From Pempheris klunzingeri (taxonomy: Eukaryota > Chordata > Actinopteri > Acropomatiformes > Pempheridae), in the NCBI RefSeq assembly GCF_042242105.1, contig NC_092022.1, positions 24,885,001 to 24,949,000 on the forward strand: 64,000 nt of DNA, read 5' to 3'. Of this stretch, positions 1 through 64,000 are shown one piece after another. The translations under genes and the position numbers were made by a program. How positions within the stretch are numbered: position 1 is the stretch's first letter; the number at the start of each line of letters is the position of its first letter. The notes beneath the pieces were generated by a model, which worked only from the letters and a program-made list of their open reading frames with translations, had not been told where the DNA came from and did not search any database.

Positions 1-479
1 TGATTTGATTCTCCTGCTTTATGTAAGAGAACAAATCGCCTTTAAATTCAACATCCAGTCGCTCACATACGTACACATGCACCGTGTCCTTGTGACAACG
101 GAGCTCTGTGGCTTTGGATGCACACGCAGTGCTTGTTAGTAGGATGCATTCAGTGTTGCTTTGGCCCTTTTCATGATAGTTCATGATAGTTGATAGTGGA
201 TGGGTGGAGTTTACTATGTAGTACATCGTGAGCACTACAATAGTTTGACTAGTTATATAGTGATTTATTAAAAAAAAAACACTGATAACTTACTGGACAC
301 AATTAGAACCGCACCCATCTCTCCATGCAGACCCTTTCGCTCTGTTTCATGCAGGCCTGCAGACTTGGTGCACTTGTTTATTCTCCGTCGCTCGCTATCT
401 ATTCCTCAGAAAGGAAGGAGATAGCTAATGTGATTTTGAACTGACCTCGACCCTCACATGTGACCTTGGTTACTCTCTG

Positions 480-483
<4 letters not shown>

Positions 484-516
<33 letters not shown>

Positions 517-526
517 ACACACACGT
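484..526. repeat. (CA)n microsatellite
   Basis: An almost pure CA dinucleotide run with one interruption (tcac). Confidence 0.95.
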
Positions 527-649
527 CCTGCTAAAGCACACTCACACAGACACCACGCACCTCCCAAACACAGTTCCGTTTTCAAAGTAACACACAGGGT
601 GTTTGCCACCACACCCTCATACATCAGTCACACTGGCCAGTGGTAGTTT

Positions 650-721
<72 letters not shown>
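650..721. repeat. Compound (GT)n-(GA)n microsatellite
   Basis: A GT run passes directly into a long GA run. Confidence 0.95.
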
Positions 722-724
<3 letters not shown>

Positions 725-1172
725 GTGGATGGCAGTATGAACAATTCAGCGTTGATAATGTATAATGAGAGCAGCATGCGAGAGAGGAAACCACACAGAT
801 GTCACTGTTTTAACCAACAGGACTTTTGCATTCATGAAGTGTTTGTTCTTCTCAGCCCTCCACATGTATTCAACATTTAGTGGACGCTCAGCCTGTAATG
901 AATAAGACGGCATTTTACAGGTTTGGTGTCTTTCTCCAAATTACTTTTTCACAGGACACACATTGGCTGTGAGGGTTATGCCACTGACCTTTTGAGTTGT
1001 GAATAAAAAGACTAGTTTTGCATTTTTCACATATTTAGTTTTTTGTAGAGATCAAACAAAAGTGATCCATGTGTATATTAGTAAAAAAAACCTGACATAA
1101 TTTTTCAACCTAGATCTAAATGGGTGTAAATTTACTCCTACTTTAAGGTCTCATCTGAGAATCTTCTGTTCC

Positions 1173-1175
<3 letters not shown>

Positions 1176-1220
<45 letters not shown>
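1176..1220. repeat. (GT)n microsatellite
   Basis: A pure GT run. The apparent Cys-Val open frame across it is a translation of the repeat. Confidence 0.95.
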
Positions 1221-1221
<1 letters not shown>

Positions 1222-1762
1222 ATTGGTCACATACTGTAGGACCATTTTTGGTCCTTGCTCCTTTTTCCATTGTGTCATCCCTGCCTTCAGTGAAGTTTAG
1301 CTCGGACACAGCAAAGTCTGCAGGAGGTTCAGACACAGGAGCAGGAGTAGACAAGATAAGGAGGTGATGGCTGACCTTCACATGAGCCTGTGCACGGATC
1401 TCAATCAGGGTTCAAAGGTTTTCTTTTTTGCTTCTTTGTTTTTTTGTTTGAGTCATTCACCAAGGAGCGGTAGTGTATGTATGTATTGCCACTTCCTAAT
1501 CAGTGCTGGGGTGAATGGACTGTTTGCAAAAGGATGTTAGTTCTCAATTGGTGGATTTTATTAATGCAAGTCCATTTCCAGCAGTCTATGCCTGAAGCCT
1601 GACAAGTGAAAGTGTGAAAGCCGAAACAGCAGCTTCTTGCACAAAGTAAATACAAAGAGGTGTGAGCACACTGAACATGACGTCCACACTGACAAGACAG
1701 TATAAATACTCACAAATCCTCAGAGGCCTCTGGATGTTTAACAAACCTTGTTATGCTCAGTG

Positions 1763-1763
<1 letters not shown>

Positions 1764-1803
<40 letters not shown>

Positions 1804-1823
1804 CACACACACAGTATATATAT

Positions 1824-1864
<41 letters not shown>
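1764..1864. repeat. Compound (AT)n-(AC)n microsatellite
   Basis: An AT run is followed by two AC tracts separated by a short AT stretch. Three overlapping open frames here (Tyr-Ile, Thr-His and Cys-Val) are repeat artefacts. Confidence 0.95.
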
Positions 1865-1866
<2 letters not shown>

Positions 1867-2164
1867 TGGTACAATAGCGCCTGCCAATGGCCATTTTGTA
1901 GAGTGCAGTGAGAATCTGGCAAAGGATGTGGATGAGGGCCAGTCCCGACCTTTCACACCTTGTTGTGACATACTATATATCATGTCACATACTTGGTCAG
2001 TGGATGTGACAAGGAGCTGGTCCACACATTGTCTATGAACAATAGTCAAATGCATTCATACAAATACATTCCTACTGCCCATACTGGCCATGAAAGACCA
2101 CCTCCTCATGTGGATTTGCTAAAGAACATAAATACAAAACACAGCCTCATGCTTCAGCATCAAT

Positions 2165-2530
2165 AATGCTCTGGAATGTTCTCCATTCTCATGCTGCTAA
2201 TGGACCTTTCTGCCAACATCACAGTGCAGTAACTTTTCTTTAATATGAGGGAAACTAGAGCTGACAGTTTCTCAGAGGTCTCTGGGACCTAAAGAGATCA
2301 CAGGAGGGATTTCAGACACCTGCTATTATTACAAATAACCCTTTCTGGGGTTTAAGGGAACTGATCACTGGCTTGTCACCGTCAAACGCTTTCAGGTCTG
2401 TCAGCTGACGTAGTAACAGTGAGATTCAGGCAGCTCACAGCTCACATCCATGTTGTCAAGCTGTGCAAAACCAATTATAACATTACAGTTAGAACTGAGT
2501 GTCTGTCTGGATTATACAGTACTGTGCATC
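2165..2530 (+). repeat. Arm 1 of a diverged inverted repeat (partner in rpl10 intron)
   Basis: The sequence reappears in reverse complement at about 5385-5735. Shared blocks include the tract around a CTCAGAGGTCTCTGGGACC motif, a GTCAGCTGACGTAGTAACAG motif and a CAGTACTGTGCATCATC motif. No open frame is conserved. It is probably a non-coding mobile element present in both orientations. Confidence 0.75.
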
Positions 2531-2636
2531 ATCTATATATAGTATGACTATATATACACTTTATAGTATTGTATTATTTGTGTGTGTACACTACATATAC
2601 TCCAAATATTATATACTTAAATATATCATTATATAA

Positions 2637-3420
2637 AGTACTGTGCAAATGTTTTAGGCAGGTGTGAAGAAATGCTGTAAAGTAAGAATGCTTTCAAAAA
2701 TACAAAATGTTTTATTTTCATTCATTTTACAAAACTCAAAGTGAGTAAACAGAAGAAAAATCTAAATCAAGTCACTATCTGGTGTGAGCACCCTTTGCCT
2801 TCAAAGCAGCATCAGTTCTTCCAGGTTTTGAAGGAACTCAGCAGGTAAGTGGTTCCAAACATCTTGGAGAACCAACCTCAGATCTTCTGTGGATGTCAGC
2901 TTCCTCAGATCCTTTTGTCTCTTCATGTGATCACCTCCAGGACTCCTTGTTCTTCTTTACGCTGAAGATAGTTCCTGATGACACTGGCTGTATGTTTGGG
3001 GTCGTTGTTCTGCTGCAGAATAAATTTGGGGCCAATCAGACGCCTCCCTGATGGTGTTGTATGATGGATCAGTATCTGCCTGGATTTCTCAGCACTGAGG
3101 ACACCATTAACTCTGACCAAATCCTCAACTCCATTTACAGAAATGCAGCCCCAAACTTATAAGGAACCTCCACCACCACTGTTGCCTGCAGACACTCATT
3201 ATTGTTCAGCTCTCCAGCCCTTCAGTGAACAAACTGCCTTCTGCTACAACCAAACATATCAAATTTTGACTCATCCATCCATCTGCCATTTTTCTGCACC
3301 ACAGTTCCTATGTTTTTGTACATAGTTGAGTTGCTTGGCCATGTTTCCACGTCTGAGGTTTGGCTTTTTGGCCGTGATTCTCCCATGAAGAGTGTGTGTT
3401 GAATTTGGAGAAACCACCTG
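2637..3420 (-). mobile_element. Tc1-like DNA transposon remnant
   Basis: The left edge carries a typical fish terminal motif (AGTACTGTGCAAATGTTTTAGGCA). On the minus strand, 2923-3120 encodes a degraded transposase piece with the family motif LQQNNDPKHTA, which lies around the second aspartate of the Tc1/mariner DDE catalytic core. The frame begins and ends within the domain, with no complete transposase and no matching right terminus, so the copy is dead and truncated. Confidence 0.8.
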
Positions 3421-3425
3421 TAATA

Positions 3426-3470
3426 TTATTATTAATAATAATAATAATAATAATAATAATTAATAATAGC
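3426..3470. repeat. (TAA/ATT)n microsatellite
   Basis: A trinucleotide run of ATT/TAA units at the junction between the Tc1 remnant and the retrotransposon fragment. Confidence 0.9.
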
Positions 3471-3479
3471 CATCATTAA

Positions 3480-4340
3480 TGGTCTTAATGACACCAGGGC
3501 TTTGGTCGGCCATGAAAAGGAGGTGGAGAAAAGGGCCATTCTACCTCTGCTAATAGGCCTTTTCACTGAAGACATGTAACATTTCACAGTAGGACATAAA
3601 TGCTGTTGATGTAAGGAGTTCGGCCAAAGTGATGAAAGAGGCCTACAGTAATATTTCACACCCCCTTTTCCGTCCAGTCTAAACAATGGCTCCAGCAAAC
3701 GTCCGAGCGGTGGGTGGGGTAGCTGGATGGATGGATTGTATTGTCTACGAGACCGTGGTGGCATCTGTGGTCTTTTATGCAGTGGTGTGTTGGGGAGGGG
3801 GGTGTTCTGAGCGGGACAATAACAGGCTCAACAGACTGATAAAGAGAGCCAGCTCCGTCTGTGGCCGCCCCCTGGACTCCATAGAGGTGGTGGGAGAGAG
3901 GAGGATCATCATGGACAACACCTCCCACCCTCTGGATCAGACTGTGGGGGCCTTCAGCAGCTCCTTCAGTGACAGACTGATACACCCTCAGTGTAAGAAG
4001 GAGCAGGTCCTTCATTCCCACTGCAGTCAGACTGTATAATGCTGCGTTATATCATCCTGCTGCACCAACCACAAGCACCACCACCACCACCTAATGCACT
4101 TTATTATTATTACTATACAATCATGGACAACTGTGCAATAATCCATATAATGTTTCCACCCTGTTGTTGTTTCTTAGTAATTATTGTATTCTGTGTACAT
4201 AATATTTCTTTGTGTATATCAGGTTTTTTCTGTATATATTATATTTTATTTAATTTTCTATTTCTTTAACTATTTCTGTCCCCTTGAGCTGCAGTAACGG
4301 CAAACTTTCCCCACTGAGGGATCAATAAAAAGGTTTATCT
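3480..4340 (+). mobile_element. 3' end of a non-LTR retrotransposon (L2/CR1-like)
   Basis: The open frame at 3686-4039 reads like the C-terminal part of a LINE reverse-transcriptase polyprotein: YETVVASVVFYAVVCWGGG, then NRLNRLIKRASSVCG, then a tail with HPLDQTV. A 3' untranslated tail follows that ends near GAGGGATCAATAAAAAGG, typical of fish LINE tails. The catalytic palm is absent, so this is a 5'-truncated insertion. Confidence 0.8.
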
Positions 4341-4590
4341 TTAACATATAGTTGGTTGTAGTCATACATCCACAGGTAGATGTCGCCCTGCTGCCGTCGT
4401 CTAAAACTCCATTTCCCAGCATTCCCTTGAATGCTTGTCATCCTGCCATTAAATAGATTTTTCTACACAGCACATTTAAATAAACGCACCATATTGAGCC
4501 TTTCATATCACAATAAACGCATGCTGGAGTGATAATAACGTGTTAATGATTATTATTAAATTTCCCCCAGACGGCCCTCTCCTTATGACG

Positions 4591-4626
4591 AAGCGGAAGT
4601 CGCGTCAACTTCCTTTCCTCCATTAG
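4591..4626 (+). promoter_or_regulatory. rpl10 core promoter and 5' UTR exon (TOP-type start)
   Basis: A GCGGAAGT box (ETS-like) at about 4592-4599 is followed by a pyrimidine tract CTTCCTTTCCTCC starting about 4609. This is the usual 5' terminal oligopyrimidine arrangement of ribosomal-protein genes. The tract ends in a donor site (ATTAG/GTGAGTG, exon end 4626), giving a very short untranslated first exon. The exact start site is inferred, not measured. Confidence 0.65.
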
Positions 4627-4757
4627 GTGAGTGCGTGGTGGGAGCTCGTCTTCTTCGGCTCCTCAGAAAATAGGCACATTCAAAGTTCTCGTTCAGATAC
4701 TGAAGCCCAGATTAAACTAAATAACACATTTTATCTGTCAATTTACAGATCGCAACC

Positions 4758-7905
<3,148 letters not shown>

Positions 7906-7935
7906 AGCTGCTGCAGCCTCCCTGAACAGACGACC

Positions 7936-7941
7936 AATAAA
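7936..7941 (+). promoter_or_regulatory. rpl10 polyadenylation signal
   Basis: AATAAA lies 31 bp after the rpl10 stop codon, giving a very short 3' UTR typical of ribosomal-protein genes. Confidence 0.85.
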
Positions 7942-8244
7942 CTTGGCTTTGATTACAAAAGTGATCGTGGTAATGGCTGTGTTTATTTTTCCCCCACATG
8001 AAAAAATCTTTACATTATGCAACTTGGTCTGTGGTACAGGCAATGTTGACTTGGTCATAACAAACTGGCTCAACATACTCTCTGTCTTTAAACCCCCCCA
8101 CTTCAGTAGTGAGATTCAAGAAGCATTTGTCAGGTGTGAGATTTTGAATTGAAGGTGTTATCAGAAAAGGTTTGTGTCCACTAACCAACCACGGGAGAAG
8201 TCTATCACATCACACCAAACATGCACTGGGGTCAGATTTTTAAA

Positions 8245-8310
8245 AACTAGAATAGAATGTCTTAATTGTTATTGTTCACAGGATACAATGAAATTTGGGC
8301 TTTCACTTTA
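8245..8310. mobile_element. LINE 3' tail fragment
   Basis: It contains a degenerate TTATTGTTCACAGGATACAATGAAATT tail like those closing fish L2/Rex-type insertions. It is short and without coding sequence. Confidence 0.45.
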
Positions 8311-9189
8311 AGGTGCAGCTCTAATACTGGTGGACAAAAATGACAAACTTAACTGGAAAAGGAGTGTGTGTGTGTGTGTGTGAAGACTGCATGAATGTTG
8401 ACATTCTTTACTTTTGATGCACCTAAATCTTTACTCAGGCTGCCAGCTCTGAAGTGACTGCGGTGAATGAATATCACCTGTGAGAAGTCAAGAGTCACAT
8501 TTGATAAAATCCACCTAATTCTGGTAACATGAAGGGATCAACTTGTCAATGCACAAACCACTGTTGGATCTTAACCCAGCATTTGTGATCAAGGTAGTGG
8601 AAAACCTGTAAAAGTCAGTCTTGTTTTCCAGGACTTAAAGTTGAGGGATTTAGTTGTGTGTAACTTAAGTACCTGATAAAGTAATAAAGCCTGTTTGATA
8701 TTAGTCAGAATTATGATTAAAAAATGACAGGTCACTGATTTCATAGATTTTACATAAAATAGAAAAAGCTTCTGTTAAATGATCACTGTACAGACAGTTT
8801 TTTCTGGTTTTAATAAATATTTTTACACACAATTAATTTTTTTTCACCGCCTCCATGTGATGTGAAGCAGTGGTTCCAACTCACTGCCAAAATCAGTGAA
8901 GTGGACAAATGGGACACACCTCTTTGTATTGACCTTTAGATTTTCTGCTATTTTTATTAGCTGTGATCAGGAGGCTGAAATTTATCACGGAGGTCTAGTG
9001 TGCGTGAGAGAAGTTGTGTCTTTGTGTTCATGCCAACAGGAGGCAGCAGGACCACTGTGACGGTCACAGCCAGCCCTCAGTCCTCTGCACTGCAGTCCTT
9101 ATGACCGGTGACCTGCTGGCTCCGGACCAAACCTGATTCTACACGAGTAATGAGCAGCGAGACACACTTGGTGGTTGACTATTCATCTT

Positions 9190-9270
9190 CAGAATCAGAG
9201 TCAGAATTCCTTTAATAATCCCCAGGGGGAAAATACTTTTTGTTACACACAGCTCCAAAAGAATAAGAAT
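9190..9270. mobile_element. LINE 3' tail fragment
   Basis: The tract CAGAATCAGAGTCAGAATTCC...CCCCAGGGGGAAA resembles the common fish retrotransposon tail. No reverse-transcriptase frame is nearby. Confidence 0.5.
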
Positions 9271-10307
9271 AAACTTCAAACACAAAGTAAAAATATAAAT
9301 ATATAAAGTATGTATAAAAAATGATTAAAATTACACTGAGGAGTTTCAAATGGCCTTTACTTGAGCGCCCTCCTTTAGTGAGTTGGAGTATTGTTGCTCT
9401 GTGTTGTTTTTCTGTTCACAGTCCTGAAACACAGGAGCAGCTCAGTAAGATGAACTTCTTGCACAGCGCTAACCCTCCTAAATCCCCAAACAACGCTAAT
9501 TAATTTCTGTTATTGGAGTTTAACAACACTTTGTTCCTAGGAGCTGCCTGAGCTTTAGTGGACCCCAAGCAGACAGAACAATTTCTTCATGTGCTGCACA
9601 TGACGTGTAGAAACATTTCCTTATTTAGTGTGATAACAATGCTTTACTCATGTTTATATTTTCATATGAATCTGTCTGAATTCCAGATATCACTGTATAA
9701 ATTAAACAGGGCCTGTACTTTTCTGCTTGAAAAACTATCCAACAAGTGGTTACTTGTACACAAGTTATGTGCAGACACAACTACCACACACCTGTTTGAC
9801 CAGCTAGTTAAAAGACTGTTGACCAGACTGGAATAAATGACCATGTGTGGATTAAAAGTTGTGAAACAGCTCGTGATCACAACATACATGTTGTATGATT
9901 CAGCTCCTCCATATGAGTCAGATGCTATATTTAGAGACCCTTCTTCTCTTCCAACAACAACAACTCCACCTTTTTTTCATGCTAATTTTCTCAAAACCCC
10001 ACAGTGGGTGGAGAGAGGTGAGCAAAGACAAACTGAAGTGACTGAACTGACTTATGAGGTGGAGAAACTCCCTTGTCGGCCCTGTGCTTCCTGTTCTTGA
10101 GGAGTCCCTCCCACAGGAAACACAGTGGCCAGGCCAGCTTCGAATTTCACTGGAGGTGTTGTGACAAGACCAAACAAACCCTGCAAGGCCCAGAACTGAC
10201 AAGCTCGTAAGTCGCTGCTGCTTCAGTTTGACTAATCTTTATTCTTTTCAAGAGTGAAACTAAGCGTGCTGGGAACATGACCTGTAATACGAGATGTCAG
10301 TATGTTA

Positions 10308-10310
<3 letters not shown>

Positions 10311-10340
<30 letters not shown>
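10311..10340. repeat. (GT)n microsatellite
   Basis: A pure GT run. Confidence 0.9.
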
Positions 10341-10341
<1 letters not shown>

Positions 10342-11044
10342 CATTTAGAGAGTGAGATTTACCTTATGTTACTTTTCTTTATTTACCTAGAACATTAACA
10401 GAAAACATCCCGTTCCAGCATTTCAGAAACACATGGAAAAGTACTTTGGAGAACAGACGCTAGTCTTGAAATGGGGCAGGACTTTGGATCTCCATAGCAA
10501 CAACAACCATTCAGTACATGTTCAGTGTGTTATCAGTACACAGTATGTGGGCCGGACCCTTAAACCTGGAAGGTTACAGTATGTGGGTCAGAACTGGACC
10601 GCAGCTTTCTACCAAACACGCTGATCAGGCCAATGTGTGCATGATCTGACAAGGATGCTGTTTACGGGCCTGACTCTGACAGAGCAACCAGGCATGTGTT
10701 GGGCCAAAAGAACCACATGTGGCCACACGGTATGAGCTGGATTCATTTTGCCGTCAGGGTACCGTCTGTACACATAATACAGGGACTGGGCATCATTTTG
10801 GAGTCCAGTATCCAGCTCTTCCAAGACATCCATGGTGGACACACTGACTTATTAACTTTTCAGGGTGTTTATTCTGTGGTCGTTTTGTCCTCAGCTGACT
10901 GGACTTTGTCTCATGTGGCCTGTTGGTCTGCTGGAATGTGCACTTTATCCACAACTTGTAATCCACATTGTTTTGTGTTCACGACCTGTCGATGTTTAAT
11001 GAGACCTTTTGGCCTTTGTGTGTTTTGTCTCTTGCAGCTCTGCC

Positions 11045-12729
11045 ATGCGGTCCTCCTCCTTCCTCCTGCTCTCCTTCCTTGCGGGTGTGTGTAATGTTCA
11101 AGGGGCGTCAGATTTTAGAGTCTGTGCCTTCAACCTCCAACACTTTGGGGATTCCAAGAGCAAGAAGAGTAATGTCATGCACACTCTTACCAGGGTAAGA
11201 CAAAGACTGTGACACTGGGGCTCTGTGTTAAACATCAGTGGGCAAATGTTTTTATTGATTACTGTGTACTCAGTATATATGGACTATCAATTATAATCAG
11301 TAATCAGTCACTAGGTACCTGTATCAGGTCAAATAAGAAGGAACAAAGACAGCGGGCAAGAAGTTAGGGAATAAAGGGGTAAGTTAAGAAGGACTTAGAA
11401 ATAAATTCATTAATATAAATTATAAATCATAATATATATATGTACACACTGTTGCCCATAAAGTTGGAATAAAATGTTTTTTACCTCTTCTCATGAAATG
11501 ATTGTGACAATGTGATTTATTCTTGATAAATAAAGTTTATATCTTCTCAACTTTATTGATCAAACTCTTCCAAACACATCACAGTGAAACTTAAACCACA
11601 ATTAACCTTTGCAGACTGTGGATTCAGGCTTTAACAAAAATTGGGGGTATTGAACAATTATTCCAACTTTATAAGCAACAGTGTAGATATATATATATAT
11701 ATGTATATAATTTATATATAATACAAATGATAAAGTATTACTGGCTACCTACTGCATAATTACAGGGTACAGTAATGTTTACTGGATGACAAAAATTCAT
11801 AACATGGTGCAATTGTTGATTGTTGAGACTTGTTATGGCATCATTTGTTTTAGAATTCGGATTTAAAAACGAGAAAACATTAACATTGGGAAGGTAATAT
11901 TGTTGATATGGTGTATATTATCCTCGTGGAGCAAAGCATAAGGCCAAGCCTGGGGAGAAGGGTGTCACTTTAAAGCTGCGTATGTTATTACAATGATGGT
12001 AGAACAGAAATGTATGTTTTGGGATCCATCTAATGACCAAAGGTGACGCTCCGGTAGACCTAAAAAACAATCACGTGGCCAAACTTGATTGGGAATTATT
12101 GGACAAAATAAAGTAAAATAATAGTTGTTAAGTTCATTAACTTAACAAATGACATGTCAAACACTATTTTTCTACCAGTGTTTCTTGAAAAGTATGCATT
12201 AGTGATAGCAGCTGGTGACAGACAGCGTCAAACTATCGAGACAAGTGTGGATTATGCAGGCTGTGAAATAACACAGTTCTTTATTAGCTGTTATTGTACA
12301 GTATATATAGACTGGATACTGGACTCAAAAATGATTTCTCCATTGCACGTTCATGTTTGTGGCGGTGGGCCTGTAGACTGCACCGTGGGATGATGTTATG
12401 CACTTTACAGACGTAAAACCTTCATGGATTAAACATGCAAACAGTATTTGATCTTGTTTCAAGTTTGGGGTGTACTATAAACAGCTTTACCTATGTCTTT
12501 CAGGCAGCTTTTAATAAACCCATGGCACTCGCTAGCAATAACAGAGCACCCTAATACCCAAAATGCAACATTCCTGCCTATGTGGTACAATACAAATCAG
12601 CTTTTTATTGGTGTCTAATCTGCAGATCATCACTCGCTGCGACGTGTGTTTGCTTCAGGAAGTGAGGGACATTAAAGAAACAGCTGTAAATCTGCTGCTT
12701 GTCCACCTAAATAGGTGAGTAATCACCTG

Positions 12730-12774
<45 letters not shown>

Positions 12775-14176
12775 CCATCAGTACAGTGCAACACAGCCAC
12801 CATTCAAACAGCAGTGTGAACCGTTTCTGTCTGTGCCTCCTGCTCAGGTATGACACTGATCATGAGTACAAAGCTGTGGCCAGTGAGAGACTGGGGCGGT
12901 CTGAGTCATACCAGGAGCAGTACGTGTTCGTTTACAGGTGAGCTCAACAGCGGGTGTCTCGGCTCTGCTGCTCCATGCACCAGACTGTGAAGATGTAATG
13001 TTTAGCTTGTCCTGTGTCTATATGCAGGACTGATTCAGTGACCATCGCTGGCCAGTATCAGTACCCAGATGATAAACCTGGAGATGTTGATGCTTTTGCC
13101 AGAGAGCCTTTTGTTGTTCGCTTCAAAGCCCCCAAAACAGGTCAGTTCTGTGGCCCTCAGGATTCAGAGACCTACATAATGAAAACATGGTGACGTTAAA
13201 GCATAGAAACCTCTCTCCCTTCCGTCTACATCCTCAGCCATAAAGGAGTTTGTCCTCATACCTCAGCACACCACTCCATCCAACACCACGAAGGAGCTGG
13301 ATGCACTGTATGATGTTTTGCAACATGTGAGGAAGATGTGGAAAACTGAGGTAAAAGCTCATTTCGCTGGATGTTAACGGTAGCCAGAGGTGTAGGACGC
13401 AGTCTGAAAGTGAACTAGTCTCAGTATCACCATGTTGTTATACGTGTGTGTGCGTGTGAGCAGGATGTGATGCTCCTCGGGGACTTCAACGCTGATTGTG
13501 GCTACCTCGCTAAGAAGAACAGGAAGAATGTCCGTCTGATTACGGAGAAGCGCCTCTATTGGCTCATTCCAGATAAGACTGACACCACTGTGCGACCGAC
13601 CACCTCGTGCACCTACGACAGGTGAGCTTACTCTGTGACCAGAGCGGACAGAGCCAGGAGGCCAAGCTGTTTACTGCAACTTAGTTGGCCTCCGTGAGCG
13701 AAGCAAATGACCCTTTAACACCCAACTTAAGTCCGTGTCGAAGGTCTTTAACATGCGTTCATATTTTAAATGAGAAAAATAAGAAAACGTGAGTAAAATG
13801 TGTATTTTGATTCTCTGTTCTGTGTGTTTAAACAGGATTGTCGTGCATGGGGAGAGTTTTGCCAGAGCAATCGTGCCTTTATCGGCCAAACCATTCAACT
13901 TTCAGATAGCATACCGACTCACTGATGACCAGGTGACCGGCTGAGTGTGTGTGTGTGTGCAATTCAAATTCTGTTCTACAGATGTGTGCTGAGGTTGGTT
14001 AATTTTTTTTTTCTGTGTTTCCTGTTCAGGCGCTGGAGGTTAGTGACCATTACCCAGTGGAGGTCCTGCTGAAGGTCACGGACAGAGTCTCAAATGCAAA
14101 CCAGAAAACATCTCATTCAAAGCTCTTGTCTTTGCTTATCTTCTGCCACCTTGTCCTCCAAGTGTTAACGTGGTAG
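11045..14176 (+). CDS. dnase1l1: Deoxyribonuclease I-like 1, 8 coding exons, GPI-type tail
   Basis: Coding exons are 11045-11194, 12626-12714, 12848-12937, 13028-13140, 13238-13350, 13464-13621, 13836-13932 and 14030-14176 (957 nt, 318 residues, all GT-AG, phases consistent). The first 20 residues form a signal peptide. Motifs of the Mg/Ca-dependent DNase I fold are present: FNLQHFGDSK, QEVRD with catalytic Glu62, IPQHTTP with His158, LLGDFNADC with Asp192, and VSDHYPVEV with His277. After the catalytic domain a hydrophilic linker leads to a hydrophobic C-terminal end (LLSLLIFCHLVLQVLTW) with no charged tail, as expected for a GPI-anchor signal and as known for mammalian DNASE1L1. The neighbour rpl10 supports orthology. 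The enzyme probably cleaves DNA at the cell surface or in endolysosomes (inference). Confidence 0.95.
11447..11683 (+). mobile_element. MITE with CACTGTTG...CAACAGTG termini, copy 1
   Basis: Terminal inverted repeats CACTGTTGCCCATAAAGTTGGAATAA and its complement bound a 237-bp non-coding element in dnase1l1 intron 1. A second copy, inverted, lies at 22854-23091. AT-rich flanks fit a Tc1/mariner-type TA target. Confidence 0.8.
12737..12771. repeat. (CA)n microsatellite in dnase1l1 intron 2
   Basis: A pure CA run. Confidence 0.9.
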
Positions 14177-14264
14177 TTTAGAAATTTTTATCGTCTCAGT
14201 CTGAGGACAATCTCAGGAAAAATATGTGTCCTACTTGCCAATTATGTGACTATTACGTCTACAG

Positions 14265-14755
14265 CAGGGGTGACCCGCACTTTTTCAGCTTGCGAGCTAC
14301 TTTTAAAATGACCAGGTCAAAATGATCTACCTATATTAAAAATGCTAAACATATATTTATTTATATATATATACTGAGTATACTGCATAACTGCAACTGA
14401 TGTAACCCTTGGTATTGCACATAAAGCAGCAGTAATGCACATAGGTGGCAAACAGTGATGTAACCATCAATATTGCAGAGTAATTGGAACATTCAATACA
14501 TTTATGGTCACTACCTTACTCTGATGACTTGCACTGAATGGAGTCGAATATCCCTTCCTATCCCGTTCCCCATCCCAGAGTATCCCTTCTTCAGTAGATA
14601 TAAATTGGGGTTTATATCTACGCGTTTGGGTTAGAGTTAGGGTTAACCCTATCCTAACCCTAACCCTAACCCTAAGCACGCATGTCCCTGCCTGGGACCC
14701 GTAGCAGAGAAGAGATGTCAGACTGGCCACCCTGTACGTCAATCAAGCACCCCTG
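14265..14755 (+). mobile_element. Non-autonomous hAT element with internal telomere-like repeat
   Basis: The ends are CAGGGGTG at the left and CACCCCTG at the right (inverted repeats of hAT type). Flanking octamers gtctacag and ctctatag agree at six of eight positions, fitting an aged 8-bp target duplication. The interior has the sequence GCGAGCTACTTTTAAAATGACC common in such fish elements, plus a TTAGGG/CCCTAA tract at about 14630-14673. No transposase frame. Confidence 0.8.
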
Positions 14756-16539
14756 CTCTATAGTGTAGTATTCGTGGTCACTGTTGACATTTACCATCAT
14801 GCAAGTCACCACACTGCATACTGTCTGTCCTCAGTGTGATAAATATGAGCAATGTAGAGAAAACAGCACAGATGTGACAATAGGGATGAATCTCTCCCTC
14901 ATATTAATAATTTGTTCACTGAATGTAGTTCATTTGTTCCTTCAAGTTTTGTTCCCTTTTATGAATCCCCTCAAATTGAAGGGAATTATTTACAATCTAT
15001 GATTTTACTCATGGGCACATATGATTCTGCTGAGGGAACAACTGGAACAATCCAACAGTGCAAACTGAGGCATTGAAGTGACTATATGGGGCACATGAAT
15101 TACTAATGTGATGGAACAATTTAACATATATTAATTTAACAAAGGGTGAGGTGGTCACCACTTCTGTTAAATGCAAATGGATTATATACTATTCTCTCTG
15201 TAAATACTCCAGTTTTGGTTTTTGCATTATATAAATGTGTCATAAACTCAATCCACAAGCTGTTCAGTGAAGGTTTCTTTGAGAATAAGGAAGGAAGAAA
15301 TAACCACAGGCCAAAACTTGCACACTTTTTCTACTGTGTGTTTGTTTGGTCACCTTTTTCTTCTCATTGCATCTCTGTTTTTTGTTTGACTTCGTATGAA
15401 TGCTAATGATGTTCTGTGTCTGCCCACACGTTTGCAATATTTCCTTTTTAGATTTTAACGTTAATTTTTAAAGCTAGCTGTGCTGCCAAAAGAAATCTCA
15501 GCTTTAACCGTAATGTCTGATGATAAGTAAGTAGTTTCACACTGGACACAAACAGCAGACTCGTGGGTTAGATTCCCGTGTGTGACCCGTCCAACCACCA
15601 CCTCCTCCGCCATACGTGGACTTAGTGCTCTTTACACTTCACCACCAGACTTCCTCTTTTGCTCTCATCACAATCCTTACAACCACTAGAGGCTGCATAC
15701 GTACACACTAGTCAATTTAACATCCCCAAACTTGACAGTCCACAGGTAAAAACGTATGTGTGTGTGTGTGTGTGGTATGAGAGAAATGTGTAACTTGCCA
15801 GGCTGTGAACAGTAGAAACATGTTTTGACGTGCTCATAGGCTTCCCAGAGTTTCATCCTGAACAACCCAATTAACAATCTTAATCATGAAGCTTTAATGT
15901 TGTATTAGTGTGATTACTAACAACCTCTACTCTGCCAAGAACTCCAAAATACTTCAGCTAGCTAGCGATATGATGATTTTGGTGATGACTATGTGAGTGA
16001 ACTGAGGATACACACAGACGGGCCTGACTGTCACATCAACTCTTGTTTGTAACCACAGCGGTTAAGGAGATATGGTTTCTTAACCATCCTGGTTATACAC
16101 TGATAACATTATCTGAAGGTCGCATTGAATCGAATTCAACAGTTATTCCGGTGCTTCCACTATAAAAAGGATTGTGATGGAATTTGCATGACAGAAGACA
16201 AAAGGAAATGTAAATTCACAGTTTGATCCGCCAAGATGTGTCCTGGCCAGACTAGAGAAGAAAGAAGTGCTAAAGACGTTTGGTCTGTCAGGATGCATCC
16301 CGGCCAGGAACGGAAACAAAGGGGTCTTAAAGTAGCAGCTGATCAACAGGATGTGTATTGGCTATCATGTTCCAGGTCTACAGGTAAACCCCCAAGTCTA
16401 CAGGTAAACCCCCAAGTCTACAGGACATAAAGTGCAACACCAGGAGAGGCTCTGGGAACTTCTGCATCAGACTGTCAGACTGCACGATCACTCTGTTACA
16501 GTTGTTCCTTCTTGCAAGAAATAAAGGCGCACAAAGAAC
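14756..16539. other. Intergenic, nothing recognised
   Basis: No exon, RNA gene or full element could be recognised. There is a GT microsatellite at about 15757-15773 and several short open frames without family signature. Confidence 0.5.
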
Positions 16540-17619
16540 CAGAGGTGGGACCAAGTCATTGTTTTGCAAGTCACAAGTAAGTCTCAAGTCTTTGCCCTCG
16601 AGTCCAGAGTCAAGTCCTGAGTCAAGACCGACAAGTCTCAAGTCAAGTCCCAAGTCCTACCGTTTGAGTTTCAAGTCCTTTCGAGTCTTCATTTTCATTG
16701 TACGCTATATTAATAATATTTTCACTATTTTAACTTAATATGAAGTACATTTTAACTAAACTTGATTCGATTAGGTTTGCTTACGTTTTGCTGCTGACAG
16801 CAGTCTAAACCTAGTCGAGTCGAGCCGAGTAGCACTAGTGGATTGGCAATTATGCCGCGTTTCCACTAGCGTTACTGTGGTACACTGACTAAGCACCTCA
16901 TACAATCCCGCTTCAAAAATCCCAAACCATCCTCTTACAATATAAGTATGATAAAGAGAATGAACCCGCTGTGGATTCATATACCGTGTTTGCAAAGTGA
17001 CGCTATCAGTGAGTTGCAGCTAGCAGTTAAATTAGTTAGCCTATAAGCTAGTGTTAGCTTAACTTACCGTTCTTTGTGCAGCTTCAAATGTCGAACAAAG
17101 CTGGAAGTTGTTGCGTCTCCGTCCGTAATCTTCGACCTGCATGTTTTACATACTGAGATTCGTTTTTTGTTGACCACCTCGTAGTTTTTATACCCAAACT
17201 AAACTATCTTTGGTGTCATTTTTGCCAACTGGCGCGCTGCTTTATCCGCTTCATTGGTCGTCCTGTAATTTGATTGGTTGGATGCTGTCGGATCAAAACA
17301 ACGTGGATCTAATTTGATTGGATGTCGTGCCGACAGCGCGCTCGCTCAGGTACACACACACACACACACACACACAGACACAGATATAGATATATAGAGG
17401 TCCATGCCAACATACTTTTTAATCTTTGGGTTTGGGGAAAGTAGCAAGTCTTTTCAAGTCAAAAGGGTCAAGTCCAAGTGAAGTCACGAGTTACTGATGT
17501 TAAAGTCCAAGTCGAGTTGCAAGTCTCTTTACATTTTGTCAAGTCGAGTCTAAAGTCATCAAATTCATGACTCGAGTCTGACTCGAGTCCAAGTCATGTG
17601 ACTCGAGTCCACACCTCTG
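16540..17619. mobile_element. Complete non-autonomous hAT-like element, 1080 bp
   Basis: The element begins CAGAGGTGGGA and ends with the inverted CCACACCTCTG. It is flanked on both sides by the perfect 8-bp direct repeat caaagaac (16532-16539 and 17620-17627). Both subterminal regions are packed with AAGTC/GACTT and CTCGAGTC motifs. No transposase was found, and the middle is unrelated AT-rich DNA with a CA microsatellite. The 8-bp duplication and CAG-GGTG ends identify the superfamily. Confidence 0.88.
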
Positions 17620-17627
17620 CAAAGAAC

Positions 17628-18205
17628 TCCTCGCAGCAAAACTGACTGACTGACTCAATGACTCAGTGACGATGAAGTAGCTTAACAAATTATCTGAGTA
17701 CAGACAAAGGGCTTGGGGAACCAACCTGTACAGTGTATGCTTGAATCTAACATTTCCAGCACTGCTGCGGCGAGCATGAGTCCCTCTGTTCTATTTAGAC
17801 ATTTTATTTTGAAGGGCTCGTGTCACGCGCAGTGTCAGTCTGCTCCGTGTGTAACAAGGCAAGCGAAGGACCCAAGTGCAACACCACAGTGCTTAACTGT
17901 GTTCTTTAATGAACATCAGTATAAAAAGTGAGCAAGCATGTTCATTTACAGCCGTTGTCCCAGAGTGGGGAACAACAAGAGACATTTGAAGTGACAACAA
18001 TAAAATACAAGAATGTCAGTGCATAAGTACAAAAAGACACGATGTGTTAATGCATTCATTCTACAACATGACAGGTTGAGAGCAATCACCGGATTGTATT
18101 CTACAGGTACAGTCATTGAAACTGCAGTTGCTGGTATGATGTCAACATGGTATCACAGATCTATTTTTGCTGTGAAGATGTTGAATTTCTAGATAAGCCA
18201 ACCCT
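17628..18205. other. 3' flank of receptor copy A with shared duplication sequence
   Basis: The right portion (from about 17885) matches the 3' flanks of copies C, D and E, for example the GTTGTTCCCCACTCTGGGACAACGGCTG block in reverse. A joint near 17880 marks the left edge of the duplicated array. Confidence 0.6.
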
Positions 18206-21200
18206 CTACCTGGGCTGTGTGGCTGCTCCAAAGTAAATCCAACAGGTTCCACGATGCAAAAGCTGCTCAAGCAGGCAACATTTCCTCTGCAGTGTCACAT
18301 GAGGAGCAACATCCTGAGGAGAGAAAAGCTCTTAGTTTAAGCAGAAACATCTTGTAACTTGTAAAGACATCGAATGGCTCCATCACACAGTCCTCACTCA
18401 GTGAATATGTGAATGGAAAACTCACTGCTGTCTTACCTGCTGTCATGTCATGTGGAAGCTTTCCTCTCTAATCACACTCTCCTTTATCGTGAAATATTGA
18501 GAAGAGTGACATCATTTAATCAATCATTCCATGTACACTCTGCTGTACATACAAGTACAAGATGGATGAAGAGAGTAGAAAACATACCTGTCTGGGATTG
18601 ACTGCATCGCTTATTGTGTCTGTAATCAAACGTAACCAATGATTAAAACCTTAATGAACAACTTCAGTGACAGACATTATTATCATCCACCAACAATGGT
18701 AATGTTCAGACTACGGAAACATAAATCATACCTCTGTTTAGAGATCCTCTCTCTTCCATGTCTCTTCCATTTTTCAAATTTTCTCTCTTCTTCTTTCTTC
18801 CTTTCTTCCTCATCAGTAAATAAAGCAGAACACCAGCAGCACCAACAACACCAACAAGACCAACAACACCACCAATCACAGGTCCTGTCATGTTTGAACC
18901 TTGTTCTCCACATTCAGCATCCATTGAAACAGTTCCTGGTTTTTCCAGCAGAAGATTCAATGATTCACATCTGGAGGGACAGAGGGAGATTTTGTACAGG
19001 AACATTTGTAGGATCCCATGAACTCACTGCTGTTGGAAGAACTGAGGAGTCTAATGTGAAGCTGCACTTACTGTGTGTGCTGCTGACAAGATGTAAATGT
19101 CCCATCTGAAAAGGTTCCAGCAGTGCAGTCAGAGCAGTCAGTGTCCTCTGAGGCTGTTCCTGCACAAACACAAATGAGATCTATTTAAAGGGGGCAGCAG
19201 GTGCATATTATGAAGGGATCACAGTGTTAGGTGACTTCTAGGTGTGACTCCAAACAGTCATGTGTTTAACCACTCATTCAAACCACAACTGACCGCAGAG
19301 ACTCTTTCTTTTTTCTACTTGTGCCGACATGACATCTCTACCTGGAGATCTTTTCTTACCACGGACATCCTTCCCCTTACTGGATGCAACCATTTCTCCT
19401 CTGAAGATTGAAATGATCAACAAGTTGACTGACTGAGACCCAAAAGAGCCTGAAGAAAGTTTCATTTGACTCCACATTCCCAAACCTGCAGCCTTCTGGA
19501 CCAGGACTGAACTCTGACTAAAACATTTCCGTGTGTTCCCATAAGGTCGAAGTAAGATGCTGTCATGGCTCCTCAGCCGGATCTCTCTCAGCTGAGCTCA
19601 GTGACTTAGCGGACTCATTTCACTGATGCACTGACATGGACTCACATGGACTCAGAGACACTCACATGCACTAACATTAACACACAGTCGTCCCAACGAC
19701 CAGAACAAAGGACGGAGAAGCTGGGATTACATGACACACAGAGGGAGAGAGGTGTCATTGTGTGTCAGGGCACCATTGCTGCACTGCATCTTTACACAGA
19801 CAAGAGTTGTTTAACGTTCTGAACGTCAGATTGAGATCCTTCATGTCAGATTCCCTGAACTTTGGCATTCTCATCTAAACCTCACAACATATTTACAACA
19901 TAATCTAAAGGTCGGCACGATAACACCAACCTTTTTGCCTGATGTATTGTCCTGGTAGACAGCTTGTGTGTTTCTGTGCTGCTGCACAGCCGTCCTCTGT
20001 AGGGTCCATACAGTAGAATCCTTCCAGTGGTTCACAGACTGTATCTGATGTTCTCGTACATGACGTCTTTATCTTCAGGCCAGAGCCTGTCAGCACACAC
20101 AGAGGTTAATATGGAATATGGAGAACTTTTATTCTGTTTAAGCAACATGCTACATTTCTTTCTGACCATTCGCTTTCATGTCATTATTTGGAAATGTGAA
20201 ACAATCGTTTTAATTTCTGAATTCAAGGGAAAACATCTGCACATACAGCATTGATCTGACAGGGTGAAGAGGTGATTGTGGCAGGAAAAGGAGAGATGGA
20301 TGGAAGGTGTCAGTGAGATCAGTTAAATCATTATTAGTCCCATTCATACAACCTCTCTACTCATGAATATGAACATGTTATAACAGGACATTACCTGCAT
20401 CACAGGTTGTGCACGTTAAGCATTGTTTACGACCAGTAGGCTGATTCACGAAGGTTCCCTCGGTGCAGGGAACACAGGTTCTGTTTATGGTCCTCGTGCA
20501 ATCTGTTTTAACTCGGGTTCCTGTTGAACAGAAAACAACATAATGTTTCTACTGAATGAAAATGTATCGTCTTGAGGGTGAAGCACATTTTGTCAGCTGT
20601 GCAAAGTGACATGAACTGCTGTCTACTGCAGTGGCATTCTTATTACTACCTCCAGATGCAGCCAATCATTTTTAGAGAGGATTACACTCAGTTAGGTGTA
20701 TTAGGTACACCTAACTGAAGCTAACGTAGACTACAACCAGGGCCACGCAAGAGGCAGAGGAGCCCTGAAGCACTGCCTGCTTCCTTTCAGCAGCCATGTC
20801 AGAAATACTGCAGAGCTCCATGGGGCACTTGTGACCTCCAGCAATGGTTGTGTCTGTTCTATTTTGAGTGAATCTGGACAGAAAACACACTGATGATCTA
20901 TTACACATGATACAAACGATCAGATTCTGATGAATGATCAATATCTGCATCCCAGGTTTGCCAACTCTTTTGATTTTGATCTTAACGTTATCCATTGATG
21001 ATGTTCCTGATAAAGATCAGCTGTACGTGCAGTTCTAAAGGGAGCAGAGTCTCTTGTTGACGGGTGTTTCTGACCTTTTTCTGTCTCCAGCCTAAAGCAA
21101 CAGCCCTACAATCAATTCTAGCTTCTTGGAGGTTCTCATGCTCACTTCTTTGAAGCCGTTTTAGAAAGGACTTTATAAACTGGCAACTGAGTAAATAAAG

Positions 21201-22407
21201 TTCTGGATTTTCCAGCTTGTTCTTTTCCTGTTGAACTCCAGTCAGACACATTTCACTTGTGAATATAAACCGCACCAACAATGGGAGTGGCTCCACTGAT
21301 CTGCACATGGAAGCCTTGTTGGCACCTGGCAGATCTTTAAAACACTCCATGTGTTACTATCAGAGTGAAATATCCCTTTAACATTCAGTTTAATCTTACC
21401 AGGAAGACACATAGGACAGCAGTTCTTGTCTATCTGGTACTCTGAGCGATGGCATGTGAAGGTTTGACCTCTGATGACAGTCATCATAAGTATCTGTGAA
21501 GAGTAACAGAAGGTTTTTGTCTCACTCAGTGATCTTGATGCTTTTTGACAACAAAATGTTTCTGTTTTGACACATTGTAATTTCAATATGGCTTAAAAAT
21601 GATATCTCTGTTTTTAGGCTCTGCTGTGAATCTACATTTTCTCACCCTACAGGTAAACAAACACTAATTATAACAACTAAAATGCTACTAAAAATACTAA
21701 ATACTATATTATAACTTATGTGTTTGCTGCAGTACTCAGATCTTTTTCTAAAGTAAAAGTTGTAACACAACAGGATGGAAACACTGTTACAAGTAAAAGT
21801 CCTGCTTTAAAAAGCACAAGTCCAACAGTGTTAGCATATTTTAAGTACAGGTGAAAGTGTACTTCTTATAAAGTATTTCAGAATATCATCTATAGTAATT
21901 ATTAAAATAATAAATGATTGTCCATCAGCAGCAATCTTCCTGATGCACAGGGATGACAGTTCAGGTGCTGGAGCGTGAGTGCAGCAGCAGATCGTCTGTC
22001 AGACTTTCATGTTGTTGGCTGTGGTTTGTCTGTTCAGTTCTGTTCTTGTGCTGCTTGTTGGAACATTTCTGTGTTCTTTAGTTGAACCTGTTGGTTAGTG
22101 GATCCCATACAGATCCAGTGGTGTCAAAGTGATGGCTCACAGCCTGGCTCTGGACAGCGGGTCAGGAGCTGTTTGGACCCGGTCTGGCTCTGGTTCTGTC
22201 TAATGACCCTGTGTAGCCGCAGTGGGGTTTGACTGCACGGTAAGCACGGGGCAGGTGCTTCCAGACAGAAATGTTGGAGGAGTATTATGATGACTGAGAT
22301 GCTGCTTAGCAAACAATATCTTGCTGTAATAACATTATTATGACGTGACATTATTACAGTTATTTTACCAGCAATGATGCAGCTGCAGCTTTTTGTGCCG
22401 ACATCAT
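18206..22407 (-). CDS. tnfrsf14: TNF receptor superfamily member 14 (HVEM)-like, copy A, intact
   Basis: Eight coding exons (minus strand, 5' to 3'): 22407-22369, 21493-21400, 20520-20395, 20086-19931, 19159-19072, 18970-18732, 18619-18588 and 18313-18206 (882 nt, 293 residues). All junctions are GT-AG in consistent phase. Exon 1 gives MMSAQKAAAASLL, which with the exon 2 start (ILMMTVIRGQTFTC) forms a signal peptide. CRD1 has CHRSEYQIDKNCCPMC; CRD2 and CRD3 follow, with HTSCLPGQYIRQKG; CRD4 has EDTDCSDCTAGTFSDGT. An N-MT glycosylation site precedes a membrane helix at about residues 197-221, then a Lys/Arg-rich stop and a short tail. These match HVEM in order and spacing. The tail has a PRQD sequence over the last junction, a possible weak TRAF contact (inference). 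CD40 is the main alternative family. Confidence 0.88.
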
Positions 22408-22853
22408 TTTATACGGTCGGATCAGTTTTCATGGGCAGAAGAAGTAATCTCACCTGGAAACAAACAGAAAACATATGAGGAGATGATACTAACTGCTGAG
22501 CAAACAGTCCACACTGAGCTTCCTGCACTGACCAGATATGTGGAACATCATGTGAATGAGAAACCTGTGCAGATATGCTGTAAAATATGTGCTACTGAAA
22601 CCATTTGACTCCACAGTGTCCACAGACAGAGAATTTGGTACCTGACATTCATTTGTCCACATTTACAGACCTCATTGTAACAGTAGAACCATCTGAAAGG
22701 AATAAAAATCTATTAAAAAATCTTCTGCTGGGTCTAATGACACATCGATGACGACACAAACTACTGATCATCACAGACAAGCCTCACAAAGAACAACCAA
22801 GTGTTGTTAAGCAGTACTATGCATTAGAAATCACACCGTAAACTGCTTATATA

Positions 22854-23091
22854 CACTGTTGCCCATAAAGTTGGAATAATTGTTCAATACCTCCAATGTT
22901 GTTAAAGCCTGAATACACAGTTTGCAAAGGTTCATTGTGGTTCAAGTGTGATACTGTTGATATGTTTGGAAGAGTTTGGTCACTAAAGTTGAGAAGATAT
23001 AAACTTCATCATCATTATTATCAAGAATAAATCACATTGTCACAATCATTTCATGAGATTTCATGATATTCCAACTTTATGGGCAACAGTG
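22854..23091 (-). mobile_element. MITE with CACTGTTG...CAACAGTG termini, copy 2
   Basis: A 238-bp element with the same terminal inverted repeats as 11447-11683 but in the opposite orientation. It lies between the first coding exon of copy A and its putative upstream untranslated exon. Confidence 0.8.
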
Positions 23092-23095
23092 TGGA

Positions 23096-23285
<190 letters not shown>

Positions 23286-23313
23286 ACTGATACACACGGA
23301 CAGACTGACTCAC

Positions 23314-23400
23314 CTACAGCAGCAGACAGACACTCCTTCATGTGAAGACTGACGAGACGTGAAGAAGAACGAAGTTCAAAGGAGCTCTGTGGAAAATTAA
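23314..23400 (-). other. Putative 5' untranslated exon of copy A
   Basis: A block ending in CTGTCTGCTGCTGTAG followed by the donor GTGAGTC is shared with copies B, C and D at their 5' sides. It contains an ATG (MKECLSAAVG) that runs into stops if spliced to the next shared block, so it is more likely untranslated. The start boundary is approximate. Confidence 0.4.
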
Positions 23401-23625
23401 TTTCTGCTCTTGAGTCCTATAAAACACATTAAACTCTGCATTACTCTTTCAAATAGTCATTTTTAGACACGGTTAAGAATAAAATGTCCAAAATTAACCT
23501 GCAAGTTGCTCTTAAATCTTCAAACCAAGGAGTAACCGTCAAACTGCCTGTTGTTGAAAGTTTTAAACACAAATGCTTTCACTTTCTAAAGACTGCTCAG
23601 GGGGAGGTCTGAAAGTCCCTTTGGT

Positions 23626-23627
<2 letters not shown>

Positions 23628-23661
<34 letters not shown>

Positions 23662-23662
23662 C
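23628..23662. repeat. (CA)n microsatellite
   Basis: A CA run following the block shared with the B and D upstream flanks. Confidence 0.9.
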
Positions 23663-23806
23663 TTCAACAATGTTACACACGGATTGACAAATAAGAAATA
23701 ATTAAGAAAATAAAAAATAATTAAGAAAATAAGAAATACCTGACTGAACCTGCGTAACCCTCAAATTGCCTGTTGTTGAAAGTTTTAAACACAAATGCTT
23801 TCACTT

Positions 23807-23809
<3 letters not shown>

Positions 23810-23864
<55 letters not shown>
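23810..23864. repeat. (CA)n microsatellite
   Basis: A long CA run. The Thr-His open frame over it is an artefact. Confidence 0.95.
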
Positions 23865-23866
<2 letters not shown>

Positions 23867-24009
23867 CTACAGTCACAGTATTTTTTCACTGCCATTTCCC
23901 TGCTCGTCGCTCCTCGGTAACCGCACTGCCTTCTGCCCCTGACCTCGAGATCTTGCCTCTAAACTTTGGATTCTGTCTGCCAGTCTTTGTGAATTTCTAT
24001 ATTTACCTG

Positions 24010-24450
24010 CCTGCCTGAGACCTAAGGAACTGTGATTAATGTGCTCTCATTAATGCAAAATACATTTGGCAACATTCCCCCATCAAACTCCTGCAGCATC
24101 TAATGTTCAGCATATGAACTTGTTTTCTGTAAATGGGTTGAAATTGTATCCTTATCCTTAATACTAATACTAACACTATTGATTAGACATGAGGCCCAGA
24201 CTAACAGAGAGGAACAGCAGCAGTGCTTCAGACCTTCACATCATGATGGGAAACATCTGGCTGTTGCCTGATCAGCTGATTGGCTCTTATGACCACAAAC
24301 ATGAGGTTTTGTAGAGAATCCTTATTTTCTGTGCAATCGTAATATTAGTGCTGGATGTTATTGTTTATTATCTTATGTTGAGCAATGCAGATGTAACACA
24401 TTAACAAACATCCAGTGTGAGGTTTAGTGGAATAATTATAAAAGACTTAA
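24010..24450 (+). repeat. Duplication segment shared with 47.5-47.9 kb (-) and 61.9-62.3 kb (+)
   Basis: The block from CCCCATCAAACTCCTGCAGCATC through GAGGTTTTGTAGAGAATCC to the ATCCAGTGTGAGG end occurs three times, once inverted. It marks outer flanks of duplicated units. No coding content was recognised. Confidence 0.8.
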
Positions 24451-24459
24451 ATTCATTGT

Positions 24460-24970
24460 GGTTAAATATGTGCAGTTTTATTTTGAAATGTCACTGAACG
24501 CACGTAAGGAAGTGGCAGGTAAACTCCAAGGTGATGACGGTGAGGAGCAGGGGGAGAGAAACAAGTGATGAAGAAGTAAAGAGAAACGGAAGAGTAAAAA
24601 GGAGTTCAGCTGCAGTTGGAACAACAACAAGGTTCAGTAATTGTTGGTGTAAAAGAAGTACTGTGGTAATTATGAAGCAAACTAACGTGACTTCTTTGTG
24701 TTGTAGTTTCTATTTAGTTGGTTTATGACCTGCATTCACAGTGAAGGACATCAGACCACCAGTCCTGGCTTTCACTGATATCCACTGGTGCTGATCTCCC
24801 TTTGCAGCAGTCACTGACACCTTCCATCCATCTCTCCTTTTCCTGCCACAGTCACTTCTTCACCCTGTCAGATCAATGCCGTGTGTGCAGATGGTGTCCC
24901 ATGAATTCAGAAATTAAAACGATTGTTTCACATTTTCAAATAATGACATGAAACCGTGTCTGTGCTGACA
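24460..24970 (+). repeat. Duplication segment with conserved short frame (copy 1 of 4)
   Basis: The segment starts around TTGAAATGTCACTGAACGCACG. It is repeated at 32585-33000, 41995-42420 and, inverted, 56215-56640, each time next to a CRD3 fragment. A 65-codon frame (MMTVRSRGRETSDEEVKRNG...) is open in every copy, but no family is recognisable and recent duplication alone could explain it. Confidence 0.7.
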
Positions 24971-24971
24971 G

Positions 24972-25060
24972 GCTCTGGCCTGAAGATAAAGACGTCATGT
25001 ACGAGAACATCAGATACAGTCTGTGAACCACTGGAAGGATTCTACTGTGAGGACCCTCTG
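24972..25060 (+). pseudogene. TNFRSF14-like CRD3 exon fragment F
   Basis: The first half of the CRD3 exon (GSGLKIKTSCTRTSDTVCEPLEGFYC) follows an intact acceptor (GCTGACAG). Sequence then switches, after GAGGACCCT, into the TGCAGTACTG repeat and the unrelated block starting GTTGGGGCTAGGC. No other receptor exon lies in position to join it. Confidence 0.75.
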
Positions 25061-25740
25061 CAGTACTGTTGGGGCTAGGCTAGTGGGCCCAAGTGCAGCA
25101 CAGACTGAGGCAGAGAGTGCAGTATTAGGCACTTTATTTTGGAGAAAGGTCAGTGAGCAGAATGCTCCCACACAATTAACAAGGAAAAACAATGTCCGAC
25201 ACACCACAGTCCTCTGCTGAACCTGTGAACATCTCACATGCTCTCTCTTTGGGATCACTTTCTTAGCCTCCTTCAGAGCCGGTGTAGTGGGAAGTAGTGG
25301 GATGAGCAGTATTCTTAGGCAGAATAGTCCTACAGGGAGAAAAGGCTGCAGCAGAGAGTCCACCATGTGACAGCCAGGTGGAGTCTGTTTAAAGGCTGCG
25401 CTGATCTCCACTCCTGTAATGAGACACAAGTAGACAGAGAGAGACACCAACACAGCCAAGGAGGAGGTGGAGGGAGGGTGGAGGGTGTGAAACATTGTTG
25501 AAGCTGTGTGTGGGTGTGTGGGAGGACAGAAGGGACTTTTTAGACCTCTCCTGAGCAGAATGTAGAAAGTGAAAGTATGAGTTTAAAACTTTCAACAACA
25601 GGCCGTTCGAGGGTTACTCCTTGGTTTGAAGGTTAAAGAGCATTAATTTTGGACATTTTATTCTTAACCGTGTCTAAAAATGACTATTTGAAAGAGTAAT
25701 GCAGAGTTTAATGTGTTTTATAGGACTCAAGAGCAGAAAT

Positions 25741-25826
25741 TAATTTTCCACAGAGCTCCTTTGAACTTCCTTCTTTTTAACGTCTCGTCAGACTTCACAT
25801 GAAGGAGTGTCTGTCTGCTGCTGTAG
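25741..25826 (+). other. Putative 5' untranslated exon of copy B
   Basis: Inverse counterpart of 23314-23400. It ends CTGTCTGCTGCTGTAG with donor GTGAGTC. The next shared block begins after TTTCTGTAG (about 25880) and carries ATGGTAAAC, a stop soon after the only ATG. Boundaries are approximate. Confidence 0.4.
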
Positions 25827-26258
25827 GTGAGTCAGTGTGTATCAGTGTGGATCACTGTGTGTGTGTGTGTTTTCTGTAGGTTTCTCCTCACCACACACCA
25901 TCATGGTAAACTAATGTGTGCAGGTTGGACTCTGAACAGCTCAGCAGAAGGAGAGCTGCTCTCTGTGGTGCCTGTGTGTGCTTTTTGTTACCGGAAGTGA
26001 GGTTCTCACAGTAATGTCAGTAGTGAGAAGCAGGAGACTGTTTTAAATGTTAGTGTGGTTTTTAAAGTGGAAAAAGCAGTGTTGTGTTTAATATCATATT
26101 TCGTTTTTATCATAAATGCATATCTTAATTGCGATAACCGGAGTAGATACGTATTGATAGCTGAGATGAAATTTGAAGTATTTAGTTCTATAAACTTGAA
26201 ACAATAGACAGAAGTTCAAAACTGAACTGATTTAACTTTGGAAAACAACTTATATATA

Positions 26259-26638
26259 CAGTGGGGCAAAAAAGTATTTAGTCAGCCACCAATTGTGCAA
26301 GTTCTCCCACTTAAAAAGATGAGAGAGGCCTGTAATTTTATCATCATAGGTACACTTCAACTATGAGAGACAGAATGGGGGGAAAGAATCCAGGAAATCA
26401 CATTGTAGGATTTTTAATGAATTAATTGGTAAATTCCTTGGTAAAATAAGTATTTGGTCACCTACAAACAAGCAAGATTTCTGGCTCTCACAGACCTGTA
26501 ACTTCTTCTTGAAGAGGCTCCTCTGTCCTCCACTCGTTACCTGTATTAATGGCACCTGTTTGAACTCATTATCAGTATAAAAGACACCTGTCCACAACCT
26601 CAAACAGTCACACTCCAAACTCCACTATGGCCAAGACC
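26259..26638 (+). mobile_element. Tc1-like transposon left end fragment
   Basis: It starts CAGTGGGGCAAAAAAGTATTTAGTCAGCC, a terminal sequence widespread in fish Tc1 elements, and runs about 380 bp to ACTCCACTATGGCCAAGACCAG at the usual position before the transposase. It then breaks into an AT/GT microsatellite. No transposase remains. Confidence 0.85.
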
Positions 26639-26639
26639 A

Positions 26640-26665
26640 GATATATATATATATATATATATATA

Positions 26666-26761
<96 letters not shown>

Positions 26762-26785
26762 TATATATGTATGTATATATATATA
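26640..26785. repeat. Compound (AT)n-(GT)n microsatellite
   Basis: About 145 bp of AT and GT runs separating two transposon pieces. Confidence 0.95.
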
Positions 26786-27346
26786 CAGTGCTGAACAAAT
26801 GTATCAGACCACCTGTCATAAAAATGAGAAAACACAAATACTTTAGAAATCTGTCAACAACTTGTTTCAAATTAAACATTATATTATTATTTATTAGGCA
26901 AATTACAAACTGGAACAACTAAATAGTCCTTATTCACATATTTGAACCAGAAATCTTAATATCTAGTTTGACCTCCCTGATTGTTTTCATGGACTTTTCC
27001 ACCGTCTCTTTTGTTATTGAGCTCCAAATAGTTCCCAGCTGTTCCCTCAGACTTGTTTAGGATTAAATTTGTGTGTGATCTATTTTTTAATCCAATAAAT
27101 CCCAGATCTGTTTGATAGGATTCAAGTCTGGACTCTGACTTGTCCAGTCCATCAGTTCCTCTACTCCAGATTCCTTTTACATCATTTCAGATCCATCATT
27201 GTGATTAAAGAGCTGCACATACTGGAGGGTTAACCATCACAGGAACTAAAGAAATATTCTGGTGATCAGCAATACTGTTAATTTAGGGCAGGGGAGGCAA
27301 ACACCTTACGATGGGGGGTGGTCTAATAAATTTATTAAGCATTGTA
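26786..27346 (+). mobile_element. Non-autonomous Tc1-like element, about 560 bp
   Basis: The left end CAGTGCTGAACAAATGTATCAGACCACC has a diverged inverted partner GGTGGTCTAATAAATTTATTAAGCATTG at the right end. The interior is non-coding, including a motif typical of deleted transposase DNA (TCAAGTCTGGACTCTGACTTG). Confidence 0.75.
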
Positions 27347-27539
27347 TATATATATATAGACTTAATTGTTGGAGTGTTCTGCAGTTTGCGGTGTGATTTC
27401 TAATGCATAGTACTGCTTAACAACACTTGATCGTTCTTTGTGAGGCTTGTCTGTGATGATCAGTGATCTGTAGTTTGTGTCGTCATCGATGTGTCATTAG
27501 ACCCAGCAGAAGATTATTAAATAGATTTTTAATCCTTTC

Positions 27540-27591
27540 AGGTGGTTCTACTGTTACAATGAGGTCTGTAAATGTGGACAAATGAATGTCA
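27540..27591 (+). other. Putative small untranslated exon upstream of copy B
   Basis: A 52-bp block bounded by TTTCAG and TCAG/GTACTA is shared, inverted, with the region upstream of copy A (about 22640-22690). It contains cysteine codons in one frame but no start that continues into the next exon, so an untranslated exon is the safer reading. Confidence 0.3.
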
Positions 27592-28052
27592 GGTACTAAA
27601 TTCTCCGTGTCAGATCAAAGTCCATCATATAAATCATGTGCTGATAACACTGTGTGAGTCACACCAGTTTGATCTGAAGTGTCCTTAGCTGAAAACATTA
27701 TTCTGCACACCTGTTATTAAATGTGTTTAGCCAAGACGACCCAGAATATGTTCTGGTCCAATCATTTGATCCTGAAATGTCTCTAGAGAAACAAAAGGGG
27801 AGCATTATTCACATCTTGTGTTTACTGACCTCGTCTGTGGACACTGTGGAGTCAAATGGTTTCAGTAGCACATATTTTACAGCATATCTGCACAGGTTTC
27901 TCATTCACATGATGTTCCACATATCTGGTCAGTGCAGGAAGCTCAGTGTGGACTGTTTGCTCAGCAGTTAGTATCATCTCCTCATATGTTTTCTGTTTGT
28001 TTCCAGGTGAGATGACTTCTTCTGCCCATGAAAACTGATCCGACCGTATAAA

Positions 28053-31000
28053 ATGATGTTGGCACAAAAAGCTGCAGCTGCAGCATTGCTGGTAAAATAA
28101 CTGTAATAATGTCAAGTCATAATAATGTTATTACAGCAAGATTTAGTTTGCTAAGCAGCATCTCAGTCATCATAATACTCCTCCAACATTTCTGTCTGGA
28201 AGCACCTGCCCCGTGCTTACCTATGAGCTATGTGTGAGCTAACGCTAACCTTACTTAGCATAGGTCCACATGAACAGAAAGAAAGACGAGGAGGGTTGGG
28301 CGGTGGTAACTGCGGCTACGCAGGGCCATTAGACAGAACCAGAGCCAGACCGGGTCCAAACAGCTCCTGACCCGCTGTCCAGAGCCAGGCTGTGAGCCAT
28401 CACTTTGACACCACTGGATCTGTATGGGATCCACTAACCAACAGGTTCAACTAAAGAACACAGAAATGTTCCAACAAGCAGCACAAGAACAGAACTGAAC
28501 AGACAAACCACAGCCAACAACATGAAAGTCTGACAGACGATCTGCTGCTGCACTCACGCTCCAGCACCTGAACTGTCATCCCTGTGCATCAGGAAGATTG
28601 CTGCTGATGGACAATCATTTATTATTTTAATAATTACTATAGATGATATTCTGAAGAAGTACACTTTCACCTGTACTTAAAATATGCTAACACTGTTGGA
28701 CTTGTGCTTTTTAAAGCAGGACTTTTACTTGTAACAGTGTTTCCATCCTGTTGTGTTACAACTTTTACTTAAAAAGTACTGCAGCAAACACATAAGTTAT
28801 AATATAGTATTTAGTATTTTTTAGTAGCATTTTAGTTGTTATAATTAGTGTTTGTTTACCTGTAGGGTGAGAAAATGTAGATTCACAGCAGAGCCTAAAA
28901 ACAGAGATATCATTTTTAAGCCATATTGAAATTACAATGTGTCAAAACAGAAACATTTTGTTGTCAAAAAGCATCAAGATCACTGAGTGAGACAAAAACC
29001 TTCTGTTACTCTTCACAGATTCTTATGATGACTGTCATCAGAGGTCAAACCTTCACATGCCATCGCTCAGAGTACCAGATAGGGAACAAATGCTGTCCTA
29101 TGTGTCTTCCTGGTAAGATTAAACTGAATGTTAAAGGGATATTTCACTCTGACAGAAACATATGAAGTGTTTTAAAGATCTGCCAGGTGCCAACAAGGCT
29201 TCCATGTGCAGGGATCCCAAAATCCAAAGGGTTGGCAAACCAGGGATACATATTTTGATCATTCATCAGAATCTGATCGTTTGTATCATGTGTAATAGAT
29301 CATCAGTGTGTTTTCTGTCCAGATTCACTCAAAATAGAACAGACACAACCATTGCTGGAGATCACAAGTGCCCCATGGAGCTCTGCCGTATTTCTGACAT
29401 GGCTGCTGAAAGGAAACAGGCAGTGCTTCAGGGCTCCTCTGCATTTTCATTCAATAGAAACATTATGTTGTTTTCTGTTCAACAGGAAGCCGAGTTCATA
29501 TACATTGCAGGGCGTTCAGAAGCAGCTCCTGTGTTCCCTGCACCGAGGGAACCTTCATGAATCAGCCTACTGGTCGTAGACAATGTTTAACTTGCAGAAC
29601 CTGTAATACAGGTAATGTCCTGTTAGAACATGTTCATATTCATGAGTAGAGAGGTTGTATGAATGGGACTAATAATGATTTAACTGATCTCACTGACACC
29701 TTCCATCCATCTCTCCTTTTCCTGCCACAATCACCTCTTCACCCTGTCAGATCAATGCTGTATATGCAGATGTTTTCCCTTGAATTCAGAAATTGAAACT
29801 ATTGTTTCACATTTTCAAATAATGACATGAAAGCGAATGGTCAGAAAGAAATGTAGCACGTTGCTTAAACAGAATAAAAGTTCTCCATATTCCATATTAA
29901 CCTCTGTGTGTGCTGACAGGCTCTGGCCTGAAGATAAAGACGTCATGTACGAGAACATCAGATACAGTCTGTGAACCACTGGAAGGATTCTACTGTATGG
30001 ACCCTACAGAGGACGGCTGTGCAGCAGCACAGAAACACACAAGCTGTCTACCAGGACAATACATCAGGCAAAAAGGTTGGTGTTATCGTGCCGACCTTTA
30101 GATTATGTTGTAAATATGTTGTGAGGTTTAGATGAGAATACCAAAGTTCAGGGAATCTGACATGAAGGATCTCAATCTGACGTTCAGAACGTTAAACAAC
30201 TCTTGTCTGTGTAAAGATCCAGTGCAGCAATGGTGCCCTGACACACAATGACACCTCTCTCCCTCTGTGTGTCATGTAATCCCAGCTTCTCCGTCCTTTG
30301 TTCTGGTCGTTGGGACGACTGTGTGTTAATGTTAGTGCATGTGAGTGTCTCTGAGTCCATGTGAGTCCATGTCAGTGCATCAGTGAAATGAGTCCGCTAA
30401 GTCACTGAGCTCAGCTGAGAGAGATCCAGCTGAGGAGCCATGACAGCGTCTTACTTCGACCTTATGGGAACACACGGAAATGTTTTAGTCAGAGTTCAGT
30501 CCTGGTCCAGAAGGCTGCAGGTTTGGGAATGTGGAGTCAAATGAAACTTTCTTCAGGCTCTTTTGGGTCTCAGTCAATCAACTTGTTGGTCATTTCAATC
30601 TTCAGAGGAGAAATGGTTGCATCCAGTAAGGGGAAGGTTGTCCGTGGTAAGAAAAGATCTCCATGTAGAGATGTCATGTCGGCACAAGTAGAAAAAAGAA
30701 AGAGTCTCTGTGGTCAGTTGTGGTCCTTTGAATGAGTTAACACATGACTGTTTGGAGTCACACCTAGAAGTCACCTAACACTGTGATCCCTTCATAATAT
30801 GCACCTGCTGCCCCCTTTAAATAGATCTCATTTGTGTTTGTGCAGGAACAGCCTCAGAGGACACTGACTGCTCTGACTGCACTGCTGGAACCTTTTCAGA
30901 TGGGACATTTACATCTTGTCAGCAGCACACACAGTAAGTGCAGCTTCACATTAGACTCCTCAGTTCTTCCAACAGCAGTGAGTTCATGGGATCCTACAAA

Positions 31001-31396
31001 TGTTCCTGTACAAAATCTCCCTCTGTCCCTCCAGATGTGAATCATTGAATCTTCTGCTGGAAAAACCAGGAACTGTTTCAATGGATGCTGAATGTGGAGA
31101 ACAAAGTTCAAACATGACAGGACTTGTGATTACTGTTGTTGGTGTTGTTGGTGTTGTTGGTGCTGTTGGTGTTCTGCTTTTTTTTCTGAGGAAGAAAGTA
31201 AGAAAGAAGAAGAAAGAAAAATTGAAAAATCGAAGAGACATGGAAGAGCGAGGATCTCTAATCCAAGGTATGATTTATGTTTCCGTAGTCTGAACATTAC
31301 CATTGTTGGTGGATGATAATAATGTCTGTCACTGAAGTTGTTCATTAAGGTTTTAATCATTGGTTACGTTTGATTACAGACACAACAAGACAATGA
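28053..31396 (+). CDS. tnfrsf14: TNFRSF14-like receptor, copy B, truncated cytoplasmic tail
   Basis: Seven coding exons: 28053-28091, 29019-29112, 29486-29611, 29920-30075, 30846-30933, 31035-31267 and 31380-31396 (753 nt, 250 residues). The signal exon reads MMLAQKAAAAALL. CRD1 (YQIGNKCCPMC) and the start of CRD2 (SRVHIHCRAFRSSSC) differ strongly from copies A, C and D, while CRD3 and CRD4 are nearly the same. The membrane helix is intact and followed by a long Lys/Arg stretch. In the seventh exon the frame reads DTTRQ and stops, because a deletion has fused it to downstream 3' sequence. The last exon with the rest of the tail is therefore gone. Membrane-anchored, with little signalling tail: a decoy-like receptor is possible (inference). 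Confidence 0.82.
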
Positions 31397-31804
31397 CAAT
31401 GTCAGATCGTGCTAAGACCATCACTGGAGCGAGGGGAATACCAACTTGCTCCTGAAGCAGGAGCAGCTGAGATTCCTCCTGAATGAATGACGTGTGAATG
31501 TGAGGATGTGATGAGTGCTTTGAGTAGTTGCAATGACTGGAAAGGTTCTGTACAAATACAGAACATTTACCATATCATTACAAAATAGTCAATATGTAAA
31601 TATGGATTTTTAAGAGTATACATTGTTAAAAACCTTTAAACAAAGGTGTGTTAAGAAAATAGTGTTGAAAAGGCGGAAAAAGCTCTGAAGAGCAGACAAC
31701 CATTCATCCTATTTCCCAGATAAAACTTCTAATTTAACGTTGGAGCTTAATTCCACCGTGTTAACAAAGCTGCTAACCTGTGATGAAAACCTCTCTGTAC
31801 AATA

Positions 31805-32029
31805 ATGGATGCACAGAACTGTGACAGCAGCCTAAGTGGGACTTCTAACCACAGATCTCCAGCAGGGGTCTCCCCCCCTCATGGGACCTGGTGTATAGCT
31901 GCATCCATAGCTATAGCTGTGTGTGTCACATGTTTTACAACCCATTTTTTTCTCAACAGTAACCCTAGAGTATGCAAGTGTGTTAAATGCTTATTAGACT
32001 TTATTGATCTGCTCTGTGAGCCCCCACCC
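31805..32029 (+). other. Conserved 3' flanking frame with one membrane-like segment (copy B side)
   Basis: The frame starts MDAQNCDSSLSG and contains the hydrophobic stretch WCIAASIAIAVCVTCF. It is also open at 41127 (+), 48268 (-) and 61501 (+) on the same side of each receptor copy. The N-terminal about 60 residues are almost unchanged but the ends diverge into repeat sequence. It could be a leftover exon of another gene or part of a mobile element. No family recognised. Confidence 0.35.
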
Positions 32030-32129
32030 TAAGGTCAAATGTCTCTTGTTGTTCCCCACTCTGGGACTATGGCTGTATGAACATGCTTGCTCACTTTTTA
32101 TACTGATGTTCATTAATGTGCTCTCCATC

Positions 32130-32245
32130 CATTATTTATACCACTTATCCGTCAGGGTCTCAGGGGAGCTGGAGCCAATCCCAGCTGACTTTGTGCGAGA
32201 GACAGGGTCCACCCTGAACTAGTCGCCAGCCAATCACAGGGCCAC
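32130..32245 (+). mobile_element. Short interspersed repeat (GGAGCCAATCCCAGCTGAC type)
   Basis: The tract CAGGGGAGCTGGAGCCAATCCCAGCTGAC followed by CGCCAGCCAATCACAGGG is a common fish interspersed repeat. It appears also near 33180, 41560, 42600, 45930 and 63250. Confidence 0.65.
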
Positions 32246-32295
32246 ATTTGTTAGGCACTGTTTCTCTGCTTTTCACTTTGTAACACTTTGTATTT

Positions 32296-32540
32296 AACCA
32301 AATCAAATCAAATCAAATCAACTTTATTGGCCAAGTCTGAACAGGCAAACAAGGAATTTGACTCGGTGAAGCTTGACTCTCTCTGTACAGTGAGGAAATA
32401 AAGTAGAAATAAACTACAACAGGACTACAGAACAGTATAAACAAATATAGAACTCTTTAACAGCACACTAACTTTTGTATTGTACTCTGGCAAAGTAATT
32501 TCCTTAGGAATCAATAAAGTTGATCTTATCTTTTATTTTG
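32296..32540 (+). mobile_element. LINE 3' tail with (AATCA)n
   Basis: An AATCA pentamer run leads into AACTTTATTGGCCAAGTCTGAACAGGC and ends in GGAATCAATAAAGTTGATC, as in fish LINE 3' ends. Duplicated at 41705-41945. An independent related copy lies at about 34597-34850. Confidence 0.65.
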
Positions 32541-32584
32541 AAATGTGTTTTATGTACCCATTTCCTGTGATAAAGGAAGTTTTA

Positions 32585-33000
32585 TTTTGAAATGTCACTG
32601 AACGCACGTAAGGAAGTGGCAGGTAAACTCCAAGGTGATGACGGTGAGGAGGAGGGGGAGAGAAACAAGTGATGAAGAAGTAAAGAGAAACGGAAGAGTA
32701 AAAAGGAGTTCAGCTGCAGTTGGAACAACAACAAGGTTCAGTAATTGTTGGTGTAAAAGAAGTTCTGTGGTAATTATGAAGCAAACTAACGTGACTTCTT
32801 TGTGTTGTAGTTTCTATTTAGTTGGTTTATGACCTGCATTCACAGTGAAGGACATCAGACCACCAGTCCTGGCTTTCACTGATATCCACTGGTGCTGATC
32901 TCCCTTTGCAGCAGTCACTGACACCTTCCATCCATCTCTCCTTTTCCTGCCACAGTCACTTCTTCACCCTGTCAGATCAATGCCGTGTGTGCAGATGGTG
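32585..33000 (+). repeat. Duplication segment with conserved short frame (copy 2 of 4)
   Basis: Same block as 24460-24970. The 65-codon frame at 32635-32832 differs by only a few residues. Confidence 0.7.
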
Positions 33001-33304
33001 TCCCATGAATTCAGATTTCCAAATAATGACATAAAAACCGGTGCAAGACGGACGAAAGTGAAAGCATTTGCCAAGAATGTTTTCATTAATCAAGAATGAA
33101 AGTCGGAGGTCCGAACATAAATACCGATCCAGCAGCGTTATTCCCCTAATCTGCAGGGCAGCGTGTGACCCTGTGATTGGCTGGCGACTCCAAGTCAGCT
33201 GGGATTGGCTCCAAGTACAGACAATGGATGGATGGACATGAAAACAAATGGTGAGTTTAAACAAAATAAAAGTTCTCCATATTAACCTCTGTGTGTGCTG
33301 ACAG

Positions 33305-33611
33305 GCTCTTGAAGATAAAGACGTCATGTACGAGAACATCAGATACAGTCTGTGAACCACTGGAAGGATTCTACTGTGAGGACCCTACAGAGGACGGCTG
33401 TGCAGCAGCACAGAAACACACAAACAAGGAAATTATGCAGGAAGTTATGCAGAGTTATTCAGCTATCAAGCATCACACATTTGAATGCAGACCTAAACTG
33501 TGCACTGGAAGCTGTACGATGAACACATTTAGTCAGAAGTATGGAAAAATGTTGGACTTAGTCAGGACGGCTGTAAGTAAAGCCTCATACGTAGAATACC
33601 TGCACAGGTGA
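33305..33611 (+). pseudogene. TNFRSF14-like CRD3 fragment G with unrelated C-terminal extension
   Basis: The CRD3 exon lacks four bases (GGCC) right after its acceptor, so splicing from a normal CRD2 exon would shift frame and stop. The downstream frame is nevertheless open: KIKTSCTRTSDTVCEP, then CEDPTEDGCAAAQKHT. It then enters novel sequence NKEIMQEVMQSYSAIKHHTF and ECRPKLCTGSCTMNTF, ending with a stop near 33611. There is no CRD1, CRD2 or membrane exon around it. Confidence 0.7.
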
Positions 33612-33613
33612 TC

Positions 33614-34596
33614 AGTAACCTAAAACATGTTAGAATCACACAGGGACACAATAAGAGGATTATAGTCCATAGAAAATCTGATGAGTCAGAATGTCAGAAC
33701 AGGAACCAGTGTGCATGTAAAGGTGCTGATTTACAGAAAAGAACTCAAGCTGACTGAAGCTGAATTTAAACGTTTGAAATATTAGAAGTAAACAGATATC
33801 TCTGGCCACAACGAGTTGCTGTAGTTTGAAGTTTGAATGAGTGAAGCTCTAGCTGGTAAAACCATGAACTGCTTACACTGATGCTGCATGTGGAGAACAA
33901 AATAAAACACACCAACTAGTGCTTGTCAGTGTTGTTGTTTCCTTGAAGAACATTAAGATTCGTACAAAGAGGAACTGAACTATAAGTCAGCCACAGAGTC
34001 ACATGTGTTGGTGTTATGTGTTAGAAGAAAAAACAGGAAGCGTGAAGTCAACTTTAGTTTAGAGAAACAGTTCAGTAAAACAGTTCTGTATCATTAAATA
34101 ATAAAACCCAAGACCAGGCTCAAAGCCACAGTGTTCATGTGCACACTGGATGGAATAACAAAGTCATACATTCACATGGCTGCTGTGGCTCCATGATCAG
34201 TGTTAGATCATCATCATGGTGACTTAATCCAGGGAGTTAATGTCCCAGATTATTAGACAGTGTCTCTCTTTGTTTCGTTCTTGTTTAGCTGTAAGAAATT
34301 ATTGCTCAGCCATTTATTTCTTATGACCAAAGGCAAAGATTCTTATGAGGCAAGTAAACAGAGATGCAGGTGTTGGTCAGACAATTCATGATCACTAGTG
34401 AAGAGGGTGGAGGGAAGGTGAAGGTGGTAGTTTTCCTGGTGTGCCGACTACTATAGTCAGTGTACGAGACATGAAACAAAGATGCAGATAAAGATCACAA
34501 CTGTTTGAAAAAGACCACAGAGGAAGTTACTGAACAGAAAAGGTGAATGTAGGTGATTGTATATCAGCATCTGTGAGAAATTTGTCTCAGTACAGA
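33614..34596. other. Unique stretch, nothing recognised
   Basis: About 1 kb without a recognised gene or repeat. It is not obviously shared with the other units except near its left edge. Confidence 0.4.
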
Positions 34597-34850
34597 TCAA
34601 ATCAAATCAACTTTATTGACCAAGTTTGAACAGACAAACAAGGAATTTGACTTGGTGAAACTTGACTCTATGTACAGTAGAAGGAAAGAACAGGACAGTA
34701 TAAACAATATAGAACTCTTTGACAACAGTATATACAATGGAGGGAGGTGTAGTGCTGAACTGCAGTGCAAGAAAGTAGTGCACAAGTTGCAAATGTGCAG
34801 GGATGGGGGTGGGGGGGGGGGGGACTATTTACAGTGATACAGATACAGAT
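34597..34850 (+). mobile_element. LINE 3' tail fragment
   Basis: It begins ATCAAATCAAATCAACTTTATTGACC and continues like the tail at 32296, ending near a poly-G tract (34805-34822). No reverse transcriptase. Confidence 0.55.
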
Positions 34851-34954
34851 GAGCTACTATGGAGCCAAACACAGAAAATATATGATATTTCTGCAACCTT
34901 TTTAAGGTTCAGGTCAGGTTGTTAATGAAAAGTCCACATTAATAACTGCACTGA

Positions 34955-35102
34955 CGTGTTGCTCTGCAGTACTGACGTGTTGCTCTGCAGTACTGATGTG
35001 TTGCTCTGCAGTACTGACGTGTTGCTCTGCAGTACTGATGTGTTGCTCTGCAGTACTGACGTGTTGCTCTGCAGTACTGATGTGTTGCTCTGCAGTACTG
35101 TT
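34955..35102 (+). repeat. 21-bp minisatellite, seven units
   Basis: The unit TACTGACGTGTTGCTCTGCAG is repeated about seven times with an ACG/ATG alternation. The same repeat has about four units at 55893-55986 (inverted) and a single unit at 25055. Confidence 0.9.
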
Positions 35103-35700
35103 GGGGCTAGGCTAGTGGGCCCAAGTGCAGCACAGACTGAGGCAGATAGTGCAGTATTAGGCACTTTATTTGGGAGAAAGGTCAGGGAGCAGAATGCTCC
35201 CACACAATTAACAAGGAAAAACAATGTCCGACACGCCACAGTCCTCTGCTGAACCTGTGAACATCTCACATGCTCTCTCTTTGGGATCACTTTCTTAGCC
35301 TCCTTCAGAGCCGGTGTAGTGGGAAGCTCTTTGTGACACATGTGACAGTTTCAACAACCCACTGGTTCCTTCTTTGGCAGTGACATTTGTTTCAAACATT
35401 TGGAGAGCAGAAGAGGACCAGGCAGGTGGAGACTAAGGTGAGTGGGGGTTACTGCTGGTGAGGAAGTGAGCGGACTGGAGAGGCAGGCTGGGCAGGAGGA
35501 CTGGAGACAGAGGAAGGAGTCAGGCCTTGTGTTTGAACAGGGAAGCAGGGATGAGCAGTATTCTTAGGCAGAATAGTCCTACAGGGAGAAAAGGCTGCAG
35601 CAGAGAGTCCACCATGTGACAGCCAGTCTGTAGAAAGTGAAAGTATTTGAGTTTAAAACTTTCAACAACAGGCAGGGTTACGCCTTGGTTTCAAAGTTAA
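35103..35700 (+). repeat. Duplication segment (matches 25070-25640 and inverted 54840-55890)
   Basis: The blocks GTTGGGGCTAGGCTAGTGGGCCC, the GAGAAAGGTCAG stretch and the AGGACTATTCTGCCTAAGAATAC stretch recur at three positions. The copies differ by insertions, for example the 35330-35550 block that is absent at 25300. No exon recognised. Confidence 0.7.
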
Positions 35701-36254
35701 AGAGCAACTTGCAGATTAATTTTGAACATTTTATTCTTAACCTTGTCTAAAAATGACTCTTTGTAAGAGTAATGCAGAGTGTTGGAGCCAACAAGGAAAT
35801 TAATTTGTATTTATATTTTTGAGTTGTATTTGGAACATGCATTGTTAATAATATATTTTCTGATTGATAATTTGAAACTTTAGATTTAGAGAAACGTTAC
35901 ATTGCTAGAATTATTCTAAAGTATCTGGCGCTGGTCATATCCTGCCTCCGCCCCCTCCTGCATTATAATCAGCTGACAGGAGACAGCTGGGGGATTCTTT
36001 TGTGTTGGAAGGAAGACAAACAGATTTATGACCACAGGTCTTAGAATTGAAGTTGTTCTTTTGATTATTTAATGAGAATTTAATTTAGATGGAAAAGTCA
36101 ACCTCAGAGTTTTTTTGTTACCTGTAATTTTCAATAAATGTACAATGAGGAACGGATTCCAAGGACCTCTGAGAGTGCTTTTGTTTGTACCGTGAGTCTA
36201 ATCTCAACCTAACCTCCAGCACCCCACATGGAAAAGTTGCCCCCACACAGAGTT

Positions 36255-36347
36255 TGATATGTTTTACAGGACTCAAGGGCAGAAATTCATTTTCTTCTTC
36301 ACGTCTTGTCAGGGTTAACATGAACACGTGTCTGTCTGCTGCTGTAG
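36255..36347 (+). other. Putative 5' exon of copy C
   Basis: The block ending CTGTCTGCTGCTGTAG/GTGTGTC corresponds to the upstream exons of A, B and D. Its ATG gives MNTCLSAAV. In copy C the donor has changed from GTGAGTC to GTGTGTC. Confidence 0.4.
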
Positions 36348-36537
36348 GTGTGTCAGTCTGTCAGTGTGTATCAGTGTGGATCACTGTGTGTGTGTGTGTG
36401 TTTTCTGTAGGTTTCTCCTCACCACACACCATCATGGTAAACTAATGTTTGCAGGTTGGACTCTGAACAGCTCAGCAGAAGGAGAGCTGCTCTCTGTGGT
36501 GCCTTCACTGCCTCACCGTGATCAAACACTCCTGTGG

Positions 36538-37010
36538 CGCTCATATTAGACCAGAGGATCATATTAGACCAGAGGATCATATTAGACCGGAGGATCATAT
36601 TAGACCGGAGGATCATATTAGACCAGAGGATCATATTAGACCGGAGGATCATATTAGACCAGAGGATCATATTAGACCAGAGGATCATATTAGACCGGAG
36701 GATCATATTAGACCAGAGGATCATATTAGACCGGAGAATCATATTAGACCGGAGGATCATATTAGACCGGAGGATCATATTAGACCAGAGGATCATATAA
36801 GGCCGGAGGATCATATTAGACCGGAGGATCATATTAGACCAGAGGATCATATAAGACCGGAGGATCATATTAGACCGGAGGATCATATTAGTCCGGAGCA
36901 TCATGTTAGTCCGGAGGATCATATTAGACCGGAGGATCATATTAGACCGGAGGATCATATTAGACCGGAGGATCATATTAGTCCGGAGGATCATATTAGT
37001 CCGGAGCATC
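36538..37010 (+). repeat. 18-bp minisatellite, about 26 units, in a putative 5' exon of copy C
   Basis: The unit CATATTAGACCGGAGGAT, with variants, is repeated about 26 times and ends in ATCATGTTCCCG followed by a good donor (GTGAGT). Because the unit is a multiple of three, long frames stay open (HIRPED on the plus strand). The mirrored position at copy D (54222-54285) has only three units. Confidence 0.92.
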
Positions 37011-40000
37011 ATGTTCCCGGTGAGTAAAAACTTCCCGAAGTTTTGCATGTAAGACTGAAAGCACACATGGCATCTTTGGGTTCACCCAAAGGCGCTGTGT
37101 GTTAGTTAGTGTGGTTTTTAAAGCGGAAACAAACAAAGCAATGTTGGTTAGTAGCATTTTAGTTGTTATAATTAGTGTTTGTTTACCTGTAGGGTGAGAA
37201 AATGTAGATTCACAGCAGAGCCTAAAAACAGAGATATCATTTTTAAGCCATATTGAAATTACAATGTGTCAAAACAGAAACATTTTGTTGTCAAAAAGCA
37301 TCAAGATCACTGAGTGAGACAAAAACCTTCTGTTACTCTTCACAGATTCTTATGATGACTGTCATCGGAGGTCAAACCTTCACATGCCATCGCTCAGAGT
37401 ACCAGATAGACAAGAACTGCTGTCCTATGTGTCCCCCTGGTAAGATTAAACTGAATGTTAAAGGGATATTTCACTCTGATAGTAACACATGGAGTGTTTT
37501 AAAGATCTGCCAGGTGCCAACAAGGCTTCCATGTGCAGATCAGTGGAGCCACTCCCATTGTTGGTGCGGTTTATATTCACAAGTGAAATGTGTCTGACTG
37601 GAGTTCAACAGGAAAAGAACAAGCTGGAAAATCCAGGACTTTATTTACTCAGTTGCCAGTTTATAAAGTCCTTTCTAAAACGGCTTCAAAGAAGTGAGCA
37701 TGAGAACCTCCAAGAAGCTAGAATTGATTGTAGGGCTGTTGCTTTAGGCTGGAGACAGAAAAAGGGCAGAAACACCCGTCAACAAGAGACTCTGCTCCCT
37801 TTAGAACTGCACGTACAGCTGATCTTGATCAGGAACATCATCAGTGGATAACGTTAAGATCAAAATCAAAAGAGTTGGCAAACCTGGGATGCAGATATTG
37901 ATCATTTATCAGAATCTGATCGTTTGTATCATGTGTAATAGATCATCAGTGTGTTTTCTGTCCAGATTCACTCAAAATAGAACAGACACAACCATAGCTG
38001 GAGGTCACAAGTGCCCCATGGAGCTCTGCAGTATTTCTGACATGGCTGCTGAAAGGAAGCAGGCAGTGCCTCAGGGCTCCTCTGCCTCTTGCATGGCCCT
38101 GGTTGTAGTCTACGTTAGCTTCAGTTAGGTGTACCTAATACACCTAACTGAGTGTAATCCTCTCTAAAAATGACTGGCTGCATCTGGAGGTAGTAATAAG
38201 AATGCCACTGCAGTAGACAGCAGTGCATGTCACTTTGCACAGCTGACAAAATGTGCTTCACCCTCAAGACGATACATTTTCATTCAGTAGAAACATTATG
38301 TTGATTTCTGTTCAACAGGAAGCCGAGTTAAAACAGATTGCACGAGGACCATAAACAGAACCTGTGTTCCCTGCACCGAGGGAACCTTCATGAATCAGCC
38401 TACTGGTCGTAGACAATGTTTAACTTGCAGAACCTGTAATACAGGTAATGTCCTGTTATAACATGTTCATATTCATGAGTAGAGAGGATGTATGAATGGG
38501 ACTAATAATGATTTAACTGATCTCACTGACACCTTCCATCCATCTCTCCTTTTCCTGCCACAATCACCTCTTCACCCTGTCAGATCAATGCTGTATGTGC
38601 AGATGTTTTCCCTTGAATTCAGAAATTAAAACGATTGTTTCACATTTTCAAATAATGACATAAAACCGAATGGTCAGAAAGAAATGTAGCACGTTGCTTA
38701 AACAGAATAAAAGTTCTCCATATTCCATATTAACCTCTGTGTGTGCTGACAGGCTCTGGCCTGAAGATAAAGACGTCATGTACGAGAACATCAGATACAG
38801 TCTGTGAACCACTGGAAGGATTCTACTGTATGGACCCTACAGAGGACGGCTGTGCAGCAGCACAGAAACACACAAGCTGTCTGCCAGGACAATACATCAG
38901 GCAAAAAGGTTGGTGTTATCGTGCCGACCTTTAGATTATGTTGTAAATATGTTGTGAGGTTTGACATGAAGGATCTCAATCTGACATTCAGAACGTGTTG
39001 TGAGTGTCTCTGAGTCCATGTGAGTCCATGTGAGTCCATGTGAGTCCATGTCAGTGCATCAGTGAAATCGAGCTGGAAAACGAGTCCGCTAAGTCACTGA
39101 GCTCAGCTGAGAGAGATCCAGCCGAGGAGCCATGACAGCATCTTACTTCTACCTTATAGGAACACACGGACACAGACCCACTGAATAAATGCTAGGTCAT
39201 TTATAAATGCCTCTAAAATATTGATTAAATGATGATTGATAAGGAACATAAATAATCATAATTAATAAAGAACTACTAAACAAACTGAAAAGAAAAGCAA
39301 CCAATTAACATAAAGAGTCAAATTTCTAGGAAATCATTGAGCCACATGAATGATTAGGTTATGGACGATATCAAACTCTGAAGTGTGAAATGTTTTAGTC
39401 AGAGTTCAGTCCTGGTCCAGAAGGCTGCAGGTTTGGGAATGTGGAGTCAAATGAAACTTTCTTCAGGCTCTTTTGGGTCTCAGTCAATCAACTTGTTGGT
39501 CATTTCAATCTTCAGAGGAGAAATGGTTGCATCCAGTAAGGGGAAGGTTGTCCGTGGTAAGAAAAGATCTCCATGTAGAGATGTCATGTCGGCACAAGTA
39601 GAAAAAAGAAAGAGTCTCTGCGGTCAGTTGTGGTCCTTTGAATGAGTGGTTAAACACATGACTGTTTGGAGTCACACCTAGAAGTCACCTAACACTGTGA
39701 TCCCTTCATAATATGCACCTGCTGCCCCCTTTAAATAGATCTCATTTGTGTTTGTGCAGGATCAGCCTCAGAGGACACTGACTGCTCTGACTGCACTGCT
39801 GGAACCTTTTCAGATGGGACATTTACATCTTGTCAGCAGCACACACAGTAAGTGCAGCTTCACATTAGACTCCTCAGTTCTTCCAACAGCAGTGAGTTCA
39901 TGGGATCCTACAAATGTTCCTGTACAAAATCTCCCTCTGTCCCTCCAGATGTGAATCATTGAATCTTCTGCTGGAAAAACCAGGAACTGTTTCAATGGAT

Positions 40001-40710
40001 GCTGAATGTGGAGAACAAGGTTCAAACATGACAGGACCTGTGATTGGTGGTGTTGTTGGTGGTGTTGGTGTTGTTGGTGCTGCTGGTGTTCTGCTTTTTA
40101 TTCTGAGGAAGAAAGTAAGAAAGAAGAAGAAAGAAAAATTGAAAAATCGAAGAGACATGGAAGAGCGAGGATCTCTAATCCAAGGTATGATTTATGTTTC
40201 CGTAGTCTGAACATTACCATTGTTGGTGGATGATAATAATGTCTGTCACTGAAGTTGTTCATTAAGGTTTTAATCATTGGTTACGTTTGATTACAGACAC
40301 AACAAGCGATGCAGTCAATCCCAGACAGGTATGTTTTCTACTCTCTTCATCCATCTTGTACTTGTATGTACAGCAGAGTGTACATGGAATGATTGATTAA
40401 ATGATGTCACTCTTCTCAATATTTCACGATAAAGGAGAGTGTGATTAGAGAGGAAAGCTTCCACATGACATGACAGCAGGTAAGACAGCAGTGAGTTTTC
40501 CATTCACATATTCACTGAGTGAGGACTGTGTGATGGAGCCATTCGATGTCTTTACAAGTTACAAGATGTTTCTGCTTAAACTAAGAGCTTTTCTCTCCTC
40601 AGGATGTTGCTCCTCATGTGACACTGCAGAGGAAATGTTGCCTGCTTGAACAGCTTTTGCATCGTGGAACCTGTTGGATTTACTTTAGAGCAGCCACACA
40701 GCCCAGATAG
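37011..40710 (+). CDS. tnfrsf14: TNFRSF14-like receptor, copy C, unusual first exon
   Basis: Certain exons: 37346-37439, 38319-38444, 38753-38908, 39760-39847, 39949-40184, 40297-40328 and 40603-40710. They encode CRD1 to CRD4, stalk, membrane helix and full tail, all in phase. The 13-residue signal exon of A, B and D is absent upstream. The only good donor in matching phase is at 37019, giving ATG TTC CCG and a start MFP-ILMMTVIGGQTFTC; with it the CDS is 849 nt, 282 residues. That signal sequence is short and lacks a basic N-terminus, so secretion efficiency is uncertain. CRD2 (TDCTRTINRTC) equals copy A. The tail includes PRQD across the last junction. Confidence 0.72.
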
Positions 40711-40801
40711 AGGGTTGGCTCATCTAGAAATTCAACATCTCCACAGCAAAAATAGATCTGTGATGCCATGTTGACATCATACCAGCAACATTATACACCT
40801 G

Positions 40802-41056
40802 TCACTGCAGTTTCAATGACTGTACCTGTAGAATACGATCCAGGTATGAAATAAAACACACACGTGGGCACCACAAGCTGCCTGAGCACCAGACGCTGCC
40901 TGCATGGGTGCCGCACTCGTTGGAGACGCAGCAGTTCAGAGAGTTAGTGATCATACACAGATGGACGCTGGCAGGGAGGCCCAGGTCTAACGGACAAGAC
41001 AACCTCCTTTTATGCCAATGGGCACTGACTCCAGACCTGCTCACAACTGCTAACAA
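40802..41056 (+). other. 3' UTR of copy C with antisense open frame
   Basis: The polyadenylation signal AATAAA lies at 40850-40855, 140 bp past the stop. On the minus strand an 84-codon frame (MITNSLNCCVSNECGTHAG region) is open across the same sequence and also in copies D and E. Most likely it is a shared non-coding 3' sequence. Confidence 0.5.
40850..40855 (+). promoter_or_regulatory. Polyadenylation signal of copy C
   Basis: AATAAA in a context (CAGGTATGAAATAAAACACAC) conserved at copy D (48544-48549, minus) and copy E (61289-61294). Confidence 0.6.
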
Positions 41057-41126
41057 GACAATGACAGCTTAATTCCACCGTGTTAACAAAGCTGTTAACC
41101 TGTGATGAAAACCTCTCTGTACAATA

Positions 41127-41627
41127 ATGGATGCACAGAACTGTGACAGCAGCCTAAGTGGGACTTCTAACCACAGATCTCCAGCAGGGGTCTCCCCCCC
41201 TCATGGGACCTGGTGTATAGCTGCATCCATAGCTATAGCTGTGTGTGTCACATGTTTTACAGCCTATTTTTTTCTCAACAGTAACCCTAGAGTATGCAAG
41301 TGTGTTAAATGCTTATTAGACTTAAGGTCAATGAGATCACCAGTGATTGCTCACAACCTGTCATGTTGTAGAATGAATGCATTAACACATCGTGTCTTTT
41401 TGTACTTGTGCACTGACATTCTTGTATTTTATTGTTGTCACTTCAAATGTCTCTTGTTGTTCCCCACTCTGGGACAACGGCTGTATGAACATGCTTGCTC
41501 ACTTTTTATACTGATGTTCATTAATGTGCTCTCCATCCATTATTTATACCGCTTATCCGTCAGGGTCTCAGGGGAGCTGGAGCCAATCCCAGCTGACTTT
41601 GTGCGAGAGACAGGGTCCACCCTGAAC
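41127..41627 (+). other. Conserved 3' flanking frame with one membrane-like segment (copy C side)
   Basis: The same MDAQNCDSSLSG frame as at 31805, here open for 167 codons. After about residue 65 it passes into non-homologous and interspersed-repeat sequence (ELEPIPADFVRETG comes from the repeat), so the long frame is fortuitous beyond that point. Confidence 0.35.
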
Positions 41628-41704
41628 TAGTCGCCAGCCAATCACAGGGCCACATTTGTTAGGCACTGTTTCTCTGGTTTTCACTTTGTAACACTTTGTA
41701 TTTA

Positions 41705-41945
41705 ACCAAATCAAATCAAATCAAATCAACTTTATTGGCCAAGTCTGAATAGGCAAACAAGGAATTTGACTCGGTGAAGCTTGACTCTCTCTGTACAGTG
41801 AGGAAATAAAGTAGAAATAAACTACAACAGGACTACAGAACAGTATAAACAAATATAGAACTCTTTAACAGCACACTAACTTTTGTATTGTACTCTGGCA
41901 AAGTAATTTCCGTAGGAATCAATAAAGTTGATCTTATTTTATCTT
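41705..41945 (+). mobile_element. LINE 3' tail with (AATCA)n, duplicate of 32296-32540
   Basis: Nearly identical to the copy beside receptor B, so it was inserted before the unit was duplicated. Confidence 0.65.
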
Positions 41946-41994
41946 TTATTTTGAAATGTGTTTTATGTGCCCATTTCCTGTGATAAAGGAAGTT

Positions 41995-42698
41995 TTATTT
42001 TGAAATGTCACTGAACGCACGTAACGAAGTGGCAGGTAAACTCCAAGGTGATGACGGTGAGGAGCAGGGGGAGAGAAACAAGTGATGAAGAAGTAAAGAG
42101 AAACGGAAGAGTAAAAAGGAGTTCAGCTGCAGTTGGAACAACAACAAGGTTCAGTAATTGTTGGTGTAAAAGAAGTTCTGTGGTAATTATGAAGCAAACT
42201 AACGTGACTTCTTTGTGTTGTAGTTTCTATTTAGTTGGTTTATGACCTGCATTCACAGTGAAGGACATCAGACCACCAGTCCTGGCTTTCACTGATATCC
42301 ACTGGTGCTGATCTCCCTTTGCAGCAGTCACTGACACCTTCCATCCATCTCTCCTTTTCCTGCCACAGTCACTTCTTCACCCTGTCAGATCAATGCCGTG
42401 TGTGCAGATGGTGTCCCATGAATTCAGATTTCCAAATAATGACATAAAAACCGGTGCAAGACGGACGAAAGTGAAAGCATTTGCCAAGAATGTTTTCATT
42501 AATCAAGAATGAAAGTCGGAGGTCCGAACATAAATACCGATCCAGCAGCGTTATTCCCCTAATCTGCAGGGCAGCGTGTGACCCTGTGATTGGCTGGCGA
42601 CTCCAAGTCAGCTGGGATTGGCTCCAGGTACAGACAATGGATGGATGGACATGAAAACGAATGGTGAGTTTAAACAGAATAAAAGTTCTCCATATTCC
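41995..42698 (+). repeat. Duplication segment with conserved short frame (copy 3 of 4), cut off before CRD3
   Basis: It matches 32585-33290 through the GCAAGACGGACGAAAGTGAAAGC block, but stops at CCATATTCCA where an LTR begins. The CRD3 fragment expected next is missing. Confidence 0.75.
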
Positions 42699-42699
42699 A

Positions 42700-43040
42700 T
42701 GTGGCGCAGCTAACCAAACAATGATTAGCCGCTGAGGGCTAAGAAAGGGTGGTCCGTCCGACACGCTTCGTCAAAGAATCATCACTCCAGAACTTCTTTG
42801 TGCGGTTTATTGACACACACACATGCACAGATTGACTTACTTGAAGTGATTGAAAATGAGACACTTGTTGCGGTCAACGGAGAATAGCGCCACCCTACTC
42901 ACCCCTCTCCGTAGCAAACACAAAAGAACCTGGACTACAAGCAACAACAGGTGATATTGATGAATGAAACACACCCCCCGTGGCTGACGCAGGCACACCG
43001 CTTCCACACCAGTGACAGGAGTACAACCTCACCCCCCACA
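42700..43040 (-). mobile_element. 3' LTR of BEL/Pao element
   Basis: A 341-bp block with TG...CA ends (minus strand begins TGTGGGGGGTGAGG). Its right half is repeated directly at 45158-45307. A purine-rich tract (AATTAGGGGCCGGAA, minus) lies immediately before it, as expected for priming of plus-strand DNA. Confidence 0.8.
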
Positions 43041-45157
43041 TTCCGGCCCCTAATTATTATATCAAAATAATTACATGCCTGAACATTAGTCCAAAACTGG
43101 CATACAAATCAAACACATGATCACAATGAAAGTCCAATTTTCAATGTCCTTTCTCCAGTGTATGTCAGCTTCCTCAGGCTGGACCTCACCTGGATGCAGT
43201 CAGTCAGGAGTGAGATAGTCATCGTCACTCAAAGGTCATGTCAAAGTTCAGTCATGTCAAAGAGTCACAAGTGTTCATCAGGACTTCGCTGCCTCCAGGA
43301 GGAGACAGATCTTCGTGATAGGCCTGTCCAAAAAACTTGTCTTGGTCTTGATCCTCACCTGTCGCACCAGTCCTTTCTTATCTGGGACAGCTTCAACAAT
43401 CCTCCCCATGACCCAAGACTTCCGAGGTGCAGAGTCATCCACAATGAGCACAGTGTCTCCAGGTATGAAGTTACGCTTGACTCTGGTCCACTTCTGACGT
43501 TCCTGGAGCTGTGGTAAGTATTCTTTAGTCCATCTTTTCCAGAACAGGTCAGCCATGTATTGTACCTGTTTCCATCGGCGAGTAGCATACAGATCATCCT
43601 TTTTGAAGTCCTCCAGCAGATGGAGCTGCTGTATCCATCTTGTCCACTCTGTGGCAACAGGTTCAGGTATCATGTCATCCCACCCTAAACCCGCTCTGCA
43701 CAGCTCCTGCAAAATTAGCTTGGCTTTCAACACCACTGGTACCAACACACCAAGCGGGTCATAGATTGAACTGACCATGGACAGGATGCCTCTGCGTGTC
43801 AAAGGTTGATCTTGAAGAGTTATCCTGAACTTAAATGCATCGGATTGAACACACCATTGCACGCCCAATGCTCTTTCCACAGGAAGTGTGTCATAGTCCA
43901 GATCCAGCTCTTTTACTTCCTTAGCTCTCTCCTCTTCAGGGATTGCAGACAACACATTGCGGCTGTTGCTCAACCACTTCTTCAGCTGAAAGCCGCCTGT
44001 GGCACAAATGGCTCTGCTCTTCTTCTTCGAATTATATATGCCATGATGTGGAATATACCATGCTTTGTCGGAGCTATGTGCCAGGTCTTTATTAGGCACC
44101 TTTTCAGCATAACCACAAGATATGATGTCACTCATGAAAGCAGCATAGTCAGCATGGAATATGGCGTCCCTCTGGAACCTGCTTTTCAGACTATAAGCAC
44201 GTTGTTCTGCTAACTTGCGGTTATCGGGCATGCTCACCTTCTTTTTCTTTAAAGGCAGAGAAATGCTGTAGTGACCATCTACCAATTCAATACTGCTTTC
44301 AACCATTTCAAGGAACTTATGATCTTCTCTTGACAGGCCTGGCTGTTCATCCTGACAGCACTCTGGAAAATCCATCTGAAACTGTTGCTTCCACAACTCA
44401 TCCAGCTTCACAACTGAGATTCTGTTTACAGTGACTTGAGGATTTTCACAGTCCTGTCCACCATCACTGAGTGGTCCATTAACAGTCCATCCCAATACTG
44501 TCTGAATGGCATATGGTCCTCCATCCTGACTCGGAATCACTTTCATGGGTTCCAGAGCTCAAACCAATCAGAAGTTCCACGTTAGAATCAATCTCTGGCA
44601 AACGTACCTCATACAAATATGGCCATCTGTACAATGACCTGCTGCCGTGGGATGTTACTCCTAGTCACAGGCATTTTCTTTTGTACAAAAACATCTGGCA
44701 GCTCACAGTAAAAGTCGCCATCCAGACCAGATACCTCCAAATCTGACACAGTACTACTATCCACAACCTTTTCTTGGCCCATAGTGCGAAGCAAAATCCT
44801 AGTTCCTCTTCCTGTAATGTCCAACCTATTCATCAAGCTTGTTGTACAGAAGGATGCTGAACTTCCTTGGTCCAAAAAGGCATAAGTTTCCACAATTTTA
44901 TGACCCCTTTTAGACTTGACTTTAACTGGAACAATGGATAGTTTGCAATCTAGCTCACCGGCCCCAGTAAGACCACTGCTCTGAACCGCTACCACAGCGC
45001 TGGTCATGGCTGTATCAAAGGTTGCCTGACTCATTTCGATTCCCTTGTCCTTCAGATGAATGTGAAGCATGCTTGGATGTTTAGATCCACACACTTTGCA
45101 TGACAGTCGCCTTCTACAGTCTTTGCTCATGTGTCCTATGCACAGACAGCCAAAGCA
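43041..45157 (-). mobile_element. BEL/Pao retrotransposon, internally deleted coding region
   Basis: The frame at 45274-44609 holds gag/protease-type features: two CCHC-like knuckles (CFGCLCIGHMSKDC and CKVCGSKHPSMLH) and a retropepsin-like FLDQGSSASFC. The frame at 44546-43278 has AIQTVLGWTVNGPL, ALGVQWCVQSDAFKFRI and SIYDPLGVLVPVVLKAK of the Pao polyprotein. It then jumps to FWKRWTKEYLPQLQERQKW and PGDTVLIVDD from the end of integrase. The reverse-transcriptase palm with its YVDD motif, most of RNase H and the integrase core are missing. The two frames are separated by a stop. The copy is non-functional. Confidence 0.88.
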
Positions 45158-45307
45158 GACCCTACTCACCCCTCTCCGTAGCAAACACAAAAGAACCTGG
45201 ACTACAAGCAACAACAGGTGATATTGATGAATGAAACACCCCCCCCGTGGCTGACGCAGGCACACCGCTTCCACACCAGTGACAGGAGTACAACCTCACC
45301 CCCCACA
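45158..45307 (-). mobile_element. Partial 5' LTR of the BEL/Pao element
   Basis: About 150 bp identical to the matching half of the 3' LTR except for one C-run change. The inner part of the LTR, primer site and most of gag are deleted, so the LTR joins directly to the zinc-knuckle frame. Flanks (ttcca at left, attac at right) show no target duplication. Confidence 0.8.
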
Positions 45308-45359
45308 ATTACAGTTAAATATTGTGAAACCCTGGTAATATTTTACAGTGTTACAGAAC

Positions 45360-45596
45360 CGTATATTTATTGGGGTTTTTTTAAGGAAAACAAGGAATAC
45401 AAAAGCAAAAACAGAACTGGGCGTACAAAGGGCAGCAAAATACAATGCTAGATCACTACAGCATCACAATCCAACAAGGTTTCAAGGTCGAGGTGAGTGG
45501 ACCACTGTGGGCATGTTAGAGTGTCCACCTGGTTGGGCAAGACGATCTAAGAATGGCTGCCAAATGGTGTAAAATGTATTTCTCCTGCCACTTACT
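45360..45596. repeat. Duplication segment, inverted copy of 63630-63840
   Basis: A frame ending RSLQHHNPTRFQGRGEWTTV...CQMV is open here on the plus strand and in the mirrored block on the minus strand (63653-63988). No family recognised. Confidence 0.6.
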
Positions 45597-45829
45597 TTAA
45601 ACTCTTATGGCATTCATCGTACAGCTTCCAGTGCACAGTTTAGGTCTGCATTCAAATGTGTGATGCTTGATAGCTGAATAACTGCATAACTTCCTGTATA
45701 ACTTCCTTGCTCGTGTGTTTCTGTGCTGCTGCACAGCCGTCCTCTGTAGGGTCCTCACAGTAGAATCCTTCCAGTGGTTCACAGACTGTATCTGATGTTC
45801 TCGTACATGACGTCTTTATCTTCAAGAGC
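45597..45829 (-). pseudogene. TNFRSF14-like CRD3 fragment H
   Basis: Inverted counterpart of fragment J. It lacks the same four bases after the acceptor as G and J, and also two bases in the extension (GCAGTTATT for GCAGAGTTATT). The frame therefore shifts and stops at QLFSYQASHI. No other receptor exon belongs to it. Confidence 0.75.
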
Positions 45830-45929
45830 CTGTCAGCACACACAGAGGTTAATATGGAATATGGAGAACTTTTATTATGTTTAAACTCACCATTCGTTTT
45901 CATGTCCATCCATCCATTGTCTTGATACC

Positions 45930-46994
45930 TGGAGCCAATCCCAGCTGACTTGGAGGCGAGGAGAGGCGCCAGCCAATCACAGGGTCACACGCTGTGCAGA
46001 ATCAGTGAATGGCACAGTGCCCAAGTGAGGACCTAATCAAGAAGCTTCCACACAGACTCTATCAGTCTGTGTGCTTGATCGGTAGGGATTCCCCCAGTCT
46101 CACCACTCGTTTTAATTCACAGTAATTCTGAAATGCCTTAACTAAAGTGTCCCCTTACTAGTCAAATGTCCCCCACAGAACTGCTTGTTGACCTGGATCA
46201 GGTGTCGGAATTCTCAATCAGTATCATCTGATCGATACCACACACCTCATTCAGTTAAAATATCATCCAAGCAGCAAACCACCCACACTGTTATGAAAAA
46301 TAACAAACTTGTCCCTGTGTCCTTATTCTTTAAAAAGGTCAGAGGAGCCACAAACTGAGTCTAACATCTCTTTTTTTAAATGCTTCTTGGATAAATAAAG
46401 TACGTAACCTTTTCTGATTTGCTGTTGTGGTTTGTGCATTACAGATAGCAGAAGTCAGTCTGGTATATTCTATCTATCTGCTTCTCAAAACAATAAAGGA
46501 GACAGAGTGGCGTCTTACTAACAGACGTTTTACTAACAGAAGTGTTTTTTTTAGTTCATGCTCTCTGTATGTGGTGTGAATATGTGTGAGCCTTGATGCT
46601 ACGCAGTTTAATGTCTCACAAGTTTATTTTTAACTTCTGCTTTTCTGGCATCACTTCAATGCGACACTCATTCATTCAGCGTCCACCTTTCGTTTAGTTC
46701 CTGAACGCACCAGTACCGACAGCATGTAGCCCACAGAGGGCCCCCGCTGACTGACACATCAAGCCAGAGGACCGATACCACAGTCTTTGGCTGTTTTAAA
46801 CCGTAATAAAGGGCTACCTATAAGTTTGTCTGTACAGTATGAGGTCCAGCCTGGTACATGCTGTGTCTGAACTCCTGTCCAGAAAGAGTTGGCTCAGTTA
46901 GTGTTTGTTAAAATGGAGGCAGGGCTGGTCCTCATACACTACTGTTAGCTGAGGCGCGACAGTGTGTCGCAGCTGTCGGAGGACGGTGTTGTAC
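45930..46994. other. Spacer between fragment H and the orphan receptor exons
   Basis: The part up to about 46515 is an inverted copy of 62720-63300. The rest (46516-46994) is not duplicated in the window. No CRD2-like exon was found in it on either strand. Confidence 0.6.
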
Positions 46995-47223
46995 CTTCGT
47001 GGCACATCGGGCAGCAGTCCCCGCTCCGTGTCCTGTACTCCTTGTGGCGGCAGCCCTGCCCCGAGACCGCGAACGCAGCAACACAGCCTGAACAAACAAG
47101 CAGCAGGTTCAGTGTGGCATCAACGGACATGTAGCTAAGTTAGCATTAGCTTAGCCCTGTCACTTCCTGGGCTACTTCCTCGCTACTGGTTAACTTACCG
47201 AACACAACCAACGTCGACAGCAT
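46995..47223 (-). CDS. Orphan TNF-receptor first exons (signal peptide and CRD1)
   Basis: Two exons on the minus strand: 47223-47199 (ATG, 25 nt) and 47087-46995 (93 nt), joined through a GTAAGT donor and a TTTGTTCAG acceptor. They encode MLSTLVVFGCVAAFAVSGQG as a good signal peptide, then CRHKEYRTRSGDCCPMCHEG, a CRD1 of the HVEM/CD40 type. The second exon ends in phase 1 with a donor, exactly as the CRD1 exons of copies A-E. It is GC-rich, diverged from those copies and occurs once. No matching CRD2 exon lies downstream, where only fragment H is found. It may be the ancestral receptor's remnant or a gene broken by the rearrangement. Confidence 0.7.
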
Positions 47224-47439
47224 GCTAACGCCTGCTATCGCGTTGTTTCGACGGGTTTTGAACACATTCGCTCAATTTTGTGGGGAAATGCTAACAATTA
47301 TGCTACACAGCGTTAGCAGCTAACGGCTAACTAGCTGTGGAAATACCCTAAAAAAAGGGCGTCAGGCGTTCGTTAAGTTCTGGCAACAGCTACTGGAGCA
47401 ACGTCAGAGAGGGGCGGGGACTGACTGCAGCTAACACTT

Positions 47440-47890
47440 AATAATAAATAATTAGGTAAATAATATAATAATAATAATAATAAACCTCACACTGGATGTT
47501 TGTTCATGTGTTACATCTGCATTGCTCAACATAAGATAATAAACAATAACATCCAGCACTAATATTACGATTGTACAGAAAATAAGGATTCTCTACAAAA
47601 CCTCATGTTTGTGCTCATAAGAGCCAATCAGCTGATCAGGCAACAGCCAGATGTTTCCCATCATGATGTGAAGGTCTGAAGCACTGCTGCTGTTCCTCTC
47701 TGTTAGTCTGGGCCTCATGTCTAATCAATAGTGTTAGTATTAGTATTAACTAACACCAACACATTGATTAACAGACAGCAGAAGGATACAATTTCAACCC
47801 ATTTACAGAAAACAAGTCCATATGCTGAACATTAGATGCTGCAGGAGTTTGATGAGGGAATGTTGGCCAATGTATTAAACATTTATGAAC
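47440..47890 (-). repeat. Duplication segment, inverted copy of 24010-24450 and 61900-62270
   Basis: The same flank block as described at 24010, in opposite orientation, preceded by a (TAA)n run at 47462-47482. Confidence 0.8.
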
Positions 47891-48039
47891 ATCAGTATAA
47901 AAAGTGAACAAGCATGTTCATTTACAGCCGTTGTCCCAGAGTGGGGAACAACAACATACATTTGAACAATAAAATACAAGAATGTCAGTGCACAAGTACA
48001 AAAAGACACGATGTGTTAATGTGTTAATGCATTCATTCT

Positions 48040-48268
48040 ACAACATGACCAGTAGAGAGCAATCACTGGTGATCTCATTTGCCTTGCTCACAGAGCACAG
48101 AGGGTTACTGTTATGAAAAAAAGAGAAAAAAATAGGCTGTAAAACATGTGACACACACAGCTATAGCTATGGATGCAGCTATACACCAGGTCCCATGAGG
48201 GGGGGAGACCCCTGCTGGAGATCTGTGGTTAGAAGTCCCACTTAGGCTGCTGTCACAGTTCTGTGCAT
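48040..48268 (-). other. Conserved 3' flanking frame with one membrane-like segment (copy D side)
   Basis: The MDAQNCDSSLSG frame starts at 48268 on the minus strand, on the 3' side of copy D, matching copies B, C and E. It reaches the CVTCF hydrophobic region, after which the sequence differs. Confidence 0.35.
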
Positions 48269-48543
48269 CCATTATTGTACAGAGAGGTTTTCATCACAGG
48301 TTAACAGCTTTGTTAACACGGTGGAATTAAGCTGTCATTGTCTTGTTAGCAGTTGTGAGCAGGTCTGGAGTCAGTGCCCATTGGCATAAAAGGAGGTGGT
48401 CTTGTCCGTTAGACCTGGGCCTCCCTGCCAGCGTCCATCTGTGTATGATCACTAACTCTCTGAACTGCTGCGTCTCCAACGAGTGCGGCACCCATGCAGG
48501 CAGCGTCTGGTGCTCAGGCAGCTTGTGGTGCCCACGTGTGTGT

Positions 48544-48549
48544 TTTATT
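48544..48549 (-). promoter_or_regulatory. Polyadenylation signal of copy D
   Basis: TTTATT on the plus strand, AATAAA on the minus strand, 140 bp past the copy D stop in a context conserved with C and E. Confidence 0.6.
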
Positions 48550-48688
48550 TCATACCTGGATCATATTCTGCAGGTACAGTCATTGAAACTGCAGTGACAG
48601 GTGTATAATGTTGCTGGTATGATGTCAACATGGCATCACAGATCTATTTTTGCTGTGAAGATGTTGAATTTCTAGATGAGCCAACCCT

Positions 48689-51600
48689 CTACCTGGGCTG
48701 TGTGGCTGCTCCAAAGTAAATCCAACAGGTTCCACGATGCAAAAGCTGCTCAAGCAGGCAACATTTCCTCTGCAGTGTCACATGAGGAGCAACATCCTGA
48801 GGAGAGAAAAGCTCTTAGTTTAAGCAGAAACATCTTGTAACTTGTAAAGACATCGAATGGCTCCATCACACAGTCCTCACTCAGTGAATATGTGAATGGA
48901 AAACTCACTGCTGTCTTACCTGCTGTCATGTCATGTGGAAGCTTTCCTCTCTAATCACACTCTCCTTTATCGTGAAATATTGAGAAGAGTGACATCATTT
49001 AATCAATCATTCCATGTACACTCTGCTGTACATACAAGTACAAGATGGATGAAGAGAGTAGAAAACATACCTGTCTGGGATTGACTGCATCGCTTATTGT
49101 GTCTGTAATCAAACGTAACCAATGATTAAAACCTTAATGAACAACTTCAGTGACAGACATTATTATCATCCACCAACAATGGTAATGTTCAGACTACGGA
49201 AACATAAATCATACCTTCGTTTAGAGATCCTCTCTCTTCCATGTCTCTTCCATTTTTACATTTTTCTCTCTTCTTCTTTCTTCCTTTCTTCCTCCTCAGA
49301 AAAAGCAGAACACCAGCAGCACCAACAACACCAACAACACCAACAACAGCAATCACAAGTCCTGTCATGTTTGAACTTTGTTCTCCACATTCAGCATCCA
49401 TTGAAACAGTTCCTGGTTTTTCCAGCGGAAGATTCAATGATTCACATCTGGAGGGACAGAGGGAGATTTTGTACAGGAACATTTGTAGGATCCCATGAAC
49501 TCACTGCTGTTGGAAGAACTGAGGAGTCTAATGTGAAGCTGCACTTACTGTGTGTGCTGCAGACAAGATGTAAATGTCCCATCTGAAAAGGTTCCAGCAG
49601 TGCAGTCAGAGCAGTCAGTGTCCTCTGAGGCTGTTCCTGCACAAACACAAATGAGATCTATTTAAAGGGGGCAGCAGGTGCATATTATGAAGGGATCACA
49701 GTGTTAAGACATAAGACATAAGAGGTTTTATTGTCATTGTACAACTTAACAGCATACAACGAAATTGCGTTGGTACGCCCGGTCTAAAATATTAAAATAT
49801 AGAAATACTAAAATATAGACAAAAAAAAAACACACACATACATATATACATACATATGCACAGACATATGAAAATTTAATATATATATCAATAGTGTTAG
49901 ATTGACTGAGACCCAAAAGAGCCTGAAGAAAGTTTTATTTGACTCCACATTCCCAAACCTGCAGCCTTCTGGACCAGGACTGAACGCTGACTAAAACATT
50001 TCACACTTCAGAGTTTGATATCGTCCATAACCTAATCATTCATGTGGCTCATCATTTCCTAGAAATTTGACTCTTTATGTTAATTGGTTGCTTTTCTTTT
50101 CAGTTTGTTTAGTAGTTCTTTATTAATTATGATTATTTATGTTCCTTATCAATCATCATTTAATCAATATTTTAGAGGCATTTATAAATGACCTAGCATT
50201 TATTCAGTGGGTCTGTGTCCGTAATAATCTAAAGGTCGGCACGATAACACCAACCGTTTTGCCTGATGTATTGTCCTGGTAGACAGCTTGTGTGTTTCTG
50301 TGCTGCTGCACAGCCGTCCTCTGTAGGGTCCATACAGTAGAATCCTTCCAGTGGTTCACAGACTGTATCTGATGTTCTCGTACATGACGTCTTTATCTTC
50401 AGGCCAGAGCCTGTCAGCACACAGAGGTTAATATGGAATATGGAGAACTTTTATTCTGTTTAAGCAACGTGCTACATTTCTTTCTGACCATTCGGTTTTA
50501 TGTCATTATTTGAAAATGTGAAACAATCGTTTTAATTTCTGAATTCAAGGGAAAACATCTGCATATACAGCATTGATCTGACAGGGTGAAGAGGTGATTG
50601 TGGCAGGAAAAGGAGAGATGGATGGAAGGTGTCAGTGAGATCAGTTAAATCATTATTAGTCCCATTCATACAACCTCTGTACTCATGAATATGAACATGT
50701 TCTAACAGGACATTACCTGCATCAGAGGTTGTGCAAGTTAAACATTGTGTACGACCAGTAGGCTGATTCATGAAGGTTCCCTCGGTGCAGGGAACACAGG
50801 TTCTGTTTATGAACATCGTGCAATCTGTTTTAACTCGGCTTCCTGTTGAACAGAAAACAACATAATGTTTCTATTGAATGAAAATGTATCGTCTTGAGGG
50901 TGAAGCACATTTTGTCAGCTGTGCAAAGTGACATGCACTGCTGTCTACTGCAGTGGCATTCTTATTACTACCTCCAGATGCAGCCAATCATTTTTAGAGA
51001 GGATTACACTCAGTTAGGTGTATTAGGTACACCTAACTGAAGCTAACGTACAACCAGGGGACACGCAAGAGGCAGAGGAGCCCTGAAGCACTGCCTGCTT
51101 CCTTTCAGCAGCCATGTCAGAAATACTGCAGAGCTCCATGGGGCACTTGTGACCTCCAGCAATGGTTGTGTCTGTTCTATTTTGAGTGAATCTGGACAGA
51201 AAACACACTGATGATCTATTACACATCATACAAACGATCAGATTCTGATGAATGATCAATATCTGCATCCCAGGTTTGCCAACTCTTTTGATTTTGATCT
51301 TAACGTTATCCATTGATGATGTTCCTGATAAAGATCAGCTGTACGTGCAGTTCTAAAGGGAGCAGAGTCTCTTGTTGACGGGTGTTTCTGCCCTTTTTCT
51401 GTCTCCAGCCTAAAGCAACAGCCCTACAATCAATTCTAGCTTCTTGGAGGTTCTCATGCTCACTTCTTTGAAGCCGTTTTAGAAAGGACTTTATAAACTG
51501 GCAACTGAGTAAATAAAGTTCTGGATTTTCCAGCTTGTTCTTTTCCTGTTGAACTCCAGTCAGACACATTTCACTTGTGAATATAAACCGCACCAACAAT

Positions 51601-52726
51601 GGGAGTGGCTCCACTGATCTGCACATGGAAGCCTTGTTGGCACCTGGCAGATCTTTAAAACACTCCATATGTTACTATCAGAGTGAAATATCCCTTTAAC
51701 ATTCAGTTTAATCTTACCAGGGGGACACATAGGACAGCATTCGTCCCCTATCTGGTACTCTGAATGATGGCATGTGAAGGTTTGACCTCCGATGACAGTC
51801 ATCATAAGTATCTGTGAAGAGTAACAGAAGGTTTTTGTCTCACTCAGTGATCTTGATGCTTTTTGACAACAAAATGTTTCTGTTTTGACACATTGTAATT
51901 TCAATATGGCTTAAAAATGATATCTCTGTTTTTAGGCTCTGCTGTGAATCTACATTTTCTCACCCTACAGGTAAACAAACACTAATTATAACAACTAAAA
52001 TGCTACTAAAAAATACTAAATACTATATTATAACTTATGTGTTTGCTGCAGTACTCAGATCTTTTTCTAAAGTAAAAGTTGTAACACAACAGGATGGAAA
52101 CACTGTTACAAGTAAAAGTCCTGCTTTAAAAAGCACAAGTCCAACAGTGTTAGCATATTTTAAGTACAGGTGAAAGTGTACTTCTTATAAAGTATTTCAG
52201 AATATCATCTATAGTAATTATTAAAATAATAAATGATTGTCCATCAGCAGCAATCTTCCTGATGCACAGGGATGACAGTTCAGGTGCTGGAGCGTGAGTG
52301 CAGCAGCAGATCGTCTGTCAGACTTTCATGTTGTTGGCTGTGGTTTGTCTGTTCAGGTCTGTTCTTGTGCTGCTTGTTGGAACATTTCTGTGTTCTTTAG
52401 TTGAACCTGTTGGTTAGTGGATCCCATACAGATCCAGTGGTGTCTAAGTGATGGCTCACAGCCTGACTCTGGACAGCGGGTCAGGAGCTGTTTGGACCCG
52501 GTCTGGCTCTGGTTCTGTCTAATGACCCTGCTTAGCCGCAGTGGGGTTTGACTGCACGGTAAGCACGGGGCAGGTGCTTCCAGACAGAAATGTTGGAGGA
52601 GTATTATGATGACTGAGATGCTGCTTAGCAAACAATATCTTGCTGTAATAACATTATTATGACTTGACATTATTACAGTTATTTTACCAGCAATGCTGCA
52701 GCTGCAGCTTTTCGTGCCGACATCAT
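48689..52726 (-). CDS. tnfrsf14: TNFRSF14-like receptor, copy D, intact
   Basis: Eight coding exons (minus): 52726-52688, 51811-51718, 50842-50717, 50410-50255, 49636-49549, 49447-49215, 49102-49071 and 48796-48689 (876 nt, 291 residues), all GT-AG and in phase. The signal peptide is MMSARKAAAAALL joined to ILMMTVIGGQTFTC. CRD1 reads HHSEYQIGDECCPMC; CRD2 has TDCTMFINRTC and ends CLTCTTSDAG, where copy A has CLTCTTCDAG, so one cysteine is a serine. CRD3 ends IRQNG. The helix, basic stretch and complete tail are present. Further 5' a minisatellite exon (54222-54285, three units) and an untranslated exon (54608) give a second possible promoter. A LINE tail lies in intron 4. Confidence 0.87.
49705..49890 (-). 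mobile_element. LINE 3' tail in intron 4 of copy D
   Basis: The tract TTTTATTGTCATTGTACAAC followed by AACGAAATTGCGTTGG is a common fish LINE tail (reverse orientation). It interrupts sequence that is continuous in copies A, B, C and E, so it is a recent private insertion. Confidence 0.7.
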
Positions 52727-53379
52727 TTTATACGGTCGGATCAGTTTTCATGGGCAGAAGAAGTCATCTCACCTGGAAACTGGAAAAACCTGGAAAAAAA
52801 GAAAACATATGAGGAGATGATACTAACTGCTGAGCAAACAGGTTTCTCATTCACATGATGTTCCACATATCTGGTCTCTGCAGGAAGCTCAGTGTGGACT
52901 GTGCTATACTGCAAACCATTTGACTCCACAGTGTCCACAGACGAGGTCAGTAAACACAAGATGTGAATAATGCTCCCCTTTTGTTTCTCTAGAGACATTT
53001 CAGGATCAAATGATTGGACCAGAACATATTCTGGGTCGTCTTGGCTAAACACATTTAATAACAGGTGTGCAGAATAATGTTTTCAGCTAAGGACACTTCA
53101 GATCAAACTGGTGTGACTCACACAGTGTTATCAGCACATGATTTATATGATGGACTTTGATCTGACACAGTGAATTTAGTACCTGACATTCATTTGTCCA
53201 CATTCACAGACCTCATTGTAAATTGTAAATTGTTTTCCAAAGTTAAATCAGGTCAGTTTTGAACTTCTGTCTATTGTTTCAAGTTTATAGAACTAAATAC
53301 TTCAAATTTCATCTCAGCTATCAATACGTATCTACTCCGGTTATCGCAATTAAGATATGCATTTACGAAAAAATATATA

Positions 53380-53575
53380 CAGTGGTGTGAAAAAGTATTT
53401 GCCCCCTTACAGATTTCTTCTGTTTTTGCTTTATTGTCACACTTACATGTTTCAGATCATCAAACCAATTTTAATATCAGACATAGATAACCTGAGTAAA
53501 CACAAAAAGCAGTTTTTAAATGATGATTTCATTTATTAAGGGAAAAAAGCTATCCAAACCAACCTGGCCCTATGT
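53380..53575 (+). mobile_element. Tc1-like transposon left end fragment
   Basis: It starts CAGTGGTGTGAAAAAGTATTTGCCCCC, another well-known fish Tc1-type terminus. About 195 bp are preserved, then host sequence resumes. No transposase. Confidence 0.8.
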
Positions 53576-54221
53576 GAATATATATGATATTAAACACAAC
53601 ATTGCTTTGTTTGTTTCCGCTTTAAAAACCACACTAACATTTAAAACTTTTCTTTTAAATGTTCAAGTAGGGTGTATGTTGTTAAATCGTGCATAGATTT
53701 GAAATTTAAAAACTATGAACTCGGATAAAAGTCTTAAAACTACATCCTGTAACATAACAACTGTAGTGTTTTCAAAATAAAAACTGTAATATGCTGTTTC
53801 TACTGGCTGGTGCGAAAAGCATTCTGGGATACGTAACTATCAGAAGTTCACACGAGCCTCCTCCCGTTAAAATGTGCGGGATAAAATCACATCCGGGCAT
53901 TTAAACTCTTGGCTCTTTGCCTACTTTAAACTGGATCAGTTCTTGAGCTGCGAGTGACGAAGTTTCACAAGTCCACAAAAACACATGTTGAGAAACGTCC
54001 AGAGAGACCTGACAACAGTTACTACGTCTCCTGCTTCTCACTACTGACATCATTGTACTGACAAATTTAGAAGTTAGCAACAGTGAGAACCTCACTTCTG
54101 GTAACAAAAAGCACACACAAGTAACTGAAAACACACACAGCGCCTTTGGGTGAACGGGGGGGGGGTCCGTGTGTACTTTCAGTCTTACATCCAAAACTTT
54201 GGGAAGTTTTCACTCACCGGG
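53576..54221. other. Unique and partly duplicated 5' flank of copy D
   Basis: No coding exon recognised. The part at 54050-54150 resembles the 25970-26030 flank of copy B (CACTTCTGGTAACAAAAAGC in reverse). Confidence 0.45.
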
Positions 54222-54285
54222 AACATGATCCTCCGGTCTAATATGATCCTCCGGTCTAATATGATCCTCCGGTCTAATATGAGCG
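54222..54285 (-). repeat. 18-bp minisatellite, three units, upstream of copy D
   Basis: The unit CATATTAGACCGGAGGAT (minus) three times, ending ATCATGTTCCCG with donor GTGAGT, as at copy C. The frame through it is open but the only ATG in the matching phase is the terminal MFP. Confidence 0.85.
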
Positions 54286-54419
54286 CCACAGGAGTGTTTG
54301 ATCCCGGTGAGGCAGTGAAGGCACCACAGAGAGCAGCTCTCCTTCTGCTGAGCTGTTCAGAGTCCAACCTGCAAACATTAGTTTACCATGATGGTGTGTG
54401 GTGAGGAGAAACCTACAGG

Positions 54420-54598
54420 AAACACACACACACTGATACACACTGACACACACTAATACACACTGATACACACTGATACACACTAATACACACTGATACA
54501 CACTAATACACACTGATACACACTAATACACACTGTACACACTGATACACACTGATACACACTAATACACACTGTACACACTGATACACACTGATACA
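54420..54598. repeat. CACACTGATA/CACACTAATA minisatellite
   Basis: Tandem decamers of CACACTGATA and CACACTAATA over about 180 bp, adjoining the upstream exon of copy D. The corresponding place at copies B and C has only a short GTATCAGTGTG stretch, so this array expanded privately. Confidence 0.9.
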
Positions 54599-54607
54599 CT
54601 GACTCAC

Positions 54608-54690
54608 CTACAGCAGCAGACAGACACTTCTTCATGTGAAGTCTGACGAGACGTTAAAAAGAACGAAGTTCAAAGGAGCTCTGTGGAAAA
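54608..54690 (-). other. Putative 5' untranslated exon of copy D
   Basis: The block ends CTGTCTGCTGCTGTAG with donor GTGAGTC on the minus strand; its ATG would give MKKCLSAAV. Boundary at the 5' side is approximate. Confidence 0.4.
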
Positions 54691-55259
54691 TTAATTTCTG
54701 CTCTTGAGTCCTATTAAACACATTAAACTCTGCATTACTCTTTCAAAGAGTCATTTTTAGACACGGTTAAGAATAAAATGTCCAAAATTAATCTGCAAGT
54801 TGCTCTTTAACCTTCAAACCAAGGAGTGACCCTCGAACGGCCTGTTGTTGAAAGTTTTAAACTCAGACTTTCACTTTCTACATTCTGCTCAGGAGAGGTC
54901 TAAAAAGTCCCTTCTGTCCTCCCACACACCCACACACAGCTTCAACAATGTTTCACACGGATTAAGAAATAAGAAATAAAGGAAGGAAATAAGAAATAAT
55001 TAAGAAATAAGACATACCTGACTGAAGCAATATACGCACGAAGCAGACTGACACTGCGCATGACACGAGCCCTTCAAAATAAAATGTCTAACTGGGACAG
55101 AGGGACTCGTGCTCACCACTGCAGTGCTGGAAATGTTAGATTTAACTCTGTACTCAGATCATGTGTCAAGCTACTTCATCATCACTGAATCATTGCAGAG
55201 TCCTGCACACCAACATATTTCCTGAGAGATTAATTAAATGACTGTAGTTGTCACTCCCT

Positions 55260-55890
55260 CCACCCTCCCTCCACCTCCTCCTTGGCTGTGTGGGTGTCTC
55301 TCTCTGTCTACTTGTGTCTCATTACAGGAGTGGAGATCAGTGCAGCCTTTAAACAGACTCCACCTGGCTGTCACATGGTGGACTCTCTGCTGCAGCCTTT
55401 TCTCCCTGTAGGACTATTCTGCCTAAGAATACTGCTCATCCCTGCTTCCCTGTTCAAACACAAGGCCTGACTCCTTCCTCTGTCTCCAGTCTTCCTGCCC
55501 AGCCTGCCTCTCCAGTCCGCTCACTTCCTCACCAGCAGTAACCCCCACTCACCTTAGTCTCCACCTGCCTGGTCCTCTTCTGCTCTCCAAATGTTTGAAA
55601 CAAATCTCACTGCCAAAGAAGGAACCAGTGGGTTGTTGAAACTGTCACATGTGTCACAAAGAGCTTCCCACTACACCGGCTCTGAAGGAGGCTAAGAAAG
55701 TGATCCCAAAGAGAGAGCATGTGAGATGTTCACAGGTTCAGCAGAGGACTGTGGTGTGTCGGACATTGTTTTTCCTTGTTAATTGTGTGGGAGCATTCTG
55801 CTCCCTGACCTTTCTCCAAAATAAAGTGCCTAATACTGCACTATCTGCCTCAGTCTGTGCTGCACTTGGGCCCACTAGCCTAGCCCCAAC
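55260..55890 (-). repeat. Duplication segment (inverted copy of 35103-35640)
   Basis: It contains the GGACTATTCTGCC, GTTTGAAACAAAT and TAGCCCCAAC blocks in reverse order. Open frames on the plus strand (for example 55649-56032) run across duplicated non-coding DNA and the 21-bp repeat. Confidence 0.65.
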
Positions 55891-55892
55891 AG

Positions 55893-55986
55893 TACTGCAG
55901 AGCAACACGTCAGTACTGCAGAGCAACACGTCAGTACTGCAGAGCAACACATCAGTACTGCAGAGCAACACGTCAGTACTGCAGAG
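55893..55986 (-). repeat. 21-bp minisatellite, about four units
   Basis: Same unit as 34955-35102 in inverted orientation. Confidence 0.9.
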
Positions 55987-56066
55987 GGTCCTCACAGTAG
56001 AATCCTTCCAGTGGTTCACAGACTGTATCTGATGTTCTCGTACATGACGTCTTTATCTTCAAGAGC
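55987..56066 (-). pseudogene. TNFRSF14-like CRD3 exon fragment I
   Basis: Inverted equivalent of fragment F, joined at the same GAGGACCCT point to the 21-bp repeat. It carries the four-base deletion after the acceptor (CTTGAAGATAAAG) that F lacks. Not translatable from a normal receptor. Confidence 0.72.
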
Positions 56067-56214
56067 CTGTCAGCACACACAGAGGTTAATATGGAATATG
56101 GAGAACTTTTATTCTGTTTAAGCAACGTGCTACATTTCTTTCTGACCATTCGGTTTCATGTCATTATTTGAAAATGTGAAACAATCGTTTTAATTTCTGA
56201 ATTCAAGGGAAACC

Positions 56215-56640
56215 ATCTGCACACACGGCATTGATCTGACAGGGTGAAGAAGTGACTGTGGCAGGAAAAGGAGAGATGGATGGAAGGTGTCAGTGACTGC
56301 TGCAAAGGGAGATCAGCACCAGTGGATATCAGTGAAAGCCAGGACTGGTGGTCTGATGTCCTTCACTGTGAATGCAGGTCATAAACCAACTAAATAGAAA
56401 CTACAACACAAAGAAGTCACGTTAGTTTGCTTCATAATTACCACAGAACTTCTTTTACACCAACAATTACTGAACCTTGTTGTTGTTCCAACTGCAGCTG
56501 AACTCCTTTTTACTCTTCCGTTTCTCTTTACTTCTTCATCACTTGTTTCTCTCCCCCTCCTCCTCACCGTCATTACCTTGGAGTTTACCTGCCACTTCCT
56601 TACGTGCGTTCAGTGACATTTCAAAATAAAACTGCACATA
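56215..56640 (-). repeat. Duplication segment with conserved short frame (copy 4 of 4)
   Basis: Inverted copy of 24460-24970; the 64-codon frame lies at 56573-56379 on the minus strand. Confidence 0.7.
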
Positions 56641-57341
56641 TTTAACCACAATGAATTTAAGTCCTTTATAATTATTATAATAAACCTCACACTGGATGTT
56701 TGTTCATGTGTTACATCTGCATTGCTCAACATAAGATAATAAACAATAAAATAAAAAAGAACACAGAAATGTTCCAACAAGCAGCACAAGAACAGAACTG
56801 AACAGACAAACCACAGCCAACAACATGAAAGTCTGACAGACGATCTGCTGCTGCACTCACGCTCCAGCACCTGAACTGTCATCCCTGTGCATCAGGAAGA
56901 TTGCTGCTGATGGACAATCATTTATTATTTTAATAATTACTATAGATGATATTCTGAAATACTTTATAAGAAGTACACTTTCACCTGTACTTAAAATATG
57001 CTAACACTGTTGGACTTGTGCTTTTTAAAGCAGGACTTTTACTTGTAACAGTGTTTCCATCCTGTTGTGTTACAACTTTTACTTTAGAAAAAGATCTGAG
57101 TACTGCAGCAAACACATAAGTTATAATATAGTATTTAGTATTTTTAGTAGCATTTTAGTTGTTATAATTAGTGTTTGTTTACCTGTAGGGTGAGAAAATG
57201 TAGATTCACAGCAGAGCCTAAAAACAGAGATATCATTTTTAAGCCATATTGAAATTACAATGTGTCAAAACAGAAACATTTTGTTGTCAGAAAGCATCAA
57301 GATCACTGAGTGAGACAAAAACCTTCTGTTACTCTTCACAG

Positions 57342-60300
57342 ATTCTTATGATGACTGTCATCAGAGGTCAAACCTTCACATGCCATCATTCAGAGTACCA
57401 GATAGACAAGAACTGCTGTCCTATGTGTCCCCCTGGTAAGATTAAACTGAATGTTAAAGGGATATTTCACTCTGATAGTAACACATGAAGTGTTTTAAAG
57501 ATCTGCCAGGTGCCAACAAGGCTTCCATGTGCAGGGATCCCAAAATCCAAAGAGTTGGCAAACCAGGGATGCAGATATTGATCATTCATCAGAATCTGAT
57601 CGTTTGTATCATGTGTAATAGATCATCAGTGTGTTTTCTGTCCAGATTCACTCAAAATAGAACAGACACAACCATTGCTGGAGGTCACAAGTGCCCCATG
57701 GAGCTCTGCAGTATTTCTGACATGGCTGCTGAAAGGAAGCAGGCAGTGCCTCAGGGCTCCTCTGCATTTTCATTCAATAGAAACATTATGTTGTTTTCTG
57801 TTCAACAGGAAGCCGAGTTAAAACAGATTGCACGGCGTTCAGAAGCAGCTCCTGTGTTCCCTGCACCGAGGGAACCTTCATGAATCAGCCTACTGGTCGT
57901 AGACAATGTTTAACTTGCACAACATCTGATGCAGGTAATGTCCTGTTAGAACATGTTCATATTCATGAGTAGAGAGGTTGTATGAATGGGACTAATAATG
58001 ATTTAACTGATCTCACTGACACCTTCCATCCATCTCTCCTTTTCCTGCCACAATCACTTCTTCACCCTGTCAGATCAATGCTGTATATGCAGATGTTTTC
58101 CCTTGAATTCAGAAATTGAAACGATTGTTTCACATTTCCAAATAATGACATGAAACCGAATGGTCAGAAAGAAATGTAGCACGTTGCTTAAACAGAATAA
58201 AAGTTCTCCATATTCCATATTAACCTCTGTGTGTGCTGACAGGCTCTGGCCTGAAGATAAAGACGTCATGTACGAGAACATCAGATACAGTCTGTGAACC
58301 ACTGGAAGGATTCTACTGTATGGACCCTACAGAGGACGGCTGTGCAGCAGCACAGAAACACACAAGCTGTCTACCAGGACAATACATCAGGCAAAAAGGT
58401 TGGTGTTATCGTGCCGACCTTTAGATTATGTTGTAAATATGTTGTGAGGTTTAGATGAGAATACCAAAGTTCAGGGAATCTGACATGAAGGATCTCAATC
58501 TGAATCAGAACGTGTTGTGAGTGTCAACACGGCCCTGCTCTGACATCGGGTCTCGAAGAGTTGACTGACGGCAGGTAGATCAGACCCGGTGATCCTCTGT
58601 GCCGCTTTGATGACCCTCTGCAGTGCCTTCTGCTCCCTCTTGTGGCATCCTGCATACCACGCTGTGATACAGTACGTCAGGATGCTCTCCACCGTGCACC
58701 GGTAGAAGTTGGTGAGGAGGTTCCGTGATAGACCAGCCTTCCTCAGTTTCCTCAGGATATAGAGGCGTTGTTGTGCTCTGCTGGTGACATGGGAGGTGTG
58801 TGCGCTCCAGGAGAGGTCCTCGGTGATGTGAACCCCCAGAAACTTAAAGGTGGGGACTCTCTCCACAGCCTCTCCGTTGATGGTCATAGGAGCAGTGGCC
58901 GTCCTCCTGGACCTCCTCAAGTCCACCACAATCTCCTTGGTCTTTTTACTGTTCAGGATGAGATTGTTGGTGGAGCACCAGATTGTCAGGTTTTGTACCT
59001 CGCTCCTGTATGCTGTCTCGTCGTTGTTGGAGATCAGCCCCACAACCGTTGTGTCGTCCGCGAACTTGATGATGGTGTTAGTTGCGTGGACAGGCTGACA
59101 GTTGTGGGTGAAGAGGGCAAAGAGGAGGGGGCTCAAGACACATCCTTGGGGCACACCGGTGTTTAGGGTGATGGAGGAGGATGTGTGATTCCCCAACCTG
59201 ACAGACTGGGGGCAGTTAGTGAGGAAGTCCAGTGTCCAGTTGCAGATGGTGGAGTTTAGGCCGAGGTTGTGCAGTTTAGAGACCAAGGCGCTGGGGATGA
59301 CTGTGTTAAAGGCCGAACTGAAGTCCAGGAAGCGCAGCCTGGCATAGGTGTTGGGTTTCTCCAGATGCTCCAGGGCCGTGTGCAGGACGGTGCTGATGGC
59401 GTCCTCAGTTGACCTGTTGGCTCGAATTGGCGAACTGGTGCTGGTCCAGTGTGGCAGGGATGGTGCGTTTGATGTGAGCCATGATTAACCTTTCAAAGCA
59501 TTTCGCAATCACTGGTGTGAGTGCCATCAGCCTGTAGTCATTCAAGCTGCTCACAGTTTTCAGCTTAGGGATGGGCACGATGGTGGTGGTTTTGAGGCAT
59601 GTCAGTGCATCAGTGAAATCGAGCTGGAAAACGAGTCTGCTAAGTCACTGAGCTCAGCAGAGAGAGGGAATGACAGAAATGACAGAAAATGAATACTAAA
59701 CAAACTGAAAAGAAAAGCAACCAATTAACATAAAGAGTCAAATTTCTAGGAAATGATGAGCCATATAAATGATTAGGTTATGGACGATATCAAACTCTGA
59801 AGTGTGAAATGTTTTAGTCAGAGTTCAGTCCTGGTCCAGAAGGCTGCAGGTTTGGGAATGTGGAGTCAAATGAAACTTTCTTCAGGCTCTTTTGGGTCTC
59901 AGTCAATCAACTTGTTGATCATTTCAATCTTCAGAGGAGAAATGGTTGCATCCAGTAAGGGGAAGGTTGTCCGTGGTAAGAAAAGATCTCCATGTAGAGA
60001 TGTCATGTCGGCACAAGTAGAAAAAAGAAAGAGTCTCTGCGGTCAGTTGTGGTCCTTTGAATGAGTGGTTAAACACATGACTGTTTGGAGTCACACCTAG
60101 AAGTCACCTAACACTGTGATCCCTTCATAATATGCACCTGCTGCCCCCTTTAAATAGATCTCATTTGTGTTTGTGCAGGAACAGCCTCAGAGGACACTGA
60201 CTGCTCTGACTGCACTGCTGGAACCTTTTCAGATGGGACATTTACATCTTGTCAGCAGCACACACAGTAAGTGCAGCTTCACATTAGACTCCTCAGTTCT

Positions 60301-61126
60301 TCCAACAGCAGTGAGTTCATGGGATCCTACAAATGTTCCTGTACAAAATCTCCCTCTGTCCCTCCAGATGTGAATCATTGAATCTTCTGCTGGAAAAACC
60401 AGGAACTGTTTCAATGGATGCTGAATGTGGAGAACAAGGTTCAAACATGACAGGACTTTCGATTGCTGTTGCTGTTGTCAGTGCTGTTGGTGCTGCTGGT
60501 GTTCTGCTTTTTATTCTGAGGAGGAAGAAAGTAAGAAAGAAGAAGAAAGAAAAACTGAAAAATGGAAGAGACATGGAAGAGCGAGGATCTCTAAACAAAG
60601 GTATGATTTATGTTTCCGTAGTCTGAACATTACCATTGTTGGTGGATGATAATAATGTCTGTCACTGAAGTTGTTCATTAAGGTTTTAATCATTGGTTAC
60701 GTTTGATTACAGACACAATAAGCGATGCAGTCAATCCCAGACAGGTATGTTTTCTACTCTCTTCATCCATCTTGTACTTGTATGTACAGCAGAGTGTACA
60801 TGGAATGATTGATTAAATGATGTCACTCTTCTCAATATTTCACGATAAAGGAGAGTGTGATTAGAGAGGAAAGCTTCCACATGACATGACAGCAGGTAAG
60901 ACAGCAGTGAGTTTTCCATTCACATATTCACTGAGTGAGGACTGTGTGATGGAGCCATTCGATGTCTTTACAAGTTACAAGATGTTTCTGCTTAAACTAA
61001 GAGCTTTTCTCTCCTCAGGATGTTGCTCCTCATGTGACACTGCAGAGGAAATGTTGCCTGCTTGAGCAGCTTTTGCATCGTGGAACCTGTTGGATTTACT
61101 TTGGAGCAGCCACACAGCCCAGGTAG
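57342..61126 (+). pseudogene. tnfrsf14: TNFRSF14-like receptor, copy E, first exon missing
   Basis: Seven intact exons: 57342-57435, 57809-57934, 58243-58398, 60179-60266, 60368-60600, 60713-60744 and 61019-61126, encoding CRD1-4, stalk, membrane helix and full tail without a stop. The signal exon present in A, B and D is gone: homology to copy B ends about 56755, downstream of where it would lie. An unspliced start at 57249 would give a cytosolic-looking N-terminus, so secretion is doubtful unless a distant exon is used. CRD2 combines the copy B type (FRSSSC) with the D-type TTSDAG end, which lacks one cysteine. An L2-like insertion lies in intron 4. Classed as probable pseudogene or incomplete model. 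Confidence 0.68.
58525..59599 (-). mobile_element. L2/CR1-like LINE fragment in intron 4 of copy E
   Basis: The minus-strand frame 59286-58495 contains reverse-transcriptase motifs: [20 protein letters not shown], the catalytic-box variant [28 protein letters not shown] and [14 protein letters not shown]. Upstream to 59599 the frame shifts and includes PIPKLKTVSS-type sequence. It splits sequence that is continuous in copy C (GTGTTGTGAGTGTC before, ATGTCAGTGCATCAG after). It lacks a complete 5' part and is probably inactive. Confidence 0.88.
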
Positions 61127-61288
61127 AGGGTTGGCTTATCTAGAGATTCAACATCTTGCCTGTCAAATCTCTGACATCTTCACAGCAAAAATAGATCTGT
61201 GATGCCATGTTGACATCATACCAGCAACATTATACACCTGTCACTGCAGTTTCAATGACTGTACCTGTAGAATATGATCCAGGTATGA

Positions 61289-61294
61289 AATAAA
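61289..61294 (+). promoter_or_regulatory. Polyadenylation signal of copy E
   Basis: AATAAA in the same conserved context as copies C and D, about 165 bp after the stop. Confidence 0.55.
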
Positions 61295-61500
61295 ACACAC
61301 ACGTGGGCACCACAAGCTGCCTGAGCACCAGACGCTGCCTGCATGGGTGCCGCACTCATTGGAGACGCAGCAGTTCAGAGAGTTAGTGATCATACACAGA
61401 TGGACGCTGGCAGGGAGGCCCAGGTCTAACGGACAAGACAACCTCCTTTTAGCTTAATTCCAAAGCTGCTAATCTGTGATGAAAACCTCTCTGTACAATA

Positions 61501-61680
61501 ATGGATGCACAGAACTGTGACAGCAGCCTAAGTGGGACTTCTAACCACAGATCTCCAGCAGGGGTCTCCCCCCCTCATGGGACCTGGTGTATAGCCGCAT
61601 CCATAGCTATAGCTGTGTGTGTCACATGTTCTACAACCTATTTTTTTCTCTTTTTTTCACAACAGTAACCCTCTGTGCTC
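61501..61680 (+). other. Conserved 3' flanking frame with one membrane-like segment (copy E side)
   Basis: The MDAQNCDSSLSG frame begins at 61501. It is interrupted in its distal part relative to B and C by a longer pyrimidine run before the CACAACAG. Confidence 0.35.
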
Positions 61681-61899
61681 TGTGAGCAAGGCAAATGAGA
61701 TCACCAGTGATTGCTCTCTACTGGTCATGTTGTAGAGTGAATTAATTAACACATTAACACATTGTGTCTTTTTGTACTTGTGCACTGACATTCTTGTATT
61801 TTATTGTTCAAATGTATATTGTTGTTCCCCACTCTGGGACAACGGCTGTAAATGAACATGCTTGTTCACTTTTTATACTGATGTTCATAAATGTTTAAT

Positions 61900-62270
61900 A
61901 CATTGGCCAACATTCCCTCATCAAACTCCTGCAGCATCTAATGTTCAGCATATGGACTTGTTTTCTGTAAATGGGTTGAAATTGTATCCTTATCCTTAAT
62001 ACTAATACTAACACTATTGATTAGACATGAGGCCCAGACTAACAGAGAGGAACAGCAGCAGTGCTTCAGACCTTCACATCATGATGGGAAACATCTGGCT
62101 GTTGCCTGATCAGCTGATTGGCTCTTATGACCACAAACATGAGGTTTTGTAGAGAATCCTTATTTTCTGTACAATCGTAATATTAGTGCTGGATGTTATT
62201 GTTTATTATCTTATGTTGAGCAATGCAGATAAAACACATGAACAAACATCCAGTGTGAGGTTTATTGTAA
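61900..62270 (+). repeat. Duplication segment shared with 24010-24450 and 47440-47890
   Basis: Same flank block as described at 24010, in plus orientation. It ends at CCAGTGTGAGGTTTATTGTAATAA. Confidence 0.8.
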
Positions 62271-62715
62271 TAACTAGAAAAATTGCAATTCCTGAAGAAA
62301 TTGTAGTGTGACTGCTGCCCCCTGCTGTCACACTGCTGCTGATTTACATGCTGAGTTGCAGCTCTGCCACCACCCAGTGGCTCAAACGTCAGTTATAAAC
62401 TGCTGCTTTTCTCAGGACCCGTTTGATGGTGCCCAAGGAATTGCTGATGACGTCACCACATACACACTCATATAAAATGAGAAGAGGGAGGGAATAAAAC
62501 TAAAGCTGTGATTTTTGACAAGACAGTAGATCATAGAGCTGAACCAACACCACCATGAGCAGCAGACGACTGCTGAACACGAAAATGCGTTATTTGTTTG
62601 AATAGAGTTGAAAAATTACCTTAATATTACCATAAAATGTTTTAGGCCTGCTCAAAACAGTTACTCTCCCTCATTGTGAGAGTGGACAGATAAGGTCAAT
62701 CTGTCCTCCACAGAG
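62271..62715. other. Sequence private to this unit
   Basis: It occupies the place where the mirrored unit carries the orphan receptor exons (46516-47440). No gene recognised; the ATGAGCAGCAGACGAC start at 62554 has only a short frame. Confidence 0.5.
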
Positions 62716-63393
62716 TGGCGTCTCCTTTATTGTTTTGAGAAGCAGATAGATAGAATATACCAGACTGACTTCTGCTATCTGTAATGCACAAACCACAACA
62801 GCAAATCAGAAAAGGTTACGTACTTTATTTATCCAAGAAGCATTTAAAAAAAGAGATGTTAGACTCAGTTTGTGGCTCCTCTGACCTTTTTAAAGAATAA
62901 GGACACAGGGACAAGTTTGTTATTTTTTATAACAGTGTGGGTGGTTTGCTGCTTGGATGATATTTTAACTGAATGAGGTGTGTGGTATCGATCAGATGAT
63001 ACTGATTGAGAATTCCGACACCTGATCCAGGTCAACAAGCAGTTCTGTGGGGGGCATTTGACTAGTAAGGGGACACTTTAGTTAAGGCATTTCAGAATTA
63101 CTGTGAATTAAAACGAGTGGTGAGACTGGGGGAATCCCTACCGATCAAGCACACAGACTGATAGAGTCTGTGTGGAAGCTTCTTGATTAGGTCCTCACTT
63201 GGGCACTGTGCCATTCACTGATTCTGCACAGCGTGTGACCCTGTGATTGGCTGGCGCCTCTCCTCGCCTCCAAGTCAGCTGGGATTGGCTCCAGGTATCA
63301 AGACAATGGATGGATGGACATGAAAACGAATGGTGAGTTTAAACAGAATAAAAGTTCTCCATATTCCATATTAACCTCTGTGTGTGCTGACAG

Positions 63394-63628
63394 GCTCTTG
63401 AAGATAAAGACGTCATGTACGAGAACATCAGATACAGTCTGTGAACCACTGGAAGGATTCTACTGTGAGGACCCTACAGAGGACGGCTGTGCAGCAGCAC
63501 AGAAACACACAAGCAAGGAAGTTATACAGGAAGTTATGCAGAGTTATTCAGCTATCAAGCATCACACATTTGAATGCAGACCTAAACTGTGCACTGGAAG
63601 CTGTACGATGAATGCCATAAGAGTTTAA
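63394..63628 (+). pseudogene. TNFRSF14-like CRD3 fragment J with extension
   Basis: Same four-base deletion after the acceptor as G and H. The frame then reads KIKTSCTRTSDTVCEP, CEDPTEDGCAAAQKHTSK, EVIQEVMQSYSAIKHHTF and ECRPKLCTGSCTMNAIRV to a stop. It is open from 63314 in the unspliced sequence. No signal peptide or other domain exon adjoins it. It is closely related to fragment H and less so to G. Confidence 0.72.
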
Positions 63629-63639
63629 AGTAAGTGGCA

Positions 63640-64000
63640 GGAGAAATACATTTTACACCATTTGGCAGCCATTCTTAGATCGTCTTGCCCAACCAGGTGG
63701 ACACTCTAACATGCCCACAGTGGTCCACTCACCTCGACCTTGAAACCTTGTTGGATTGTGATGCTGTAGTGATCTAGCATTGTATTTTGCTGCCCTTTGT
63801 ACGCCCAGTTCTGTTTTTGCTTTTGTATTCCTTGTTTTCAGGACAACCCCTATAAAGGAGTGGTTCTGCAGGTGGTGACCACAGACCATTTCTCTGTTCT
63901 CATCCTTTCTGGCTGATGTTTTGGTCACTTGGCATTTTGTCAGTGCTCTCAGCCCTAGAGGTAGCATGAGGTGGTGTCTACAACCCACAGAAGTTGCTCC
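63640..64000. other. Duplicated right flank of fragment J
   Basis: The part to about 63840 mirrors 45360-45596. Beyond it the sequence is private. A 111-codon frame on the minus strand (63988-63653) covers both parts and has no recognisable family. Confidence 0.45.

Follow-up and report, generated by a model that had tools for sequence, protein, structure and literature searches.

Mammals have one TNFRSF14/HVEM gene. In the 64,000-nucleotide stretch of the Pempheris klunzingeri genome analysed here (the window; positions are counted from its first letter), HVEM (TNFRSF14)-like units recur in both orientations, which raises the question of how such an array arose and what keeps its members different from one another, and would let one ask whether fish rely on a set of HVEM variants in place of the single mammalian receptor. 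The explanation that we favour, with moderate confidence, is a young segmental-duplication array in which one edge of the receptor has been kept diverse by selection against gene conversion.

Layout and copy number of the array

Self-BLAST of the window yielded five units, mostly 95-99% identical to each other with a few short pieces lower, and the order A-, B+, C+, D-, E+ agrees with the count and orientations proposed in the first-pass annotation. The units (self-BLAST) and the genes in them are as follows:

18.1-22.8 kb, minus strand: unit A, with copy A at 18443..22407 (complete CDS, 8 exons, 270 aa)
Copy A exons 1-4, minus strand: 22407-22369, 21493-21400, 20520-20395, 20086-19931
Copy A exons 5-8, minus strand: 19159-19072, 18970-18732, 18619-18588, 18481-18443
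27.4-32.0 kb, plus strand: unit B, with copy B at 28053..31396 (exons 1-6 and a truncated exon 7 ending in a stop; 250 aa; tail lost)
37.1-41.5 kb, plus strand: unit C, with copy C at 37346..40473 (exons 2-8, open frame, without the family exon 1)
47.9-52.8 kb, minus strand: unit D, with copy D at 48926..52726 (complete CDS of 268 aa, with Ser in place of one conserved CRD2 cysteine)
56.75-61.9 kb, plus strand: unit E, with copy E at 57342..60889 (exons 2-8, open frame, without the family exon 1; a reverse-transcriptase element in intron 4, frame at 58498-59484)

The description of the locus as five copies of one gene thus holds for the units but not for complete genes: within the window only A, B, and D yielded a signal-peptide exon, and exons 7-8 of B are broken or missing, so that only A and D are complete. 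Five intact genes are ruled out, since some units have no exon 1 or no tail exons. Nor does the array end within the window, as had been assumed, because the flanking assembly contains two further copies, G and H, and then a diverged neighbour, F', within 30 kb to the right. Copy H is complete, and G has lost its tail at the same breakpoint as B. In this assembly the array therefore comprises at least seven close copies (A-E, G, H) within one 70-kb stretch.

The introns and flanks are duplicated along with the exons and the orientations are mixed, which argues for segmental duplication, as the first-pass annotation had held, and rules out independent retroposition of the copies. Several blocks between the units are shared, including the flank blocks reported near 24.0, 47.5, and 61.9 kb (24.05-24.44, 47.48-47.88, and 61.89-62.28 kb by self-BLAST) and the shared tails, putatively LINE, at 32.3 and 41.7 kb, all of which proved real as duplicated blocks:

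24047..24443, plus strand: flank block common to 47481-47876 and 61885-62281 (self-BLAST)
45386..46503, unstranded: flank block 99.5% identical to 62720-63839, inverted (self-BLAST)
32035..33283, plus strand: downstream block of B, 98.6% identical to 41443-42696 after C (self-BLAST)
46995..47223, minus strand: orphan 5' end from a diverged TNFRSF gene, with the signal exon and the first CRD exon, duplicating the start of F' (exon ends by eye)
24957..25057, plus strand: isolated exon-4 fragment without the 4-bp deletion
33285..33423, plus strand: isolated exon-4 fragment with the 4-bp deletion
45709..45849, minus strand: isolated exon-4 fragment with the 4-bp deletion
55985..56086, minus strand: isolated exon-4 fragment with the 4-bp deletion
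63374..63514, plus strand: isolated exon-4 fragment with the 4-bp deletion

The pair at 45386..46503 and 62720-63839 is a very recent duplication. The block downstream of B also follows G (78849-80128 matches 32474-33746), and the three blocks of the first line match sequence around the beginning of F' and immediately upstream of it. In the explanation that we favour, successive rounds of segmental duplication, both direct and inverted, built the array, most probably from the H-F' end. The diverged start at 47.2 kb is not a sixth gene of its own, as had also been considered, but a copy of the 5' end of F'.

Identities of 95-99% lie in the range that confuses assemblers and a run of 2500 N lies immediately left of the window, so copy number could have been inflated by haplotypes or mis-joined reads. 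However, the 18-88 kb stretch is free of N, and the mixed inverted and direct order comes with copy-specific breakpoints, insertions, and exon alleles. In a protein search of the species' own 646-Mb assembly (best candidates scored), close copies occurred only at C11:24.903-24.972 Mb and on no other contig among the 60 matches listed, and a genome-wide search with exon 3 of B (best candidates scored) gave seven matches, every one inside the array. Haplotype mixing, named at the outset as what could reduce the copy number, is therefore not borne out among the best candidates listed, and we regard an assembly artefact as highly improbable.

Family identity

The curated TNFR_c6 cut-off of 29.4 bits was exceeded by each of the three copies tested (A 68.7, D 59.9, and B 58.4 bits), and the profile matches copy A in four stretches. 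Among solved structures, copy A scores best with ELR1 (3wvt, 7e-34), which we take to be the horse HVEM homologue, followed by human HVEM (1.9e-29) and CD40 (7.9e-26); the same three gave 5.2e-34, 1.1e-20, and 1.8e-19 for F'. The assignment to HVEM/CD40-type receptors thus stands, and the array shares with HVEM the TNFR_c6 repeats, the CCPxC-x-PG core of CRD1, a putative TM stretch, and a short tail.

A closer affinity to CD40, whose CRD layout is similar and which also matches strongly, is not supported, as both copy A and the best array match score higher with HVEM (28.2 bits for the latter, against 24.1 with CD40), and two places outside the array, C11:21.73 and 21.79 Mb, carry candidate CD40-like exons. 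An 11-sequence tree, the phylogeny called for by the first-pass annotation, did not separate HVEM from CD40 for the array. When human HVEM was compared with the genome, genes at C18, C16, C8, and C2 reached 58.8 to 30.4 bits and the best array exon 28.2 bits, a ranking that counts against the array without deciding, because the coding sequence of the array is divided among exons and scores lower for that reason. By eye, the C2 gene that outscores the array exons appears TNFR2-like. To the right of the array, a frame with a Pex2_Pex12 domain at 100.1-100.6 kb looks PEX10-like by eye, and PEX10 presumably lies near TNFRSF14 at human 1p36.32. A filamin-like gene and RPL10 lie on the left side of the array.

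What distinguishes the array from HVEM, as judged from sequence, is its seven copies versus one, its truncated variants, and its exon-limited diversification. A fish-specific expansion had been put forward as notable in itself. The expansion is present, but multiplicity alone is not new, since more than one TNFRSF14 paralog, up-regulated together, is already in print for anchovy gill (PMC13403563); going by the available part of that source, both systems are multi-copy, and gene structure, array, and exon-level variation are described only here. Our literature search returned no publication on tandem duplication of TNFRSF14 in a teleost, and no title describing such a receptor array was among the matches listed in a search whose coverage leaves out most subscription journals.

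Exon diversity between conserved introns

The exons and introns of the copies had been described as near-identical, which is wrong for exons 2, 3, and 6; these are more variable than the adjoining introns wherever the latter align cleanly. The sharpest case is exon 6:

18732..18970, minus strand: exon 6 of A, covering the end of the ectodomain, TM, and juxtamembrane tail; variable, with adjoining introns invariant

Among the five copies with tails, 32 of 230 exon 6 sites vary compared with 0 of 439 intron and flank sites (Fisher 3e-16, in a test that assumes independent sites, an assumption broken by conversion). The variable sites of these copies form 15 clusters, all exonic and 12 of them in exon 6 (1.4e-5 under uniform placement). 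In all seven copies, the last 60 bp of exon 6 contain 13 variable sites and the next 100-110 bp of intron none. For exon 2 the counts are 12/94 versus 7/260 in cleanly aligned adjoining intron, and for exon 3 22/123 versus 22/376, with 12 of 250 intron sites after exon 3 still variable in six copies. In exon 1, 3 of 39 sites are variable, and in exons 4, 5, and 8 almost none. The contrast is clean only for exon 6 and partial for exons 2-3. Elsewhere the introns vary too (20/150 sites after exon 1, 24/120 after exon 2, 14/60 before exon 3, and 8/40 after exon 4), with a pi of 0.14 downstream of exon 2 and 0.13 upstream of exon 3. Most of this variation has a sudden onset, of the kind seen at structural breaks: 131 bp downstream of exon 1, 100 bp downstream of exon 2, 45 bp upstream of exon 3, and 32 bp downstream of exon 4. 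The variation is mosaic, with 158 of 276 pairs of two-state characters being incompatible.

In the TM and tail region, pi is 0.094 at 0-fold and 0.011 at 4-fold sites, and the amino-acid excess over the neutral expectation has p 0.021 (0.017 combined); that of exons 2-3 (28.5 to 6.5, p 0.24) is not significant, and the case for selection rests mainly on the exon-intron contrast for that reason. Relaxed constraint alone leaves the invariant introns around exon 6 unexplained.

The copies might instead be neutral segmental duplicates, mostly decaying pseudogenes, whose exon differences are older paralogous variation that survived patchy conversion by chance. The missing exon 1 of C and E, the missing tail of B and G, the loss of a conserved cysteine in D, E, and G, the five isolated exon-4 fragments in the window, the variable intron stretches, and the N/S of exons 2-3, which is not above neutral, all fit such decay. 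On the other hand, decay should mark introns equally, whereas variation stops at the edges of exon 6 and 439 intron and flank sites are identical in five copies, and the exon 2-6 frames are open in seven of seven copies. We consider this account rather unlikely.

At several codons two or three bases differ together (CTT/CCC, GAC/GGG) and one exon 3 patch changes as a block, both of which could reflect segment switching without selection, in which exon pieces were converted from a diverged, now lost donor, e.g., an intronless processed copy; a cDNA-like source would spare the introns. Such a donor should also have changed exons 4, 5, and 8, however, and none was seen: exon 3 of B matches only the seven array copies among the best candidates listed, and no processed copy was among the matches listed in the protein search of the assembly. 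This origin appears improbable.

Selection for diversity would thus be the simplest cause of the exon differences. Under the explanation that we favour, gene conversion would keep exons 4, 5, and 8 and many stretches of intron almost the same among the copies, and the parts that stay different while being reshuffled as short segments would be exons 2-3 (CRD1 and the beginning of CRD2) and, within exon 6, the TM/juxtamembrane part. The array is a plain example of exons that remain diverse with identical introns on either side. A precedent is ASSET (accelerated segment switch in exons) in snake venom genes, in which short exon segments of young paralogs are replaced at functional surface positions (PMC2711939). 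To judge from the available part of that source, strongly differing exon segments and conserved introns are common to both, cleanly for exon 6 and partially for exons 2-3 of the array, but the array encodes a host receptor, keeps its frames and most cysteines, and reshuffles segments among the copies themselves.

The CRD1 edge and possible roles of the copies

HVEM is unusual in that its inhibitory Ig-type partners use one small edge and LIGHT binds at another face. A viral entry protein also uses the Ig-partner edge: herpesvirus gD docks where BTLA and CD160 do. The variable patch of CRD1 lies in exon 3:

20395..20520, minus strand: exon 3 of A, hypervariable CRD1 patch
29486-29611, plus strand: exon 3 of B
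38319-38444, plus strand: exon 3 of C
50717-50842, minus strand: exon 3 of D
57809-57934, plus strand: exon 3 of E

Of the positions matching human HVEM 61-74, a patch that includes part of the BTLA/CD160-binding strand, 11 of 14 are variable, compared with 11 of the 96 other aligned positions (p 4e-7). Mapped by alignment onto the human HVEM contacts named in the available part of PMC8558838, LIGHT-contact positions vary at 1 of 16 and the BTLA/CD160 strand at 3 of 6 (p 0.046, uncorrected, over 22 positions; N88 is near, not touching). An N-glycosylation motif (NRT) in CRD1 is present in A, C, D, and G and absent in B, E, and H. On this mapping, the patch would correspond to the edge with the BTLA/CD160 strand, with a glycosylation motif toggling there and the LIGHT face nearly fixed; the copies may then share a LIGHT-like ligand and differ in a second partner, either Ig-type or a pathogen. 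Paralogs that vary at the Ig-partner edge and hardly at the LIGHT face would offer a direct test of which partner drives receptor evolution.

Judging by their frames, A, D, and H would be complete receptor genes, encoding a signal peptide, cysteine-rich domains, a single TM stretch, and a short tail whose PRQE motif presumably fits the TRAF2-binding consensus; inspection by eye gave hydrophobic signal and TM stretches for A, B, D, and H. Since B and G lack the tail but retain ectodomain and TM, they may act, if expressed, as membrane decoys or dominant negatives. The human TRAIL receptor cluster, which contains tail-less decoys, likewise sets tail-less versions of one TNFRSF gene beside versions that signal, although for B and G the decoy status is only putative. 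Copies C and E, without the family signal exon, are probably not expressed on their own. In a crude scan for captured signal exons, E had no upstream candidate (mean 0.6 in single-base shuffles) and C had five, two of them from one ATG (mean 0.45 in 20 single-base shuffles); those at 34240 and 36138 have good-looking donors, and a captured signal exon for C is mentioned here as a possible candidate, not as a claim.

A more far-reaching and, in our judgement, unlikely scheme would make the array a germline-diversified set of checkpoint receptors, in which concerted evolution holds the LIGHT face, many introns, and exon 8 constant, diversifying selection keeps CRD1 variable at the BTLA/CD160 edge (contacts as in the available part of PMC8558838), and a glycan at the position of HVEM Gly72 switches a shield on or off. 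In this scheme the tail-less B and G would be decoys or would borrow the tail exons of the next copy downstream on the same strand (B to C, G to H), serving as interchangeable ectodomain cassettes; such read-through splicing is only an idea. Each of the two copies has a candidate poly(A) signal, at 32397 in B and 78546 in G, which is set against it.

Extent and anatomy of the array

Self comparison of the window bore out the five repeated HVEM (TNFRSF14)-like units described in the first-pass annotation, together with their orientations (A-, B+, C+, D- and E+), and recovered the flank blocks reported there; the units were mostly 95-99% identical across exons and introns. With flanking DNA included (40 kb left and 80 kb right of the window, 184 kb in all), the array was found to extend to the right, with two further close copies, G and H, and beyond them a diverged gene of the TNFRSF family, F' (window numbering continued):

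Features right of the window
69994 (exon 1) to 76846 (end of exon 6): copy G
84356-87426: copy H
89122 to about 93600: F', HVEM-like, adjoining H, exons placed by eye

Apart from one 2500-N run directly left of the window, the 184 kb, including the array, were free of N. Protein and DNA searches of the assembly (646 Mb, 439 contigs), where the window occupies C11:24885001-24949000, both score best candidates only. In the former (62 candidates scored, 60 matches listed), close copies were confined to the array locus among the matches listed, the best identity outside the array among these being 44%, to an exon of F'; in the latter, exon 3 of B matched seven places among the best candidates scored, every one inside the array.

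Exon borders were set from splice borders common to the copies. Copies A and H (270 aa each) and D (268 aa) are complete. Copies B and G end within exon 7 at an identical breakpoint, beyond which lies a joined stretch carrying a dispersed repeat, C and E have no exon 1, and exons 2-6 maintain an open reading frame in all seven copies. Isolated exon-4 fragments are present at five places inside the window and at a sixth to its right (79.7 kb), and a 4-bp deletion common to five of the six indicates that the duplications carried a decayed piece with them. D and the F fragment, an orphan 5' end near 47 kb, jointly align (49706-46545) to the H-F' junction (86646-89804) with 96.3% identity, and the H-F' end is therefore the likely source. 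When 24 two-state characters (including exon-1 loss, tail loss and intron-2 type) were compared, 158 of 276 pairs showed all four combinations, which implies that pieces were transferred from one copy to another or underwent repeated change.

Variation in exons and introns

The coding exons differ in behaviour between copies. Among the five tailed copies, which keep exons 7-8, 32 of 230 sites in exon 6 are variable versus none of 439 intron and flank sites, and all 15 clusters of variable sites are exonic, 12 of them in exon 6. The edge of this exon is sharp, its final 60 bp holding 13 variable sites and the following 110 bp none (seven copies). Exon 2 (12/94, versus 7/260 in its flanks) and exon 3 (22/123, versus 22/376) also vary; exon 1 has 3 variable sites in 39, and exons 4 (2/156), 5 (2/88) and 8 (0/39, five copies) are nearly fixed.

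Some introns vary as well, namely after exon 1 (20/150), after exon 2 (24/120), before exon 3 (14/60) and after exon 4 (8/40), and 12 of 250 sites are variable after exon 3 (six copies). Most of this variation starts abruptly, 131 bp after exon 1, 100 bp after exon 2, 45 bp before exon 3 and 32 bp after exon 4, as at structural breaks, and alignments of some copies stop at those onsets; exon-proximal intron sites seldom vary (4/130, 6/99, 2/44 and 2/31, respectively). On these counts, exon 6 shows a clean exon-intron contrast and exons 2-3 a moderate one.

In exons 2-3 mean dN was 0.086 and mean dS 0.064; the remaining ectodomain gave 0.0055 and 0.0040, and the transmembrane (TM) stretch plus tail 0.108 and 0.043. 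The share of amino-acid changes exceeded the neutral level for TM plus tail (p 0.021) and for the combined set (p 0.017); exons 2-3 showed no significant excess (p 0.24). The juxtamembrane cytoplasmic side in exon 6 was as variable as the first cysteine-rich domain, CRD1 (seven copies).

Receptor surface and possible causes

Through the alignment of copy A with human HVEM, 110 positions were compared. Variable residues are concentrated at HVEM 61-74 (11 of 14, versus 11 of 96 elsewhere; p 4e-7). In the available text of PMC8558838, HVEM 72-77 is a strand used by both BTLA and CD160, and individual contacts for LIGHT are named within CRD2 and CRD3. By those positions, 3 of 6 in the BTLA/CD160 strand are variable versus 1 of 16 for LIGHT, N88 among the latter being near rather than touching (p 0.046, uncorrected, few positions). 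Copies A, C, D and G carry an N-glycosylation motif at the Gly72 position that B, E and H lack; a second motif occurs only in D and G, and the cysteine at HVEM 99 is lost in D, E and G. That fish have a BTLA-type partner is plausible, since a zebrafish BTLA-HVEM study is cited in the part of review PMC8043046 consulted.

Gene conversion and young age would account for the identical introns, with something concurrently maintaining differences in exons 2, 3 and TM/tail. Judged from sequence, the simplest cause of this diversity would be selection for different receptor edges; that reading does not cover the cytoplasmic variation. A, D and H are most likely the functional copies, B and G may be decoys, and independent expression of C and E is unlikely.

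To our knowledge, the closest evolutionary pattern is ASSET of venom genes, as outlined in the abstracted text of PMC2711939. Among the records listed in a literature search, no published HVEM array with exon-limited diversity was found. A teleost with several TNFRSF14 paralogs has been mentioned in print before (PMC13403563, in excerpt), and a 2018 review (PMC6001812, in excerpt) mentions one comparative study that found HVEM in lungfish and not in teleosts.

Family assignment and neighbourhood

Solved relatives of copy A ranked as ELR1 (PDB 3wvt), human HVEM and then CD40, and the ranking for F' was identical (best ELR1, 5.2e-34). In searches of the fish's own genome, array exons reached at most 28.2 bits with human HVEM and 24.1 with CD40. 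Four loci, on C18, C16, C8 and C2, speak against the HVEM reading, as they outscored every single array exon with human HVEM, partly because some of these loci are single exons. A tree of 11 rows did not separate HVEM from CD40. We therefore name the array genes TNFRSF14/HVEM-like, short of proven TNFRSF14. The C2 locus (C2:14628324-14631036) is, by eye, a TNFR2-like gene, and two candidate CD40-like exon sets occupy opposite strands at C11:21.727 and 21.788 Mb, some 60 kb from each other.

Filamin-type CH-domain frames lie left of the array and a Pex2_Pex12 frame, PEX10-like by eye, to its right. Other genes in the window are:

6293-6425, +, SNORA70 gene
7541-7673, +, SNORA70 gene
6-8 kb, RPL10-type gene (Ribosomal_L16 frame 7268-7663), with both SNORA70 genes within or beside it

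A BEL/Pao-type retrotransposon frame (Peptidase_A17, DUF5641; 43281-44558, minus strand) lies between C and D, and intron 4 of E holds a LINE-like RVT_1 reverse transcriptase frame (58498-59484, minus strand). In G, a stretch separating exons 1 and 2 (70779-71847) is 99.2% identical to 58531-59599, which indicates that the element is recent. Near the 5' break of C, an 18-bp minisatellite of 26 copies (36541-37012) has long open frames on both strands.
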